Part shown: positions 1 through 64,000 of the stretch, in pieces
Numbering within the stretch: the stretch's first letter is position 1
Layout: every line of letters starts with the position of its first letter
DNA from: Marinobacter sp. SS21
GTDB lineage: Bacteria; Pseudomonadota; Gammaproteobacteria; Pseudomonadales; Oleiphilaceae
Assembly (NCBI RefSeq): GCF_028369065.1
Contig: NZ_JAQNDA010000004.1
Coordinates: 62,001 to 126,000 of the forward strand
Length of the DNA: 64,000 bases
Reading direction: 5' to 3'
Notes under the pieces: generated by a model
The model's input: only the letters and a program-made list of their open reading frames with translations
Databases searched by the model: none
Told to the model about the DNA's origin: nothing
Position numbers and translations under genes: made by a program

Positions 1-900
1 GAGGCCCTGATGGACGCCGCTCGCCGCGGCAAGGAAGTCACGGCGGTGATTGAGTTGCGGGCCCGCTTTGACGAGGCGGAAAACCTGGAGCTGGCGAGCC
101 GGCTCCAGGAAGCCGGGGTGATCGTGGTGTATGGGGTGGTGGGCTTCAAGACCCACGCCAAGATGATTGTTATCGTGCGTCGGGAAGAGGGTCGATTGAA
201 GCGCTATGTTCACCTCGGCACCGGCAACTACCACGCCGGTAATGCCCGCCTGTACACCGACTACAGCCTGTTGTCCTGCGACGACGCCCTTGGCGACGAC
301 GTCAACAAGCTGTTCCAGCAGCTTACCGGCATGGGCAAGGCCCTCAAGATCAAGAAGCTGTTTCATGCCCCGTTTACCCTGCACAAGAAATTGATCGAGT
401 TGATCGACCGGGAGGCCGGGCATGGCGGGCAGGGTCACATTGTGTTCAAAATCAATGCCTTGACCGAGCCGGAGGTGATGCTGGCGCTGTACCGGGCGTC
501 CCAGGCCGGGGTGCGGGTGGATCTGATCATCCGTGGTATTTGTTGTCTGCGGCCGGGCGTGCCGGGCTTGTCGGAGAACATTCACGTCCGTTCCATCGTT
601 GGCCGGTTCCTGGAGCACACCCGGGTGTACAGCTTTGGCAACAACGGCAAACCGGAGGTGTATTGTTCCAGCGCCGATGGCATGGTGCGCAACCTGATCA
701 ACCGGGTTGAGGTGGCATTCCCGGTGGATGACCGTGACCTGGCGGAGCGTTTGCGCGGCGAGCTGGATGCCTACCTGGCCGACAACTGCCAGAGCTGGGA
801 GTTGCAGCCCGATGGCCAGTACGTCCAGAATCAGCCGGAAGAAGGAGTGGAGCGTTTCGCATCGCAGCTTACGCTGCTAGAACGCCTGACCGGTAAGTAG
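1..900 (+). CDS. ppk1: Polyphosphate kinase 1, C-terminal part (5' end outside window)
   Basis: Reversible transfer of the ATP gamma-phosphate to inorganic polyphosphate. The frame is open from base 1, so the gene enters from the left and only about 300 C-terminal residues are present. They show the PPK1 catalytic C-terminal domains: GFKTHAKM holds the histidine that is autophosphorylated in this family, followed by [10 protein letters not shown], the [17 protein letters not shown] segment and [14 protein letters not shown] with the second conserved histidine. No frameshift is seen. It faces a ferredoxin gene on the other strand, and I see no clear intrinsic terminator after it. PPK2 is excluded by the lack of its Walker motifs. 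Confidence 0.96.
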
Positions 901-1056
901 CATGGCCGCATCATTCGGCCGAGGGGCGCCGGCTCGGCGCTGGATCTCAACGCACAGCTGCGGTCGTTGCCGCCGCTGCTCCGAGCGGGGCTGCTGGCCC
1001 CGTCTGGGCGGGGCGCTGAGGGCGGATTGGCTGGTGAGCTAAACGCTTTTTGTCCG

Positions 1057-1130
1057 GAGCGCTAAGGGTATTTTTAAACAGAGCGCTAAGACTGTTTAAG
1101 CGCTAAGGACTGTTTAACGGGAGCGCCAAG
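1057..1130. repeat. Cluster of degenerate short direct repeats (GAGCGCTAAG)
   Basis: GAGCGCTAAG occurs at 1057-1066 and 1081-1090, with variants aaGCGCTAAG at 1098-1107 and GAGCGCCAAG at 1121-1130. Each is followed by a T-rich stretch such as tgtttaa. Unit spacing is 24, 17 and 23 bp. The cluster lies between the converging ppk1 and ferredoxin genes. A further exact GAGCGCTAAG is at 62121-62130, again just after a stop codon between converging genes. The role is unknown. Confidence 0.6.
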
Positions 1131-1133
1131 GGC

Positions 1134-1415
<282 letters not shown>

Positions 1416-1551
1416 CTATTCTACCGGAAACTGTCAGCAATTGGGCGAGATATTGTAACGCCGGGGCCCGGCCCCGGTTTGCCTTCAGCGCGGCTGCCGC
1501 AAAGCGCAACCGCCGGCATCTCAACACCTCAACAGCGACGCGGTTGGTGGC

Positions 1552-2136
<585 letters not shown>

Positions 2137-2144
2137 TCACGCTC

Positions 2145-3590
2145 TCAGCGGATGAACAGCTTGTACACCATCTTGTGCATGGCGGTGCCGTGGGGGGCAT
2201 AGACGAACTTGCCGCTGTTGAAGCGCTGCTTGGCGAAGATGGAGCGATGGTGGGAGAAGGTCAGGAAGCCTTCCTTGCCATGGTAGTGGCCCATGCCGGA
2301 GTCGCCGATGCCGCCGAAGGGCAGGTCGTCCTGGGCGACGTGCATCAGCGCATCGTTGATGCACATGCCGCCGGAATGGGTGTTTTGCACCACGTGGCCC
2401 TGCATGGCCTTGTCGTAACCAAAGTAGTACAGCGCCAGCGGCCGCGGACGGTCGTTGATGTAATGAATGGCTTCGTCCAGGCTGCCGTAGCTGACAATCG
2501 GCAGGATCGGGCCGAAGATTTCATCCTGCATGACCTTCATGTCCGGGCTGGTCTTGAGCACCAGGGTCAGCGGGAACTTGCGGGTGCCGTCCTTCAGGTT
2601 TTCCCGTGCCGGATTGATCTCGATCAGTTCCGCCCCTTTTGCCCGGGCATCGTCCAGATACCCCTGAAGACGCTGGTACTGGCGCTCATTGATGATGGCG
2701 GTGTAGTCCTCGTTGTCCCGCAGGGTGGGGTACATATTGGAGAATTGGCTGCGGAATTCGTCGACAAAGGCCTGGGTCCGGTCGGCTGGGCACAGCACGT
2801 AGTCCGGCGCCACGCAGGTCTGGCCTGAATTGAATGCTTTGCCGAAGGCCAGGCGCTGGGCCGCGTCCGCCATGGGCACGTCCGCCGACAGCAGCGCGGG
2901 CGACTTGCCGCCGAGTTCCAGGGTGACCGGGGTGAGATTCTCCGCGGCGGCGCGCATGACGATCTTGCCCACCGAGGTTGAGCCGGTGAACAACAGGTGG
3001 TCGAACGGACGGCCGGAAAAATCGGCGGCGACGTCCGCCTCGCCCACGATCACCGCGACCAGGTCTTCCGGGAAGGTGCTGGTGATGATTTCGCGGAACA
3101 GCGCCGAGGTGTGCGGGGTAAACTCGGACATCTTGATCATCACCCGGTTGCCGGCGGCGAGTGCCGCCACCAGTGGGCCGGCGGCCAGGAACAGCGGATA
3201 GTTCCAGGGTACGATCACCCCCACCACGCCTTTGGGCTGGTAATGCACCTGGTTGCTGGCGGGCTGGAACAGCACCGACACATGGCGTTTCGATGGCTTC
3301 ATCCAATCCGACAGGTTTTTCATGGCATAGTTGATGCCCTGAACCGAGGGCATCAGTTCGGCGATGCGGGTTTCATCCTGGGAGCGGCCGCTGAAATCCT
3401 TGTCGATGGCCTCCAACAGCTGGGCTTCATTGGAAAGCAGCGCCCGCTTCAGGCGCTTCAGGTTCTCCAGCCGTTCCGCCAAGGACGGCATCGGGTTCTT
3501 GCGAAACGCCGCCCGCTGAGCCTCTAGTACCAGCCCGGTGTGTTGGATTTGCTTCTTGCTTTCGGTCAGTTCGATAACGGTCGCACCCAT
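2145..3590 (-). CDS. calB: Aldehyde dehydrogenase, coniferyl aldehyde dehydrogenase-like
   Basis: NAD(P)-dependent oxidation of an aldehyde to the acid. The 481-residue ALDH fold shows the cofactor segment VPWNYPLFLAAGPLVAALAAGNRVMIKMSE, the glutamate motif LELGGKSPAL and the catalytic cysteine in FNSGQTCVAPDYVL. The C-terminal HVAQDDLPFGGIGDSGMGHYHGKEGF is typical of the CalB/fatty aldehyde branch, so the true substrate may be an aliphatic aldehyde. The ATG at 3590 follows GAGGAGAACGCT; the longer reading from 3659 has no ribosome site. It is divergent from a TetR gene that probably regulates it. Confidence 0.88.
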   Translation of the reverse strand: MGATVIELTESKKQIQHTGLVLEAQRAAFRKNPMPSLAERLENLKRLKRALLSNEAQLLEAIDKDFSGRSQDETRIAELMPSVQGINYAMKNLSDWMKPSKRHVSVLFQPASNQVHYQPKGVVGVIVPWNYPLFLAAGPLVAALAAGNRVMIKMSEFTPHTSALFREIITSTFPEDLVAVIVGEADVAADFSGRPFDHLLFTGSTSVGKIVMRAAAENLTPVTLELGGKSPALLSADVPMADAAQRLAFGKAFNSGQTCVAPDYVLCPADRTQAFVDEFRSQFSNMYPTLRDNEDYTAIINERQYQRLQGYLDDARAKGAELIEINPARENLKDGTRKFPLTLVLKTSPDMKVMQDEIFGPILPIVSYGSLDEAIHYINDRPRPLALYYFGYDKAMQGHVVQNTHSGGMCINDALMHVAQDDLPFGGIGDSGMGHYHGKEGFLTFSHHRSIFAKQRFNSGKFVYAPHGTAMHKMVYKLFIR

Positions 3591-3709
3591 AGCGTTCTCC
3601 TCGTTCCTACAGGCGGGGCTATAGGCGCGCCCCGGTAGCCGTGCTGTATCGGATTGCACAACTGGCTGTGTTGTATGTAATTTGTTCAGGTTGTGCTTGT
3701 TGTCATTAT

Positions 3710-3725
3710 TAGAGTATATACTCTA
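3710..3725. promoter_or_regulatory. Perfect 16-bp palindrome, candidate TetR operator
   Basis: TAGAGTATATACTCTA equals its own reverse complement. It lies in the 222-bp region between the divergent aldehyde dehydrogenase and TetR-family genes, 88 bp before the regulator start. A perfect dyad there is what a dimeric TetR repressor controlling both genes would use. The assignment is inferred from position and symmetry. Confidence 0.6.
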
Positions 3726-3812
3726 GCAGTCAAGCACGGCGAACGGCCGGCGAATGGGTCTTTTGTCACGCCGGTCAATGGCGGGGCGAACAACAACAAT
3801 TACTGTGAGCGT

Positions 3813-4484
3813 ATGAAAACCAGAGACAAAATCATCCTGGCGAGCCTGGAGCTGTTCAATGAGCGGGGCGAACGCAACGTAACCACCAATCACATTGCGG
3901 CCCATCTGGCGATCTCGCCCGGCAACCTGTATTACCACTTTCGCAACAAGTCCGACATCATCTACGAGATTTTCCTCGAGTACGAAAAGCTGGTGGATTA
4001 CTACCTGCAGATCCCGGACGATCGCGAGCTCACGATAGAGGACATGAAGTTCTATCTGGAGTCGGTGTTTAATGGCTTGTGGAGTTACCGGTTCTTCCAC
4101 CGGGATCTGGAATTTCTGCTCGACAGCGACCAGCGTTTGCGACAGGACTACCGCGAGTTCACTAACCGTTGTCTCGACGCCATCAACCGGATTTTTGTCG
4201 GTCTGGCCGCGGCTGGGATGATTCAGGCGCCGTCGGATGAGTTGCGTCGGGCCATGTCACTCAATGTCTGGCTGGTCATCACCAACTGGATGGCATTCCT
4301 CAAGACCGCGCACGGCACCGAGATGGACAGCAGTCTGTCCATCACCCGGATGAAGCAGGGCATCTACCAGGTGCTGACTCTGGAGATCCCCTATCTGACC
4401 CCGGATTTCCATGATCGGGTGATGGCGCTGCGGGAGCAGTACCGGCCGGACCTGCCGGGCAATCGTTCGGGCGAGCTGGCCTGA
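3813..4484 (+). CDS. TetR/AcrR-family transcriptional regulator
   Basis: A 223-residue one-component repressor. The N-terminal helix-turn-helix is clear: RDKIILASLELFNERGERNVTTNHIAAHLAISPGNLYYHFRNKSDII at about residues 4-50. The rest is the variable ligand-binding domain. I used the ATG at 3813; 40 upstream codons (from 3693) run through the palindrome and have no TetR similarity. Divergence from the aldehyde dehydrogenase suggests control by an aldehyde, an acyl compound or its precursor. The ligand is not predictable here. Confidence 0.9.
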   Translation: MKTRDKIILASLELFNERGERNVTTNHIAAHLAISPGNLYYHFRNKSDIIYEIFLEYEKLVDYYLQIPDDRELTIEDMKFYLESVFNGLWSYRFFHRDLEFLLDSDQRLRQDYREFTNRCLDAINRIFVGLAAAGMIQAPSDELRRAMSLNVWLVITNWMAFLKTAHGTEMDSSLSITRMKQGIYQVLTLEIPYLTPDFHDRVMALREQYRPDLPGNRSGELA

Positions 4485-4647
4485 CGCCTCGACCGGCGCC
4501 AGCGGAAGCCGGGGCGTCGTGGGCGGAATGGTTGCGGAACTTTTGATCGGTTCGCGGGTCGGAGTTCTGACGCTGATGGATTCGGACATCCGGGGCGTCT
4601 CCTGAGTGAGTTCTCAGGTTTTAGCACGTCGCAAACCCTGACGTATT

Positions 4648-4679
4648 GCCGGCTCCGCCAATGGTGAGCCGGCTTTTTT
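4648..4679 (+). terminator. Intrinsic terminator downstream of the TetR gene
   Basis: Stem GCCGGCTC (4648-4655) pairs with GAGCCGGC (4666-4673) around a 10-nt loop and is followed by six T. It lies 163 bp after the TetR stop and just before the 3' end of the converging engB. Confidence 0.8.
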
Positions 4680-4698
4680 GTCTCTGGGGCGGCGGGTG

Positions 4699-5349
4699 TT
4701 ATCCCTGGGCCGGCGTCGCATCCGTGAGCGGGACTTCCAGCCAGCTGGCGAGAATGTCGCGTGCCTCATCCACCCCGCGCTTGGAGGTGGCGGAGAACAT
4801 CACCAGGTGGTGTACGCACGCGAAAGGCTTCAGCTTCTTGCCAATGGTCAGCATGGTGGTCTTGGCCTGGCCAAACTTCAGCTTGTCGGCCTTGGTGACC
4901 AGGATGGTCAGCGGCAAGTTGTTGTGTTCGCACCACTCCACCATCATCTGGTCGAAGTCGGTCAGCGGGTGGCGGATATCCATCACCAGCACCAGGCCCC
5001 GCAAACAGGTGCGGTCGTTCAGGTAATGGCCAAGGTGTTGTTGCCAGTCGTCTTTCATGTCCCGCGAGACCTTGGCGTAGCCATAGCCGGGCAGGTCCAC
5101 CAACCGACAATGCTCGCGGTTGAGGGAGAAAAAGTTGATCAACCGGGTTCGGCCCGGAGTCTTACTGGTGCGCGCAAGCTTGCCATGGCCGGTGATGGAG
5201 TTGATGGCGCTGGACTTGCCGGCGTTGGAGCGGCCGGCAAAGGCCACCTCGGCGCCGAAATCCGGCGGACACTCCGGCAATCGGGAGGCGCTGATCAGGA
5301 AGCGGGCACTGTTGAACGATACGGGTTTGGGCTGCTGTTCATCCGTCAC
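4699..5349 (-). CDS. engB: Ribosome-biogenesis GTPase EngB/YsxC
   Basis: Essential GTPase for late assembly of the 50S subunit. The 216-residue protein has the G-motifs in order: G1 GRSNAGKSS at 39-47, the G2 threonine region [10 protein letters not shown]3 DLPGYGYAK from 85, G4 TKAD at 152-155 and G5 SATSKRG. Length and motif spacing match the family. Its divergent partner is cytochrome c4, the same arrangement as in Pseudomonas. Confidence 0.97.
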
Positions 5350-5393
5350 GGAATTAGGTTTTCCTATTGGATTTCAGTTATCAGGGATTAATG

Positions 5394-5399
5394 TATAAT
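5394..5399 (+). promoter_or_regulatory. Candidate -10 element for cytochrome c4
   Basis: A consensus TATAAT lies in the 177-bp engB-cytochrome c4 divergent region. The best -35 at normal spacing (TTTCAG, 5372-5377) is weak, so only the -10 is well supported. Confidence 0.45.
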
Positions 5400-5526
5400 G
5401 CTACACCAATTTTGGGCGGCACGCCGAGCGTAGCTGCAGACAGCCCCGGATAGCGCCTCGAAGGCCTTTGCCTCCGGCTGCATGACGAATAATCTTTTTT
5501 TGAGATGAGAGAGAAGCGGAGCGAGC

Positions 5527-6135
5527 ATGAAGAAACTGATCGCAGGTGTTGTTCTCGGCGTTGGCCTTACTGCGCTGGCGCACGGGGCAGGAAACCCTGA
5601 AGCGGGCCAGCAAAATGCGGCCGTATGTGCCGGCTGCCACGGCCAGGGTGGCGCCCAGCCTGTTATGGCAACCTACCCCAAGCTGGCCGGTATCGGTGAA
5701 AACTACCTGTACCGCCAGTTGAGCAACATCAAGTCAGGCGCCCGCACGGTGCCGGAAATGACTGGCCTGCTCAATAACCTGTCTGATCAAGATCTGCAGG
5801 ATCTGGCGGCCTATTTCAACCAGCAAGGTGTCTCTATTGCTCAGGCCAACCCGGATCTGGTCGAGCGTGGTGCCGCCATCTACCGTGGTGGTAATCTGGC
5901 CTCCGGAGTTCCGGCCTGCGCTGGCTGCCACAGCCCCCAGGGTAAGGGCAATGAGCCGGCCGGTTACCCTCGTTTGGGCGGCCAGAACGCCGACTACGTT
6001 GCCAAGCAGCTGAAGGCGTTCCGCGACGGGACCCGCAGTGGAACCCTGAACGCACAGATTATGGCCGATGTGGCGGCACGTCTGAGCGATGCCGAGATCG
6101 AGGCGGTGGCCAACTACGTGTCCGGCCTGCACTGA
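5527..6135 (+). CDS. cc4: Cytochrome c4, dihaem periplasmic electron carrier
   Basis: Soluble or membrane-associated dihaem carrier that feeds electrons to terminal oxidases. A signal peptide (MKKLIAGVVLGVGLTALAHGA) precedes two homologous class I cytochrome domains. Haem motif 1 is CAGCH at 34-38 and motif 2 is CAGCH at 131-135, with downstream methionines available as axial ligands. The 202-residue length is usual. Export is followed downstream by dsbA, whose product would act in the same compartment. The ATG at 5527 has GGAGCGAGC upstream. Confidence 0.95.
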   Translation: MKKLIAGVVLGVGLTALAHGAGNPEAGQQNAAVCAGCHGQGGAQPVMATYPKLAGIGENYLYRQLSNIKSGARTVPEMTGLLNNLSDQDLQDLAAYFNQQGVSIAQANPDLVERGAAIYRGGNLASGVPACAGCHSPQGKGNEPAGYPRLGGQNADYVAKQLKAFRDGTRSGTLNAQIMADVAARLSDAEIEAVANYVSGLH

Positions 6136-6146
6136 TTGCCTGGCCA

Positions 6147-6184
6147 CCCACAAAAAAACCCGCTTCGGCGGGTTTTTTTGTGGG
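6147..6184. terminator. Strong intrinsic terminator after cytochrome c4
   Basis: A perfect 17-bp stem (6147-6163 with 6168-6184) around a TTCG tetraloop. The A-tract and T-tract flanking CCCGC/GCGGG would terminate transcription in either direction. Confidence 0.92.
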
Positions 6185-6335
6185 TTAACCCAGTGTAACC
6201 CGGTAGGTGTGGCGCCCTTCGCCGGGACTGGGCCATAATCGGTGGCCTATCGGGAACTTATTCACGGGAGCGGGCTCATAAGCAGCCTTGGGCCGTCAGG
6301 CCAAACCCAGTAACTTTGCAAACCGGAGACTTGCG

Positions 6336-6971
6336 ATGATCAAAATGCTTAAGATGACGCTGTGGCTACTGATGGCGGCGGCCTTTACGGTCCAGGCCGA
6401 GACCCAGTGGGAAGAAGGGCGTCACTATGAGCGGCTGGATAATCCGATTCGCACCACCAGTTCGGACAAGATCGAAGTGGTGGAAGTGTTCTGGTATGGC
6501 TGTCCCCATTGTTACCAGTTCAAGCCGCTGGTCGAAGCCTGGGAGGCGGAGTTGCCGGAGGATGTTGAATTCTCCATGGTGCCGGCGGCTCTGGGGCGGA
6601 CCTGGGAGGTACATGCTCGCACTTTTTATGCGCTGGAGGCCATGGGGCAGTTGAATCCGGCCACCAACGATGCGCTGTTCGATGTCTTGGCGGGTGAGCG
6701 TCGCGCCCTCAATAGCGCCGATGCCATCGCCGGCTTCCTGTCTGAATACGGCGTCGACCCCGAGGCGTTTGCCAAGACTTTCAATAGCTTTGGTGTAAAT
6801 GCCCGATTCCAGCAGGCGCAATCGAAAGTGCGCGGCGCGCGCATTACCGGAGTTCCGGCTATGCTGGTAAATGGGAAGTACAAAGTCAGCGGTTCCACCG
6901 CGGGCGGGCATGAGCAGATGATCCAGGTGGTGGACTATCTGATTGAGCAGGAGCGTGCCGTCTCCGAGTAA
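6336..6971 (+). CDS. dsbA: Periplasmic thiol:disulfide oxidoreductase DsbA
   Basis: Introduces disulfide bonds into exported proteins. The 211-residue precursor has a signal peptide ending near AFTVQA, then a thioredoxin fold with active site CPHC at 56-59 inside EVFWYGCPHCYQF. The cis-proline loop TGVPAML faces it in the C-terminal half. The ATG at 6336 (after CCGGAGAC) yields a proper signal peptide; the longer reading from 6288 does not. It is separated from cytochrome c4 by a terminator, so it has its own promoter. Confidence 0.95.
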   Translation: MIKMLKMTLWLLMAAAFTVQAETQWEEGRHYERLDNPIRTTSSDKIEVVEVFWYGCPHCYQFKPLVEAWEAELPEDVEFSMVPAALGRTWEVHARTFYALEAMGQLNPATNDALFDVLAGERRALNSADAIAGFLSEYGVDPEAFAKTFNSFGVNARFQQAQSKVRGARITGVPAMLVNGKYKVSGSTAGGHEQMIQVVDYLIEQERAVSE

Positions 6972-7033
6972 GGCCTAGCTGGGCGGGGCCGGTTGCCGGT
7001 CATCCGCCCGTATCGGGTGGTGAATAGCGAGTC

Positions 7034-7894
7034 ATGTACAAGCGTATCCGCAAGCAGTTCACAGGCGTGCCAGGGGCGGAAGCGATACCCCGTGGGGCCT
7101 GCTCGGGTCTGGTGCATGTGCCGGACTTCGAGCCCCAGCGCCACATCCGCCTGCTCACCTTCAATATACAGGTGGGCATTAACACGTCGTCCTACCATCA
7201 TTACGTCACCCGCAGTTGGCAGCACCTGTTGCCGCACCGGCGTCGTATCGAAAACCTGGACCGGATTGCGGCCCTGCTGCGGGGTTACGACGTGGTTGCG
7301 CTGCAGGAGTGCGATGGTGGCAGCCTGCGTAGCGGCTACATCAACCAGGTTCAGTACTTGGCCGAGGCCGCCGGAATTCCGTACTGGCATCAGCAGTTGA
7401 ACCGCAATTTGGGGCCGCTGGCGCAGCACAGCAACGGTCTGCTCAGTCGCTACCGGCCACTGGATGTGACCGAGCACCGGCTGCCGGCGCTGATTCCCGG
7501 TCGCGGCGCCATCATTGCCCGCTATGGGGCGGAAGAGGACCCGCTGGTGCTGGTGATGATGCACCTGTCCCTGAGTAAGTCGGCACAGCAGCGTCAGTTG
7601 GGTTACATTCGTGAGTTGATCGCCGACTATCAGCACGTGGTGTTGATGGGGGATATGAACAACCATGCCGAGGAGTTGCTGGAGCAGACGCCGTTGCGGG
7701 AGACCGACCTGGTGCCGTTGCCGGATACCGCCCACAGTTTCCCCAGCTGGCGGCCCGAGCGGGCGCTGGATCACATCCTGGTGAGCTCCAGTCTGGAGGT
7801 TCGGCGCTCGGAGGTGGTGAGCTATCCGCTGTCGGATCATCTGCCCATCGCCATGGACATCGCGCTGCCCAAGGGCTATCTGGAAAAGTACTAG
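7034..7894 (+). CDS. Endonuclease/exonuclease/phosphatase (EEP) family protein
   Basis: A 286-residue Mg-dependent phosphoesterase of the EEP fold. Motifs in order: LLTFNIQVG (metal Asn), VVALQECD (metal Glu), LVMMHLSLS, VVLMGDMNNH (D and N), and ALDHILVS followed by LSDHLPI with the catalytic histidine. There is no signal peptide. In Pseudomonas relatives an EEP gene often follows dsbA. The substrate (nucleic acid, lipid or inositol phosphate) cannot be told from sequence. Confidence 0.87.
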   Translation: MYKRIRKQFTGVPGAEAIPRGACSGLVHVPDFEPQRHIRLLTFNIQVGINTSSYHHYVTRSWQHLLPHRRRIENLDRIAALLRGYDVVALQECDGGSLRSGYINQVQYLAEAAGIPYWHQQLNRNLGPLAQHSNGLLSRYRPLDVTEHRLPALIPGRGAIIARYGAEEDPLVLVMMHLSLSKSAQQRQLGYIRELIADYQHVVLMGDMNNHAEELLEQTPLRETDLVPLPDTAHSFPSWRPERALDHILVSSSLEVRRSEVVSYPLSDHLPIAMDIALPKGYLEKY

Positions 7895-7916
7895 GGCGTT
7901 TCTGGAAGGAAAGGCC

Positions 7917-7951
7917 CACAAAAAACCCGGCGCATGGCCGGGTTTTTTGTG
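7917..7951. terminator. Bidirectional intrinsic terminator between EEP gene and rpmG
   Basis: CCCGGC (7926-7931) pairs with GCCGGG (7937-7942). Six A before and six T after it, plus outer CAC/GTG, extend the stem to 15 bp. It serves both converging genes. Confidence 0.92.
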
Positions 7952-7965
7952 TCGCCAGATCGGAA

Positions 7966-8121
7966 TTACTTGATCTTGGCTTCCTTGTACGCAACGTGCT
8001 TGCGGACGACCGGATCGTACTTCTTGATCTCGACCTTTTCCGGGGTGTTGCGCTTGTTCTTGGTGGTCGTGTAGAAATGACCAGTGCCTGCTGATGATAC
8101 CAGTTTGATCTTCTCGCGCAT
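7966..8121 (-). CDS. rpmG: 50S ribosomal protein L33
   Basis: A 51-residue basic ribosomal protein, [20 protein letters not shown] at the N-terminus and ending AYKEAKIK. It lacks the four zinc-binding cysteines, so it is the zinc-independent type. AAGGAG precedes the ATG at 8121. It follows rpmB by 11 bp in one operon, the conserved bacterial order. Confidence 0.96.
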
Positions 8122-8132
8122 GATGCGGCTCC

Positions 8133-8369
8133 TTAAACTTTCTCGCCGCGGGCGCGAAGATCGGCCAGCACAGCGTCAATGCCTTTTTTATCGATGATGC
8201 GCATGCCTTTGGTGGAGGTGCGCAGCTTTACGAAGCGGTTCTCGGATTCAACCCAGAAGCGGTGGTTCTGCAGGTTGGGCAGAAAACGACGCTTGGTGTG
8301 GTTCATCGCGTGAGAAACATTGTTACCGGTTACCGGTCGCTTACCGGTAACCTGACAAACTCTGGACAT
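8133..8369 (-). CDS. rpmB: 50S ribosomal protein L28
   Basis: A 78-residue ribosomal protein, [21 protein letters not shown] at the start, with the conserved [11 protein letters not shown] and RVSTKGMR-like [14 protein letters not shown] segments. The ATG at 8369 has GGAGG six bases upstream; a longer in-frame reading from 8516 crosses the promoter and is not real. First gene of the rpmB-rpmG operon. Confidence 0.96.
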
Positions 8370-8487
8370 AATTGCCTCCGACCTGAGCGTTGGTCTACTG
8401 AACGAATTCGTTAAATAGCGTCTCTGGTTGCTACTTGCGCCTTGGGATGCACGCGCTGCCTGCCAGACTCCGCCAGAAAGGGACGCT

Positions 8488-8516
8488 TTTATACCAGAAC
8501 TGCCCTGGCAACGCAA
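8488..8516 (-). promoter_or_regulatory. Sigma70-type promoter of rpmB-rpmG
   Basis: Read on the minus strand: TTGCGT, 17-bp spacer, TATAAA, with TGG directly before the -10 (extended -10). It lies 119 bp upstream of rpmB. This is one of the clearest promoters in the window. Confidence 0.7.
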
Positions 8517-8554
8517 AAAATTGTTGGGAATTTGGTCAATATTTTCGCCGCCCC

Positions 8555-9229
8555 CTAGATCAAGCCCCGTTCCGCCAGCGAGACTACCTCGCCATGGCCC
8601 ACCACCATATGATCCAATACTCGTATGTCCACAAGCCCCAGCGCCTCCTTCAGCCGCACGGTGAGGGAGATGTCGGCCTGACTGGGCTCGGCGACGCCGG
8701 ACGGGTGGTTGTGGGCGAAGATCACCGCCGCGGCATTGTCCTCCAGGGCCTGACGGACCACTTCTCGAGGATAGACCGCCGCGCCGTCGATGGTGCCGCG
8801 GAACAGTTCCCGATACTGGATGACCCGGTGCCGGTTGTCCAGAAACAGCGCGGCGAACACCTCATGGGGATAAGTCCCCAGTCGGCTGCGCAGGTAGCTG
8901 CGGGTATCCTCGGGGGAGCGTAACGGACTGCCCTGGCGCAGCGGTTCGTCCATCACCCGTCGCGCCATCTCCATGGCGGCCTGAACCTGGGCGTATTTGG
9001 CGGTGCCCAGTCCCCGAACGCTGCAGAACTGGCGCTGCGATGCGGTCATCAGGCCGCGCAGGCCGGCAAAGCTGTCGATGAGCTGGCGGGCCAGTGCCAT
9101 GACCGGGGTGCCGCTGGTGCCGGTGCGCAGGAATATGGCCAGCAGTTCTGCGTCGGAGAGGCTGCTCGCGCCATGGCTCAGCAGCCGTTCCCGCGGTCGT
9201 TCGTCCGTCGGCCAGGATGTATTGGTCAT
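8555..9229 (-). CDS. radC: RadC-family JAB/MPN-domain protein
   Basis: A 224-residue protein with an N-terminal helix-hairpin-helix region and a C-terminal JAB1/MPN metalloprotease-like domain. The zinc motif [14 protein letters not shown] (HxH-x7-S-xx-D) is intact. The historical DNA-repair role is disputed, and the biochemical activity is not established. AAGGA precedes the ATG at 9229. Its position between coaBC and rpmB is the normal chromosomal one, so this is not a mobile-element copy. Confidence 0.94.
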
Positions 9230-9390
9230 CGTAGAGTCCTTTCAAGTATTTTGTTCGATGAGTTCGTTCTGCGATTGCCTGGGCGCCTCCCGCGCCCCTG
9301 CCGAGTGTATCATGGCCGGGGGCGATGCTAGCGCGGCGGGGTGTTTGCGAAGGCCCGGCGGTGCTATCTTATAAGTCTTTATTTTTAGGG

Positions 9391-9516
9391 GCTCCCAGGG
9401 AGACCGTGTAAAAATCATTGCGTTTGGCTATGGGGCGTTAAAATTCGGCGGTCAGGCATTGGCTGACGGCGCTTCGCTGCGCCCAAGACGTTTTTACACG
9501 CCCTCCCGGGCGGAGC
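9391..9516. repeat. Small inverted-repeat element (MITE-like)
   Basis: CGTGTAAAAA (9405-9414) and its exact complement TTTTTACACG (9491-9500) are the core of longer imperfect inverted ends: 9391-9404 resembles the complement of 9501-9516. The roughly 75-bp interior has no ORF. It occupies the radC-coaBC divergent region, which otherwise shows no gene. A related end, 14 of 15 bases the same, is at 46485-46499. Confidence 0.55.
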
Positions 9517-9595
9517 TTCCTGGCATGGCTGAGCGTGTCCGGCTGGCGGTTGGGCCGCCTGCATCGCGGTGCCGGTATTAGGAATGGGAGAAACC

Positions 9596-10810
9596 ATGGT
9601 GCAGAAACGAATTCTGCTGGGAGTGACGGGCGGCATCGCGGCCTATAAGAGCGCGGAACTGGTGCGATTACTGAAAAAATCGGGCCACGCGGTGCGGGTC
9701 GTCATGACCCGGGGCGCGGAAGCGTTTGTCACGCCGTTGACGTTTCAGGCCTTGAGTGGCGAACCGGTGCGGACCTCGTTGCTGGACCCGGAGGCCGAGG
9801 CCGGCATGGGCCACATCGAACTGGCCAAATGGGCGGATACGGTACTGGTGGCGCCGGCGTCGGCGGACTTCCTGGCTCGGCTGGCCCAGGGCATGGCGGA
9901 TGATCTGTTAACGACCCTGTGTTGTGCCACCGAGGCGCCCATCGTGGTGGCCCCGGCGATGAACCAGGCCATGTGGCGCAACCGGCGAACTCAGCGCAAC
10001 GTGGCGCTGCTGGCGGAAGATCCCCAGGTCACCCTGTGGGGGCCGGATCAGGGCGAGCAGGCTTGTGGCGACACCGGCCCGGGGCGGATGCTGGAGCCTC
10101 AGGAACTGGCCGACCGGCTCAATGCCTGCGCCGAGGGGCCGCTCAGCGGTGTGCGCCTGGTGATCACTGCCGGGCCAACCCGGGAACCCATCGACCCGGT
10201 ACGCTACATCAGCAATCACAGTTCCGGCAAAATGGGTTACGCCCTGGCGGCGGCGGCGCGGGCCGCGGGCGCTGAGGTTACCCTGGTCAGTGGGCCGGTG
10301 AACCTGGAAGCCCCAGCTGCGGTGCGGCGGGTGTCGGTGGTGACCGCCGAAGACATGCTCGCGGCCGCTGGGCTGGCGGTCGACCAGGGTTGCGATATTT
10401 TCATTGCCACCGCAGCGGTGGCGGATTACCGGCCGACGACTTGTGCCGATCAAAAGATCAAGAAGACCGCCGGCGAACTGTCGCTGGCGCTGGTCCGCAA
10501 TCCCGATACCCTGGCCACCATCGCTGGCCGGGCCAATGCGCCGTTCACGGTGGGTTTTGCCGCGGAAACCACGGACGTGGCCCGGTATGCCAACGATAAA
10601 ATGCAGCGTAAACATCTCAATATGATCGTCGCCAACGACGTCTCCCGCCCCGGGCTCGGCTTCAACAGCGACGACAACGCGGTCACGGTGTTCTGGCCCG
10701 GCGGCCAGCAAGCGTTTGCGCCACAGAGTAAAACCTTGCTGGCGGAGCAGCTGGTCGCGCTGATCGCCGATCATTACCAGACCGTCCGTTCGAACACGAC
10801 TCAGCAGTAA
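9596..10810 (+). CDS. coaBC: Bifunctional phosphopantothenoylcysteine decarboxylase / phosphopantothenate-cysteine ligase
   Basis: Two consecutive steps of coenzyme A synthesis in one 404-residue flavoprotein. The N-terminal CoaC half has GVTGGIAAYK, the catalytic histidine in GHIELAKWAD (H73), PAMNQAMW (N123) and the substrate clamp ACGDTGPGRM (C157). The C-terminal CoaB half starts near TAGPTREPIDPVRYISNHSSGKMG and contains AAVADYRP and KIKK. I used the ATG at 9596 after GGGAG, which starts MVQKRILLG as in homologues. dut follows after 15 bp. Confidence 0.96.
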   Translation: MVQKRILLGVTGGIAAYKSAELVRLLKKSGHAVRVVMTRGAEAFVTPLTFQALSGEPVRTSLLDPEAEAGMGHIELAKWADTVLVAPASADFLARLAQGMADDLLTTLCCATEAPIVVAPAMNQAMWRNRRTQRNVALLAEDPQVTLWGPDQGEQACGDTGPGRMLEPQELADRLNACAEGPLSGVRLVITAGPTREPIDPVRYISNHSSGKMGYALAAAARAAGAEVTLVSGPVNLEAPAAVRRVSVVTAEDMLAAAGLAVDQGCDIFIATAAVADYRPTTCADQKIKKTAGELSLALVRNPDTLATIAGRANAPFTVGFAAETTDVARYANDKMQRKHLNMIVANDVSRPGLGFNSDDNAVTVFWPGGQQAFAPQSKTLLAEQLVALIADHYQTVRSNTTQQ

Positions 10811-10825
10811 GCACAGGAACCATTC

Positions 10826-11287
10826 ATGACCAAACGAAAATTGCAGGTACGGGTGCTGGACCCGCGCATTGGTGATGCCATCGCCTTTCCGGAATACGCC
10901 ACCGACGGCTCTGCCGGTCTCGATCTGCGGGCCTGCCTGGATCAGCCGCTGACCCTGGCGCCGGGGGAAACCGAGCTGCTCAAGACCGGACTCGCCATCC
11001 ACATCGAAGACCCGTCCTTGGCCGCCATGATCCTGCCCCGCAGTGGCTTGGGCCACAAGCACGGCATTGTGTTGGGCAATCTGGTGGGGCTGATTGATTC
11101 GGATTACCAGGGCGAGCTGATGGTGTCCTGCTGGAACCGGGGGCAGACATCGTTCACCATCGAGGTGGGAGAGCGCATTGCCCAGTTGATTCTGGTGCCG
11201 GTGGTGCAGGCCGAATTCGAGGTGGTGGATTCGTTCGAAACCAGCGACCGCGGCGCCGGTGGTTTTGGCTCTACTGGCACCCGCTGA
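10826..11287 (+). CDS. dut: Deoxyuridine 5'-triphosphate nucleotidohydrolase
   Basis: Hydrolyses dUTP to dUMP, which keeps uracil out of DNA and supplies the dTMP pathway. The 153-residue trimeric dUTPase has its motifs in order: [43 protein letters not shown] and the C-terminal P-loop-like [10 protein letters not shown]. It is translated just after coaBC; this pairing is conserved in gammaproteobacteria. Confidence 0.97.
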
Positions 11288-11381
11288 ACCTGCGGGTACG
11301 CAGGTGTACATCGTAAAGACTATACTTTTTTAAAAGGATTCAGTGCCTTAAATGGCCGTCAACTGTCATGCAGGGTTCGCT

Positions 11382-14012
11382 ATGAAACTGGGGAAAAAAA
11401 AGGCGTCGGCCGAGGACGCAACGGCCAGCAAACCGGACGGCAGTGGCAAGAAGGCGCAGCGCACCAAGGGGGCCGGCCTGAAGCAGCTGACGAGCATTGC
11501 CGGGCTGCAGACGGCTGCGGTGATGGTGGCCGGATTGGTCGCGGCGGCCGTGCTGCATGTTGCCGTCATCCAGCCCGCTGAGAGCGACCGGTGGGCGGGC
11601 GAAACCCGTTTGGTCGCCGAACACGCCAAAGCCCGACTGGAGCAGCGCCTGGTGATGATGCAGGGGCTGGTGGCGGGCATGGCCCAACAGCAGCGGGTGC
11701 TCAACGCGCTGGCTGATCCCGCGGAGATGGCGGCGCTCACCGAAGACCTGCAGCGGTTAATGCCAGCCATTGACGGTGTTTACCTGTTTCCCTATGGCGA
11801 GATTCCCCGTTCGGCCATTGGCTCAGAATCCCTGGGCTTCGCCAGCCTCGATTTGGCCCGCAAGGCGGAGTCCGGTCGGCCGCTTCAGCCGGATGCCTTC
11901 CCCCGGGATGGCCAGTGGTATATCCAGCTCGCCTCGGCGGTGACCAAGCCCAATAACGGGGTGGTGGCGGGCAGCCTGCTGGTGCAGTTCAAGACCAGTG
12001 CGTTGGCGCCAGCGCTGGCGACATCGCCGGCTCAACTCGGTGGGGAACTGGCGCTGGTGCAAACGGTGTCGGGCAAGGCGACCAAAGTAATCAGGCAGGG
12101 CAGCGGCAGTGGTGAACGCATTGAACTTGCCCTGGCCACGCCCAATTGGAGTCTGCAATACACCCCAGCCTCGACGTCGGCGCCCCTGGTGAGCACGGTG
12201 CTCGCCGTCGTGGTGATTCTGGTGCCGCTGGCGATCGCTGCGGTGGTGATCTGGCTGTTGCTTGGTAATGCCCAAAAGGGGCTACGCCAGGACGTGTCGG
12301 CGCTGATTCAGTGGGCGCAAAAGGCTTTCAGTGGTGAGCGCCAGGCGCTGCCGAAGACTCGTTGGGACATCCCGGCCGCCTTGGCGGAGGTGTTACAGCG
12401 GCTGGCTCAGTCAGTGGAGAAACGCTTGCTGAAGGCCGCCGAATCCGCCCGTGGCACACGCCCGGCGGCTACCGTCGAAGCCAACGCCCCCGCGGCTGCC
12501 GGTGACGAGCCGCTGTTCCAGGACAAAGATGTCCTCGATATTGATATGCTTGACGGCGATGACGACGTGCTGGGGCTGGGTGGCACGCCACCGGGAGGCG
12601 CCGCAGGCGTGGCCATCGAAGAGGTGGCCGCGCCTGCCGTCGAGGTATCAGCGGACATTTTCCGGGCCTACGACATTCGCGGCATTGTCGGGGAGAACCT
12701 GACCTCGGCGGTGGTGGAAATCATCGGCCGGGCGATCGGCAGTGAAGCCCAGCAGCGGGCCCTGGATACGCTGTGTGTGGGCTATGACGGTCGCCACAGC
12801 AGCCCCGAGCTGGCGTCCGCACTGGCGCGGGGGATCCTGTCCACTGGCTGCAATGTCATCGAAATCGGCGCGGTGCCGACGCCGGTGCTGTACTTTGCCA
12901 CCCATCAGCTCGACACCGGGTCCGGGGTGATGGTCACCGGCAGCCATAATCCGGCCAATTACAATGGCCTCAAGATGATGCTCGGGGGCGAGACGCTGTC
13001 TGGTGAGGCCATCCAGAAACTGCTGCAGCGCATCCAGTCCGGGGACTTCGCCAGCGGCCAGGGCGCGTTGTCCCAGGAGGATGTCCGCCGCGCCTACCTG
13101 GACCGAATCGTCGGCGACATCGCGGTGGCCGCGCCGCTAAAAGTGGTGCTGGATGCCGGCAACGGAATTGCCGGTGAACTCGGCCCGATTCTGGTCGAGG
13201 AGCTGGGCTGCGAGGTGGTGCCGCTGTATTGCGACGTCGACGGCAGTTTCCCCAATCACCACCCGGACCCGGGCAAGCCCGCCAACCTGACGGACCTGAT
13301 CAATCGGGTGCAGGCCGAAGGCGCCGATCTGGGGCTGGCGTTTGACGGCGATGGCGACCGTTTGGGGGTGGTGACCAACAGCGGCAAGATCATCTGGCCT
13401 GACCGTCTGTTGATGCTGTTTGCCCGGGACGTGGTGTCCCGCAATCCCGGTGCGGATGTGCTGTACGACGTTAAATGCAGCCGCCGCCTGGCCGGGGTCA
13501 TCAACGAGGCGGGCGGGCGACCGATCATGTGGAAGACCGGTCACTCGCTGATGAAAGCGAAGATGAAGGAAACCGGGGCGTTGCTCGCCGGCGAAATGAG
13601 CGGCCATGTGTTCTTCAAGGAGCGTTGGTACGGCTTCGACGACGGCCTCTACTCGGCGGCCCGATTGCTGGAGATTCTCGGTATCGAGGACCGCCAGAGT
13701 GACGAGGTGTTCGCCGATTTCCCGGAAGACCTGAGCACTCCGGAGCTCAACGTGGAAGTCACCGAGAGCCGCAAGTTCCAGCTGATGGAACGGCTCAGCG
13801 CCGAAGGCGAGTTCGGTGAGGGCAGTATGAGTACCATCGACGGTATTCGGGTGGATTATCCGGACGGCTGGGGGCTGTGTCGGGCCTCCAACACCACGCC
13901 GGTGTTGGTGCTGCGTTTCGAGGCAGAGAATGAGGGCGCGCTGGAACGCATCAAGTCGGTGTTCCGCGACCAGCTGCATAAAATCGCGCCCGATTTGGCG
14001 CTGGATTTCTGA
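11382..14012 (+). CDS. algC: Phosphomannomutase/phosphoglucomutase AlgC with long membrane-anchored N-terminus
   Basis: Interconverts hexose 1- and 6-phosphates for LPS and exopolysaccharide precursors. The last 450 residues are a complete mutase: phosphoserine loop TGSHNP (S521), metal loop DGDGDR from D655, sugar loop GEMSGH and phosphate-binding RASNTTPVLVLRFE. The first 420 residues have a transmembrane helix near 45-65, a periplasmic-looking segment and a second helix near 275-293, followed by an acidic, Ala/Pro-rich linker. Long forms of AlgC are known in Pseudomonas. I prefer the ATG at 11382 (AGGG at good distance) to the one at 11352. Confidence 0.9.
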   Translation: MKLGKKKASAEDATASKPDGSGKKAQRTKGAGLKQLTSIAGLQTAAVMVAGLVAAAVLHVAVIQPAESDRWAGETRLVAEHAKARLEQRLVMMQGLVAGMAQQQRVLNALADPAEMAALTEDLQRLMPAIDGVYLFPYGEIPRSAIGSESLGFASLDLARKAESGRPLQPDAFPRDGQWYIQLASAVTKPNNGVVAGSLLVQFKTSALAPALATSPAQLGGELALVQTVSGKATKVIRQGSGSGERIELALATPNWSLQYTPASTSAPLVSTVLAVVVILVPLAIAAVVIWLLLGNAQKGLRQDVSALIQWAQKAFSGERQALPKTRWDIPAALAEVLQRLAQSVEKRLLKAAESARGTRPAATVEANAPAAAGDEPLFQDKDVLDIDMLDGDDDVLGLGGTPPGGAAGVAIEEVAAPAVEVSADIFRAYDIRGIVGENLTSAVVEIIGRAIGSEAQQRALDTLCVGYDGRHSSPELASALARGILSTGCNVIEIGAVPTPVLYFATHQLDTGSGVMVTGSHNPANYNGLKMMLGGETLSGEAIQKLLQRIQSGDFASGQGALSQEDVRRAYLDRIVGDIAVAAPLKVVLDAGNGIAGELGPILVEELGCEVVPLYCDVDGSFPNHHPDPGKPANLTDLINRVQAEGADLGLAFDGDGDRLGVVTNSGKIIWPDRLLMLFARDVVSRNPGADVLYDVKCSRRLAGVINEAGGRPIMWKTGHSLMKAKMKETGALLAGEMSGHVFFKERWYGFDDGLYSAARLLEILGIEDRQSDEVFADFPEDLSTPELNVEVTESRKFQLMERLSAEGEFGEGSMSTIDGIRVDYPDGWGLCRASNTTPVLVLRFEAENEGALERIKSVFRDQLHKIAPDLALDF

Positions 14013-14058
14013 ACCCGACCGATAACATAGACGAATTGAATAATCGAAGGTGTAGTGA

Positions 14059-14955
<897 letters not shown>

Positions 14956-14989
14956 TGGCGCCTGGCGCGCCGGTGAGAGGAGGCGACCG

Positions 14990-16267
14990 TTGAAGAAACT
15001 GTTAACCACGTTGCTGGTGCTGGCCTTGGCGGGCTTCGTTGGATTCAAGGCCGCGGTCTGGTGGTTGGTGGATCGCAACGTGAATCAGGCGCAGCAGACC
15101 ATTGCGGACCGGGGCGTCATCGAACGGGGCGCCATTCGCTCCAGTCTGGGCGGATTAGTCACGTTGCAACAGGCGAGTTATCAGGACTTTCGACTGACGC
15201 AGCCGTTGCAGATGGGGCAGCTGACCTTCGATGCGGGCTCACCGCTGGCGCTGCTGAGCTTTCTGGCCGATCCGTCGGTACTGCCGGGCCAGTGGCAGCT
15301 GACGGCGACGGGCCTCCGGCTCGGGCTGGATGCCAACATGTTCCGCAGTTGGGTGACGGCCGGTGGCCCGGAGGAATCGGCACTGTTTGCCCCGGCGTGC
15401 GGGCCGGATTCGCGGCAGCGGCTGGGCAGTGGCGACCTGGTGCGGGTTGGCATCACCGAGCTCCGGGCCGAGGCCTTGCTGAGGCAGACCGCTGACGAGC
15501 TTTATCTGGAACTCAATTCCGAGGGCACCGGCAGCCTGGAAATCCATTGGCCAGGGGTCCGCTTCCGCTTTGACGATGCCGACCCCCTGCCGGGCGCCAC
15601 GGCCGCCGCGTTGACGGTGACCGTGCGCGATGGCGGACTGATGCGCCGGGTATCGGCCTATTGTGCCCGCGAGTCGGGCATGGCGGAAAACGACTGGTCC
15701 AATCAGGTGCTGGCGAGCTTTCAGCGCCAGCTCCAGCAGACCGGCTACCAGGCCAGTGACCAACTGCTCGCCCTGTACCGCCGATGGCTGGTTGAAGGTG
15801 GGGAGCTGACGGTGGTGCTCTCGCCGCAGTCCAGCACCTACGGCGTGCCGGTGCGTGACGACGAAGCCACCAGCACCGCCGAGCTGGCGCTAAGCTACAA
15901 CGGCGCTCAAGTGCCCGGGGTCTACCTGACACACTATACCCCGCCGCCCCAGTCGCCGCCCCAAGCCAGCTCCGAGCTGGCGACGCCGGAGGACGGAGGT
16001 CAGCGGGCGGCGGAGGGCAGTTGGCGTACCCAGCCGGTGGCCGCTGCGTCGCAATGGCTTGGACACCGGGTCCGGGTCGGTTTGAGCAGCGGTCGGACGG
16101 TGGAAGGCCGACTGGTGCGGGCGGACGAGCGCCAGCTGGAAGTGGCCCGGCCGGTGGACGGTGGTGAAGTGGCATACCCCATGGCCACCGCAGCCGTCAC
16201 CCGGTTTGAAATCTGGCGGCGCGGCAGCGGCGTCGAAAGCAATGAGCCTGGCAGGAGAATCCGATGA
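14990..16267 (+). CDS. Membrane-anchored protein of unknown function in the arg cluster
   Basis: A 425-residue protein I do not recognise. It begins with an uncleaved-looking signal anchor (MKKLLTTLLVLALAGFVGFKAAVWWLVD), followed by a mostly beta region. A Pro-rich hinge near residue 320 leads to a small C-terminal domain, GHRVRVGLSSGRTVEGRLVRADERQLEVAR, that resembles an Sm-like/SH3-type barrel. The TTG start is supported by AGGAGG at ideal distance. Its stop overlaps argE by 4 bp, so the two are translationally coupled. The context does not suggest a catalytic step of arginine synthesis. Confidence 0.82.
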   Translation: MKKLLTTLLVLALAGFVGFKAAVWWLVDRNVNQAQQTIADRGVIERGAIRSSLGGLVTLQQASYQDFRLTQPLQMGQLTFDAGSPLALLSFLADPSVLPGQWQLTATGLRLGLDANMFRSWVTAGGPEESALFAPACGPDSRQRLGSGDLVRVGITELRAEALLRQTADELYLELNSEGTGSLEIHWPGVRFRFDDADPLPGATAAALTVTVRDGGLMRRVSAYCARESGMAENDWSNQVLASFQRQLQQTGYQASDQLLALYRRWLVEGGELTVVLSPQSSTYGVPVRDDEATSTAELALSYNGAQVPGVYLTHYTPPPQSPPQASSELATPEDGGQRAAEGSWRTQPVAAASQWLGHRVRVGLSSGRTVEGRLVRADERQLEVARPVDGGEVAYPMATAAVTRFEIWRRGSGVESNEPGRRIR

Positions 16268-17439
16268 CCGCGAACGGCAATAACCCGGTGCCCCAGCCCC
16301 CGGGCATCAGGGACATGCTCACCCGGCTGATTTCGTTGCCGTCGGTCAGCAGCGCCTCGCCGGCCTGGGACCAGAGCAACGAGGCCGTGGTGCAGACGCT
16401 GGCGGAATGGCTGCGGCCACTGGGCTTCAAGACCGAATTGATGCCGGTGCCCGACTCGCCGGGCAAGTTTAACCTGATTGCCACTTTGGGCAGCGGGCCG
16501 GGCGGGTTGGTGTTGTCCGGTCATACCGATACCGTGCCCTATGACGACAAGCGCTGGCAGAGCGACCCGTTTACCCTGACCGAGCGGGATGACCGCTGGT
16601 ACGGCCTCGGCACCTGTGATATGAAGGGTTTTTTCGCGCTGGCCATCGACGCGATGCGCGACCTGGCGGGCCAGCCGCTAAAGCAGCCACTGATCCTGCT
16701 GGCCACCGCCGATGAAGAAAGTTCGATGAATGGTGCCAGGGCCCTGGCGGAAGCCGGCCGCCCCAAAGGGCGCTATGCGGTGATTGGCGAGCCCACCGGC
16801 CTCAAGCCCATCCGGATGCATAAGGGCATCATGATGGAACGGCTGGTGTTTCAGGGGCAGTCCGGCCACTCCTCCAATCCCGCGCTCGGCCGCAATGCCC
16901 TGGAGGGTATGCACGAGGCCATCGGCGAGTTGCTGGCGTTGCGGCGCCAATGGCAGGGCCGTTTCCAGAATCCCAATTTCGAGGTTCAGGTGCCCACCCT
17001 CAACCTGGGCTGCATTCATGGCGGCGACAACCCGAACCGAATCTGCGGCCGCTGCGAGCTGCATTTTGACTTGCGCCCGTTGCCGGGCATGCAAATGGAC
17101 GAGCTGCGCCAGGCCATCCTCGACCGGCTGCAGCCCTTGGCCCGTCAGCGCGAGCTGCAGCTCGAGTTCAGTCCGCTGTTCGATGGCGTGCCGCCCTTTG
17201 AGACCGCTGCCGATGCCGAGCTGGTGCGGGTATGCGAGAGCCTGACCGGACATCGAGCCGAAGCCGTGGCCTTCGCCACCGAGGCACCCTGGTTGCAGCA
17301 GCTTGGCCTGGAAACGCTGGTGATGGGGCCGGGCTCCATTGATCAGGCGCACCAGCCCGACGAGTACCTGGCGCTGTCCCAGGTGGCTCCGACGGTGACG
17401 GTGCTGCGCAAATTGATACAGCGTTTCTGTCTGGAGTGA
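16264..17439 (+). CDS. argE: Acetylornithine deacetylase
   Basis: Hydrolyses N-acetylornithine to ornithine (linear arginine pathway). The 391-residue M20 metallohydrolase has the first metal motif LSGHTDTVP, the bridging DMKGF, the catalytic pair DEESS, GEPTGL, and the dimerisation-domain histidine in GQSGHSSNP. C-terminal GPGSIDQAHQPDEY carries the last metal ligand. Its start overlaps the upstream unknown gene and its stop overlaps the argA start, so three genes are coupled. Confidence 0.94.
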   Translation: MTANGNNPVPQPPGIRDMLTRLISLPSVSSASPAWDQSNEAVVQTLAEWLRPLGFKTELMPVPDSPGKFNLIATLGSGPGGLVLSGHTDTVPYDDKRWQSDPFTLTERDDRWYGLGTCDMKGFFALAIDAMRDLAGQPLKQPLILLATADEESSMNGARALAEAGRPKGRYAVIGEPTGLKPIRMHKGIMMERLVFQGQSGHSSNPALGRNALEGMHEAIGELLALRRQWQGRFQNPNFEVQVPTLNLGCIHGGDNPNRICGRCELHFDLRPLPGMQMDELRQAILDRLQPLARQRELQLEFSPLFDGVPPFETAADAELVRVCESLTGHRAEAVAFATEAPWLQQLGLETLVMGPGSIDQAHQPDEYLALSQVAPTVTVLRKLIQRFCLE

Positions 17440-18755
17440 TGCTCTTGAAATCGACCGACTGGCTGCACGGGTTTCGCCACTCGTCCCCCTACATCAACGC
17501 CCATCGTGGCCGTACCGTGGTGCTGACCATCGGTGGCGATGCGCTGGCCCACGATAACCTGATCAACATCATCCACGATCTGGCCCTGCTCAGCAGCCTG
17601 GGCATTCGCTTGGTGATTACCTTCGGTGCACGGGCTCAGATCCAGCGGCGACTGGACCTTGCCGGCGAATCGTCATCGTTCCATCGCGGCCTGCGCATTA
17701 CCCGGGAAAGCCAGCTGCCGTTGGTGTTGGAGGCGATCGGTGGGATGCGCAGCTATCTGGAAAGCCAGTTGTCCCTCGGCCTGGTGAACTCGCCCATGCA
17801 CAATGCCCGAATCCGGGTCAGCAGCGGCAACTTTGTCACCGCGAAACCGGTCGGGGTGCTGGACGGTGTCGATTTCGGCTTCACCGGCAAGGTCCGTCGG
17901 GTGGATATTGGCGGCATCGAGAGTCTGCTCGACCTCGGCCACATCGTTCTGGTGCCGCCTCAGGGCTATTCGCCCACGGGCGACGTGTTCAACCTGTCCT
18001 ACGAGGACGTTGGCAGCCAGGTGGCAGCCGCACTGCGGGCGGACAAACTCATCATTTACACCCGCCTTCCGGGCGTACTGGACGAGCAGGGGGCGTTGAT
18101 CCGGGAATTGTCGGCGCGCCAGGCCTCGGAGCGGCTGACCGCGTCCCAGGCCAGTGGCGAGGATGCCGAGTTGTTGCGGGCGGCCTGCAATGCCTGTGTC
18201 AAAGGCGTGCAGCGAGCCCATATCATCAGCTATCAGCTCGATGGCGCGCTGCTGGAAGAGCTGTTTACCCGCGACGGTTCCGGCACCTTGGTCAGCGGCG
18301 ACACCTATGAGCAGATTCGTGCCGCCGGGGTGGAAGACATCGGCGGCATTATTGAGCTGATCCGCCCACTCGAGGAGCAGGGCATCCTGGTGCGGCGGTC
18401 CCGGGAAATGCTGGAAACCGAAATCGACCGTTTCGTGGTGGCCGATCGGGACGGCACCGTGGTCGGCTGTGCGGCGCTCTACCATTATCCGGACGAACAG
18501 GCCGGCGAGCTGTCCTGCTTTGCCGTGGATGCCGCCTACCAGCGCGGTGGTCGCGGCGACGAACTGCTGGCGATGATCGAACAGATGGCTCGAACTCAGG
18601 GCCTGCAGCGGTTGTTTGTGCTCACCACCCAGACCGAGCATTGGTTCCGTGAGCGCGGATTCCAGCCCTCGACGGTGCAGGCATTGCCGGGGCCCAAACT
18701 GGCGGTCTACAACGCCCAGCGCAATTCAAAGGTGTTCGTCAAACCGCTGAGCTAA
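17439..18755 (+). CDS. argA: N-acetylglutamate synthase (amino-acid N-acetyltransferase)
   Basis: First step of arginine synthesis: acetylates glutamate. The N-terminal amino-acid-kinase-like domain (about 20-290, with TIGGDALAHDNLINIIHDLALL) is the arginine-sensing part. The C-terminal GNAT domain (about 295-435) has EQGILVRRSREMLE, AYQRGGRGDELL (acetyl-CoA loop) and WFRERGFQPS. GTG 17436, ATG 17439 and TTG 17445 are possible starts; spacing from GGAG slightly favours TTG, so the first codons are uncertain. It overlaps the argE stop and, by 30 bp at its 3' end, the converging aminopeptidase gene. Confidence 0.93.
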   Translation: MLLKSTDWLHGFRHSSPYINAHRGRTVVLTIGGDALAHDNLINIIHDLALLSSLGIRLVITFGARAQIQRRLDLAGESSSFHRGLRITRESQLPLVLEAIGGMRSYLESQLSLGLVNSPMHNARIRVSSGNFVTAKPVGVLDGVDFGFTGKVRRVDIGGIESLLDLGHIVLVPPQGYSPTGDVFNLSYEDVGSQVAAALRADKLIIYTRLPGVLDEQGALIRELSARQASERLTASQASGEDAELLRAACNACVKGVQRAHIISYQLDGALLEELFTRDGSGTLVSGDTYEQIRAAGVEDIGGIIELIRPLEEQGILVRRSREMLETEIDRFVVADRDGTVVGCAALYHYPDEQAGELSCFAVDAAYQRGGRGDELLAMIEQMARTQGLQRLFVLTTQTEHWFRERGFQPSTVQALPGPKLAVYNAQRNSKVFVKPLS

Positions 18756-19796
18756 CCGGGCCAGGCGCCGCTGACGCCGATCGGGCGGGAGCCGGGCCAG
18801 CTCCTTGACCGAGCGGTAGAAGGCGGGGAAGTCGTAGTTGTGGTCCTGCAACAGCTGGCGGAACGCCGGCACGAACTGGTGGTACTGGCGCAGTAGCGCC
18901 AGATGGGCGTTGTTGAGGTCTGCCGGCTCACGACCCAGCGGCCCGGCCTCGGGCCAGTCCACCGACAGCGCTTGGTAATCCTCCTGCAGCCGCTGCAAGA
19001 TCTGCTGTTTGGCCGCCCGTAGTTCGGCGACCGGTCGCTGTCCGGCCTGGCGGTAGAGTTCACTCAGTTGATCGCTGGCATTATTCACCAGGGCCAGGGT
19101 CTGGTCGCGATGGCGCAGTCGCCGCAGCGCCTGTTCGAATTCGGCCTGCTCGCCGTGCTGGGCGAGCCACAGGCGAAGGCCTTCCAGTTCCACCGCGGTG
19201 GCGAAGCTTTCATTGAATACCGTATCCCCCGCGACATAGACCACCCGATGGCTGAGTTCGTGGAACAGCAACGCCACCATGCGGGCGCTGGGCAGGTTGG
19301 TGAAGCCGCTGTGCAGTGGATCGTCGAACCAGCCCAGGGTGGAGTAGGCGGTGACCCCGCCCAACAGGGTGTCGTAGTTCCGCGCCTCGAAATGGGCCTG
19401 CTCGCGGCGGGCGTCGGCCGTATCGAAGTAACCGCGGTAGGACTGGCAGCCAATCACCGGGTAACACCACTGGTGAGGCGTGAGGGAAAACTCGGGCACC
19501 GCCGTGAGATTGACCACCACATAGGGGCGGTCGAGTTCGATATAGCGCGCGAAGCTGCCGTCCACGGGCAGCGCCAACCAGTCGCCGGCGAATTCCCGCG
19601 CCGCTATCGCGGTGTGCAATTGTTCGCGCAGCGCCGGGGCCAGTTCCGGGTCGGCGAGCAGGTCGCTGATGGGTGCCCCCGAGACCATCAGCCTGAGCTG
19701 ACCACCGATGGCCTGGCTGTAGTAACGCAACGAGGTGCAGCCGGCGACACTCAGCAGCGTTAGCATTACGAGGCAGAACTGACTAAGCTGTCTCAT
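18726..19796 (-). CDS. Lipoprotein, predicted zinc aminopeptidase (COG4324 type)
   Basis: A 356-residue precursor with a lipoprotein signal ending LSVAGC (C20). The metalloprotease motif HELSH is at 179-183, with a downstream NESFA (195-199) that would give the third ligand, as in the predicted aminopeptidase family COG4324. The C-terminal third is helical and Arg-rich. The last 30 bp overlap the argA 3' end on the opposite strand. Peptidase activity is inferred from the motif. Confidence 0.85.
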   Translation of the reverse strand: MRQLSQFCLVMLTLLSVAGCTSLRYYSQAIGGQLRLMVSGAPISDLLADPELAPALREQLHTAIAAREFAGDWLALPVDGSFARYIELDRPYVVVNLTAVPEFSLTPHQWCYPVIGCQSYRGYFDTADARREQAHFEARNYDTLLGGVTAYSTLGWFDDPLHSGFTNLPSARMVALLFHELSHRVVYVAGDTVFNESFATAVELEGLRLWLAQHGEQAEFEQALRRLRHRDQTLALVNNASDQLSELYRQAGQRPVAELRAAKQQILQRLQEDYQALSVDWPEAGPLGREPADLNNAHLALLRQYHQFVPAFRQLLQDHNYDFPAFYRSVKELARLPPDRRQRRLARLAQRFDEHL

Positions 19797-20099
19797 AATC
19801 TGGTGTCCCGTCGGGCTGTTTGGTGAATCGATTATGGTTCTCGAGGTTACGGTGTAGATTACCGAATTACCCGCACGGGACTCTACAACGGCGTGGCGGC
19901 TGGCATCGTAATACCACCGGCCGGCGCCACCCTGGCGTCATTTGACGTTTTCTGTCACGACGTCGTAACGGCTATACTACGGTCACAAGACTCCCGGAGT
20001 GGCAGTGACTTTCTGCTGACATTACAGGGACATTGGCTGATGATCGAGCCGGATTGATTCCCGCTCGGGTTGTCGGCATCGCACGCTATCAGGTAGTCA
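19797..20099. other. Intergenic region between divergent genes, promoter-like only
   Basis: 303 bp with no gene. It holds a -10-like TATACT at 19975-19980 without a good -35 at normal spacing; a TTGACG at 19944-19949 is 25 bp away. No repeat or RNA gene was seen. Confidence 0.4.
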
Positions 20100-23000
20100 A
20101 TGGATTCGAAGGAACGTCGCGCCAGTCTCCGAAGGCCCATCAAACTTGCTGCCCAGCTCGTACTGGGCGACAGCCAAGGTCTGCCCTGCCAGATAGCTGA
20201 TTTCTGCGCGGAAGGCCTCTTCGTGCGTTATTCCGCCGATACCGAGCACAAACTCAATGCCTGCCTGTCACGGCAGGGCGCCAGCCGTGTCCTTATCCGT
20301 TTCCGCAGCTCCGACGGCAAGGGCCGGCATGAGCTGGTGGTGGATATCGTGCGCCGTTTGGCCGGCGCGATGGGGGTGATCTTTGCCCGGACTAACCCGG
20401 AAGCTGTCGCGGCCATGCTGCAGATGTGCGCAGGCAGCGGCGACACCGAACGGCCGATGCTGCGGCCACCGAGTGAACGGGTTCAGTTCATCCTGCACCA
20501 GTGCGCCCGCGTTGTGGTGCAATACCTTGAACCCCAAATGGACGGCTGCTTCGGCCGGATGATCGAGGCCCTCAAGCAATCGGCGCAAAAAGCGGCCAAC
20601 GACCAGCAGGCCAGTGAATTCATGGATGCCTCGGGTCAGCTGGCCGCACGCCAGAAAATCATCTGGCACCAGATGAGTCAGGCCCTGCAATCGCCCCTGA
20701 AACCTCGCCCCAAGGGGCCTCCTGGCGCGGAGCTGACACTGGTGGACAAGGGCGAGTTCGAGGATTGGTTGACCCTTCGGGTGATGGTGACCAAGGCCGA
20801 CACCCTGTACCGAGCGGAGCTGCTGCAATTGAAGTTGCGCCTGGACAACCTCGGGGTCAGTAATGAAACCGGCCACCAGAACCCACTGGGGCCGGCCCTG
20901 GTGTGCGAGTCGTTTCACTCCGGGCTGGCACTGATGAAGGCCTCCCGTGCGGTGGAGAAGGTGTGCCTGAAGGTCTTCGAGACACAGGTGCTGGGCCAGC
21001 TCGAGCCGCTGTATGGGGAGCTGAATCAAATCCTGGTTCGTCACGGTATCCTGCCGAATCTCGATCTGAGCAAGTACCTCAGTGAGCGCAAACCCTCGCC
21101 TGAGCCAAAGCAAAAGCCAAACCCAGCGCCGGCACCGGTGGCCGCAACGGCCAGCGCTGCCGCAGCGGAACCGTCGCCAACACCGATGGCGGCTTCTTCT
21201 GCCCGTCCGCCATCGCCAGGGGGGGAGGGCTTTCGGCTCCATGCCCAGGAGGCACGCTCGGCCTTCGCCACGGTGCGCAATCTGCTCGCAACCCTGAGTG
21301 CAAGCCGGATCGCCCATGGCGATCCCGAGCCAGCGGATTTCCCGCCCAATGCCCGTCCACTCTCCAGCGGTGAGTTTCAGTACCAGTTACAGCAACTGCA
21401 GATGGACAGTCTCAATGTCGACGCCTCCGCGCCGGCCTTGAAGGAACGGGTGATCGAGCAGGTTCGCAGCACTGGCGACACGCGCTTGAACGACGATCAG
21501 CAGGGCACACTGGACGTGGTTGACCGCTTTTTCGCCAGTGTCGTGGAGAGTCCCCGCATCAGCCAGCTGATGCAGGGCCAGTTGCGACAACTGGAGGTGC
21601 CGGTGCTGAAGGTGGTCATGCGGGACCGGAACTTTTTTGACGACAAGAACAGTCCGGTACGTGGTGTCCTGAACCGGATGGCTCAGCTCAGCGTGAAGGG
21701 TGGGCGGATTAATCCGGTTACCCAGCGTCGGGTGGGGGACGTGATCCAGCGGGTGGTCAGCGATTTCGAGCAGGACACCGGCGTGTTCGACTGGGCGGTG
21801 CGGGAGCTGGACGGTCTCATTGAACGCCAGAACCTGGTGTACCGGCGGAACGTGGAGCGGGTTGCGGCGGCCGCGGAAGGGGCGCAGAAGGTATCGGATT
21901 CGAAGGACGCGGTGACCGAGGCCCTGGCGCCGCGCCTGCAGGGGCGGCGGGTGCCCAAGGTGGTGCTCAGCCTGCTCAATGGGGGCTGGCGCGACCTGCT
22001 GTCATTGACCTGGATTCGCCAGGGGCCCGAGAGCCAGTTGTGGGAAGACTATCTGGCGGTGATCGACTCGCTGATCGCCTTCGGTGAGGACCCCGACAGT
22101 GCCATCAACCTGCCGGAGTTGCTGCGGGTGATTCAGGACGGCCTGGCTTCGATCTCCAGCAACCACCTGCCGCCATCCCAGATCCGCGACGAACTGAAAC
22201 AGTTCCTGGTGCGTAAGCCGGAGTCAGCGGTGGAGATGGTGGAGGTAACCGACGAGCTGGCCGCCATCAAGCCCGCCGACGAAGCGCCCGGGCAGGACGA
22301 TCGCAGTCTGCAGCGCTGGATCCAGCGCGCCCAGCAGCTGCGTACCGGGGAGTGGATGCGGGACCAGGAAAAACCGGAGGCGATTCAGTACATCCGCCTG
22401 GTCTGGATCGCTCGCGGCTTTAGCCGGTTCGTGTTTGTGAATCACCAGGGCATGCGGGTGGTGGAGCTGGAACTGCAGGAATTGGCCCGGATGATGAAAC
22501 AGGGGCTGCTTGTCTCCGACAGCCAGTATGAGCGGCCGCTGGTGGATGAAAGCATCGATCGCATGGTGCGCAAGGTCTACGACCAGTTGTCCTGGGCTTC
22601 GACGCACGACGAACTCACCGGGCTGCTGGCCCGTCGCGAGTTCGAACGCATGCTGGAACAGCAGCTGGCGCGTCATGACGACGAGCGGGTGTTGGCGGTG
22701 CTGGATTTGCGCCAGTTCCGTCTGCTCAATGACACCGCGGGCTACCAGGCTGGCGACGAGACGCTCAAGGCGGTGGCGGACATCCTGCGAAACCAGGTTG
22801 GCGAGGGCCTGCCGCTGGCGCGGCTGTCCGGCAATGAGTTTGCCTTCCTGATGCCGGCGGAACCGGCGGAAGACATCGTTACCCTGGTTATCCGCACCAT
22901 TGAGGCACTGGCGCTGAATTATTCCGGCCGCCGCTATCATCTGTCTGCCAATGTTGGGCTGGCGGCGCCGATGCCGGCGCTGTCGAGCCCGGAGCGTTGG

Positions 23001-23846
23001 CTGCGGGGCGCGCTCGAGGCTTGTGAAGGCGCCAAGCAGCAGGGCAATGGGCGGTTGTGCTGGCACGCACTGGACGCCGGCGACCAGAGTCGTCAGGAGC
23101 AGATTGCCGCCAAGTTGGCGAGCCTGGCGGATCTGGATGAGGAACGCATGCTGTTGCGATGTCAGAAGATGATCCCGCTGCACGGCCAAACCACCATGCC
23201 GACCCAGTATGAAATCCTGATCAGCATGTACGATGACACCGGCAACCTGATTACCGGGTGCGATTTTGTACGCACCGCCGAGCGTTACAACCGCATGCAG
23301 GTGGTGGACCGATGGGTGGTCGGCCATATGCTGGATTGGCTGAGGGCGGCCGGTAACGAGGCCCTGGGCGGGGTCTGCATCAACCTGTCTGGCCACTCCC
23401 TGAACGATGAATCCCTGTTGGAGTTCGTCTACGACAAGCTCAGCGAAAAAGAGGCACCCATCGAACGGCTCTGGTTCGAGATTACCGAAGCGGCGGCGAT
23501 CCATGACCTTCAGGGCGTGGCTGATTTCATTGTCGAGATGAAGGAGTTGGGCTGCCGCTTCTGTCTCGGCAATTTCGGCAGTGGCCCCGCTTCGTACCAG
23601 TTTATGCGCAGCCTGCCGGTGGATCTGATCAAGATGGATGGCGCCTTTACCGCCCAGCTGGCTACCAGCGAAACCGACCGCACCATGGTCGCCTCCATGG
23701 TGGATATGGCCCACTACATGAAGCGGGAGGTGATTGCGTCCCAGGTGGAGACCCGCGAAGTGCTCGATATCCTGCGCCAGCTGGGCGTCGACTACGCCCA
23801 GGGCTTCGTGATCGAAAAACCCCGCCTGCTCGGCAGCCTCAACTGA
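20100..23846 (+). CDS. Giant PilZ-DUF1631-GGDEF-EAL protein with degenerate catalytic motifs
   Basis: A 1248-residue cytoplasmic c-di-GMP-type protein. The N-terminal PilZ-like domain (about 5-110) has RRASLRRPIKLAAQLVLG and DFCAEGLFVRY. A long helical DUF1631-like region (about 120-780) follows, with a Pro/Ala-rich linker around 335-380. The C-terminus has a GGDEF domain whose active site is SGNEF (910-914) and an EAL domain reading EIL (1038-1040) and GNFGSG (1157-1162) in place of EAL and DDFGTG. Both enzymes are therefore probably inactive, and the protein likely senses or transmits c-di-GMP. ATG at 20100. Confidence 0.85.
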   Translation: MDSKERRASLRRPIKLAAQLVLGDSQGLPCQIADFCAEGLFVRYSADTEHKLNACLSRQGASRVLIRFRSSDGKGRHELVVDIVRRLAGAMGVIFARTNPEAVAAMLQMCAGSGDTERPMLRPPSERVQFILHQCARVVVQYLEPQMDGCFGRMIEALKQSAQKAANDQQASEFMDASGQLAARQKIIWHQMSQALQSPLKPRPKGPPGAELTLVDKGEFEDWLTLRVMVTKADTLYRAELLQLKLRLDNLGVSNETGHQNPLGPALVCESFHSGLALMKASRAVEKVCLKVFETQVLGQLEPLYGELNQILVRHGILPNLDLSKYLSERKPSPEPKQKPNPAPAPVAATASAAAAEPSPTPMAASSARPPSPGGEGFRLHAQEARSAFATVRNLLATLSASRIAHGDPEPADFPPNARPLSSGEFQYQLQQLQMDSLNVDASAPALKERVIEQVRSTGDTRLNDDQQGTLDVVDRFFASVVESPRISQLMQGQLRQLEVPVLKVVMRDRNFFDDKNSPVRGVLNRMAQLSVKGGRINPVTQRRVGDVIQRVVSDFEQDTGVFDWAVRELDGLIERQNLVYRRNVERVAAAAEGAQKVSDSKDAVTEALAPRLQGRRVPKVVLSLLNGGWRDLLSLTWIRQGPESQLWEDYLAVIDSLIAFGEDPDSAINLPELLRVIQDGLASISSNHLPPSQIRDELKQFLVRKPESAVEMVEVTDELAAIKPADEAPGQDDRSLQRWIQRAQQLRTGEWMRDQEKPEAIQYIRLVWIARGFSRFVFVNHQGMRVVELELQELARMMKQGLLVSDSQYERPLVDESIDRMVRKVYDQLSWASTHDELTGLLARREFERMLEQQLARHDDERVLAVLDLRQFRLLNDTAGYQAGDETLKAVADILRNQVGEGLPLARLSGNEFAFLMPAEPAEDIVTLVIRTIEALALNYSGRRYHLSANVGLAAPMPALSSPERWLRGALEACEGAKQQGNGRLCWHALDAGDQSRQEQIAAKLASLADLDEERMLLRCQKMIPLHGQTTMPTQYEILISMYDDTGNLITGCDFVRTAERYNRMQVVDRWVVGHMLDWLRAAGNEALGGVCINLSGHSLNDESLLEFVYDKLSEKEAPIERLWFEITEAAAIHDLQGVADFIVEMKELGCRFCLGNFGSGPASYQFMRSLPVDLIKMDGAFTAQLATSETDRTMVASMVDMAHYMKREVIASQVETREVLDILRQLGVDYAQGFVIEKPRLLGSLN

Positions 23847-23869
23847 ACTTTTCGGAACCGATCTGGTTT

Positions 23870-24736
23870 ATGTCCAAGCGTCATCCAATCATTGCCGTGA
23901 CTGGCTCCTCCGGGGCCGGTACCACCACCACCGGCCGCGTCTTCAGCCGGCTGTTTGCCAGCGAAAACCTCAGTGCGGCGATGGTCAGCGGCGACAGCTT
24001 TCACCGCTACACTCGGGAGCAGATGGCCCGCCTGGCGGCCAAGGGCCAATTTGGTGAGCGCAATCACTTCGCGCTGGCGGCCAATCACATCGACAAGCTC
24101 GAAGCGCTGTTCTACGACTACAGCCACACCGGTAACGGCCGTCACCGCCAGTACGTGCATGATGAGGATCTGGAGCTGATCGAGGCGGGCCACAAGCCCG
24201 GCACTTTTACGCCCTGGGAGTCGTTGCCGGCCAACACCGATCTGCTGTTCTATGAGGGCCTGCATGGCGGCGTGGTGAGTGACACCTACAATACCGCCCA
24301 ATACGTCGACCTGCTGATGGGCGTGGTGCCCATCGTCAACCTGGAGTGGATTCAGAAAATTCACCGCGACACCTTCCGCCGCGGCTATTCCCAGGAGGCG
24401 GTGGTGAAAACCATCATCAACCGGATGGACGATTACGTCCACGACATCGTGCCGCAGTTCTCCCATACCCACATCAACTTCCAGCGCATCCCGTTGGTGG
24501 ACACCTCCAACCCGTTTGTGGCGCGGGACGTGCCCACCGAGGACGAGAGTATGGTGGTGATTCGCTTCCGCGACGCCAGTGAGGTGGACTTCCCCTACCT
24601 GCTGCAGATGATCGCCGGCAGTTCCGTGTCCCGCCACGACACCCTGGTCATCCCCGGCCCCAAACTCTCCCTCGCCATGGACCTGATCCTGCGACCGATG
24701 GTGTTAAACCTGATGGCGCAGAAGCCGTTTGCGTAG
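23870..24736 (+). CDS. prkB: Phosphoribulokinase-family kinase (PrkB)
   Basis: A 288-residue P-loop kinase of the phosphoribulokinase/uridine kinase family: GSSGAGTTTT at 12-21, DSFHRY, YEGLHGG and NRMDDYVHDI. It matches the proteobacterial PrkB group found in heterotrophs, which is not linked to the Calvin cycle. No RuBisCO gene is nearby. The physiological substrate is not established. It is the last conserved gene before the Tad block; the following 269 bp hold the first sigma54 control region. Confidence 0.9.
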   Translation: MSKRHPIIAVTGSSGAGTTTTGRVFSRLFASENLSAAMVSGDSFHRYTREQMARLAAKGQFGERNHFALAANHIDKLEALFYDYSHTGNGRHRQYVHDEDLELIEAGHKPGTFTPWESLPANTDLLFYEGLHGGVVSDTYNTAQYVDLLMGVVPIVNLEWIQKIHRDTFRRGYSQEAVVKTIINRMDDYVHDIVPQFSHTHINFQRIPLVDTSNPFVARDVPTEDESMVVIRFRDASEVDFPYLLQMIAGSSVSRHDTLVIPGPKLSLAMDLILRPMVLNLMAQKPFA

Positions 24737-24820
24737 TTAGAGGCTACCTAGCTCAGATCACGGTGTTTTCAGCGGTATCCCTCCTTGTACAACTGTGTCT
24801 CAAGGCCAGCTCCGTTACGC

Positions 24821-24835
24821 ATTGCAATATGCGAA
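24821..24835. promoter_or_regulatory. LuxO-type enhancer dyad upstream of the pilin gene
   Basis: ATTGCAATATGCGAA aligns with the dyad TTTGCAA-N-TTGCAAA of this locus (11 of 14 positions). Its core TTGCA-ATA-TGCGA differs by one base from TTGCA-W3-TGCAA. Its centre is about 120 bp upstream of the predicted sigma54 start point. Confidence 0.6.
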
Positions 24836-24921
24836 ATAAATAGCGACAGCGGAAGCTGGTCTGTGCTTTTTGAATGAATTTTATTTATCTATCATGTTGT
24901 ATTTAATGGATATTTGCGTTT

Positions 24922-24937
24922 TGGCATGGAGTTTGTT
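24922..24937 (+). promoter_or_regulatory. Candidate sigma54 promoter of the pilin gene
   Basis: TGGCAT-ggagt-TTGT has correct -24/-12 spacing. The -24 box is five of six; the -12 GC is GT, a weakness. Predicted start about 24948. The transcript would begin with GGCGTGA (24947-24953), complementary to TCACGCC (24985-24991) just before the ribosome site, so the leader can fold from its first bases. Confidence 0.55.
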
Positions 24938-25005
24938 CGTGTTCTGGGCGTGAGGATAAATTCACGACAATTGACATAACAATTTCACGCCAAGGGGTGT
25001 AATCC

Positions 25006-25386
25006 ATGAAAACAGTCAAACTTTCTCAAGGTTCCAAAAAACAAGCCGGTTTCGTTATGACCACCGAACTGGTTTTGTTATCCACAGTGATGGTCATCGG
25101 CTTGGTTGCCGGAATGGTCACCATGCGAGACTCCCTCACCGCCGAAATGGAAGATGTGGCGGAGGCAATTGGCCATCTCGATCAGACTTACGCCTTCAAT
25201 GGCATCGTTAATGGGGAAAACACGGCTGCCGTAGAGGGATCTGTCTATGGCGATGCTACCGACAGTCTGGCCGGGGATGATGTGGAGTTCTCCTTCGTGG
25301 CAGCAACACCCTTGGAGGGCGCGACCACTGCAGCCAGCCTGGGCTCCAGCGCTTCAAGCAATGCCGGTACCGTATTGGCTCCCTAA
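25006..25386 (+). CDS. Tad/Flp-type major pilin-like protein (atypical)
   Basis: A 126-residue prepilin-like protein. A basic 15-residue leader ends in Gly (KKQAG), followed by a hydrophobic helix FVMTTELVLLSTVMVIGLVAGMVTM. Its glutamate is at +6 after the glycine, not the usual +5. The C-terminal half is acidic and Ala/Gly/Ser-rich. First position in the locus, a sigma54 promoter and a strong downstream stem-loop fit an abundant subunit. The same leader pattern recurs in the protein at 33005. Pilin identity is inferred; sequence similarity to classical Flp is low. Confidence 0.72.
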   Translation: MKTVKLSQGSKKQAGFVMTTELVLLSTVMVIGLVAGMVTMRDSLTAEMEDVAEAIGHLDQTYAFNGIVNGENTAAVEGSVYGDATDSLAGDDVEFSFVAATPLEGATTAASLGSSASSNAGTVLAP

Positions 25387-25398
25387 CCGTAATGGTTG

Positions 25399-25431
25399 CC
25401 TGGCCTGAGGTCTGGTCGGCCTCATGCCAGG
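25399..25431 (+). terminator. Stem-loop between pilin gene and cpaB
   Basis: A 12-bp stem with one mismatch (25399-25410 with 25420-25431) and a 9-nt loop, 13 bp after the pilin stop. There is no T-run, so it is more likely an RNA-stabilising or partial termination element that lets pilin be made in excess over CpaB. Confidence 0.6.
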
Positions 25432-25462
25432 TGAGATGTGCATGGCATAGGAGAGGTGTGAC

Positions 25463-26233
25463 ATGAGGCGGAAGTTGAATGGCAGTACCACCGCAGCAAT
25501 CGGCATGTTTTTGATCTCAGGAGTGTTGGCGAGTGTTTTGGGGGTGCGGCAATACGAACGAGTGACTACCCACGAAGTGCTGGGCATTGTTGGTAGCTGG
25601 CCCGCGGGTACTCAGATTGTCCCCGACATGTTGACACGAGTGCGGATAGACGCCGCCGAACCCGGTATTACCGATCCGAGGCAGGTGCTGGGTAAACAAC
25701 TGTCCCGTAACGTGGAGCATGGCGCAATAATCCGCCCAGCCGAGTTAAGTCGCCCCGTGCGCTCCTGGTTGGCACAGCAGGTTCCGGAGGGAAAGGTGCT
25801 GTACACCTTGGCTCCCCAGTCCGGTTCTATCCCTCACTCACAACTACGTAATGGTGACTTGTTCGATGTGATCGCTACAGGGCCCGCCGGCGTGCGTACG
25901 GTGGCACAGGACGTGCGCTTGATCGGTGTTTTGTCTGCCAGATCTTCGGCCGCAAGTGGCGCAGGCGGCACGGGCCTGATGAGAGCGGCTGCGCATCACC
26001 CGCAAAGGGAGTCGGCGACCTCGTTGGTGGTGGCACTGGCTCCCCAGTTCGTTTATCCGCTGGCCAGCCTCGGACCGCAAGACAAGGTGTCTATTGTCCT
26101 GCACGGGACGTCGGCCCGGCAGGCTGATGAACGACCCAGAATTGAACCACCACCAACTCAACGGCTGGTTGAAGTAGTCACCGGTCTGGAGCGCAAGCTG
26201 ATTCCGGTGAAGATACTGGCCGGCACTCCCTAA
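25463..26233 (+). CDS. cpaB: Flp pilus assembly protein CpaB/RcpC
   Basis: A 256-residue protein with one N-terminal membrane helix and a periplasmic SAF domain (about 42-110, EVLGIVGSWPAGTQIVPDML...GAIIRPAELSRP), then an RcpC/CpaB C-terminal region with NGDLFDVIAT and VVALAPQFVYPLASLGPQDKVSIVL. In Tad systems it works with the outer-membrane secretin. It is separated from the pilin only by the stem-loop. Confidence 0.87.
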   Translation: MRRKLNGSTTAAIGMFLISGVLASVLGVRQYERVTTHEVLGIVGSWPAGTQIVPDMLTRVRIDAAEPGITDPRQVLGKQLSRNVEHGAIIRPAELSRPVRSWLAQQVPEGKVLYTLAPQSGSIPHSQLRNGDLFDVIATGPAGVRTVAQDVRLIGVLSARSSAASGAGGTGLMRAAAHHPQRESATSLVVALAPQFVYPLASLGPQDKVSIVLHGTSARQADERPRIEPPPTQRLVEVVTGLERKLIPVKILAGTP

Positions 26234-26311
26234 TCCCCGCACGACCTATTGCCAGCATTTATTGGGCGAGCGCCTCAAGGCCTCGCTTTTTGTTTTAGCT
26301 TTCGATGCTGC

Positions 26312-26326
26312 GTCGCAAATTGCAAT
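26312..26326. promoter_or_regulatory. LuxO-type enhancer dyad upstream of the OmpA-secretin operon
   Basis: GTCGCAAATTGCAAT has core TCGCA-AAT-TGCAA, one base from TTGCA-W3-TGCAA. Its centre is about 116 bp upstream of the predicted start point of the sigma54 promoter at 26409. Confidence 0.6.
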
Positions 26327-26408
26327 CACTACTGCACGCCCCTTCAGCTCCACCGCCGCCGTTTACATAACATGCTGAAAAATATAGCAATAATTTTGAA
26401 TCCGATTT

Positions 26409-26424
26409 TGGTATGAGTTCTGCA
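26409..26424 (+). promoter_or_regulatory. Candidate sigma54 promoter of the OmpA-cpaC-tadD-cpaF operon
   Basis: TGGTAT-gagtt-CTGCA has GG and GC exactly 10 bp apart. Predicted start about 26435, giving a leader of about 50 nt. A second sequence, TGGCAGAGGGTTGC, lies 20 bp on, but its spacing is one base short. Confidence 0.5.
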
Positions 26425-26486
26425 AGGACTGTGGCAGAGGGTTGCAGTAGCCGCCTTAGATCGAGTCATTGTCCGGGAAGCAAACT

Positions 26487-27248
26487 ATGAACAAGCTGTT
26501 ATGGATACTCCCAGTCCTGCTGAGTGGGTGCGTTACTGCCGATAAGTACTATGAAAGCGTCCCCCAGATTCCAACAACAAAAAACCGTGCCGATGCCCGG
26601 GCTCTCGCCACCACTGGCTTGCGCGCTTCCGATCTGAATCCGGTGGAGCACGAGTTCAGCGATGTGCGCCCGGCTGTGTCACTGCTTGTGCCGGGCTGTG
26701 CGCTGGAGTTTTCTCAGCCGAGTCTCATTCCGCGAGACCCATCGCAGCCGCGCCGCCAGGGTGTTGCTGTAATGGACCGGCCCCATCGCCAAGCGCCGAA
26801 ATACGACTTTCACGCAAGCTATCAGCGTTTTGTACCGCGCCATGGCTTTGCCCAGGGCGGTGCGCAGATTAGCAGTGAACTCGCCCAAGAACTGGACTGG
26901 TTCTATTGGCAAATGTCACCTCAGCCCGACCCCTTGACCCTTCATGTGGTTGGTCACACCAACACGGATGGCTCGCTTGCCTACAATCATCATCTGGGCC
27001 AGCGGCGAGCCCAGGCGGTTGCGGATTACCTGATTCGGAAGGGCGTTGCTCCTCATCGACTCCGGACTTCCAGCGTCGGGGAGTTGATTCCGGTGAGTGG
27101 TGCGGCTCCAGACCAGCTTCCTATTGCCAACCGGCGCGTTGAACTCATCACCTTCGTTTCACCCCCGGAGCAGGCCGCCGGCGGCGAGTACCCATCCTGT
27201 TTTTCCCGTGCCGTCATCGACCGAGATGACGCAGTAGAACTCAAGTAA
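26487..27248 (+). CDS. OmpA-family lipoprotein of the Tad locus
   Basis: A 253-residue precursor with a lipobox (VLLSGC). The C-terminal OmpA-like peptidoglycan-binding domain (about 135-230) shows LTLHVVGHTNTDGSLAYNHHLGQRRAQAVADYLIRKGV and NRRVEL. It probably anchors the secretin complex to the cell wall; OmpA-like genes are common in Tad loci. I chose the ATG at 26487 rather than the TTG at 26469 because it gives a proper lipoprotein signal. It heads the second transcription unit. Confidence 0.85.
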   Translation: MNKLLWILPVLLSGCVTADKYYESVPQIPTTKNRADARALATTGLRASDLNPVEHEFSDVRPAVSLLVPGCALEFSQPSLIPRDPSQPRRQGVAVMDRPHRQAPKYDFHASYQRFVPRHGFAQGGAQISSELAQELDWFYWQMSPQPDPLTLHVVGHTNTDGSLAYNHHLGQRRAQAVADYLIRKGVAPHRLRTSSVGELIPVSGAAPDQLPIANRRVELITFVSPPEQAAGGEYPSCFSRAVIDRDDAVELK

Positions 27249-27258
27249 GGAGACGTCG

Positions 27259-29214
27259 ATGCGCCAGTTAATTCGGTTAATCGGGAGCTATCTGTTGGTC
27301 GCGACCTTCGGGGTTGGCACGGCGTCGGCAGGGGCCAGCCTGAAATATGTCGAAGATGCCAATGGCCGCCACTCCGCCAACCATAGAGAACTTATCCAAT
27401 GGACCCACTCCCGGCTTGTGTTTGATCGTGACCTGGAACGAGTCGCCGTGGGGCAGGACAGAACCCTTGAGGTGGAGGTACTGAATGGGCGCGAGCTGCT
27501 GATGCTGGCCAAAAATGTGGGGCGTACGACCTTGATGGTCTGGTACGCCGGCGGTGACAGTGAAACCTACCTGTTCAGCGTGACAGAGGATTTGTCGGTA
27601 CTCCGCAGCGCCCTGAGCGATATCCACAGTGCCATTCGCATTGATTCGGCACCAGATCGTCCGGCGTTGGTCTTGCGAGGTCGGGTCCCGACGATTGATT
27701 ACAAGGTGGCTGCCGAAACAGCGGCTCGCCATTACCTGGGCGCACGCTCGGGTCCCAGGGCGGGGGGCAATCGGGTTCTTGCCGGTTCGGTGGATAGCAG
27801 TTCGCTGCATTTGCAATCCGCCGTTGCGGGGGCAATGGATCCGTCGTTTCGACTAAACCCCGGCAACGTCCCCAATGACAACCGAATTGCCGTTATTAAT
27901 CTGATTCGGGTGGACACCCTGCCGCTGAGCCTGGAGCAAAAAGTCGCTTCGGCGATCAAAGATCTGGGCGGGCAGAACGTGCGCGTTCGCCGGGTTATTC
28001 GCGGTGAAGTCGCCGACGATACCCGCGACACCTTGATTCTTGAAGGTGAGGTTCAGGATCAGGTCACCTTGACCCGAGTGCTAAGCGTGGTCTCCCGGTT
28101 GCTGCCCAATGCCGACACTGCTAGCGGTGATGCGGATGTTGTCGCGATGACGGATGAAGCCGGCGGCTTGCTGGATGCCCGAACTGCTAGCCGTCAGCGG
28201 AGTGGTCAGTTTGGCGGGCTCAGTCAACTCCAGAATGGAGGTGATTCCTTCAACAATGTGCGGGCCAACATTGCGCGATCGAAGCTGGTCTCGCTGGCCA
28301 ACGGCCGAATTCTGGCTATGTTGGACGTGCTCGATCTCCCCCAGGTAAGAATCTCGGTACAGATTCACGAGGTGAACAGGACGCGTATGCTTCGTTGGCG
28401 TCCCGATCTGTCGGTGGTGACCAACGGCTATTCCGATGCTGGGCTGTTTGCACTTGGCGGACTCGGAACCCTGACCGCAGATAGTTCGCTGGTGGAAAAT
28501 GCCTTGCAGATACTGGGCGGGACGCTGACCAATAACCTGCAGGTGGGCGGTAGCGATCTGGCATTCGATCTGCTGTTCTCACTTATGGAACAGGAGGGCA
28601 TCGCCCGCACTCTGTCCCAGCCAACCCTCACGGTCCTGGCGGGAGAGCAAGCCGTGTTCAGCGTGGGAGGTGAGGTTCCGGTGCCCACGGCTTTCGCACC
28701 GACCGGGCTGAAGTCTGGCGATGAGGTGGCGACCAACACTCCTGGAGTTTTTAGTGGCACCAGTTTCAAGACCTTTGGAGTGGAACTCATCGTCCGGGCA
28801 ATGGTTGATGAGAACGATCGTATCACCCTGGATGTGCATCCAACGATTTCCGCGCCGGATACCTCACTCACTCAGCTGATTTCGGACAGTACCGGCTCAG
28901 CCCTCAATTCCACCGCATTCAACACCCGCAGCATTGCCACGACCACAAGGCTAGGCGATGGTCAGCCGCTCATACTCGGGGGGCTCATCTACCAGGACCA
29001 GTCGGCCCAGAATAGCCAGACGCCGGGTCTACATCGGGTTCCGCTATTGGGGCGACTGGCGGAGGCTACCGCCAATTCGGAACAGGATCGCGAACTGGTG
29101 ATTGTAGTGACTCCCACCTTGGTCAGGGAGTCTGACAGCCGCGTACACCAATGGGCCTTCCCAACACCGTTGGACCTGGTCCGCCGCGCGTTGCCCACTA
29201 AACAAGATGGTTAG
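27259..29214 (+). CDS. cpaC: Tad secretin CpaC/RcpA
   Basis: Outer-membrane channel for the Flp/Tad pilus. The 651-residue precursor has a Sec signal peptide ending near GTASA, an N-terminal pilus-secretin domain (about 45-120, LERVAVGQDRTLEVEVLNGRELLMLAKNVGRTTLMVW), a BON-like region (about 215-285) and the C-terminal secretin domain (about 430-640) with DVHPTISAPD, TTTRLGDGQPLILGGLI and VPLLGRL, ending ELVIVVTPTLV. AAGGAGACG precedes the ATG. The tadD start follows its stop within about 10 bp. Confidence 0.92.
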   Translation: MRQLIRLIGSYLLVATFGVGTASAGASLKYVEDANGRHSANHRELIQWTHSRLVFDRDLERVAVGQDRTLEVEVLNGRELLMLAKNVGRTTLMVWYAGGDSETYLFSVTEDLSVLRSALSDIHSAIRIDSAPDRPALVLRGRVPTIDYKVAAETAARHYLGARSGPRAGGNRVLAGSVDSSSLHLQSAVAGAMDPSFRLNPGNVPNDNRIAVINLIRVDTLPLSLEQKVASAIKDLGGQNVRVRRVIRGEVADDTRDTLILEGEVQDQVTLTRVLSVVSRLLPNADTASGDADVVAMTDEAGGLLDARTASRQRSGQFGGLSQLQNGGDSFNNVRANIARSKLVSLANGRILAMLDVLDLPQVRISVQIHEVNRTRMLRWRPDLSVVTNGYSDAGLFALGGLGTLTADSSLVENALQILGGTLTNNLQVGGSDLAFDLLFSLMEQEGIARTLSQPTLTVLAGEQAVFSVGGEVPVPTAFAPTGLKSGDEVATNTPGVFSGTSFKTFGVELIVRAMVDENDRITLDVHPTISAPDTSLTQLISDSTGSALNSTAFNTRSIATTTRLGDGQPLILGGLIYQDQSAQNSQTPGLHRVPLLGRLAEATANSEQDRELVIVVTPTLVRESDSRVHQWAFPTPLDLVRRALPTKQDG

Positions 29215-29224
29215 GAGTCACACT

Positions 29225-29959
29225 ATGAAACCGGTCATGTTAGCTCTGGTGATGATTGTAGCGTTGGCGGGGTGTGCCACCACCGAACGACGATACAGCG
29301 CAGATGCGCAGGATCCGAACTTGGTGGTTCGGCAGATTCTGAGCCAATGGAAAAAACAGCTGGCGTCGGGGGTGGCCTGCCAGGATGACAATCGCAGCGG
29401 GGACTTGAATGACTGCGATGATTTAATGCGTCGGTTGTTTGCCCTGTATTCGGCTTTCCCGCGTAACGAACGGGTGCAGTTTGCGATAGCCGTTGTCAGC
29501 TATCACACCGGTCGCTACGAGCAGGCAGGAAACTTCCTGGATCAGGTATTGAGGGGCCAGCGTCCGCGTTCGGAGGCTACCGCTTTGAGAGCGCGGATCG
29601 CGCTTGAGCAAGGCAATGTAGAGCGAGCCCGCACTCTGCTGAACGCTCAGATCCAACTTCACCCGATGGATTCGATGCTGCATGAACTGATGGCGTCGGT
29701 CTATTTCATGGATCAGCATACACATCGTGCCTTTGAGGCGTTGGCGGTTTCTCAGCGTCTTGGCGCGCCGCTTTGGCGCATTGCTTACCATCGAGGCTTG
29801 CTGTTTGAGCAGAGCGGCAACCAAGCGGCGGCATGTGAACACTATGCCGAAGCCTTTAGTCGGCGCCCGGATTTCCAAATCGCTCAGGGCCGCTTGGTGG
29901 CGCTTGCCGACCACGTAGGCTGTTTCGAGTTGGCAAAATTGGTTGGAGAACGCTCATGA
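29225..29959 (+). CDS. tadD: TadD-like TPR lipoprotein
   Basis: A 244-residue precursor with a lipoprotein signal (VALAGC) and a helical repeat region resembling three to four TPRs (for example FAIAVVSYHTGRYEQAGNFLDQVLRGQ, ALRARIALEQGNVERARTLLNAQIQLHP). TadD-type lipoproteins assist secretin assembly. The ATG at 29225 with AGGAG was chosen over 29207. Its stop overlaps the cpaF start (ATGA). Confidence 0.83.
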   Translation: MKPVMLALVMIVALAGCATTERRYSADAQDPNLVVRQILSQWKKQLASGVACQDDNRSGDLNDCDDLMRRLFALYSAFPRNERVQFAIAVVSYHTGRYEQAGNFLDQVLRGQRPRSEATALRARIALEQGNVERARTLLNAQIQLHPMDSMLHELMASVYFMDQHTHRAFEALAVSQRLGAPLWRIAYHRGLLFEQSGNQAAACEHYAEAFSRRPDFQIAQGRLVALADHVGCFELAKLVGERS

Positions 29960-31275
29960 CTATGGAATTCGGTATCGACGGGACGGCGGAGTTGTTGCGC
30001 AAGGCTCGACATTGCTTACACCAGCGCCTGATCAACTCTGTGGAGGTCGAGCAGCCATGGATGAACGACCGGGACGAGCTGGACAAGCGAATCCTGAGGT
30101 TGCTGGAGCGATTGCAAGACGAGACCGGAAAGCAGTTCAGCCCTGACCACCGCCGCTTACTCTGTCGCCAGGTGGCTGATGAGGTGACGGGATTTGGACC
30201 GCTGGCGGAGCTTATGGCCGATTCGTCGATCACGGATATTCTGGTAAATGGTGCTAGCAATATTTGGGTTGACCGAGGGGGCTTGCTGCAAAAAACCGAT
30301 CACTCATTCGATGACGAAGCCCACGTCCGGCGATTTGTTGATCGATTTGTTGCCTTTCAGGGCAAGCAGCTAGATTCAAACAATCCCACGGTCGATGCCC
30401 GGCTCCCTGATGGCAGCCGGATGCATGTCGTGATCCCGCCACTGAGCCAGGGAGGCACCGTTATTAGCATCCGGCGTTTTCAAACCTCCCACTCATCGCT
30501 GCACGATTTGGTGGTGGTTGGGATGCTCTCTCCGCCTATGGCCGAGTTCCTGTCACTGGTCGTAAAGGGGGGGGTCAACCTCGTGATTGCCGGTGGCGCT
30601 GGTGCGGGTAAAACGACTCTGCTGAACGCTATGTCCGAGGCGATTCCTGCCCAGGAGCGCATCATCACTATTGAGGAATCCGCAGAGCTGGCGTTGCGCC
30701 ATCCCCATGTGGTGACGTTGGAGAGTCGTCAGGGTAACAGCGAGGGCGTGGGTCGAGTTGATTTGCGTAATCTGCTTCGGAATGCCCTTCGGATGCGTGC
30801 GGACCGCATCATCGTCGGCGAAGTTCGTGGAGAGGAGGTGTTCGACATGCTGCAGGCAATGAATGTCGGGCACGACGGAAGCCTGACGACCGTACATGCC
30901 AATAACCCCCAGCAGGTTCTCAAGCGGCTCGAAACTTTGGCATTACTTGCCGATGGCCGGGCTTCCCGAGCCGCCATCCAGAACATGATCAACGGTGCCG
31001 TCCAGATTATCGTGCAGGTGGCTCGTATGAGTGATGGCCGCCGCCGGGTTACCAGTATCTGTGAGGTAGTGGAACGTAGCGATAGGTCCGAGGTGATTGA
31101 GTTGTTCCGCCTCAGCCGGCGGCAACCGTCCAGCTCGGCGGCAGTTGCCGATAATGGGTATGAGCATGTTCATTGTGAGCGTCGCCCGGAGTGTCTAGCC
31201 ACCATCCAGGCGAAAGAGTACGCGCTGACGGCCGAGTTGAAGGAACTTTGGCACATCACGGAGCCAGACAGATGA
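29956..31275 (+). CDS. cpaF: Tad pilus assembly ATPase CpaF/TadA
   Basis: Hexameric secretion ATPase that powers pilus assembly. The 439-residue protein has an N-terminal domain with FGPLAELMADSSITDILVNG, Walker A GGAGAGKTT at 213-221, the Asp box IITIEESAEL, Walker B region ADRIIVGEVRGEEVFDMLQAMNVGHDGSLTTVHAN with the His-box, and a C-terminal CpaF-type segment. It is coupled to tadD and tadB by ATGA overlaps. This is the most secure Tad assignment in the locus. Confidence 0.95.
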   Translation: MTMEFGIDGTAELLRKARHCLHQRLINSVEVEQPWMNDRDELDKRILRLLERLQDETGKQFSPDHRRLLCRQVADEVTGFGPLAELMADSSITDILVNGASNIWVDRGGLLQKTDHSFDDEAHVRRFVDRFVAFQGKQLDSNNPTVDARLPDGSRMHVVIPPLSQGGTVISIRRFQTSHSSLHDLVVVGMLSPPMAEFLSLVVKGGVNLVIAGGAGAGKTTLLNAMSEAIPAQERIITIEESAELALRHPHVVTLESRQGNSEGVGRVDLRNLLRNALRMRADRIIVGEVRGEEVFDMLQAMNVGHDGSLTTVHANNPQQVLKRLETLALLADGRASRAAIQNMINGAVQIIVQVARMSDGRRRVTSICEVVERSDRSEVIELFRLSRRQPSSSAAVADNGYEHVHCERRPECLATIQAKEYALTAELKELWHITEPDR

Positions 31276-32147
31276 TGGCGGCACTCTTGCTGGTGGGCGT
31301 GGTGCTGGTGCTCCTTTGGTCGGCAGGGCTGGTTGTTCGAAATCTGACGCGGCATCGGTCTGCAGGCGAGGGGGCAAACCTGTATACCAGCCAGCGGAAC
31401 CCGACTCAACTGGGTCGTTGGCTGCGGGTGCTGGGTCTTGACCTGGAGCCACTGCTTTTTGTCGCGGGACTGGTGCTTTGCTGCACAGCGGTGGGGTTGA
31501 TCGTTTTAACGCTGTACCCAGATCGCGCCGGGTTTGCCCTGTTGGCGGGCGCAACCTTCTTGCCCGCCGCGTTGATCCTCATGCGGGACCTGGTGCAGCG
31601 CCGGGCCGAAGCATTCGACCACAATCTGGTCGATGTCCTGGATCTGCTGGGCGTGTTGACTGCCAGCGGTGTGCCACTGTTAAAGGCGCTGGAGGCCTCA
31701 GCTAAAGGAGGCGCGAGCGCGACAGGCAAGCCGCTTGGAGAGTTGGTGGCACGATTGCGTTACGGCGAAACCATCGAAGCGGCGACCGACGGAATGCTGC
31801 AGCTGTTTCGCACGGATGGCTGCCGTCTGTTTGTTATGACCCTCCGGCTTTACTGGCATGAAGGCGGACAGCTTGACGCGCTGATTCGAGCGCTCGTCAC
31901 TGTACTACGTCAGCGGCGCTCAGACCAAATGGCACTTCGTGGGCAGTTGGCAGGGGCGAAGTACGCCTTGGTGATGGCCGCTGGTTTGCCTTATCTGCTC
32001 ATACCTTTTTTGAACTGGAAAGAGCCTGATTGGTTGCTGCCGTTGACCTCTCATCCGGCTGGTCCGGGCCTGCTGTATGCGGCGATTGTCTGCCAAGTGA
32101 TTGGTTTTCTTTGGATGCGGGTGATTTTGAGGAGTCCCAAATGGTAG
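31272..32147 (+). CDS. tadB: Tad inner-membrane platform protein TadB
   Basis: A 291-residue type II secretion F-domain protein. N-terminal membrane helices (MMAALLLVGVVLVLLWSAGLVV and LEPLLFVAGLVLCCTAVGLIVLTLY) precede the cytoplasmic T2SSF domain (about 110-235, DVLDLLGVLTASGVPLLKALEASAKGG). A C-terminal helix pair follows. The ATG at 31272 overlaps the cpaF stop by 4 bp; the longer reading from 31191 lies inside cpaF. Its stop overlaps the tadC start. Confidence 0.88.
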   Translation: MMAALLLVGVVLVLLWSAGLVVRNLTRHRSAGEGANLYTSQRNPTQLGRWLRVLGLDLEPLLFVAGLVLCCTAVGLIVLTLYPDRAGFALLAGATFLPAALILMRDLVQRRAEAFDHNLVDVLDLLGVLTASGVPLLKALEASAKGGASATGKPLGELVARLRYGETIEAATDGMLQLFRTDGCRLFVMTLRLYWHEGGQLDALIRALVTVLRQRRSDQMALRGQLAGAKYALVMAAGLPYLLIPFLNWKEPDWLLPLTSHPAGPGLLYAAIVCQVIGFLWMRVILRSPKW

Positions 32148-32965
32148 TCAATTATCTGTTGGACTTGGCAATTGGGGGCTTGTTGGTGTGCTGCCTGGCG
32201 CTGACTATGGTGCTGAATCAGCCTGAGTTGAAGCTTGACGTGCTTTCAGGCCGGCAAAATGGCCGCTTTCCTCAGTGGCTATTTCCCGCCCGGCTGATCC
32301 GGCAGGCGGGGTTTATGCCGGATCAACTGCTGCTGATCTATTGGCCTTCAAAACTCATATTACTGGGTTTAGCACCGCTGGTACTGCTGCAACTGCAGCC
32401 GGCAGCACCTTGGTGGGCTTGGCTCTGGACTGGAGTATTCGGATTCGTAAGCGCAGACCTCTATCTGTGGCGGCGACGACAACGCCGCCGTCAGAGGCTG
32501 CGCGGTAGCTTGAGTTTTTTTGTCGATCTGATGAATGGCCACCTGAAGTCCGGTTCGCCGGTTGGCCAGGCCTTTACTCTGGCGGCGCGCTTTGGGTTCG
32601 AACCTGGCCATCCGCTGGCCGCTGAAGTGCGGCTGATTTCACGGGAGGTCGCGGCTGGTCAGAGCTTCGCCGAGTCGTTCGCCCGCATGTATGAGCGCAC
32701 CGGCACCGAGGAAATACGGCGGTTGGCCTCCGTTATTGAAGTGGGGCGCAGTACCGGTGCTTCCATCCGCGACACCCTGGCCAGGCAGGCGGAGGTTCTG
32801 CGCGAGCAGCAGACAGAAATCAATCGCAAACTGCTTAGCCAGAGAAGCATCATGATGCTGCTCGCAATGATGCTGGTGGGAATGCCGATGTTTGGTGTGA
32901 TTGTCCTGTTCCCGGCCGCGGTCAAGGTGTTCGAAATCTTCACACTGCTAAGAGCGCTCTTCTGA
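32141..32965 (+). CDS. tadC: Tad inner-membrane platform protein TadC
   Basis: A 274-residue partner of TadB with the same fold. N-terminal helices and then the T2SSF domain (about 120-245): FFVDLMNGHLKSGSPVGQAFTLAARF and REQQTEINRKLLSQRSIMMLLAMMLVGMPMFGVIVLFPA. GAGGAG precedes the ATG, which overlaps the tadB stop. It is the last canonical Tad gene; a second pilin-like gene follows after about 40 bp. Confidence 0.88.
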   Translation: MVVNYLLDLAIGGLLVCCLALTMVLNQPELKLDVLSGRQNGRFPQWLFPARLIRQAGFMPDQLLLIYWPSKLILLGLAPLVLLQLQPAAPWWAWLWTGVFGFVSADLYLWRRRQRRRQRLRGSLSFFVDLMNGHLKSGSPVGQAFTLAARFGFEPGHPLAAEVRLISREVAAGQSFAESFARMYERTGTEEIRRLASVIEVGRSTGASIRDTLARQAEVLREQQTEINRKLLSQRSIMMLLAMMLVGMPMFGVIVLFPAAVKVFEIFTLLRALF

Positions 32966-33004
32966 GCCGCTATCAAATCTACGCCACAGAGTGGAGCCAA
33001 CGAC

Positions 33005-34159
33005 ATGCCAAAGTATCATCATTTTTGCCGGATGCCCGGGGTACCTGGTCGGGAGGCTGGTTTTGTGATTACCCTGGAGTTGCTGTTGATCGTGACCATC
33101 CTGGTGTTGGGCTCCATGGTGGGCATTGTTGCGATCCGTGACGCTCTGGTAAAACAGTATGTGAACAGCCAATCACAGCAGGCCATTGTGGCGGATGCCG
33201 GCGGCAAGGTGCTCGGCAAGGCCGTGGATTTCGACGAACACGACGCTCCCAGAATAGTCTTGATCGATCGCTCCTTGCCTCGCAGCTATCGCACCCTGAT
33301 TGGGGTGCGAGATGATCGCTTTACATCTCGCGAGGCGGTCTATTATGCCGGTCCAAACTGCAGCGGCGTGCCGTGCCTGAAAGGCATCAGCGACGAGAGC
33401 AGCGATAGCGTGGGCGTCGATGGTCTCGTGGGCACAGGGAATGTTAGCTATTTCAATGCACTGCAACGAGGACCCAATTACGCTGTGGGCCGTAGTGGCG
33501 ATGGCCTGTCCGGAGCGTTGTACCGGGATTCGGGTGCTGCCTGCCCGGTCGCTATCGGCGACATCCGGTCTCGCTGGATCTCCCAGAAGGTGGTGGCGGG
33601 GCCGCCTTGCGAACCGATTGATTTGATGGAAGAAACTCGGGCCTCTGCGTTTACCGGCTGCCTGGTCAGCCTGCTTGAACCGTGCGAGTGTCCGCCGGGC
33701 TACCAGAATCAGGATGACGTGCTAAGCAATTACCTGCCATTGGTGGATACGTTACTGGGCACCACGCTCGCCACCGTCAACCTGTTGCTGCTGCCGACTG
33801 GGCAGCAACTTGCTCCGGTAGAAGTCGGCAGCCTTTGCTGTCCCGAAGCCATGGCGCTGCAGAACGATAACGTGGTCAATGCCATTGTGTATGTAGTTCT
33901 AGACCGGCTTCTCGGCCAGCTGGATCTGTCGCTCTTCCCCGGGGTTCAGGCGGCACTCCATGAATTGCTGGCGCCTTTGCAGGGGGATCTCAGCTGTGCG
34001 GCCTCAATAGAACTGCGCAGCGCTGTTTCTGTCCCTGATCCGGTTCTGCCGTCACAGAATGTGCTCGATCAGTTTACCGCACCGTTTTCGCTGAGTCAGC
34101 CTGCGGGTCAGTCAGGCGTCTGGATGTCGGTACCGCCAACGCCAGGAGAGGGTTGGTAA
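33005..34159 (+). CDS. Large cysteine-rich minor pilin-like protein
   Basis: A 384-residue protein whose N-terminus copies the major pilin: a leader ending in Gly (GREAG) followed by FVITLELLLIVTILVLGSMVGIVAI, again with Glu at +6. The large remainder has no family I recognise. It contains more than ten cysteines (PNCSGVPC, LEPCECPPG, LCCPEA) that suggest disulfides, which the DsbA encoded at 6.3 kb could form. Position at the end of the operon suggests a minor or tip pilin, in the place of TadE/TadF/TadG, none of which is otherwise present. Confidence 0.65.
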   Translation: MPKYHHFCRMPGVPGREAGFVITLELLLIVTILVLGSMVGIVAIRDALVKQYVNSQSQQAIVADAGGKVLGKAVDFDEHDAPRIVLIDRSLPRSYRTLIGVRDDRFTSREAVYYAGPNCSGVPCLKGISDESSDSVGVDGLVGTGNVSYFNALQRGPNYAVGRSGDGLSGALYRDSGAACPVAIGDIRSRWISQKVVAGPPCEPIDLMEETRASAFTGCLVSLLEPCECPPGYQNQDDVLSNYLPLVDTLLGTTLATVNLLLLPTGQQLAPVEVGSLCCPEAMALQNDNVVNAIVYVVLDRLLGQLDLSLFPGVQAALHELLAPLQGDLSCAASIELRSAVSVPDPVLPSQNVLDQFTAPFSLSQPAGQSGVWMSVPPTPGEGW

Positions 34160-34163
34160 CGCC

Positions 34164-34215
34164 GAAGGAACCTCTGAATACCACAGGCGATCGGGAGTTA
34201 TTCAGCGGTTCCTTC
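34164..34215. repeat. Hairpin repeat related to the MITE ends
   Basis: A 17-bp inverted repeat with one mismatch (34164-34180 and 34199-34215), starting 5 bp after the minor pilin stop. Read on the minus strand, 34183-34215 aligns with the end of the element at 57458. It looks like two element ends joined without the interior. It may also act as a transcript end, but it has no T-run. Confidence 0.6.
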
Positions 34216-34371
34216 AGTGGTAGCGGATGGGGCACCGGCTAGATGATTGGTGAACGCCAACCTGGCCCCTATTCCTGCGTGCCAGGTTGGCGCCTCGTTA
34301 CGGTGAGGTGGGAGCTAACTTGGACTCTCATTCAGCCTGTCCGAAATGAGTGGTTGTGCGGTGGCGAGTGC

Positions 34372-36465
34372 TTATTCCACTGGGCCTGGTTGGAAGCGGG
34401 GTTCAATTTCCTCGGGCTGACAGGGCCTACCGGTGAGATAGCCTTGAATAAGATGACAGCCGCCTTCTCTCAGGTATTCCAGTTGCTCTGGGGTTTCCAC
34501 GCCTTCGGCGACGATGGCCAATTGCATCGCCTTCGCCAGGGCAATGATGGCATCCACAACCGCATAGTTGCCGTTTGCGCTTTCGATGTCCGTCACAAAG
34601 CAACGATCGATCTTCAGTATGTCCACTGGCAGTTGCTTGAGCTGACTCAGGGACGAGAAACCTGTGCCAAAGTCGTCCAGCGCAATGCGTAAACCATCGG
34701 CACGAAGTGTTTGCAGGTACGCCAGTGTCATGTCCTGGTTGCCCATGAAGACACTTTCGGTGACCTCCAGTTCAATTTCGTGGGCCCGGGCCCCGGTCTG
34801 CGCCAAGATTGCATGCACTTTTTGATCAAACTGGGATTGGTTGAGCTGATGCCCCGACACATTGACGGCGATAGGAACCGTTTGAAAGCCGGACTCGCGC
34901 CAGGCAACCGCTTGTCGGCATGCGGCTCGCAATACATAGTCACCTAGGGCGAGGATCTGGCCAGTCTCCTCTGCAAGAGGAATGAACTCGCCGGGGGACA
35001 CGAACCCCAGGCTCGGAGAATGCCAACGAAGCAGTGCCTCCATGCCGTGCAGCGCACCGCTTTGCGCGCAGACTTTCGGTTGGTACACCAATGTCAGCTC
35101 TTCCCGCAGTATCGCGGTCCTCAGAGCCGACTCCATGGTCAGGGCTCGATTCGCCGCACGTTCGAGTTCCGGGCTGTAGTCACCACGTCGGGTTTCCTGG
35201 TTGATATTGATGGTTTTCGCCGCCAGAGCGCTCTGCTGTATCAGCTTATCCACGGCCACGTCACCGGCTTTACAGGTTGCAATGCCAATTCGCGGCTGGA
35301 ACGACAAGGAATAATTTGCAAGTTCTACAGTTTGAGCAAATGCGGAAACGATGAGGTGACGCAGTCGTTCCGTCAGATCCATCTGGGAGGGCAAGGGCGC
35401 CAAAATATGGAACTCACCTTTCCCGGTGCTGGCCAGGAATAACCCGGCGGTTGTGTTGCGCTTCGCAAGCTCGCTATCAACACGTTTCATCAAGTGGCGT
35501 AGCAATTGGGCAATGTGGCTGCGGGCATCATTGGTGACTCGACGCCCCACACTGTCCTCAAGGCTGTCCAGATTATCGAGGCAAAGCCTGATCAGAGCCA
35601 GTTCCAGACCTGGATGCTCGTTTGAGAATTTTTGTAGCCGTTGGATCAGGTGAGCCTGATTGGGCAGTCCTGTGATGGGGTCGGTCAGAGACAGTGTTTC
35701 AATTTGCTGTTTCTGTGTTTCCTGCTCGGTTATGTCCCGGACGATGCACAGCCGCTCGTTGCCCGCTGAAGTGGCAAAGCGCAGTTCAAAAAACATATCA
35801 ATTCCAGCGTGTTCTACCCGAATCATTCGCTCATTGACCGCTTCAATGGGGGCCGCATAGATCGCCTCCAGCTTTGCGCCGATGCTCAGCTTGTCCAGCA
35901 GAGGGAGCGGTAAGTCATTGCTGAGTTTGGTGTCGGTGAGCCGATTGGCGGCGTCGAAGCGCAGGATACTGTCCGGTAGCGCAGACAACAGCGCTTGTTG
36001 TTCCGACCGTTTTTGTTCCAACGCTTGGTGGTTTCTATGTGCCTGAACAATATGATGAATCCGTTGCCTCAGCAGGGTGGTCCGAAAAGGTTTGGTAATG
36101 AAGTCATTGGCGCCTGCGGCCAAAGAGGCCTGGATGGATTCGAGGTCATCACTACCGGTCAACATAATAATGGGCGTGTTGGCGTTCAAATCACCGTCGC
36201 GGATTAACCTGCAGGCTTTGAATCCATCCATTCCTGGCATTCGGACATCGAGCAGCACTATGTCAAAGAGTGTCTTGGTCAGGGCATTTATGCCTGTTTC
36301 CCCATCGGCAGCTTCAGAAATCCTGATATCTTCACAAGCCAAGGCTTCGCGCAGGTGCATACGGCATAGCGTGTCATCGTCAATCACTAAAACCTCGAGG
36401 GAGGCGGCGTTGCTGTTGGATCCAGCGTTGTTGCGCAGCTGAGGTCTGACTCTGGCGTCTTGCAT
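34372..36465 (-). CDS. Response regulator with PAS, degenerate GGDEF and EAL domains (c-di-GMP phosphodiesterase)
   Basis: A 697-residue regulator. Receiver domain about 24-145 with phosphoacceptor D73 in VLLDVRMPG; PAS-like domain about 155-250; GGDEF domain with active site GKGEF (348-352), hence unlikely to make c-di-GMP; EAL domain about 445-690 with EAL (476-478), LEVTES, DDFGTG (597-602) and AEGVET (653-658), all intact. I therefore predict a phosphorylation-controlled phosphodiesterase. It is divergent from the hybrid kinase and shares its enhancer region, so the kinase HPt may also feed this receiver. Confidence 0.88.
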   Translation of the reverse strand: MQDARVRPQLRNNAGSNSNAASLEVLVIDDDTLCRMHLREALACEDIRISEAADGETGINALTKTLFDIVLLDVRMPGMDGFKACRLIRDGDLNANTPIIMLTGSDDLESIQASLAAGANDFITKPFRTTLLRQRIHHIVQAHRNHQALEQKRSEQQALLSALPDSILRFDAANRLTDTKLSNDLPLPLLDKLSIGAKLEAIYAAPIEAVNERMIRVEHAGIDMFFELRFATSAGNERLCIVRDITEQETQKQQIETLSLTDPITGLPNQAHLIQRLQKFSNEHPGLELALIRLCLDNLDSLEDSVGRRVTNDARSHIAQLLRHLMKRVDSELAKRNTTAGLFLASTGKGEFHILAPLPSQMDLTERLRHLIVSAFAQTVELANYSLSFQPRIGIATCKAGDVAVDKLIQQSALAAKTININQETRRGDYSPELERAANRALTMESALRTAILREELTLVYQPKVCAQSGALHGMEALLRWHSPSLGFVSPGEFIPLAEETGQILALGDYVLRAACRQAVAWRESGFQTVPIAVNVSGHQLNQSQFDQKVHAILAQTGARAHEIELEVTESVFMGNQDMTLAYLQTLRADGLRIALDDFGTGFSSLSQLKQLPVDILKIDRCFVTDIESANGNYAVVDAIIALAKAMQLAIVAEGVETPEQLEYLREGGCHLIQGYLTGRPCQPEEIEPRFQPGPVE

Positions 36466-36506
36466 GTGGCACCTGTATTCAGCGTGGGTCGGTTGCCGCT
36501 GCTCGC

Positions 36507-36522
36507 AGCCAAATGTGTGCCA
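36507..36522 (-). promoter_or_regulatory. Candidate sigma54 promoter of the phosphodiesterase gene
   Basis: Minus strand TGGCAC-acatt-TGGC: perfect -24 box, conserved GC at -12 and correct spacing. Predicted start about 36496, a leader of about 31 nt. Confidence 0.6.
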
Positions 36523-36609
36523 AGGTCAAATTTCCCGTTGATTTAATAGACAGTTGTCTGCACTGGCAGTTGTTTGCGCATTTGGGACGTGAGGGGGCTC
36601 TTCAAAATA

Positions 36610-36655
36610 TTTGCAAATTGCAAATGGCACCAGGGTTTTCTTTGCAAAATGCAAA
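36610..36655. promoter_or_regulatory. Paired LuxO-type enhancer dyads in the divergent control region
   Basis: TTTGCAAATTGCAAA (36610-36624) is a perfect 7-1-7 dyad, and TTTGCAAAATGCAAA (36641-36655) differs by one base. Both contain an exact TTGCA-W3-TGCAA. They are 31 bp apart, three helical turns, and lie about 97-152 bp from the predicted start points on both sides, so they could serve both divergent promoters. Confidence 0.75.
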
Positions 36656-36718
36656 TGATATCGAGCTTCAACTACATGGGTTTACTCCAACTGGTTGTAA
36701 AATAAAACTAAAATAATG

Positions 36719-36734
36719 TGGTCCTTATTTTGCT
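36719..36734 (+). promoter_or_regulatory. Candidate sigma54 promoter of the hybrid kinase gene
   Basis: TGGTCC-ttatt-TTGCT has full -12 box TTGC and correct GG-to-GC spacing. Predicted start about 36745. Confidence 0.6.
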
Positions 36735-36748
36735 TTGCAAATTTCAAA
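36734..36748. promoter_or_regulatory. LuxO-type dyad overlapping the kinase promoter start point
   Basis: TTTGCAAATTTCAAA, one base off the perfect dyad. It overlaps the -12 end and the predicted +1, a position expected for repression rather than activation. It may give negative feedback on the kinase gene. Confidence 0.5.
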
Positions 36749-36829
36749 TAGAAATATGTGGGGCGCGGCCATGAACTTTGATCATGAAAGTTGTTGTATT
36801 CGCCGACAAGGGCATGGGAGTGATTCGTT

Positions 36830-39800
36830 ATGACCTTTCGCGCCCAGACGGTTGTGGTCGCTTTGGTGGCGACAGTTGTCCTGCTTGGGCTGGTGGCGAC
36901 CAGCCTGTATATCCTTAAGGCGTCGAACGAAATCGCTTTTGAGCGGGAGCTGGACGCGACCGCGGAATGGTTGGCGGTATCGGCGCGTGACGCCGTGCTG
37001 TCCGCCGATATCGCGAATTTGGAAGCGTTGGGGGTGGAGTACATGCGGCGATCCGGTAGCCAGTATCTGCGGTTGTCGGATCGATCCAGTGCCCTGGTTG
37101 AACTGGGCTTGCTGGCGAGACCGGAAGCGCGGATGGCGGCCGACATTTCCATAGCCAGCGTTGATGATGGCATTTATGACGTGCGCAAATTGATTTATGC
37201 CGAAGGGATTCCTATTGGCCTGCTCGAAACCGGGGTATCGACCCAAAAGCTTGATTCGTTAATCTTGACCGCGTCGTTTCGCTTGGTTGGACTTGTTGTG
37301 CTGGGTGTCGGTCTTATTGCGTTACTGACGTGGGCATTGGGGCGCTATCTGATCCGTGATTTGGCTGAACTGCGAGATCGGCTGGCAAGTGTGGCCAGCG
37401 GTGACAGCCATTCCAAACTCCAGTTGGCGGGTGGTGGTGGAGTCTTAGCCGGTGTGGTCGACGCTTTTAACCTAATGACGGCTGAACTGCGGGCTCGCGA
37501 AGTTAAGCAGATGGATGTGCTGACCCAGGTGACCGACCTGGTGGAGCAATTGAAGGGGCGGGAAAAAGACCTCAATCTTCTGCTGGACACCGTCTCGGAT
37601 GGGGTCATAGTGACTGATGCCGGCTTATCGATCATCGATATGAACACCGTGGCGCAACACAACCTCCATGTGAAGCTTGAAAAGCGCAAGGGCAAATCCT
37701 TGGCGAAGCTGCTGGTCGACCCGACCGACGTGGACCGCATCAAACAGGCTTTGGCGCAAGCCCTGGAGTCGGCATCTGGCCGCCTACGCATCGGTTTCGG
37801 CAAGATACTGCTGTCGGCACGGGAGCATGCCCCGGTCTGGGTGGACCTCAACTGCGGCCTGCTGCGAACCGAGCAAGAGACCCAGCTAGTCTTTTCATTT
37901 CGAGACCTGACCCATGAACTGGAAAATTTTTCAGAGATGGAGCGTCGTGATCTGCTCAACAAGGCGGTAAGTGTCGCCAGCGAAGACGGCATTCTGGTGC
38001 TCGATTATGATAACCGGGTGGTGGATGTCAATCCGAGCTTCAGCGCCATTTTCGGGCTCACTCGGGAGAACGTTCTGTTCAGTCAGATTTCGGAGGTGCT
38101 TAAGCCCCAGCCGGGGGAGGTTTCCATTGCGGAATTGGTTGCAGAAGCTACCGAAATGGGTGACCAGAGCCGGATGCGGCAAAAATACCTGAAACTGAGT
38201 CTGGGGGATGACAAGGTGGTTCCCGTGGGCATCAGTGGATTCCATTTCATGTGGTCCGGTCGAGGCTATACCACCTTGATGATTCACGACTTACGCGAGC
38301 AGAGCCAGACCGAGCGGAGCCTGGTTGAAGCAAAAGAGATTGCTGAACGGGCGAGTCAAGCCAAGTCTGATTTCCTGTCCCATGTAACCCATGAAATCCG
38401 CAGCCCCCTTAATTCGGTGATCGGCTGTTTCGAGCTGATTTCGGACACTGGCATGGATGCGAGGCAAAAAACGTTGATTGGTGCTGCGCGCAAGTCCGCC
38501 GATGCGTTGTTATCCCTTGTCAATAACATCCTGGATTTTGCGCGCATCGAAAAAGGCACCATCGAACTGGAAAACGAGGCCTTTCAAATAGTTGATGTCG
38601 TTGAGAGTGTGGTGGACATCAAATCGCTTCAGCCGATGAACGGCGAAATTTCGCTCTCTCTGATCGTAGATCCTGCTGTCGACCTGGAATGCGTCGGCGC
38701 GGCGGTGAGACTCCGGCAGGTACTGCTGAACCTCCTGGATAACGCCCTCAAATTTACCATGGACGGGGGGGTTACGCTTGAAGTTCACCCTTCGGGCAAG
38801 GACGTTGAGTTTGTGGTGGAGGATACCGGTATTGGCATTCCCAAAGCGAAACAGGCGATCATATTTGATGCGTTTACCCAAGTGGACAGCACCGACGCAA
38901 CCCGGCACGGCGGTAGCGGGCTCGGCTTGACGATATCTCGGGAGTTGGTGGGCCTGATGGGGGGCACACTGGAACTCAATAGCGAGGTAGGCCTGGGCAC
39001 CAGAATGTCGCTAAAAGTGCCACTGAGTTGTCAGCGGCCGACCACCGCCAGGCCCCGAGTGCCTGCCGGTGGCCAGAGCGCATGGGTTGTCTATGGTAAA
39101 GCGGGCAGTGGCTGTTCATTGGTGCGACAGTTGAGGTTGTTGGGACTGGACGCTCATGCGGCGGAAGACCTGGAGTCATTACCGGCGCAGGGCTCCGCAC
39201 CCGATTGGCTATTTGTTGAAGGCAATGGGCCGATTGAGTCGAACTCTCTGCCTTCCGGATACCTGGCACACACGCGAATTGTTGGCATAGTGACCGCCAA
39301 AGAGGCGCTGAGTGAGGAGCACTGTCACGCTGAGATCAGTGACCTGTTGACAACGCCAGTGCGCTACAGCGATTTGCTGTCGGTGTTGACGGACTGCGAT
39401 GCCAAGCGACGAGACGTCGCATCAGTTGACGAGGACCGATTGGAGCGCGCGCGCTCAGACGAGTTGCCCAAGGCTAGCATCTTGTTGGCCGAGGACAGTG
39501 AGGCGAACCAAATGGTTGCGGTGACAATGCTGGAAAATGCCGGGTACCGGGTCACGGTTGCGATCAACGGCGTCGAGGCCCTGGCGGCATTGGAAAAGGC
39601 TCGGTTTGATCTGGTGCTGATGGATTTGCGGATGCCCAGGATGGATGGGCTTGAGGCAACCCGCAGGATCCGGAAATCTGGCAGTGAATATGCCTCAGTG
39701 CCGATCGTGGCGCTGACCGCAAATGCCACCCGGGAAGATCAGGAACGTTGCAAGGCGGCCGGAATGAACGGCTTTATCGGTAAACCCTTCCGACTCGAAC

Positions 39801-40213
39801 GCCTGCTGGAGACCATAGACCAGCTGTGCGGAAAAGGGGCTTCTAGCGAAGTTGAAAGCCCCAATCCCCAGTTGCCGTTGATGGACCCGTCGGCCTTGCA
39901 GCGCTTGCGAGCCGAAACCTCGGTGTCGGTGGTGGCACGGATGACCGAGGTTTTTGTCGTAGAACTCAAGCGTCGCCATAAGAGTTTGCTGGAGGCCATG
40001 GAAGCCGAAGACTGTCATCGCGTGGAAGACGAAGCACATACCATGAAAAGCAATGCGGCGACGTTCGGTGCGGTGTGTCTTGCCAACCTGGCCCGAGAAA
40101 TCGAGAAATCCTGCAAGCGCATGGATCGTGACAGGGTGTGCGAACTGTTGCCGGAGTTGGAGGAAGTGCTTACTCAAACCATCGCCGAGTATGAACTAAC
40201 AATCAGGGCCTAA
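36830..40213 (+). CDS. Hybrid sensor histidine kinase with receiver and HPt domains
   Basis: A 1127-residue membrane kinase. TM1 about 8-30, a periplasmic sensor to about 145, TM2 about 147-172, HAMP about 173-228, two PAS domains (about 247-360 and 375-490), HisKA with H521 in SHVTHEIRSPLN, and HATPase with LLDNALKFT, DTGIGI and GGSGLGL. A divergent receiver-like region follows (about 755-870, no clear Asp), then a true receiver with D932 in VLMDLRMP and an HPt with H1070 in DEAHTMKSNAATFGA. The path H521-D932-H1070 would end on the adjacent LuxO-like regulator. In Vibrio, the separate protein LuxU plays the HPt role. The ligand is unknown. Confidence 0.92.
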   Translation: MTFRAQTVVVALVATVVLLGLVATSLYILKASNEIAFERELDATAEWLAVSARDAVLSADIANLEALGVEYMRRSGSQYLRLSDRSSALVELGLLARPEARMAADISIASVDDGIYDVRKLIYAEGIPIGLLETGVSTQKLDSLILTASFRLVGLVVLGVGLIALLTWALGRYLIRDLAELRDRLASVASGDSHSKLQLAGGGGVLAGVVDAFNLMTAELRAREVKQMDVLTQVTDLVEQLKGREKDLNLLLDTVSDGVIVTDAGLSIIDMNTVAQHNLHVKLEKRKGKSLAKLLVDPTDVDRIKQALAQALESASGRLRIGFGKILLSAREHAPVWVDLNCGLLRTEQETQLVFSFRDLTHELENFSEMERRDLLNKAVSVASEDGILVLDYDNRVVDVNPSFSAIFGLTRENVLFSQISEVLKPQPGEVSIAELVAEATEMGDQSRMRQKYLKLSLGDDKVVPVGISGFHFMWSGRGYTTLMIHDLREQSQTERSLVEAKEIAERASQAKSDFLSHVTHEIRSPLNSVIGCFELISDTGMDARQKTLIGAARKSADALLSLVNNILDFARIEKGTIELENEAFQIVDVVESVVDIKSLQPMNGEISLSLIVDPAVDLECVGAAVRLRQVLLNLLDNALKFTMDGGVTLEVHPSGKDVEFVVEDTGIGIPKAKQAIIFDAFTQVDSTDATRHGGSGLGLTISRELVGLMGGTLELNSEVGLGTRMSLKVPLSCQRPTTARPRVPAGGQSAWVVYGKAGSGCSLVRQLRLLGLDAHAAEDLESLPAQGSAPDWLFVEGNGPIESNSLPSGYLAHTRIVGIVTAKEALSEEHCHAEISDLLTTPVRYSDLLSVLTDCDAKRRDVASVDEDRLERARSDELPKASILLAEDSEANQMVAVTMLENAGYRVTVAINGVEALAALEKARFDLVLMDLRMPRMDGLEATRRIRKSGSEYASVPIVALTANATREDQERCKAAGMNGFIGKPFRLERLLETIDQLCGKGASSEVESPNPQLPLMDPSALQRLRAETSVSVVARMTEVFVVELKRRHKSLLEAMEAEDCHRVEDEAHTMKSNAATFGAVCLANLAREIEKSCKRMDRDRVCELLPELEEVLTQTIAEYELTIRA

Positions 40214-40235
40214 GAGTGATTAGGGGTTTTATGTT

Positions 40236-41669
40236 ATGGAGACTGTAGCTGTGACTGGCCGAGTCCTCATTGTCGAGGACAGCGAGCTACTGGGAATGGT
40301 TTACCGCGAATACCTGGTGGCCGGTGGCTACGATGTGGTCCACGTTGAGAACGGAAAGCAGGCCCTGGTGCTGCTTGAGGAAGGCGGGTTCGATTTACTG
40401 GTGCTGGATCTGTCGCTTCCAGACATGCATGGATTTGAGGTGCTCAAGTCCGTGCAGGAACAGCAATGGCCAGTGTCCACTATTGTAGCGACCGGTCACG
40501 ATACGGCTGAAACCGCCATGGAGGCTATTCGCCTGGGGGCAGCGGATTTTTTGACCAAGCCGGTGGATGCCAGTCGCTTGATGGTGACCGTGGGCAATGT
40601 GCTCAAGCAACACCGGCTCGAGCACATCGTCAGCTCCTACCAGCAACAGATCGAGCGAGATCATTTCGAGGGCCTGATTGGCGCTTCGCCGGTTATGCAA
40701 AGTGTGTATCGAATCATCGAAACCGCGGCGCCCAGCCAGGCTAGCATCTTCATTACTGGCGAAAGCGGTACCGGAAAAGAGTTGTGCGCCGAGGCCATTC
40801 ATCGGCAGAGCGGTCGGGCTGGTGGCCCCCTGATTACCCTCAATTGCGCTGCGATTCCAAAGGACTTGATGGAGAGCGAGATTTTCGGTCATGTGAAAGG
40901 CGCTTTCACCGGCGCCCATACCGATCGGGAAGGGGCGGCGAGCATGGCGGACGGCGGCACGTTGTTTCTCGATGAGTTGTGCGAGATGGATTTGGATCTG
41001 CAGAGCAAATTGCTGCGCTTCATTCAGAGCGGCACGTTTCAGCGTGTTGGTTCTGGCGTAACCAAAAAAGTGGATATCCGCTTTGTGTGTGCGACGAATC
41101 GCGATCCTTTGGCCGAGGTCAAGGCCGGCCGATTTCGCGAGGACCTGTATTACCGGCTCCATGTCATCCCCCTGCGGTTGCCGCCGCTGCGGGAGCGAGG
41201 CGAAGACATTCTTTTGATCGCGGGGCGGATGCTGGAAGCTCTGTCGAAAAAGAACGGCAAGCGCTTCGAAGGTCTTGCGCCAGAAGTGGAGCGCTTAATG
41301 CTGAATTATCCGTGGCCGGGCAATGTCCGCGAGCTGGAGAATTCCATTTTGAATATGGTGGTGATGGGGGATGGGCGCCAAGTAACGGAAGATATGGTGC
41401 CGCCAAGCCTCAAGCATGGAATAGACCGGCGCACGATGACGCAGGACGAGCCGGATTTGGCGTTGCTTGGTGACTCCGATGGCTTGGTGGCGTCGCGTAC
41501 GGCAAGCAGTATGGCGGATATCAAGCCATTGTGGCTGGAGGAAAAGCGCATTATCGAGCGGGCTATCGCGCTCTGCGATGGAAATGTGCCGCGGGCTGCG
41601 GCTTTACTGGAGGTCAGCGCCTCAACCGTATACCGAAAACGCCAGAGTTGGGCCGCGGAAGGTTTGTAG
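40236..41669 (+). CDS. LuxO-like sigma54-dependent response regulator
   Basis: A 477-residue NtrC-type activator: receiver (about 5-120) with D58 in LLVLDLSLPDMHGFEVL; AAA+ domain with Walker A GESGTGKE from residue 175, the sigma54-contact motif GAFTGA at 222-227 and Walker B GGTLFLDE ending D246-E247; Fis-type helix-turn-helix at the C-terminus (PRAAALLEVSASTVYRKRQSW). From memory, LDELCEMDLDLQSKLLRFIQ and the region around PLWLEEKRIIERAIALCDGNVPRAAA match Vibrio LuxO almost residue for residue, closer than to NtrC, FlrC or AlgB. The flanking DNA carries LuxO-type sites. It follows the kinase by 22 bp. Target assignment is inferred. Confidence 0.9.
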   Translation: METVAVTGRVLIVEDSELLGMVYREYLVAGGYDVVHVENGKQALVLLEEGGFDLLVLDLSLPDMHGFEVLKSVQEQQWPVSTIVATGHDTAETAMEAIRLGAADFLTKPVDASRLMVTVGNVLKQHRLEHIVSSYQQQIERDHFEGLIGASPVMQSVYRIIETAAPSQASIFITGESGTGKELCAEAIHRQSGRAGGPLITLNCAAIPKDLMESEIFGHVKGAFTGAHTDREGAASMADGGTLFLDELCEMDLDLQSKLLRFIQSGTFQRVGSGVTKKVDIRFVCATNRDPLAEVKAGRFREDLYYRLHVIPLRLPPLRERGEDILLIAGRMLEALSKKNGKRFEGLAPEVERLMLNYPWPGNVRELENSILNMVVMGDGRQVTEDMVPPSLKHGIDRRTMTQDEPDLALLGDSDGLVASRTASSMADIKPLWLEEKRIIERAIALCDGNVPRAAALLEVSASTVYRKRQSWAAEGL

Positions 41670-41680
41670 GCCGATTTTGC

Positions 41681-41695
41681 TTTGCAATTTGCAAA
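41681..41695. promoter_or_regulatory. LuxO-type enhancer dyad upstream of the CHASE gene
   Basis: TTTGCAATTTGCAAA is a perfect 7-1-7 dyad with exact TTGCA-ATT-TGCAA. It starts 12 bp after the luxO-like stop, and its centre is about 138 bp before the predicted start point of the promoter at 41800. Confidence 0.7.
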
Positions 41696-41758
41696 GCGAA
41701 TTGACTCGCAGGCTGCGTGCTGAAAGCGGTTGTGTTTTGGACGATTGCGTCGCGTTAC

Positions 41759-41771
41759 CAATCAATTGATT
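41759..41771 (-). promoter_or_regulatory. Consensus IHF site between enhancer and sigma54 promoter
   Basis: Minus strand AATCAATTGATTG fits WATCAANNNNTTR at every position. It lies between the dyad at 41681 and the promoter at 41800, where IHF bends DNA in many sigma54 systems. Confidence 0.5.
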
Positions 41772-41799
41772 TCATGGGTTTTATCTTGGGTTGTCAAAT

Positions 41800-41815
41800 G
41801 GGCTCAATGTTTGCT
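41800..41815 (+). promoter_or_regulatory. Candidate sigma54 promoter of the CHASE gene
   Basis: GGGCTC-aatgt-TTGCT: GG and GC are 10 bp apart and the TTGC box is complete. Predicted start about 41826, 21 nt before the ATG with AGGAG between them. Confidence 0.55.
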
Positions 41816-41846
41816 TGGTCTCGCTTAGCTGTTAGGAGAATTGCAG

Positions 41847-43889
41847 ATGGCCACTCTGGTGCAAAGTGAGAATTCGAAAAGCCGCCCGATAGTTCGCAAA
41901 CTGAGGGATTCCATTCCTGTCTTGGTGTCTTTAGCAATATTGACATCGTTGCTCGGCGTCTGGGGGCACCATGCGCTGGAACGTCAAGAATTACAGGCCG
42001 CCAGAGAGCGTGCCGCTGTTCTCAGTGAATTGTCCGTGTTGCGGGCTCGAATTGAGTCCTACCTCAATAACGAGCTGTTTCGGGTCAAGGGCTTGGTGGC
42101 GCTACCAATTTTGGATGATTCGGTGGATCCCGAAGTTTTTGCACAGGTGGCATCCGAGCTTGCCGGCAGTGACCCCAACGTTCTCAGCTTACAGCTTGCG
42201 AAAGACGGCGTGGTTAGTCATGTCTGGCCGTTTGAGCAAAACAAACAGGCGCTTGGCCATCAGCTTCTGGAAGACCCCCAGCGGCGTCTGGCGGCCGAGC
42301 TTGCGATTGACAGCCGCAGTCTGTGGGTTGCCGGTCCCGTCCAGTTGCTTCAGGGCGGTGTTGCTCTGATTGGCCGCTACCCTATCTTTACGAGAGCCCG
42401 AGAGAGTGAAAGCGAGCGATTTTGGGGCTTTGCTACCATTCTCGTGGATTGGCACGCCATTCTTGAAAGCATGAGTGAGCCACTTGAAGCTGACACCGAA
42501 TTCCGGTTCGCCCTGCGCGGCCTCGATGGCATGAGCAAGGCTGGTGAACAAATTTATGGTCAGCCAGATGTGTTTGCCTCGGACCCGGAGACCATGGAAA
42601 TAACACTTCCTGGAGGTACTTGGCAGCTTGCTGCAGTTCGTTCCCGGGACGGAACTGAGGACGCAACCTTCTACCTGGAGGTATTGATCTATGTCACTTT
42701 GGTCGCCTTGCTGACGTTCGGGCTGTTCGTCTGGGGACGCCGCACGTGGTCTCTGTCTGAGGCCTTGCTTGATGCGAAGCGGGCCTTGGTGGAGGTGCGC
42801 GCAGAACAATCCAGCTTTATAAAACATATTCCTGCGCCATTTGCCTGTTTTGATGGCAGCGGGAAGCTGGTGACGATGAATGATGATTTCAAGGCGGGCT
42901 TTGGCTCGGCGGGTAACCGGGTTGAATCCGGGATGTCTGCCCGCGAACTCTATGCAGAAGCGATCAAGGCCGGTGTTTACCCCCGTGTTACTGACACGCC
43001 CCTTGGCGAAGGCTCGCTGCTTGCGGAGAAAATTCATCGTTTCGACATTGGCCGGGGGGTGCGGGATGAGGCGCTGTCTGACGGCCGCGTGATGCGCTCT
43101 GTGTTGGGCCGAGCTTCGAACGGCAGCACGGCACTGATGTTAGTGGACGTGACCGATTTGGCCGTCAAATACGACCGATTGGTGGAGGCAAAGGATGAGT
43201 GTCTGCGGCAGAATCGACAGTTTGTGAACCAGTTATCGAGATCGCTGGAGGAGTCCTCCAGCCGGTTGCGGAAATTCATCGAATCCAGATCCACGGCCAG
43301 CGAGGTGCAGCTGAAGCATTGGGTGGATCAGGCCTGGTCCTGGAATCGCCAGGGAAAACAGCTGATCGACTGCGAACTTAATCAGCTGCCGTTGGAGGCC
43401 CACACCTTCAATGTGAAGAAGCTGATTGCGGAACTGAGCAACGAAGCGATCAGCTTGACGGGTATTTCTGGGCTGACGTTGTCCGTGGGGCTGGACGTCG
43501 GAGTGAATCCGGAAATTTATGCCGATGAACGAGTGTTGCTGAATGTGCTGGTTCAAGCCATTGCGCTGGTTGCCGAGTCGTCCTTTGATGACCGCATCCA
43601 CCTGCAGTTGGCCGTCACTGACGGGGGGAGCGCTTCGACGCTGCTGTTTCGGATTGAGCGTGTCGAGCGGCTGCCACTGGCTAATCATCTGCCAGATTTG
43701 CTGAAAGGCGGCGGTTCGCCTGGGGACGCCTACGAGGAACCCGAAGCGGAGGCATTTCGGGTGAGCCTGCTGGGGGGGCTGGCTCGGCAGCTGGGTGCCC
43801 AGCTGTTGGTGCGCAGCGAGGGTGAGCAACCGGTTGCCCTGGAGGTGTTGCTGACGCAGTCCTACGTGGTTGTCTTGGATGAAAGTTAA
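41847..43889 (+). CDS. CHASE-PAS membrane sensor with degenerate kinase module
   Basis: A 680-residue membrane protein: TM1 about 20-42, an extracytoplasmic CHASE domain about 75-215 (SLQLAKDGVVSHVWPFEQNKQALGHQLLEDPQRR), TM2 about 277-300 and a PAS-like region about 325-440. The last 240 residues follow the layout of a histidine kinase, but the dimerisation helix (NRQFVNQLSRSLEESSSRLRKF, from 456) has no phospho-histidine. The N-box position (DERVLLNVLVQAIALVAES) lacks the asparagine, and no G-boxes are seen. It is probably a signalling partner and not a kinase. ATG 41847 is preferred over TTG 41841 because AGGAG is 8 bp away. A LuxO-type control region precedes it. Confidence 0.82.
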   Translation: MATLVQSENSKSRPIVRKLRDSIPVLVSLAILTSLLGVWGHHALERQELQAARERAAVLSELSVLRARIESYLNNELFRVKGLVALPILDDSVDPEVFAQVASELAGSDPNVLSLQLAKDGVVSHVWPFEQNKQALGHQLLEDPQRRLAAELAIDSRSLWVAGPVQLLQGGVALIGRYPIFTRARESESERFWGFATILVDWHAILESMSEPLEADTEFRFALRGLDGMSKAGEQIYGQPDVFASDPETMEITLPGGTWQLAAVRSRDGTEDATFYLEVLIYVTLVALLTFGLFVWGRRTWSLSEALLDAKRALVEVRAEQSSFIKHIPAPFACFDGSGKLVTMNDDFKAGFGSAGNRVESGMSARELYAEAIKAGVYPRVTDTPLGEGSLLAEKIHRFDIGRGVRDEALSDGRVMRSVLGRASNGSTALMLVDVTDLAVKYDRLVEAKDECLRQNRQFVNQLSRSLEESSSRLRKFIESRSTASEVQLKHWVDQAWSWNRQGKQLIDCELNQLPLEAHTFNVKKLIAELSNEAISLTGISGLTLSVGLDVGVNPEIYADERVLLNVLVQAIALVAESSFDDRIHLQLAVTDGGSASTLLFRIERVERLPLANHLPDLLKGGGSPGDAYEEPEAEAFRVSLLGGLARQLGAQLLVRSEGEQPVALEVLLTQSYVVVLDES

Positions 43890-43904
43890 TCAGAGGCTCC
43901 TTAA
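43885..43904 (+). repeat. 20-bp dispersed repeat, copy 1
   Basis: GTTAATCAGAGGCTCCTTAA is identical to 53921-53940 and differs by one base from 57745-57764, the right end of the MITE-like element. This copy includes the stop codon of the CHASE gene. Confidence 0.75.
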
Positions 43905-43975
43905 GCGGGCGGCTCATCCTCGCCGTCCCGCCGAGATGGCGCCGTGGGCGCCCGTTGCTTGGACGCGTGGTCGCA

Positions 43976-44818
43976 TCAGGTGAGTCGTCCATCGCGATAG
44001 TCCGCCAGCGCCTGCTCGATCTCTTCCCGGCTGTTCATCACGAACGGCCCGTACTGCACGATGGGTTCGGCGATGGGCTTGCCGGCGATCAGCAGCAGGC
44101 GGGCGCCGTTCGGGCCACCCCGCAGGGTCAGGCTGTCGCCGGCACCGAGAAGGGTGGCGGCGCTTCTGTGTAGCTCGTCGCCGGCCAGCCGGGCGTTGCC
44201 TTCATAGAGGTACAGCAAGGCATTGAGTTCGACATCCAGCGGCAGGCTCAGCTCGCCGTTGGCGTTCAGCTCGATGTCCAGGTAGACCGGCCGGGTGCTG
44301 CCGCCGTTGACGGCGCCCCGATGGCTTTGATCGTTCAGCACCAGGCTGCCGGCAATCAATTTGATGGCGCCGCCATCGAAGGTTAGCCGCGGAATTTCCT
44401 CCGCCTGGATGTCCCGGTAGCCCGCCGGCTTCAGCTTCTCTGCCGCGGGCAGGTTGAGCCAGAGCTGGAAGCCGCGCATCATGCCTTCGTCTTGCTGGGG
44501 CATTTCCGAGTGGATGATGCCCCGGCCGGCGGTCATCCACTGCACGCCGCCGTTCTTCAGGTTTCCCCGGTTGCCCAGGTGGTCTTCGTGGAGCATGTGC
44601 CCTTCAATCATGTAGGTCACCGTCTCGAAGCCGCGATGGGGGTGGGCCGGGAAACCGGCGATGTAGTCCGAGGCCTGCTCCGAGCCGAACTCGTCCAGCA
44701 TCAGGAACGGGTCCATGCGCACCGCCTGACTTTGGCCCAGGGATCGCTTGATGCGTACACCCGCGCCGTCGGAAGTTTCCATGGCGGGGATGATCTGCCT
44801 GATGGTACGTTCGGTCAT
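43976..44818 (-). CDS. Pirin-family cupin protein
   Basis: A 280-residue bicupin of the pirin family (YhhW/YhaK type). The N-terminal cupin has the metal-binding set FPAHPHRGFETVTYMIEGHMLHEDHLGN and GGVQWMTAGRGIIHSEMP. Some relatives act as quercetinases, others as redox sensors; the sequence does not decide. GGAGGTG precedes the ATG. It lies 29 bp downstream of azoR on the same strand, a common redox-related operon. Confidence 0.92.
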   Translation of the reverse strand: MTERTIRQIIPAMETSDGAGVRIKRSLGQSQAVRMDPFLMLDEFGSEQASDYIAGFPAHPHRGFETVTYMIEGHMLHEDHLGNRGNLKNGGVQWMTAGRGIIHSEMPQQDEGMMRGFQLWLNLPAAEKLKPAGYRDIQAEEIPRLTFDGGAIKLIAGSLVLNDQSHRGAVNGGSTRPVYLDIELNANGELSLPLDVELNALLYLYEGNARLAGDELHRSAATLLGAGDSLTLRGGPNGARLLLIAGKPIAEPIVQYGPFVMNSREEIEQALADYRDGRLT

Positions 44819-44847
44819 GTCACACCTCCTCTTGGACCGGCTGAGCG

Positions 44848-45450
44848 TTAGGCGGTCAGCGTGTCAATATGGCTATCGGCCTGGTCCAGCGCCTCGGTCT
44901 TCCTGTCGTCACCCATGTTCAGGCCCTCGGCATAAATGAACTCAACACTCTTGAGGCCGAAAAAGCCCAGGATGGTGCGCAGGAACGGCGTTTGGCTGTC
45001 GTTCGGGGTGCCGGCGTAGATGCCGCCGCGGGCCGCCAGGACGTACACCGGCTTGTCTGCCAGCAGGCCTTTCGGACCGTTTTCGGTGTAGCGGAAGGTG
45101 ACGCCGGCGCGGGCGATGTGGTCGAAATAGGCTTTCAGAACCGAGGGTACGCCAAAGTTGTACATGGGCACGCCCAACAGCACCGCGTCTGCCTGTTTGA
45201 GCTCTGCAATCAGCTCGTTGGAGTAGGCCAGCACCTCGGCCTGTTCCGCCGTCGCATCGTCCTGGGCCGCCAGGAAGGCGCCAAAGCGTTCGGCGTCCAG
45301 ATGGGGCACCGGATTCTTCGCCAAGTCGCGAAGGTGGACCTGGGCATCCGGATACTGACGGGTCAGCTTGTCCAGGGTCTTGGCGACCAGCTGAGAAGAT
45401 TGACCGTTTTGACCAAAAATACTGGTGGTGATGACGAGGATGTTTTTCAT
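44848..45450 (-). CDS. azoR: FMN-dependent NADH-azoreductase
   Basis: A 200-residue flavodoxin-fold quinone/azo reductase. FMN is held by the N-terminal loop TTSIFGQNGQSSQ, the MYNFGVPSVLKAYFDHIARAGVTFRY segment and AARGGIYAGTP. Length and motifs match AzoR/AcpD. The true role is probably two-electron reduction of quinones. It is the first gene of the azoR-pirin pair. Confidence 0.95.
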   Translation of the reverse strand: MKNILVITTSIFGQNGQSSQLVAKTLDKLTRQYPDAQVHLRDLAKNPVPHLDAERFGAFLAAQDDATAEQAEVLAYSNELIAELKQADAVLLGVPMYNFGVPSVLKAYFDHIARAGVTFRYTENGPKGLLADKPVYVLAARGGIYAGTPNDSQTPFLRTILGFFGLKSVEFIYAEGLNMGDDRKTEALDQADSHIDTLTA

Positions 45451-45560
45451 GGCTGTCTTGCTCCAAGTTCTGTGTTGTCAGGCTATGGAGCTATTAAACG
45501 GGGATCAGCCGGGAGATGATATCGGAGAGATTTGGGCAGCTTGCTCAAAAAAACTGAATA

Positions 45561-45588
45561 AGCGGTGAGCCGGCGTGGGCTCACCGCT
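45561..45588 (-). terminator. Terminator downstream of speD
   Basis: AGCGGTGAGCC (45561-45571) pairs perfectly with 45578-45588 around a 6-nt loop. On the minus strand a run of seven T follows a few bases later (rc of 45546-45552). It lies 11 bp after speD. Confidence 0.75.
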
Positions 45589-45598
45589 GCGGCAGGGG

Positions 45599-46390
45599 TT
45601 ATTCCACGTTGCGGGAATAGAAGATTTCCAGCATTTCCCGCTTCAGGCGCTCTTCGATGGACTGGGCCAGGGCCGGATCGAGGTCGCTGGCGTTGACCCC
45701 GAACACGTAGTTGTCGAGGTTGAACTCCTTCAGCATCATCTTGGTGTGGAACAGGTTTTCCTGGTACACGTTGACGTCGATCATCTGATAGGCGTTCTGG
45801 GTGTCCTCGGTCAGATAGTTCTGGATCGAGTTGATGTCGTGGTCAATGTAGTGCTTGGTGCCGTCCACGTCGCGGGTGAAACCGCGCACCCGGTAGTCCA
45901 CCGTGACCACGTCCGAGTCGAAGCTGTGAATCAGGTAGTTCAGTACCTTCAACGGCGAGATCAGGCCACAGGTGGACACGTCGATGTCAGCCCGGAAGGT
46001 GCTGATGCCCTCGTGAGGGTGGCTCTCCGGGTAGGTATGCACGGTGACGTGGCTCTTGTCCAGGTGAGCGACAATGGTGTCCGGCAGCGGGCCCGGGGAT
46101 TCCTCGTTGTTGGCTTCAGGGCCGGTCACCTCGTGCTCGGCGATCAGCATGGTCACCGAGGCGCCGTGGGGCTCGTAGTCCTGGCGGGCGATGTTGAGGA
46201 TGTTGGCGCCGATGATCTTGACCACGTCGGATAAAATCTGGGTCAGGCGTTCGGCGTTGTACATCTCGTCGATGTAGTCGATATAGGCCTTACGCTGCTC
46301 TTCGGTCTGTGCATAACAGATATCGTAGATATTGAAGCTCAACGACTTGGTCAGATTGTTGAAACCGTGTAATTGAAGTTTGGTTTCCAT
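45599..46390 (-). CDS. speD: S-adenosylmethionine decarboxylase proenzyme
   Basis: Makes decarboxylated SAM for spermidine synthesis. The 264-residue length equals that of the E. coli enzyme. [16 protein letters not shown] holds the Lys-Ser self-cleavage site that creates the pyruvoyl group. [27 protein letters not shown] and [18 protein letters not shown] are also diagnostic. I chose the ATG at 46390 ([12 protein letters not shown]) over the reading from 46435. With osmC and vfr it keeps the gene order found in Pseudomonas. Confidence 0.96.
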
Positions 46391-46731
46391 TTCAGCCCCC
46401 CCAATGATGGAGATGAATGACAATGACGCCGCCACCAGGGCGTGTCACCTCGGCCGCCACCGATTACTGACCGGATTCGAGGCTGTGTAAAAACCATTGT
46501 GCCTGGCCAGGCTAGCCGGCACTCATGGCGTTATTACTCAGCCTCCGTTGATCACCTTTTGCGCAGACCGGCGGAGAAGGGTGCGTATTATGCACATCGA
46601 ATATGGTGTTGGATAGAGTTTAGAAAAACATTTTAACCGCCGTCATTCCGGCGGCTGGAGCGTGGTCGGGATGGCCCCGGTAACGCGTTGTTTTTCCGGG
46701 CCAATCTGTGCCCGAAACCGCAGAGGAAATG
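46391..46731. other. Intergenic region with a repeat-like segment
   Basis: 341 bp between speD and the OsmC gene, no ORF. GTGTAAAAACCATTG at 46485-46499 matches the end of the element at 9405 (14 of 15). A hairpin near the right end is listed separately. Confidence 0.5.
46637..46654 (-). terminator. Terminator-like hairpin after the OsmC gene
   Basis: CCGCCG (46637-46642) pairs with CGGCGG (46649-46654). On the minus strand it is followed by a broken T-rich stretch, TTAAAATGTTTTT. Confidence 0.5.
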
Positions 46732-47154
46732 TCAGGCGGGGGCGTGGATTTCGTAACTGTGGGTGATCTCGACGCCGGCCTGTTCCAGCATGATGGAGGC
46801 GGAGCAGTATTTCTCCGCCGACAGGCTGACCGCGCGCTTGACCTGGTTCTCTTTCAGGTTGTTGCCGGTGACAATGAAGTGCAGATGGATCTTGGTGAAT
46901 ACCGCGGGAACCGCGTCGGCCCGCTCGGCTTCCAGTTCGGCGCGACAAGCGGTGACGTCCTGTCGGCTTTTCTGGAGGATGCTCATCACATCGAAGGACG
47001 AACAACCGCCCAGACCCATCAGCAGCATCTCCATCGGCCGAGGGCCGAGGTTGTTGCCGCCGTGATCGGGAGGCCCGTCCATCTGAACGCCGTGGCCGCT
47101 GCCGCTGGTGGCTTTGAAGCTGGCGTTGCCGGTCCAGTCAATGGTCGTCTTCAT
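46732..47154 (-). CDS. OsmC-family thiol peroxidase-like protein
   Basis: A 140-residue OsmC/Ohr-fold protein of the YhfA type. It has the catalytic cysteine in LLMGLGGCSSFDVMSIL and the second cysteine in SAEKYCSASIML. The protein starts MKTTIDWTG, with GGAGA upstream of the ATG at 47154; the long reading to 47475 crosses the divergent promoter region and is rejected. It lies next to crp/vfr, as in Pseudomonas. Confidence 0.92.
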   Translation of the reverse strand: MKTTIDWTGNASFKATSGSGHGVQMDGPPDHGGNNLGPRPMEMLLMGLGGCSSFDVMSILQKSRQDVTACRAELEAERADAVPAVFTKIHLHFIVTGNNLKENQVKRAVSLSAEKYCSASIMLEQAGVEITHSYEIHAPA

Positions 47155-47512
47155 CTGTAGGGTCTCCGCTGTATCAGGCCAGCGCCGGATGCTAGCACAT
47201 TTGCCCGGCCCCGACACCGTTTCGGAATTGGCGCCGACCCGGGCGGGAAGTCGCCGGGCTCCCTTCTCGTGAACAACTGTTCTATACTCCCTCAGGTTGC
47301 CGAAAAATGACCATCTTGTTATAAATTGCGTGGTTATACGTTGCGACGCCGAGGTGCCAACAAGAGCACTGTGGGCCGCCCAAACACCGTTCCTGCTCGA
47401 ACCGTTCCGCGAGCACCCGGTGGCCCGATGAAAGAAAGCGAACCCGCAAGGAAAGCAGGGCACATAAAACAACACCGGGACCCGCCAGCATTAAGGAGGC
47501 ATGACTCGCACT
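47155..47512. other. Control region between osmC-like gene and vfr
   Basis: 358 bp without a gene. Apart from the promoter at 47297-47325 I see no repeat or RNA gene. The vfr leader would be about 180 nt. Confidence 0.5.
47297..47325 (+). promoter_or_regulatory. Sigma70-type promoter of vfr
   Basis: TTGCCG, exactly 17 bp, TATAAA. This is the best promoter in the region and points at vfr. Confidence 0.55.
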
Positions 47513-48154
47513 ATGGCCACTATCGTCAAGCCGGTTGAGCAAAAGACCAAACATCTGGATTATTTTCTGTCGCAGTGCCATCGCAGGCGCTACCCCGCGA
47601 AAAGCACCATCATTTACGCCGGCGACAAGAGTGATTCCCTGTTCTATATCGTCAAAGGGTCGGTTACCGTCATCATTGAAGACGATGATGGCCGGGAAAT
47701 GATCATGGCCTACCTGAACGCCGGCGACTTTTTCGGCGAAATGGGGCTGTTTGACAACATGGATTCCCGCAGCGCCTGGGTGAAGGCCAAAAGCGAGTGC
47801 GAGGTGGCGGAAATCAGCTACACCAAATTCCGTGAGATCGCCCAGCAGGATCCACGGGTGCTGTACTTTATCGGTGAACAGATGGCCACCCGTCTGCGCC
47901 AGACCACCCGCAAGGTGGGCGACCTGGCGTTTCTGGACGTCACCGGCCGGGTGGCCCGCACCCTGCTGGACCTGTGCAAAGAGCCTGACGCCATGACCCA
48001 TCCCGACGGCATGCAGATCAAGATTACCCGTCAGGAAATCGGCCGTATTGTCGGCTGCTCCCGCGAAATGGTGGGCCGGGTGCTGAAGACGCTGGAAGAT
48101 CAGGGTCTGGTGCAGGTCAAAGGCAAAACCATGGTGGTATACGGCACCCGCTAA
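47513..48154 (+). CDS. vfr: CRP-family global regulator Vfr
   Basis: cAMP receptor protein homologue of 213 residues. The N-terminal cyclic-nucleotide domain has [37 protein letters not shown]; the C-terminal winged helix has [20 protein letters not shown] and [25 protein letters not shown], nearly identical to Pseudomonas Vfr as I remember it. The start is uncertain: AAGGAGG is 1 nt from the ATG at 47501 and 13 nt from the ATG at 47513. I use 47513 because it matches homologue length. It is divergent from the osmC-like gene. Confidence 0.93.
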
Positions 48155-48175
48155 CGTTCACCGTCTCCCCGCCGG

Positions 48176-48778
48176 TCAGCCATCCAGCCTGCGCCATACC
48201 AGCAGGCGGTTGTTGGCCGGCATCTCGATGTCTTGCTCCAGAACCATTCCCACCTTGCTGGCCAGCGCGGTCAGGTCGTCGATGTCCCGTATCCCCATGC
48301 TGGCCTTCTGGCTCCGCAGGTACTGATCGAAGGCCTGGTTGGAGGCGCTGGTGAAATGGCCGTGGACATTGAACGGGCCATAGAGGCAAAACACACTCGC
48401 CGGCACCAGCAGCCGGGCAACGCCCCGGAACATGGCTTCAACCTCGGGCCAGGCCATGATATGGGCGGTGTTGGCGGAGAACACCGCCGCGGCGGCCGTC
48501 ACCGGCCAGGAGCTGGCGCTCACATCCAGCGCCAGCGGGGGGCGGATATTGTCCCGGTTGGCTTCGGCCAGCCAGGGTAGGCAATAAGCCTCCGCGCCGG
48601 GCTGATCGCTGGGCTGCCAGGTCAGGGTCGGCAGGGCTTCGGCAAAGCACACCGCATGCTGGCCGGTGCCGGTACCGATTTCCAATACCAGGCCGGCTTC
48701 GGGCAGCCATCGCCGTAACTGAGCCAGGATGGGGTGCTTGTTGTTCTCGCAGGCCTGGGAGAACGGCTTGTCGGTCAT
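48176..48778 (-). CDS. SAM-dependent methyltransferase, DUF938 family
   Basis: A 200-residue class I methyltransferase-like protein. Motif I is VLEIGTGTGQHAVCFAEALP; FSQACENNKHPIL at the N-terminus and FSANTAHIMAWPEVEAMFRG are hallmarks of DUF938. The target is unknown. The ATG at 48778 with GGAGAT was chosen over the reading from 48889, which overlaps the next gene upstream. Confidence 0.88.
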   Translation of the reverse strand: MTDKPFSQACENNKHPILAQLRRWLPEAGLVLEIGTGTGQHAVCFAEALPTLTWQPSDQPGAEAYCLPWLAEANRDNIRPPLALDVSASSWPVTAAAAVFSANTAHIMAWPEVEAMFRGVARLLVPASVFCLYGPFNVHGHFTSASNQAFDQYLRSQKASMGIRDIDDLTALASKVGMVLEQDIEMPANNRLLVWRRLDG

Positions 48779-48803
48779 CCCGGTGATCTCCGTGTCGGGT
48801 GGC

Positions 48804-49712
48804 TCAGGCGCGCGGACCGAAAGCGCGGTCAAGTTCCCGGATAAAACGAATGGGTTGGTCCAGTATAGGCATGTGCCCGCTGTTCTCAAACATCACCAAC
48901 CGGGAGTCTGGCAGCAGCTCGTGCATCCTGGCCTGGCCCTGCCAGGGATACATTTCCGAGTGGCGGCCGGTGATGATGGTGGTCGGCACCTGTAGGGAAG
49001 GCAGTAACGGCAGGAAATCGTAATCCCGTTCGGCGTAGGCACGCAGATGCTGGTACATGGTGTACCAGTTTTCCACCGGCACCAGCTGGTGGGCAACGGG
49101 CGGCCAGCGACTCAGACGCTGCGCACTCCATTTCATCCAAGGTCGGCTCAACGCCTTTGCCAGGAAACTGCCCAGATGCTCGTAAAACCGTTCCTTCTCG
49201 GCTTGCGGAAAGTCCTCGAAGCGGCTGCTGCGATCGGCGCCGGCGAGAAAGTCCAGGGTCGGCTGCCAGTCACGAATGCGCGCCGGGCCGTCTTCACCGA
49301 ACAGGCCCCAACGCCAGTCCGAGCCATGGGATACCCTCGGTGCCTGGTCAATGTGCAGGTAATGGCGAACCGCATCCGGGCCAAACAGTTCAAGATAGCG
49401 CAGCGCGGTAGTGGCGCCAAGGGAGATGCCGCCGAGGCGCACATCGCCGTCAGGGCAGTAGTGCTGGATTACCGCGTGCAGGTCCTGGGCATGGCTGCTG
49501 ACAACGCAGTCGTCGCTGCAGTCCAGGCGCGAGGAGCGGCCGAAACCCCGCAGGTCCGGCAGTATGAAGCGGTAGCGATGGGCCAGAGGCACTATCAGTG
49601 GCATCCAGTGCAGGCTGTCCATGCCGAAGCCATGGACCAGGATCACCACCGGGCCCCGACCGATCTCACGGACGTACAGCTTGCGATTATCGTGGGTGGT
49701 GATGCGCGCCAT
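48804..49712 (-). CDS. Alpha/beta hydrolase
   Basis: A 302-residue alpha/beta hydrolase. VILVHGFGMDSLHW is the oxyanion segment, LGGISLGATTALRYLELF carries the nucleophile serine (GISLG), an acid lies near TTIITGRHSEMYPW, and ENSGHMPILDQP holds the catalytic histidine. No signal peptide, no substrate clue. GGAGTCC precedes the ATG at 49712. It lies just upstream of the methyltransferase gene on the same strand. Confidence 0.87.
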   Translation of the reverse strand: MARITTHDNRKLYVREIGRGPVVILVHGFGMDSLHWMPLIVPLAHRYRFILPDLRGFGRSSRLDCSDDCVVSSHAQDLHAVIQHYCPDGDVRLGGISLGATTALRYLELFGPDAVRHYLHIDQAPRVSHGSDWRWGLFGEDGPARIRDWQPTLDFLAGADRSSRFEDFPQAEKERFYEHLGSFLAKALSRPWMKWSAQRLSRWPPVAHQLVPVENWYTMYQHLRAYAERDYDFLPLLPSLQVPTTIITGRHSEMYPWQGQARMHELLPDSRLVMFENSGHMPILDQPIRFIRELDRAFGPRA

Positions 49713-49808
49713 AAGGGGACTCCTGCATGATGGATTGGCTGCAGGCATGGTACGTGGCCTCCCAGCTCACGACCACGGAGGCTTAGGCCAAATGACGGGT
49801 GTAATGGG

Positions 49809-50885
49809 TCACTCGACAATGGCTACCGATTTGACCTGCAGCCACACCGGTTGTTCCGGGCTCAGCTCCAGGCGATGGACGGAACGGCTGGTGAGGCGGG
49901 CCAGTATCGGGGTGGGGCCCAGGGCAAGGCGTACCAGCGTCATGGCCGGATGCGCCTCGGTCGCCAGCTGCCTGACGGTGGCTGGCAGCAGGTTCTGGAT
50001 GCTTTGATCCGGGTGCGCGGCCAGGGCAATACTGACGTCCCGGGCCAGGATTCTGAGCCGAATAGGCTGGCCGATGTCGGTGCCGGGCTGGTCCCGGACC
50101 CACAGGCTGCCGCCGGCGAATTCGGCCCGGCACAGGTGCCAGCGCGGATCGCTCTCGCGGATCACCGCCGGAATGATCACCCCGGCGTCTTCCTCTTCGG
50201 CCAGCGGCAGATCCAGCCGTGACAGGATCTCGTTCAGCGGCCCCTGGGCCAGTACCCGACCATGGTCCATTAGCACCAGGTGATCGGCCAGACGGGCCAT
50301 TTCATCGGGCGAGTGGGTAACGTACAGCACCGGGATGGCGAGCTCGGCGTGCAGCCGCTCCAGATAGGGCAGGATGTCCAGCTTGCTCTGCCGGTCGAGG
50401 CCGGAGAGCGGCTCGTCCATCAGCAGCAACCGAGGACTGGTGAGCAGTGCCCGGGCGATGGCGACGCGCTGGCGCTGGCCGCCGGACAGCTGGTGCGGAC
50501 GGCGTTCCAGCAGATTGCTTAAACCTAGCCAGACTACCGCCTGGTCGAAGCCGATGCGACGCTGGCCGCGAGGAACCCGGCGGTAGCCGTAGTTGAGATT
50601 GCCGCGTACGGTCAGATGCGGGAACAGGCTGGCCTCCTGGAACACGTAGGCCAGCGGGCGCTGATGCACCGGGCGCCGGTGGTGGTTCTGTTGCCAGCAG
50701 TCGCCATTGACGCTGACATGGCCGTGCGCCGGTTGCAGGCCGGCCAGGCAGCGCAGCAGGGTGGTCTTGCCGCAGCCGGACGGGCCGTAGATCACCGTCA
50801 CCCCTCGGCCTGGCAGGGTCAGGTCGACGGCCAGGGTAAAGCGGTCGTGGTGACTGGTGAGCGTGGCACGAATGTGGTCGTTCAC
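49809..50885 (-). CDS. modC: Molybdate ABC transporter ATP-binding protein
   Basis: A 358-residue ATPase of the ModABC molybdate importer. Walker [11 protein letters not shown]-loop FQEAS, signature [15 protein letters not shown], Walker [13 protein letters not shown] and switch H in YVTHSPDEM. The C-terminal MOP-type domain (about 285-358) binds oxyanion and regulates transport in this family. I use the GTG at 50885, which overlaps the modB stop (GTGA); the open frame that runs to 51863 is a shadow of modB and modA. Confidence 0.94.
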
Positions 50886-51558
50886 GGTCGCCACTCGCCG
50901 CCGCCCAGGCGACCGTTGATCAGGTACAGGCACAACAGCACCAGGAAGGCGAAGGCGATCATGCCGCCGGCCAGCCAATGGGCTTGGGCGTATTGCAGCG
51001 TTTCGACGTGGTCGTAGATGGCCACCGATAACACCTTGGTTTCGCCGGGAATGTTGCCGCCGATCATCAGCACCACGCCGAATTCGCCAATGGTGTGGGC
51101 GAAGGTCAGTACCGTGGCGGTGAGAAAGCCCGGTCGTGCCAGCGGTATGGCAACGGTGAAAAACCGGTCCCAGGGTGACGCGCCCAGGGTGCCCGCCACC
51201 TCCAGCATGCGTTCGCCGATGCCGGCGAAGGCGTTCTGCAAGGGCTGGACGGTGAACGGCAGCGAATAGATCACCGAGGCCACCACCAGACCCTCGAAGG
51301 TGAAGGGCAGGGTGCCCAGACCGAGGCTCTGGGTGAACTGGCCCACCGGGCCAGACGGCCCCATCAGGATCAGCAGGTAAAACCCCAGTACGGTGGGCGG
51401 CAGTACCAGCGGCATCGCCACAATTGCCGAGATCGGCTGGCGCAACCAATGCCGGCTGCGGGCCAGCCACCACGCCAGGGGTGTCGCCAGCACCAGTAGT
51501 ACCACGGTGGTGGTGGTGGCCAGTTTGAGGGTGAGCCAGACCGCTTGCCATTCTGCGG

Positions 51559-51562
<4 letters not shown>
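50882..51562 (-). CDS. modB: Molybdate ABC transporter permease
   Basis: A 226-residue inner-membrane permease. About five to six helices; the EAA loop [23 protein letters not shown] that contacts ModC is clear, as is [15 protein letters not shown] near the N-terminus. The ATG at 51562 overlaps the modA stop by 4 bp; the 114 extra codons to 51904 include the modA repeat in another frame (an RT repeat) and are not real. Confidence 0.94.
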
Positions 51563-52374
<812 letters not shown>

Positions 52375-52395
52375 GGCGGGCCTTCGAGTGCAGCG

Positions 52396-52404
52396 CGTTA
52401 TATA
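52396..52404. promoter_or_regulatory. Half-site resembling a ModE operator
   Basis: CGTTATATA, 21 bp upstream of the modA start, matches the inner half of the E. coli ModE palindrome (TATATAACG). The second half is poor, so binding is uncertain. Confidence 0.4.
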
Positions 52405-52453
52405 CGAATGAATACAATGGTAGGCGTCATCCTACGAGCTTTGCAACTGCGGT

Positions 52454-52831
52454 TCAATGTTGCTCATCGGGGTGGGGCGAGTGGGTGAGCGCGGTCAGCG
52501 CCTCCAGTTCCGGGCTGGATTGCAGGCGCTGTTCGAAGTCGCGATACAGCTGCAACACCTGTTGGCCCGTTGCTGACAGGCGGGCGCCACCGCCTCGCTT
52601 GCCGCCGGTGGCGGTGTCCACCAGCGGGGAGCTGAAGCAGCGATTCATGGTGTCCACCAGCAGCCAGGCTCGTCGGTAACTCATGTTCATGCGCTTGGCG
52701 GCGGCGGAGATCGATTGGGTCTGGTCGATCTGCTCCAGCAGTTCCGCCTTGCCCGGTCCCAGCGCAATCGCCTCGCCCAATTTCAGGCGCAGTCGCGGAG
52801 TCAGGGTTGGCTTGCGCATGGGGTCAGGCAT
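52454..52831 (-). CDS. ModE-like winged helix-turn-helix regulator
   Basis: A 125-residue protein with the N-terminal LysR-type winged helix of ModE: GEAIALGPGKAELLEQIDQTQSISAAAKRMNMSYRRAWLLVDTMN and GGKRGGGARLSATGQQVL. The molybdate-binding MOP domains of full ModE are missing, so metal sensing must be indirect or absent. It is immediately upstream of modABC on the same strand (79-bp gap), so it may be cotranscribed with and control it. Alternative ATG at 52819. Confidence 0.88.
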   Translation of the reverse strand: MPDPMRKPTLTPRLRLKLGEAIALGPGKAELLEQIDQTQSISAAAKRMNMSYRRAWLLVDTMNRCFSSPLVDTATGGKRGGGARLSATGQQVLQLYRDFEQRLQSSPELEALTALTHSPHPDEQH

Positions 52832-52913
52832 AACGGCAATCCCGGAGCGGATTTGGCAAACACAGTCATTCGCCAGACTAGACCGCTGGGCCAGGGTCCG
52901 GCAAGTCGGGGCG

Positions 52914-53855
52914 TCAGCCGCCGATCGGCGACATGGCGGGCCGGGATTGGGCGCTGGTCCGTGGCAGGCAGGTGAGCAGGTGCTGCCAGATTTCCCCGGC
53001 GTTGACCTCGTTGATCAGCTCGTGTCGGGCGCTGCTGTACAGGCGGAACGAGGCCACCGAGATCCCGGCTTGGTGCAGCGCCCGGCAATGCAGGCTCACG
53101 CCCCGGCCCATCTCGCCGACCGGATCGGCGCTGCCGGCAACCAGGTGCACCGGCAGATCCTTGCGCCACTGGCGCGGATCGATGCCGAGCATGCCGGTGA
53201 CAAAATCGTACCAGAGCTGGGTGGTGCACTCGAACCCGCAATATGGGTCGGCCAGGTAGCGGTCGACCTGGTCCGGGTCGCGGCTCAGCCAGTCGTGGCT
53301 GGTGCGGGTGGGCTGGAACTTTTTGTTGAAAGCGCCAAAGGTCATGTCGCCAATCAGTTTGCTGTGGTGGCGCGGTCCCCGCAGTGTGCGCAGGGTGCCG
53401 ATCAGCAGGCGCGAGGCGTGCAACTCGACACGGTGGATGCGGTTGGTGGCGCACAGCAGCAGGCTGTCGAGATGCTCGCCGTATTGCTGGGCGCAAGCCT
53501 GAGCGATGAACGAGCCCATGCTGTGACCAAACAGCGTGAGTGGTACCGCCGGGGCGAGGGTGCGGGCATAGCGGATGACCTGATGCAGGTCGTCCACCAC
53601 TTTCTGCCAGCCATCACGGTCGGCGTAATGGCCACGTGCCTCAACCGGGCAGTGGGGGCCATGACCGCGGTGGTCCAGCGCCACCACCAGGATGCCCTGG
53701 GCGTTGAGCCACTGGGCCAGCGGTGCGTAGCGGGCACCGTGCTCAGCCATGCCGTGGGAAATCACCAGTACGGCTCGGGGCTGATCGGTACGCCAGGTCT
53801 TAACCGGAATGCGGTGGCTGTCGCTGGCAATCAGGAAGGTCTCTTGGTAACTCAT
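52914..53855 (-). CDS. Alpha/beta hydrolase, monoacylglycerol lipase/lysophospholipase-like
   Basis: A 313-residue serine hydrolase of the Hydrolase_4 family. VLVISHGMAEHGARYAPLAQWLNAQGILVVALDHRGHGPH is the family N-terminal signature; the nucleophile is in LFGHSMGSFIA, the acid in LVAGSADPVGEMG, and the histidine in YSSARHELINE. It lacks a signal peptide. The likely substrates are monoacylglycerols or lysophospholipids, by family. Confidence 0.88.
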   Translation of the reverse strand: MSYQETFLIASDSHRIPVKTWRTDQPRAVLVISHGMAEHGARYAPLAQWLNAQGILVVALDHRGHGPHCPVEARGHYADRDGWQKVVDDLHQVIRYARTLAPAVPLTLFGHSMGSFIAQACAQQYGEHLDSLLLCATNRIHRVELHASRLLIGTLRTLRGPRHHSKLIGDMTFGAFNKKFQPTRTSHDWLSRDPDQVDRYLADPYCGFECTTQLWYDFVTGMLGIDPRQWRKDLPVHLVAGSADPVGEMGRGVSLHCRALHQAGISVASFRLYSSARHELINEVNAGEIWQHLLTCLPRTSAQSRPAMSPIGG

Positions 53856-53920
53856 GGTGGGCAGTCCGTTGCAGTGAAGGCACAGTTTAACACCTTCAGG
53901 GTCAGGGGGATGAGAACCGG

Positions 53921-53940
53921 GTTAATCAGAGGCTCCTTAA
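53921..53940 (+). repeat. 20-bp dispersed repeat, copy 2
   Basis: GTTAATCAGAGGCTCCTTAA, identical to 43885-43904. It lies in the 141-bp gap between the lipase and desaturase genes. Confidence 0.75.
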
Positions 53941-53996
53941 ATTCCACCGCCGGCGCTGAGGGCCGGCGGCTGCTCCTGCCAGGCATCAGCGCTGGC

Positions 53997-54923
53997 TCAG
54001 TCCGCGTCCTGGCGGCGCCACTCCGGCGGGTGCCACAGGCGTCTTAGCCGCTCCAGCCAGTTTGTCGAGCGGGCCATGTCACGGAACAGGTCGACGTACT
54101 CGTGGGTCCACAGGGTGATCAGCCGGTTATCCGGAACGGGGGTGGTGATGCCGTACTCGGGCGGATTCTGGGTGTCTTCGGCGACGAAGGTGCCAAACAG
54201 TCGGTCCCAGACGATCAGTACGCCGCCGTAGTTATGGTCGATGTAGCACGGATTACGGCCATGGTGGACCCGGTGGTGGCTGGGGGTATTGAAGATCAGT
54301 TCGATGCCGCGCGGTAACCGGTCCACCAGGGTGGTGTGGATAAAGAACTGATACACCAGCGACAGCGCGTAGGCCACGCCAATCCACACCGGATTGAAAC
54401 CGATCAGTGCCAGCGGCAGGTAGAAGATCCAGGCGCCATTGAAGATGTTGGTGGCGTTCTGGCGCATGGCGGTGGAGAAGTTCATCCGTTGCGACGAATG
54501 GTGCACCACGTGGGCGGCCCAGAACCAGCGCATGCGATGACTGCAACGGTGCATCCAGTAGAAACAGAACTCCACCCCGACAAAGGTCAGGGCGCCGGTT
54601 AGCCAGTTCAGTTCCAGATCCAGCAGTCGGTGGTGGTACAGCCAGGCGTACACCGGAAAGGCGATGATGCCGGCAAACAGCAGTTCGGTGATCTGGTAGC
54701 CGGCGCCGAGGGCGAAGTTGCGGATCGCCTCGGCCGTGTTCATGCGCTGCTGGTCGTGGCGGAGCTTCCGGTATTCCCAGCCAGCCAGCAGCAGAAACAC
54801 TGGGGTGGCGAACACGAAGATCAGCTGGCGTTCGTCCAGGGCCAGCCACGGGGACAGGGCTTGCCAGAGTGGCAGCAGGCCACTTTGTTCCAGTACGGAA
54901 AGCATCATGTCGGTCAGGGTCAC
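53997..54923 (-). CDS. Sterol desaturase/fatty acid hydroxylase superfamily protein
   Basis: A 308-residue integral membrane di-iron enzyme. Several helices surround the histidine clusters HRCSH, HVVHHSS and HRVHHGR, the eight-His pattern of the superfamily. Bacterial members act on fatty acids, carotenoids or ether lipids; sterols are unlikely here. It is divergent from an AraC-family gene that may regulate it. Confidence 0.9.
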   Translation of the reverse strand: MTLTDMMLSVLEQSGLLPLWQALSPWLALDERQLIFVFATPVFLLLAGWEYRKLRHDQQRMNTAEAIRNFALGAGYQITELLFAGIIAFPVYAWLYHHRLLDLELNWLTGALTFVGVEFCFYWMHRCSHRMRWFWAAHVVHHSSQRMNFSTAMRQNATNIFNGAWIFYLPLALIGFNPVWIGVAYALSLVYQFFIHTTLVDRLPRGIELIFNTPSHHRVHHGRNPCYIDHNYGGVLIVWDRLFGTFVAEDTQNPPEYGITTPVPDNRLITLWTHEYVDLFRDMARSTNWLERLRRLWHPPEWRRQDAD

Positions 54924-55087
54924 GGGGAGGGCCCTCTTGCAAATTTTGGGAATCGCCGAAGCGCACTGTTGTTGTTGATGTGCCTATTCTTGTGCTTTTA
55001 TGTCGGTATTGATTGACGATTGACGACGCCATTTTGACCAAAGGCGTCAAGGCGCTCGACGGTGTGGCGGAAAACGAAGGAGGCGAT

Positions 55088-56104
55088 GTGGCGGTCATCA
55101 GGGTGACTGGGGCTTGGGTGGGGCTGTTGTCTGACTGGCTCGACCGGGAAGGGATAGAGGCGCGCTCGCTGCGGGCGGCGCTGGCGCGTTGGGCCAGTGA
55201 GGAGAATGTGCCGGTGCCGGTGTGGCGGCAGATGCTGGTAGAGGCCAGGGCCCTGGTGCCGAATCGGGTGGCGCCGGAGTTGGCGATTGGCTCCGGGGTG
55301 AGCCCGGGGCATGTGGGGGTGCTGGGTTATCTGGTGTTGGCCGCGGACACCCTGGGCGAGGCGATGCTGGCGTACCAGCGCTACGAAACCCTGTTCTACG
55401 GCACCCGTTTGGCCGAGGTGGAACTGTTGGGGCGGGAAGCGGAGATTCGTTGGCCTCCGGCGGAACAGGAGCTGGGACAGCAAGCCGACGGTGTTGCCAT
55501 CGCCGCCCTGGTTACCTTCCTGCGCCGGCAGCTGGACGAATCGCCGCCGCCCTCCGGTATCAGCTTCATGGGCTCGGTGAGTGACGCCGCCGCCGAGACC
55601 TACGAGGCTTTTTTCGATTGCCCGATCCGCTGGCAAGACAGTCACGTGCGGGTGCGATTTCCGGTGGAGTATCTGGCCATCCCCATGCCCCGGCGGGATC
55701 CTGCCCTGCGGGCGGTGCTTGATCGTCAGGCCCAGGCGCTGCTGCGGGCGTTACCGGCGAGCTCGGCGGTGGAACGTCAGTTACAGCAGGTTCTGTTGCG
55801 GCTGCTGGCGGAAGGGGAGCCGACCCTGGTTCGTGCCGCCGACGCCATGCACATGTCCGCCCGCACCTTGCAGCGCAAGCTGGGCAGCCATGGCCTGAGC
55901 TGGCAGCAGTGGCTGGACCGCAGTCGCGAACAGCTGGCGCGCCAGTACCTGGACGATGTCTCCCTGTCGTTGACCGATGTCGCCCTGTTGCTGGGGTTCT
56001 CGGAGCAAAGTGCCTTCACCCGCGCGTTCCGGCGCTGGACCGGCTGCTCTCCCGGCCGTGTCCGTCGCGCCGGCGCCGGGGCATTGCGCCCCGACAGCCC
56101 CTGA
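55088..56104 (+). CDS. AraC-family transcriptional regulator (OruR/GbdR-like layout)
   Basis: A 338-residue regulator. The N-terminal half is an Arabinose_bd-type domain (VLGYLVLAADTLGEAMLAYQRYETLF is characteristic). The C-terminal AraC double helix-turn-helix spans about 235-330 with MHMSARTLQRKLGSHGLSWQQWLD and LSLTDVALLLGFSEQSAFTRAFRRWTGCSPGRVR. I chose GTG 55088, which has AAGGAGG four bases before it; a TTG at 55013 would add 25 residues without support. Probable target: the divergent desaturase gene. Confidence 0.88.
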   Translation: MAVIRVTGAWVGLLSDWLDREGIEARSLRAALARWASEENVPVPVWRQMLVEARALVPNRVAPELAIGSGVSPGHVGVLGYLVLAADTLGEAMLAYQRYETLFYGTRLAEVELLGREAEIRWPPAEQELGQQADGVAIAALVTFLRRQLDESPPPSGISFMGSVSDAAAETYEAFFDCPIRWQDSHVRVRFPVEYLAIPMPRRDPALRAVLDRQAQALLRALPASSAVERQLQQVLLRLLAEGEPTLVRAADAMHMSARTLQRKLGSHGLSWQQWLDRSREQLARQYLDDVSLSLTDVALLLGFSEQSAFTRAFRRWTGCSPGRVRRAGAGALRPDSP

Positions 56105-56177
56105 GGTAAAAGGTTGGGGCAAGCGGCTCGGGGCCGTGAAGCTGTGAGGCGAAGACCTGTGGAGGCAGAGGAAAGCT

Positions 56178-56630
56178 ATGACCATGAGTGTGCTGGGACG
56201 TCACGTCCTTTTGCTGTGTCTGGCCTGGGGCTTGGTGGGCTGTGCCGGCGCGATCAAGCCGGTGTCGGCCCCGACGGTGGCTGCCGACCCCTATCGGATA
56301 ACCGGGCAAGTGACTTACCGGGAGCGGATTGCGTTACCACCAAAGAGCGTGGTGACGGTGGTGCTGGAGGACATTTCCCTGGCGGATCGGGCGGCGGTCA
56401 CCATGGCCGAGACGGTCATGGTCACCGACCGGAACCAGGTGCCGTTCAAGTTCCTGCTGGAGTTGGATTCCGCAGCGCTGCAACCGCGCCATCGTTACGC
56501 GGTGCGAGCGACCATTCACGATGTCCGCGGTCAGCTGTTGTGGACCACCGACACCGTGCATGCCATTGACCCCGCGCAGTCCGGGGCGGATCTGGGCGAG
56601 CTGGTGCTGGTGCGGGTGACCAGCCGCTAG
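56178..56630 (+). CDS. YbaY-family lipoprotein
   Basis: A 150-residue precursor with lipobox LVGC and a YbaY/YscW-type beta domain: ITGQVTYRERIALPPKSVVTVVLEDISLADRAA and VPFKFLLELDSAALQPRHRYAVRATIHD. These proteins may chaperone or stabilise envelope structures; function is not established. GAGGAAAG precedes the ATG. Confidence 0.87.
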   Translation: MTMSVLGRHVLLLCLAWGLVGCAGAIKPVSAPTVAADPYRITGQVTYRERIALPPKSVVTVVLEDISLADRAAVTMAETVMVTDRNQVPFKFLLELDSAALQPRHRYAVRATIHDVRGQLLWTTDTVHAIDPAQSGADLGELVLVRVTSR

Positions 56631-56637
56631 TGGCGCC

Positions 56638-57387
56638 CTAAGCGGGTCGGGCGGCGCGGTGCTGCGAGTATAGCCGTTGCAGCGGCAACAGCGCCTGCTC
56701 CTGTTGAGCCAGCCAGGCCCGCATGGGCTCCGGCAGTTTGTCCTGGGCGGGCCAGGGCACCGGGTAGGGCTCCGGCTGGAACAGCGGCGCGAACAGGGCG
56801 GCGGCGGTCAGGTCGGCGCGGCTGAACTGGTTGCCCACCAGAAAGTCGGACTTCTGATAGGCCGTCGCCAGGTCCTTCAGCATCTGTTCCATGGCATCCC
56901 GCGAGGTGCGCGCGGTCTGTTCGTTGATCTTCATCCACTTGCGCATGATGTGCTCCAACCGGCTGAAACCCAGGCGGATCAGGTAGCGGTTGTAAAACGG
57001 CGTCCGGGCGGCGAGCATCGGCGTCACCAGCCTTGGGCGTTGCAACAGGTAATGGTAGCAGTAGCAACGCACCGCTGGCCCGGCGACGCTGTCCAGGCGC
57101 CGCTCCCATTCCAGCGCCCGTTGCCGCAGTTCCGGGTTGGTTGGCAGCAGCGGGGGCTCTGGAAAATGGCTGTCCAGGTAATCGAGGATGGCCGCCGAAC
57201 CCTGTATCACCCGTGTGTCGTGCTCCAGCACCGGTACTGACGACTGGTCCACCAGCTGCTTGACCACTTTGATGTGCTGTCCCGGCAACAAATAGACCGG
57301 CTGGTATTGCACGCCCTTAAGGTCAAGCGCCCAGCGGACTTTCTCGCAGTAATGGGAGATGGCGAATTGGTAGAGTTTGATGGCCAT
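56638..57387 (-). CDS. Glutathione S-transferase-like protein
   Basis: A 249-residue GST fold. The thioredoxin-like N-terminus is LYQFAISHYCEKVRWALDLKGVQYQPVYLLPGQH with SSVPVLEHDTRVIQGSAAILDYLD; the helical C-terminal domain has FLVGNQFSRADLTAAALFAPL. The CEK cysteine could be catalytic. Substrate unknown. The ATG at 57387 was chosen over the reading from 57417. Confidence 0.87.
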   Translation of the reverse strand: MAIKLYQFAISHYCEKVRWALDLKGVQYQPVYLLPGQHIKVVKQLVDQSSVPVLEHDTRVIQGSAAILDYLDSHFPEPPLLPTNPELRQRALEWERRLDSVAGPAVRCYCYHYLLQRPRLVTPMLAARTPFYNRYLIRLGFSRLEHIMRKWMKINEQTARTSRDAMEQMLKDLATAYQKSDFLVGNQFSRADLTAAALFAPLFQPEPYPVPWPAQDKLPEPMRAWLAQQEQALLPLQRLYSQHRAARPA

Positions 57388-57457
57388 GATTGTGGGCTCC
57401 GCAGCTAGGCATTGCATAAGAGTAATGTTTTTTCACGGATTTTATAAGAAAATCGGA

Positions 57458-57764
57458 TTAAGGAGCCTCGGATTAACTCCGGATCGCCTCTGGCATTCAG
57501 AGCCATTCACAATCAAGGCGCGACTTTTTAGTTATGTCTGGACTTGGCAGTAATGTCTGGACCTTGCAAAAAGGCGCAACGCCGAGTGTGGATGGCTCTG
57601 AACGCCCCGCAGGGCGCGCTCTGAAGGCTGCACCTGCGGCGTTGCGGCTCTTGCCAAGGGCTAAGTTCTTTATCAAAACAGGGCCATTGGCGGCGAACCG
57701 CGTCTTGCATCTACAGCCTTCAGATCGCGCAGAGGCGATTCGGAGTTAATCCGAGGCTCCTTAA
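57458..57764. mobile_element. MITE-like element with 35-bp terminal inverted repeats
   Basis: Ends 57458-57492 and 57730-57764 are complementary with one mismatch. Each begins and ends with TTAA, which could be the target duplication. Inside, a second imperfect inverted pair (about 57491-57523 and 57571-57604) is nested. No ORF of transposase type is present in 307 bp, so the element is non-autonomous. It fills the 410-bp gap between the GST and META genes. Its right end is shared by the 20-bp repeats at 43885 and 53921. Confidence 0.8.
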
Positions 57765-57797
57765 GATCCCGAAAAACCCTCGACAAGGATTCTTCCC

Positions 57798-58766
57798 ATG
57801 AAAGCAGTTCAAGCGACCGCCGTTGTATTGACCGGTGCCATGGCGCTGGCGGGATGCGCCGGTCAGGCCACCGCTCCGGGTACGACAGCGGTCATCCAGA
57901 CAACGGCCATGGAATGCGGCCAGTTGGACATCTTGCTCCTTCCTCGGGACGACGGTCTGTTGCTTCGCGTTGGCGAGGAGGACTACCTGCTGGCGCAAAC
58001 CCGCAGCGCCTCGGGCGCCCGCTACGCCCTGCCGGTGGACCCGTCGACCTGGTTCTGGCGCAAGGGTGAACGCGCGCTGCTGGAAACCGGTGGCCGGCGT
58101 TGGCCGGAGTGTGTGCCGGCGGGTGGCCTGACCGAACCGTTCGTGGCCCGTGGCAATGAGCCGTTCTGGCAGCTCACGGTGGCCGACGACAAACTGCTGC
58201 TGGAGGCGCCGGGCGGGCGCCAGATTGTCGCGGATGCTTCAGTCGTCAGTGCCACGTCCACCGGCCAAACCCTGGCCGGTGACAACACCGAACATGAGCT
58301 GGAGGTCGCGGTCGCGCGCCAGCTGTGCCGGGATTCCATGACCGGCATGCCCCACCCCTATCAGGTGCGTCTCAGGGTCGATGCTGAGCGATTTTCCGGT
58401 TGCGGCGGCGAGCCGGCGCGGCTGCTGCAAGGGGTTGAGTGGGCGGTGACGGCCATCGACGGCGAGCCAGTGGCTGACGGCACCCGAGCCAGTCTCAACT
58501 TTCTCGATCAGGGCCGTGCGGCAGGCAAGGCTTCCTGCAACAGGTTCATGGGCGAGTACCAGCTCAGTGGAGAGGCGCTGGGGTTCAGTCGCATGGCCAC
58601 CACCATGATGGCCTGTGCGCCTGAGGTGATGGCGCAGGAACAGCGTTTCCTGACGATCCTGGAGACGGTGCAACGGTTTGATTTCAGCGCCAGTGGCGCA
58701 CTGGTGCTCACCGGCACAGACGGTCGTACGCTGGTGGCCGAGAGTCATCAAACCCTGGGCCGCTGA
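57798..58766 (+). CDS. MliC/META-domain lipoprotein (HslJ-like)
   Basis: A 322-residue precursor with lipobox LAGC. Domains in order: an MliC-like beta domain (about 35-100), a COG3650-like middle with FVARGNEPFWQLTV and HPYQVRLRVD, and a C-terminal META/HslJ domain (about 210-318) with ASLNFLDQGRAAGKASCNRFMGEYQLSGEALGFSRMATTMMACAPEVMAQE. Probably an outer-membrane stress or lysozyme-inhibitor-type lipoprotein. Confidence 0.88.
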   Translation: MKAVQATAVVLTGAMALAGCAGQATAPGTTAVIQTTAMECGQLDILLLPRDDGLLLRVGEEDYLLAQTRSASGARYALPVDPSTWFWRKGERALLETGGRRWPECVPAGGLTEPFVARGNEPFWQLTVADDKLLLEAPGGRQIVADASVVSATSTGQTLAGDNTEHELEVAVARQLCRDSMTGMPHPYQVRLRVDAERFSGCGGEPARLLQGVEWAVTAIDGEPVADGTRASLNFLDQGRAAGKASCNRFMGEYQLSGEALGFSRMATTMMACAPEVMAQEQRFLTILETVQRFDFSASGALVLTGTDGRTLVAESHQTLGR

Positions 58767-58828
58767 GCGTTGTCCCGTGGGGGATGTGGTGATCAGGGTG
58801 TCACCAAACTGCAGTAACAGCGTCATAG

Positions 58829-58850
58829 TCTTGTGTCACGGGACACAAGA
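58829..58850. promoter_or_regulatory. Perfect 9-bp inverted repeat upstream of the M14-like gene
   Basis: TCTTGTGTC (58829-58837) and GACACAAGA (58842-58850) with a 4-bp gap, 26 bp before the start codon. It could be an operator or an RNA hairpin near the ribosome site. Confidence 0.5.
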
Positions 58851-58876
58851 ACGTCACCACTGACTGGGAGCCGATT

Positions 58877-59977
58877 ATGACGGAACTGCGCGCGTTGACC
58901 CCTCACGAGGCCATTCCCGGCGAGCAGTCCGCTCGCAGTGGCCGCCAACGCCGGCTGTTGCGAACCTTCCTGCCGGAGCTGGTGCAGCTGGAACGGGTCT
59001 TGGCGGAAGCGCCGGCGTCGGTGACCTGCCAGGTGCTGGAGCGGGTGACGGTAAACGATGTCACCGTGCCCATCTACCGTGCCGATGTTGGCAGCGATTC
59101 GCCACAGGCCCCGGTCCTGCTGCTGGTGGGTGGCGTCCATGGTCTTGAGCGCATCGGCAGCCAGGTGGTGATCGCCTGGCTCGCCAACCTGGTGGCCCGG
59201 CTGCGCTGGGACGAGCATTTGCAAGCCTTGCTGGACAAAGTCCACATCACCGTCTTGCCGATCCTCAATCCGGGCGGCATGTACCTCAATCAGCGCAGCA
59301 ATCCCAATGGCGTCGATTTGATGCGCAATGCCCCAATCACTGCCCAGGATCGCAGTGCCTTCTTGCTGGGCGGCCAGAAGCTGTCGCCGCGGCTGCCGTG
59401 GTACACCGGCGATCCGGCCCAGGGGATGGAGCCGGAGAATCAGGCGCTGGAGGGGGTGATCCGCGAACTGCTGCCGGGCCGTCCGTTTGGCCTGGCACTG
59501 GACTGTCATTCCGGCTTTGGCTGGCAGGACCAGATCTGGTTTCCCTACGCCTACCGCCGCCGGCCGATGCGTCGGATTGCCTCGGTGATGGCGCTGAAAC
59601 TGATCTGGGAACAGGCCTATCCCAATCACAGTTACCGCTTTGAGCCCCAGTCCCGCCACTACCTGACCCACGGCGACCTGTGGGACTACTTCTACAAGCA
59701 GGTGAACCGGGCCGGCGATGGCACCTTTATTCCGCTGACCCTGGAGATGGGCTCCTGGCGCTGGATTCGCAAGCGCCCAAGACAACTGTTGCGGCTCGAT
59801 GGACTGTTCAACCCGCTGGTGCCTCACCGCCATCAACGAGCCTTGCGCAGTCACCTTCCGCTGATGGATTTTCTGCTCAACGCCGCGGCCAGCCATCGCC
59901 ATTGGTTGCCAGCCATGGAAGACGAGTCCATGCTGAGAGAGGCAGCAATCATGCATTGGTACCGGGAAAACGGCTGA
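58877..59977 (+). CDS. M14-family zinc carboxypeptidase/deacylase
   Basis: A 366-residue metallo-hydrolase of the M14 fold, cytoplasmic. Zinc ligands: GVHGLERIG (HxxE) and DCHSGFG. NPNGVDLMRN supplies the substrate-binding Asn-Arg and LTLEMGSW the catalytic glutamate. It is closer to succinylglutamate desuccinylase/aspartoacylase-like and M14 deacylase members than to pancreatic carboxypeptidases. It is followed 1 bp later by an alpha/beta hydrolase gene, so the two are probably coexpressed. Confidence 0.85.
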   Translation: MTELRALTPHEAIPGEQSARSGRQRRLLRTFLPELVQLERVLAEAPASVTCQVLERVTVNDVTVPIYRADVGSDSPQAPVLLLVGGVHGLERIGSQVVIAWLANLVARLRWDEHLQALLDKVHITVLPILNPGGMYLNQRSNPNGVDLMRNAPITAQDRSAFLLGGQKLSPRLPWYTGDPAQGMEPENQALEGVIRELLPGRPFGLALDCHSGFGWQDQIWFPYAYRRRPMRRIASVMALKLIWEQAYPNHSYRFEPQSRHYLTHGDLWDYFYKQVNRAGDGTFIPLTLEMGSWRWIRKRPRQLLRLDGLFNPLVPHRHQRALRSHLPLMDFLLNAAASHRHWLPAMEDESMLREAAIMHWYRENG

Positions 59978-59978
59978 T

Positions 59979-60713
59979 ATGAAATGGATACTGTTGCGGG
60001 GATTGGCGCGTGAGCAGGGCCACTGGGGGTCGTTTATCGAACAGTTGCGCCGGGCGTTTCCCGGTCACCAGTTTCATCCGGTGGACCTGCCAGGCACCGG
60101 TGTGCATTTCAAGGACACCAGTCCGCTCACCATTGGGCAGATCCGTGAGTGTGTGCAGCGTCAGGTGGCCCACATCCCGCCGCCCTACAATGTGCTGGCC
60201 CTCTCTTTGGGCGGTATGGTGGCGTTGGACTGGGCCCAGCACGTCAGCAAGGGCGAGATTCAGCAGTTGGTTCTGATCAACACCAGCTCCGGGTTCTCGC
60301 CACCGTGGCAACGCATGCGGCCGGGCGCCTGGCCGCGGCTGCTGCGGTTGCTCGCCCGTCGGGAACTGTTCCAGCGGGAAGCGGATGTGCTGGCGCTGAG
60401 TTCCAATCGACCGCTGGCGCTGGGCACCGTGAAGCACTGGTACAGCATCCAGCGTCAGCGTCCGGTCAGTGCCCGTAACGCCTTGCGCCAGATCACCGCC
60501 GCCGCCCGGTTTCGTCCGGCAGAAAAGCGCCCAATGGCGGATGCGCTGTTGCTGGCCAGCTGCGGTGACCGGCTGGTGAGCTGGCGGTGCAGCCAGGCCC
60601 TGGAACAGCGCTGGCAGTGGACACTGAAGTTGCATCCCGACGCCGGGCACGATTTGCCGCTGGACGACCCGCAGTGGATCATCCAGCAGATCGAGCAGTT
60701 TCTGGGTCGGTGA
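59979..60713 (+). CDS. Alpha/beta hydrolase, BioH/esterase-like
   Basis: A 244-residue hydrolase. LRGLAREQGHWG, the nucleophile in LALSLGGMVALDW, the acid region LLASCGDRLVSW and the histidine in PDAGHDLPLDDP form a complete triad. It starts 1 bp after the M14-like gene. The substrate is unknown. Confidence 0.85.
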   Translation: MKWILLRGLAREQGHWGSFIEQLRRAFPGHQFHPVDLPGTGVHFKDTSPLTIGQIRECVQRQVAHIPPPYNVLALSLGGMVALDWAQHVSKGEIQQLVLINTSSGFSPPWQRMRPGAWPRLLRLLARRELFQREADVLALSSNRPLALGTVKHWYSIQRQRPVSARNALRQITAAARFRPAEKRPMADALLLASCGDRLVSWRCSQALEQRWQWTLKLHPDAGHDLPLDDPQWIIQQIEQFLGR

Positions 60714-60792
60714 TAATGGTTGCTTGACGCAACTCTTTTAAGTGGGCAGTCTCTGTGGTGCAGGCAAATCAAACCGCAGCAGAGGCACCACA

Positions 60793-61407
60793 ATGAAAAT
60801 CTACGAAGCCAAGATGGCACCGAATCCCCGCCGCGTCCGTATGTTCCTGGCCGAGAAGGGCCTGCTGGAGCAGGTGGCGTTCGTTGAGCTCGACTTGCAG
60901 GCGGGCGACAACCTCACCCCGGAGTTTGTTGCCAGGAACCCGATGAAGAAGGTGCCGGTGCTGGAGTTGGATGACGGCAGCCATATCGCCGAAACCATGG
61001 CGATCTGCCGTTACTTCGAAGAAACCCACCCCGATCACCCATTGCTGGGTAATACGCCGAGGGAGAAGGCCCACATCGAGCAGTGGCTGCGCTGGATCGA
61101 TTTCTACTTTTTCCTGCCCACCGGCATGTGTTTTCAGCACACCAGCGGCTTCTTCAAGGACCGGATGAACCCGGTCAAGGAATGGGGTGAGGACTGCCGG
61201 CTCAACGTGGAGAAGTTCCTCCACTTCCTCAACAAGCACCTGGAGGGACGGGATTACATCTGTGGCGACCAGTTTACCGCCGCCGATATCAATGCGTTTG
61301 TGACCATGGCCTTCAACAAGGTTAACCAGATTCGCATCCACCCGGAGCAGACCCATCTGCAGGCCTGGTTCGACCGGATCAAGGCCCGTCCGTCCGCGTC
61401 GGTCTGA
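60793..61407 (+). CDS. Glutathione S-transferase family protein
   Basis: A 204-residue GST. N-terminal MKIYEAKMAPNPRRVRMFLAEKGL with NPMKKVPVLELDDGSHIAETMAICRYFEETHP (glutathione site), C-terminal ICGDQFTAADINAFVTMAFNKV. The ATG at 60793 gives the family N-terminus; the reading from 60742 adds 17 odd residues. It is followed by another GST gene on the same strand. Confidence 0.9.
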   Translation: MKIYEAKMAPNPRRVRMFLAEKGLLEQVAFVELDLQAGDNLTPEFVARNPMKKVPVLELDDGSHIAETMAICRYFEETHPDHPLLGNTPREKAHIEQWLRWIDFYFFLPTGMCFQHTSGFFKDRMNPVKEWGEDCRLNVEKFLHFLNKHLEGRDYICGDQFTAADINAFVTMAFNKVNQIRIHPEQTHLQAWFDRIKARPSASV

Positions 61408-61458
61408 TCACCGCTCACCAACACTTATCACCACTCATCACCACAGTGGAGTTATCCG

Positions 61459-62124
61459 ATGATTGACCTGTATACCTCGCCCACGCCCAACGGCCACAAA
61501 ATCACCGTGGCGTTGGAGGAAATGGGCGTTGAGTACAACCTGATCCCGGTGGATCTGTCCAAAGCACAGCAGAAGACCCCGGAATTTCTGGCCATGAACC
61601 CCAACGGCCGGATTCCGGTGATTGTCGACCGCGACAACGACGATTTTGTGGTGTTCGAATCCGGCGCGATCCTGATCTACCTGGGGGAAAAATACGGCAA
61701 GTTCTACCCGCCAGAGCCCAAGGCGCGCTCCCGTACCCTGCAGTGGTTGATGTTCCAGATGGGCGGGGTCGGCCCGATGATGGGCCAGGCCAACGTGTTC
61801 TATCGCTATTTCCCGGAGAAGCTCCAGCCCGCCATTGACCGCTACCAGCACGAGAGCCGCCGCCTGTTCGAGGTGCTCGACCGGCGTCTGTCCGCAGCCC
61901 GTTATCTGGCGGGCGACGAGTTGACCATTGCCGACTTCGCCAACTGGTGTTGGGTGCGGACCTACACCTGGTCGGGGGTGTCGGTGGAGGGGCTGACGCA
62001 CCTGCAGCGCTGGCTCGATGAACTGACGGCCCGGCCTGGCTGCCAGAGTGGCGTGCGCAAGCCGGAGCGGATGAGCGAATCGGAGGATCTGGTGAAAGTG
62101 GCGCGCACCATGGTGACCACCTGA
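61459..62124 (+). CDS. Glutathione S-transferase, YfcG/YghU-like (Nu class)
   Basis: A 221-residue GST with [57 protein letters not shown] and [21 protein letters not shown], then [24 protein letters not shown]. The TPNG in place of a catalytic Ser/Tyr/Cys segment is typical of YfcG/YghU, which have disulfide reductase activity. It may form a unit with the preceding GST gene. Confidence 0.9.
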
Positions 62125-62180
62125 GCGCTAAGGCATGGCCGTGGCGGGCGGATGGTCAGCCCAACCGCCCCCGGCGACGC

Positions 62181-62993
62181 TCAGAAGAACAGTTCTTGCA
62201 GCTTATGGCCGGGGTTGTCCGCCCGCATGAAGGATTCACCCACCAGAAAACCGTAGATATTGCGCTCGGTCATGGCGGTGACATCGGCCCGGGTGAGGAT
62301 GCCGCTCTCAGTGATGGTCAATCGCTCGGACGGAATGCGTTCATGCAGTGTGAAGGTGGTATCCAATGACACCTCGAAGGTGTGCAGGTTGCGATTGTTG
62401 ATGCCCACCAGGGGGGTTGTCAGCGTCAGCGCATCGTCCAGCTCGTCGCCGTCATGCACCTCCACTAGTACATCCAGCCCGGTTTCATGGGCGATCCCTT
62501 CCAGTTCCTGCATCTGATCCCGGGTCAGGCAGGCCGCAATCAGCAGAATGCAGTCCGCGCCCAGGGCTCGGCTTTCGTACACCTGGTAGGGCGCGACCAT
62601 GAAATCCTTGCGAATCACCGGTAGTTCGCAGGCGTTGCGGGCCGCCACCAGGTAGTCCTCATGGCCCTGGAAAAAATCCCGGTCAGTGAGTACTGACAAA
62701 CAGGCGGCGCCAGCCTGGGCGTAGCTCTCGGCAATAGCCGGTGGGTCGAAGGGGTCCCGCAGGACGCCCTTGCTCGGCGAGGCCTTCTTGATTTCCGCAA
62801 TCACCGCGGGCTGCTGTGCGGTCATCCGGGCCGCCATGGCCGCAGCGAAACCCCGTGCCGGGGGCTGGTCGCCGGCTTTGGCCTTCAGCTCGGCCAGTGG
62901 CGCCTTGGGTTTGCGCTCGTCGATTTCCTGCCATTTGCGCTCGACAATCTTGCGCAGGATGGTCGGGGTCCGGTCGTTCTGTTTAGTGGTCAT
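62181..62993 (-). CDS. trpC: Indole-3-glycerol phosphate synthase
   Basis: Fourth step of tryptophan synthesis. A 270-residue monofunctional TIM barrel: [85 protein letters not shown] and [12 protein letters not shown]. No PRAI domain is fused, unlike in enteric TrpC. It follows trpD by 31 bp. Confidence 0.97.
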
Positions 62994-63024
62994 GGCGTCG
63001 AATGCTCAGGGAATGGTTTCAGCG

Positions 63025-64000
63025 TTAGTCAAAGCAGTGAGAGAAATCGGACAGCTCGGACAGTTTGCCCGCTGCCAGGCCACTGCCGATGGCATCCAGG
63101 GCCATGTCGACACCGTGCTTGATGGTGTCGGCCAGGCCGGCCACGTAGATGGCGGCGCCGGCATTGAGGGCGATCATGTCGCGGGCTTTCTCGGCCATGT
63201 CGTCGTGGCCGCGGCCGAACGCGGCGTGGATCAGTTTCAGCGATTCGTCGGAGGTGGTCACGTCCAGGCCCACCAGGGTCTGGCTGGCGATGCCCAGATC
63301 TTCCGGCTTGAGGGTGTATTCGGTGATGGCGCCGTCTTTAAGCTCGGCGACGTAGGTCTCGCTGGCCAGGCTGATTTCATCCAGGCCGTCCTTGGAATGC
63401 ACTACCAGGATGTGTTCGCTGCCCAGAGTCTTCAGGACCTCTGCCATCGGCCGGCACAGCTCTCGGGTGAACACGCCGATCAGCTGGCGTTTGACGCCGG
63501 CGGGGTTGGTCATCGGGCCGAGGATGTTGAAAATGGTGCGCATGCCCAGTTCCTTGCGTGGGCCGATGGCGTGCTTCATGGCGCTGTGGTGAGCCGGGGC
63601 GAACATGAAACCGACGCCGATCTGCTCGACGCAGCGGGCCACCTGTTCCGGGTTCATGTTGATGTTGATGCCCGCCTTTTCTAGCAGGTCGGCGCTACCG
63701 CTCTTGGAGGAGACCGCCCGGCCTCCGTGTTTGGCAACGTAGCCGCCTGCGGCGGCGACCACGAAGGTGGCGGCACTGGAGACGTTGAACAGGTTGGCGC
63801 CGTCACCGCCGGTGCCGACGATGTCCACCAGTGGCTGGGCGTTGATGTTGACGCCGGTGGCCAACTCCCGCATGACTTCGGTGGCGCCGGTGATTTCCTC
63901 AATGGTTTCGCTCTTGATGCGCAGGCCCATCAGCAGGGCGCCAATCTGGGCATCGGTGGCTTCGCCTTTCATCACGATGCCCATGACATCCCGCATTTCT
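63025..64000 (-). CDS. trpD: Anthranilate phosphoribosyltransferase (N-terminus outside window)
   Basis: Second step of tryptophan synthesis. About 325 residues are present; the frame runs off the right edge, so roughly the first 20 residues are missing. It has the PRPP loop [64 protein letters not shown] and [14 protein letters not shown]. Upstream of trpC on the same strand. Confidence 0.97.

What the first reader, a model, noticed from the sequence alone, without database searches (positions are those of the whole stretch)
24821..41815. A LuxO-like sigma54 regulon wired to a Tad pilus locus
Seen: the regulator at 40236-41669 has receiver, GAFTGA-bearing AAA+ and Fis-type HTH domains and reads like Vibrio LuxO. 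Six dyads of the form TTTGCAA-N-TTGCAAA (24821, 26312, 36610, 36641, 36734, 41681) lie only in the intergenic regions of this locus; three hold an exact TTGCA-W3-TGCAA and three are one base off. Five -24/-12 elements lie next to them, with upstream dyads centred about 97-152 bp from the predicted start points. Known: Vibrio LuxO binds TTGCA-W3-TGCAA and activates sigma54 promoters of Qrr sRNAs. Inferred: here the same DNA code drives Tad pilus, phosphodiesterase, kinase and CHASE genes. I know of no described LuxO regulon of this kind.
Basis: partly seen in the sequence, partly recalled or inferred. Interest (0 to 1): 0.93.

Follow-up and report, generated by a model that had tools for sequence, protein, structure and literature searches.

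The report
LuxO-type switch for a Tad pilus
In what is likely a Marinobacter, six exact or one-letter-off copies of the DNA site recognised by LuxO, the quorum-sensing switch of cholera bacteria, sit between the genes of a predicted adhesive (Tad) pilus cluster that also encodes a LuxO-like regulator, and related bacteria keep most of these sites in place, so the regulator would likely turn the pilus on directly: a LuxO-type circuit apparently used for surface attachment instead of quorum-sensing RNAs.

Summary
All six dyads are where stated. The whole 3.91-Mb genome holds nine sites within one mismatch of TTGCA-W3-TGCAA; all three exact ones and three of six one-off ones are in this locus. 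The exact ones are letter for letter sites under V. cholerae LuxO ChIP-seq peaks. Orthologous loci keep dyads and -24/-12 elements before the same genes; at the pilin promoter the dyad-to-start distance is 120, 120, 118 and 119 bp in four genomes whose aligned upstream DNA is only 37-53% identical, though a fifth lacks that dyad. In eight Tad-bearing genomes 22 of 25 exact sites lie in the Tad-regulator cluster. The regulator is LuxO-type but not the Vibrio LuxO equivalog (625 bits, cut-off 800); its phosphotransfer domain is fused to the kinase, and no LuxS was found. Best reading: a phosphorelay-driven sigma54 regulon for a Tad pilus plus c-di-GMP and sensor genes. In other Marinobacter genomes a related module with the same code faces exopolysaccharide genes. 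New variant of a known kind, nearest to SypG; binding and activation are untested.

The parts
24821..24835 (+). Dyad 1 (one mismatch), upstream of the prepilin-like gene
24922..24937 (+). -24/-12 element TGGCATGGAGTTTGTT, facing the prepilin-like gene
   Evidence: score 12/15, GT in place of GC
25006..25386 (+). small prepilin-like protein, 126 aa
   Evidence: no Pfam hit; named by position and an N-terminal prepilin-like motif by eye
25463..26233 (+). CpaB/RcpC-like protein, 256 aa
   Evidence: no Pfam hit; named by position and sequence by eye; conserved in the Tad loci
26312..26326 (+). Dyad 2 (one mismatch), upstream of the OmpA-secretin operon
26409..26424 (+). -24/-12 element TGGTATGAGTTCTGCA
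   Evidence: score 12/15
26487..27248 (+). OmpA-family lipoprotein (ORF opens at TTG 26469; ATG 26487 preferred)
   Evidence: PF00691; start by eye
27259..29214 (+). RcpA/CpaC-like secretin
   Evidence: PF00263 and PF13629
29207..29959 (+). TPR protein (TadD-like by position)
   Evidence: TPR families
29956..31275 (+). TadA-type ATPase
   Evidence: PF00437; TIGR03819 357 bits, cut-off 373
31191..32147 (+). TadB-like membrane protein (ORF start not settled)
   Evidence: PF00482
32030..32965 (+). TadC-like membrane protein (ORF start not settled)
   Evidence: PF00482
33005..34159 (+). large prepilin-like protein, 384 aa
   Evidence: no Pfam hit; conserved in the Tad loci
34372..36465 (-). receiver - GGDEF (weak) - EAL protein, predicted c-di-GMP phosphodiesterase
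   Evidence: PF00072, PF00990, PF00563; EAL and DDFGTG motifs kept by eye
36507..36522 (-). -24/-12 element TGGCACACATTTGGCT, facing the EAL gene
   Evidence: score 14/15
36610..36624 (+). Dyad 3, exact
36641..36655 (+). Dyad 4, exact, 31 bp from dyad 3; the pair spacing is kept in G886
36719..36734 (+). -24/-12 element TGGTCCTTATTTTGCT, facing the kinase-regulator operon
   Evidence: score 13/15; no counterpart with a good score in G886
36734..36748 (+). Dyad 5 (one mismatch), abutting the -12 box and overlapping the predicted start; possible autoregulatory site (speculative)
   Evidence: position
36830..40213 (+). hybrid sensor kinase with PAS, HisKA, HATPase, receiver and C-terminal Hpt
40236..41669 (+). 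LuxO-type sigma54 activator
41681..41695 (+). Dyad 6, exact
41800..41815 (+). -24/-12 element GGGCTCAATGTTTGCT, facing the CHASE gene
   Evidence: score 13/15
41847..43889 (+). CHASE sensor protein; no kinase domain recognised (ORF opens at TTG 41841; ATG 41847 preferred)
   Evidence: PF03924 alone; start by eye

Best explanation
The locus encodes a LuxO-type activator and carries exact or one-off LuxO sites in front of its pilus and signalling genes, and the activator, once phosphorylated, would likely bind these sites and work on sigma54 polymerase at nearby -24/-12 promoters, which is predicted to switch on the Tad pilus operons together with a c-di-GMP phosphodiesterase, its own kinase operon and a CHASE sensor. 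Step by step: the hybrid kinase senses an unknown signal and passes phosphate through its receiver to its own C-terminal Hpt and on to the regulator (inferred from domains and gene order). The phosphorylated regulator binds the dyads (inferred from the DNA code and the recognition helix). Sigma54 promoters roughly 90-155 bp away fire (inferred from the elements and their conserved spacing). Dyad 5, on the predicted start site of the kinase-regulator operon, may cap its expression (speculative). The EAL protein would lower c-di-GMP as feedback on attachment (speculative).
For: Specificity: 3 of 3 exact and 3 of 6 one-off sites of the genome are here; in eight Tad-bearing genomes 22 of 25 exact sites are in the Tad-regulator cluster; in the genus, 11 genomes with a regulator of this type hold 15 exact sites, 13 of them within about 21 kb of it, against 20 sites in the other 113 genomes. 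Control: 15 exact dyads in Tad loci of seven genomes against a mean of 0.05 for 59 permuted half-sites. 48 of 51 dyads intergenic, with 10.9% of bases intergenic. Spacing 120/120/118/119 bp at the pilin promoter and 121/152 against 123/154 at the EAL promoter with flanks 37-53% identical. With dyads masked, 31 of 50 dyad-bearing upstream regions have a -24/-12 score of 13 or more against 17 of 111 others; the wrong strand shows no significant difference. Eight of eleven LuxO residues critical for DNA binding are identical and two are I-to-V. The exact 13-mers equal V. cholerae LuxO ChIP-seq sites. One RpoN in the genome.
Against: No binding or expression data. The five -24/-12 elements are individually modest. 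L429, critical in V. cholerae LuxO, is Arg here. Not every promoter keeps its dyad: G844 lacks one at its pilin, G831's CHASE region gave no sensible reading, and G886 has no good -24/-12 match facing its kinase operon. The Oceanobacter locus L087 has Tad genes and a regulator of this type but no dyad within one mismatch, although its sequence starts inside the secretin. Same-genus G785, G852 and G853 have the regulator and no exact site, and G034 has one away from it. One-off sites are less specific than exact ones: G013 has 15 and G844 17 genome-wide, with 8 and 10 for the reversed pattern.
Confidence: 0.82

Rival explanations
1. The dyads are real regulatory sites, but another factor of the cell binds them; the neighbouring LuxO-type protein acts elsewhere.
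For: No binding data. Some genomes have a regulator of this type without exact dyads near it (G785, G852, G853, G034).
Against: The code is that of LuxO, the recognition helix is nearly that of LuxO, 24 of 80 loci around LuxO-type genes hold an exact dyad against a mean of 0.17 dyads for permuted half-sites, and in Tad loci dyads and a LuxO-type gene occur together in all eight genomes examined, in G338 and G181 across contig ends.
Confidence: 0.09
2. It is an ordinary Vibrio-type quorum-sensing LuxO circuit (LuxU, Qrr RNAs, autoinducers) that happens to lie beside a Tad cluster.
For: LuxO-type protein and LuxO-type sites.
Against: Equivalog cut-off not reached; Hpt fused to the kinase; no Rfam match in 20000-46000; no LuxS; all six dyads face protein genes. 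Qrr RNAs and LuxU elsewhere in the genome were not searched for.
Confidence: 0.05
3. The dyads are chance or structural palindromes without a regulatory role.
For: Only 13 bp, three with a mismatch; one exact site elsewhere (G886, L184:7335) sits in a long inverted repeat with no -24/-12 element.
Against: Shuffles and permuted half-sites, intergenic placement, conserved position and spacing with diverged flanks.
Confidence: 0.02

Closest known systems
Vibrio LuxO - Qrr quorum-sensing circuit
   Same: Same domain plan, 54-58% identity to Vibrio/Aliivibrio LuxO proteins in five loci, same 13-bp enhancer code, sigma54 promoters, linker glycine kept.
   Different: V. cholerae LuxO has 5 ChIP-seq peaks, 4 of them at qrr genes (PMC10328515, passages); here the sites face protein genes of a pilus and signalling proteins. 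Hpt is fused to the kinase, no LuxS, and the equivalog cut-off is not met.
SypG of Vibrio fischeri (syp polysaccharide regulon)
   Same: LuxO-group sigma54 activator of surface-structure genes, fed by a hybrid kinase with a C-terminal Hpt (SypF) (PMC10162802, passages).
   Different: Cargo is a polysaccharide, not a pilus; its reported site TTCTCANNNTGMDWN is not above chance in this window. SypG itself was not compared by sequence here.
Pectobacterium Flp/Tad pilus with its neighbouring two-component system
   Same: A two-component system encoded beside a Flp/Tad cluster promotes its expression (PMC3767616, passages).
   Different: The response regulator there has an OmpR-type domain and is not a sigma54 activator.
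BrfA/RpoN control of Fap amyloid in Pseudomonas fluorescens PF07
   Same: A neighbouring RpoN-dependent Fis-family regulator needed for a surface fibre (PMC9207406, passages).
   Different: Different fibre; the passages give no binding code and no relation to LuxO.

Membership tests
Vibrio LuxO (quorum-sensing equivalog) | NCBIfam NF041946 score above its cut-off of 800 bits | tested here: not met
   625 bits; V. pacinii LuxO scores 856
Vibrio LuxO (quorum-sensing equivalog) | activates qrr small RNA genes | tested here: inconclusive
   no Rfam match in window 20000-46000; the rest of the genome was not searched
Vibrio LuxO (quorum-sensing equivalog) | fed by a separate phosphotransfer protein LuxU | tested here: inconclusive
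   an Hpt domain is fused to the neighbouring kinase; a separate LuxU was not searched for
LuxO-type sigma54 activators (broad group, my term) | receiver, AAA+ with GAFTGA, Fis-type HTH | tested here: met
LuxO-type sigma54 activators (broad group, my term) | best match to LuxO rather than to NtrC and kin | tested here: met
   LuxO 625 bits, next model 382; best solved structure LuxO 5ep0
LuxO-type sigma54 activators (broad group, my term) | enhancer TTGCA-W3-TGCAA near its gene and before sigma54 promoters | tested here: met
LuxO-type sigma54 activators (broad group, my term) | linker glycine that blocks the ATPase site in unphosphorylated LuxO | tested here: met
   Gly146 by alignment with 5ep0; replaced in three Pseudomonas orthologs and in five Marinobacter relatives, so not universal
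SypG | binding site TTCTCANNNTGMDWN | tested here: not met
   3 matches at up to 1 mismatch, 6.3 expected
SypG | lies in a syp polysaccharide locus | tested here: not met
   neighbours are Tad, EAL, kinase and CHASE genes
SypG | falls in a SypG clade | not tested
   no identified SypG sequence was in the tree
Tad pilus locus | TadA ATPase, two TadB/C-type membrane proteins, RcpA/CpaC-type secretin | tested here: met
   TIGR03819 itself is 16 bits under its cut-off
Tad pilus locus | Flp-type prepilin | tested here: inconclusive
   two small or large prepilin-like proteins by eye, no Pfam hit
Tad pilus locus | TadZ and the prepilin peptidase TadV | tested here: inconclusive
   not among the nine Tad-region proteins scanned; the rest of the genome was not searched

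The most novel reading that the evidence does not exclude
TTGCA-W3-TGCAA is the old, shared enhancer code of a large family of LuxO-type sigma54 activators whose main job is to switch surface structures on and off (Tad pili, exopolysaccharide, secreted adhesins); the quorum-sensing LuxO-Qrr circuit of Vibrio is one specialised offshoot. The DNA code stays fixed while the controlled cargo is swapped, even between species of one genus.
Probability: 0.5. Interest if true: 0.8.

Novelty: new variant of a known kind. Interest (0 to 1): 0.66.

Why it matters
LuxO is known as the low-cell-density switch of Vibrio quorum sensing, with a very small regulon made up mostly of Qrr RNA genes. Here the same binding code and a close relative of the protein are predicted to control a pilus directly. 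That makes it testable whether the surface-attachment regulon or the quorum-sensing one came first, and it offers a candidate regulator for a Tad pilus in a likely Marinobacter, a genus studied for biofilms on oil (recalled). Because exact sites are so rare in these genomes, candidate regulons can be read off the sequence.

Tried and rejected
Ordinary Vibrio LuxO circuit: not filed as such because the equivalog cut-off fails, the Hpt is fused, and neither an Rfam match at the locus nor LuxS was found. SypG motif: not above chance. Plasmid origin of the Tad cluster: the secretin has no match in 72,556 plasmid records at E 1e-60. Spread of this Tad secretin: 4 of 124 genomes of the genus (E 1e-60), 4 of 390 drawn from the order (E 1e-40) and 1 of 369 drawn from the class (E 1e-60), the window's own genome counted each time. 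A resolved place of the regulator in the tree: not obtained; its node is an open fork. The first -24/-12 test was open to bias because the dyad itself contains TTGCA; I repeated it with dyads masked and with the wrong strand as control. The second exact site of G886 precedes a BapA/RTX-type adhesin gene but sits in a long inverted repeat without a -24/-12 element, so I did not count it as a target. Autorepression of LuxO in Vibrio as a precedent for dyad 5: searched, not confirmed in the passages I read, so it stays speculative. No structure was predicted.
Full report
What is there. The window lies in a 3.91-Mb genome (28 contigs). Its genus is Marinobacter by inference: contigs of same-genus genomes G013 and G844 have the lengths (104,464 and 4,762,857) of contigs that carry proteins named Marinobacter litoralis and Marinobacter sp. 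M3C. From 25006 to 34159 runs a compact Tad cluster: small prepilin-like protein, CpaB-like protein, OmpA lipoprotein, secretin, TPR protein, TadA, TadB, TadC and a large prepilin-like protein (the prepilin and CpaB names rest on position and reading by eye). Then come a receiver-GGDEF-EAL gene on the minus strand, a hybrid kinase with a C-terminal Hpt, the LuxO-type activator, and a CHASE protein.

Six sites within one mismatch of TTGCAWWWTGCAA lie at the stated places, 0.28 expected. The whole genome has nine such places; all three exact and three of the six one-off ones are in this locus, and the pattern read backwards gives five. The three exact 13-mers are, on one strand or the other, identical to the sites listed under LuxO ChIP-seq peaks at qrr1, qrr2, qrr3 and qrr4 of V. 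cholerae (PMC10328515, passages); a weak fifth peak sits on a site two bases off the consensus, so one-off sites are plausible targets.

More than chance, and not a quirk of composition. I replaced the half-site by every other arrangement of its five letters. In 80 loci around LuxO-type genes from named genomes (the best 80 of 590 found; several are close relatives) the true half-site gives 32 exact dyads and the other 59 average 0.17; in the Tad loci of seven genomes it gives 15 against 0.05, and within one mismatch 38 against a median of 1. In the Tad loci of eight genomes 48 of 51 dyads are intergenic although 10.9% of bases are. Of 124 genomes of the genus, 27 hold an exact site, 35 sites in all; the 11 genomes with a regulator of this type (E 1e-140) hold 15, 13 of them within about 21 kb of it, and the other 113 hold 20. 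Three of the 11 (G785, G852, G853) hold none, and G034 and G831 each have one away from the regulator. With one mismatch allowed the sites are less specific: 15 in G013 and 17 in G844 genome-wide, against 8 and 10 for the reversed pattern, and in G290 the reversed pattern is even commoner, 20 against 13.

Conservation. The Tad secretin has orthologs in 4 of 124 genomes of the genus, own included, in G886 of another genus of the family, which carries the M. fonticola regulator, and in three genomes of another family. In G886 dyads precede the pilin, the OmpA operon, the divergent EAL and sensor-kinase genes and the CHASE gene; the divergent pair is 31 bp apart as in the window. The distance from dyad centre to predicted start is 120, 120, 118 and 119 at the pilin promoter (G000, G886, G831, G013); 116, 116 and 114 at the OmpA promoter (G000, G886, G831; 93 in G844, 91 and 135 in G013); and 121/152 against 123/154 at the EAL promoter (G000, G886; 92-105 for the nearest dyad within one mismatch in the other five loci measured). 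The aligned upstream DNA, motifs included, is only 37-53% identical. Exceptions: G844 has no dyad within two mismatches at its pilin promoter; the CHASE upstream region of G831 gave no sensible reading with the automatic start; three of the four pilin promoters with a dyad depart from GC in the -12 box. In G321 6 of 6 and in G181 6 of 7 exact sites lie in the cluster that holds both Tad genes and regulator; the G181 cluster is split over two contigs whose ends share the cpaB-tadA stretch, and in G338 it is split over two contig ends. Altogether 22 of 25 exact sites in eight Tad-bearing genomes are in the cluster; the three others are in G886, G831 and G181. Against this, the Oceanobacter locus L087 has Tad genes and a regulator of this type but no dyad within one mismatch; its sequence begins inside the secretin, so the front promoters are not seen.

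Promoters. With the dyads masked, 31 of 50 upstream regions that have a dyad contain a -24/-12 match scoring 13 or more of 15, against 17 of 111 without one (Mann-Whitney p = 7e-12; without the window's own genome 29 of 45 against 16 of 107, p = 6e-11). On the wrong strand the difference is gone (5 of 50 against 2 of 111, p = 0.29). Gene starts were called automatically and the scoring consensus is recalled. In the window itself the five elements are individually modest. The genome has one RpoN. As a positive control, the five Vibrio and Aliivibrio loci with an exact dyad beside the regulator gene all show a -24/-12 match (13 or 14 of 15) 59-70 bp from the dyad on the side away from luxO, where qrr1 lies in Vibrio (arrangement of qrr1 and luxO from PMC8043402, passages).

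The regulator. It scores 625 bits with the LuxO model and 382 with the next model; V. pacinii LuxO scores 856, the cut-off being 800. Closest solved structure: LuxO 5ep0, which is V. angustum LuxO. Identity to five Vibrio and Aliivibrio LuxO proteins is 54-58%, more than the 47-48% between LuxO and SypG in the two rows I saw of PMC10162802 (passages). Of the eleven DNA-binding residues found critical in V. cholerae LuxO (PMC11407668, outline and the first part of the Results), eight are identical, two are I-to-V and one is L-to-R (residue mapping mine). The linker glycine that blocks the ATPase site in LuxO (PMC4878744, passages) is kept as Gly146 by alignment, also in M. fonticola, but not in three Pseudomonas orthologs or five Marinobacter relatives, so linker inhibition is not general in this group. 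The tree of 75 proteins leaves the query on an open fork with Vibrio, Aeromonas, Pseudoalteromonas and Marinobacter members; the regulators of G013 and G844 are only 55-56% identical to the window's although their Tad loci are orthologous, so the DNA code has outlived a deep split or a swap of the regulator.

Cargo swap. In G011, G029 and G813 a related regulator, kinase and EAL module carries the same dyads. In G011 the neighbours are a receiver-SpoIIE phosphatase, an anti-sigma-type kinase, a STAS protein, a flippase, polysaccharide export and a sugar transferase, which resembles the syp locus; for G029 and G813 I have only gene order and partial matches. After exact dyads in Pseudoalteromonas, Thalassotalea, Colwellia, Methylococcaceae and other loci, ten proteins scanned gave 3 STAS, 2 hexapeptide transferases, 1 sugar transferase, 1 weak pyruvyl transferase, 1 GTP cyclohydrolase and 2 without a hit. 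In G013 dyads also precede the outer-membrane gene of a type I secretion cluster next to an RTX/Ig-like adhesin and an HD-domain gene. This is the basis of the bold reading; it is a small and partly related sample.

What it is. A predicted local sigma54 regulon: LuxO-type activator plus LuxO code, wired to a Tad pilus and to c-di-GMP and sensor genes. Shown: sites, specificity, conservation, spacing, domains. Inferred: binding, phosphorelay, activation. Speculative: autorepression at dyad 5 and the c-di-GMP feedback. I did not find it in the searches (listings, plus passages of the papers cited; an open-licence library that lacks most subscription papers). Pectobacterium's Tad pilus is under an OmpR-type system (PMC3767616, passages). 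SypG is the nearest described case, so this is a new variant of a known kind.

Noticed in passing
window 41847-43889: The CHASE protein matches no kinase domain in Pfam, and by eye the phospho-accepting histidine region looks lost, whereas a CHASE relative in G011 has HisKA, HATPase and receiver domains: perhaps a sensor that has lost its kinase.
   Followed up: partly
L125 and L145 (G011); L127 and L146 (G029); L167 and L168 (G813): Related regulator, kinase and EAL modules with LuxO-type dyads lie beside what in G011 looks like a syp-type exopolysaccharide cluster instead of a Tad cluster.
   Followed up: partly
L165:1438-2349 (G886); L125:14566-15471 (G011): A phosphonate-type periplasmic binding protein (PF12974) precedes the hybrid kinase in relatives, reminiscent of LuxP-LuxQ (recalled); the window has no such gene directly before the kinase.
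   Followed up: partly
L184:7335 (G886): The second exact LuxO-type site of this genome lies about 80 bp before a 2040-residue BapA/RTX-type adhesin gene, but inside a long inverted repeat and without a -24/-12 match.
   Followed up: partly
L141:4458-15054 (G013): Next to the Tad cluster lie an RTX/Ig-like adhesin, type I secretion genes and an HD-domain gene, with dyads before the outer-membrane gene and the HD gene.
   Followed up: partly
G831:C85:7375-8796: The regulator copy beside the Tad genes has one in-frame TAG in this 76%-complete draft; another regulator of this type lies on contig 221.
   Followed up: no
G321 locus L120: Seven tandem copies of the small prepilin-like gene lie between cpaB and the TPR gene, some preceded by dyads.
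   Followed up: no
window 20100-23846: A 1248-residue DUF1631 - GGDEF - EAL protein lies just before the locus.
   Followed up: no
L087 (Oceanobacter): Tad genes and a regulator of this type side by side, but no dyad within one mismatch in the stretch held.
   Followed up: partly
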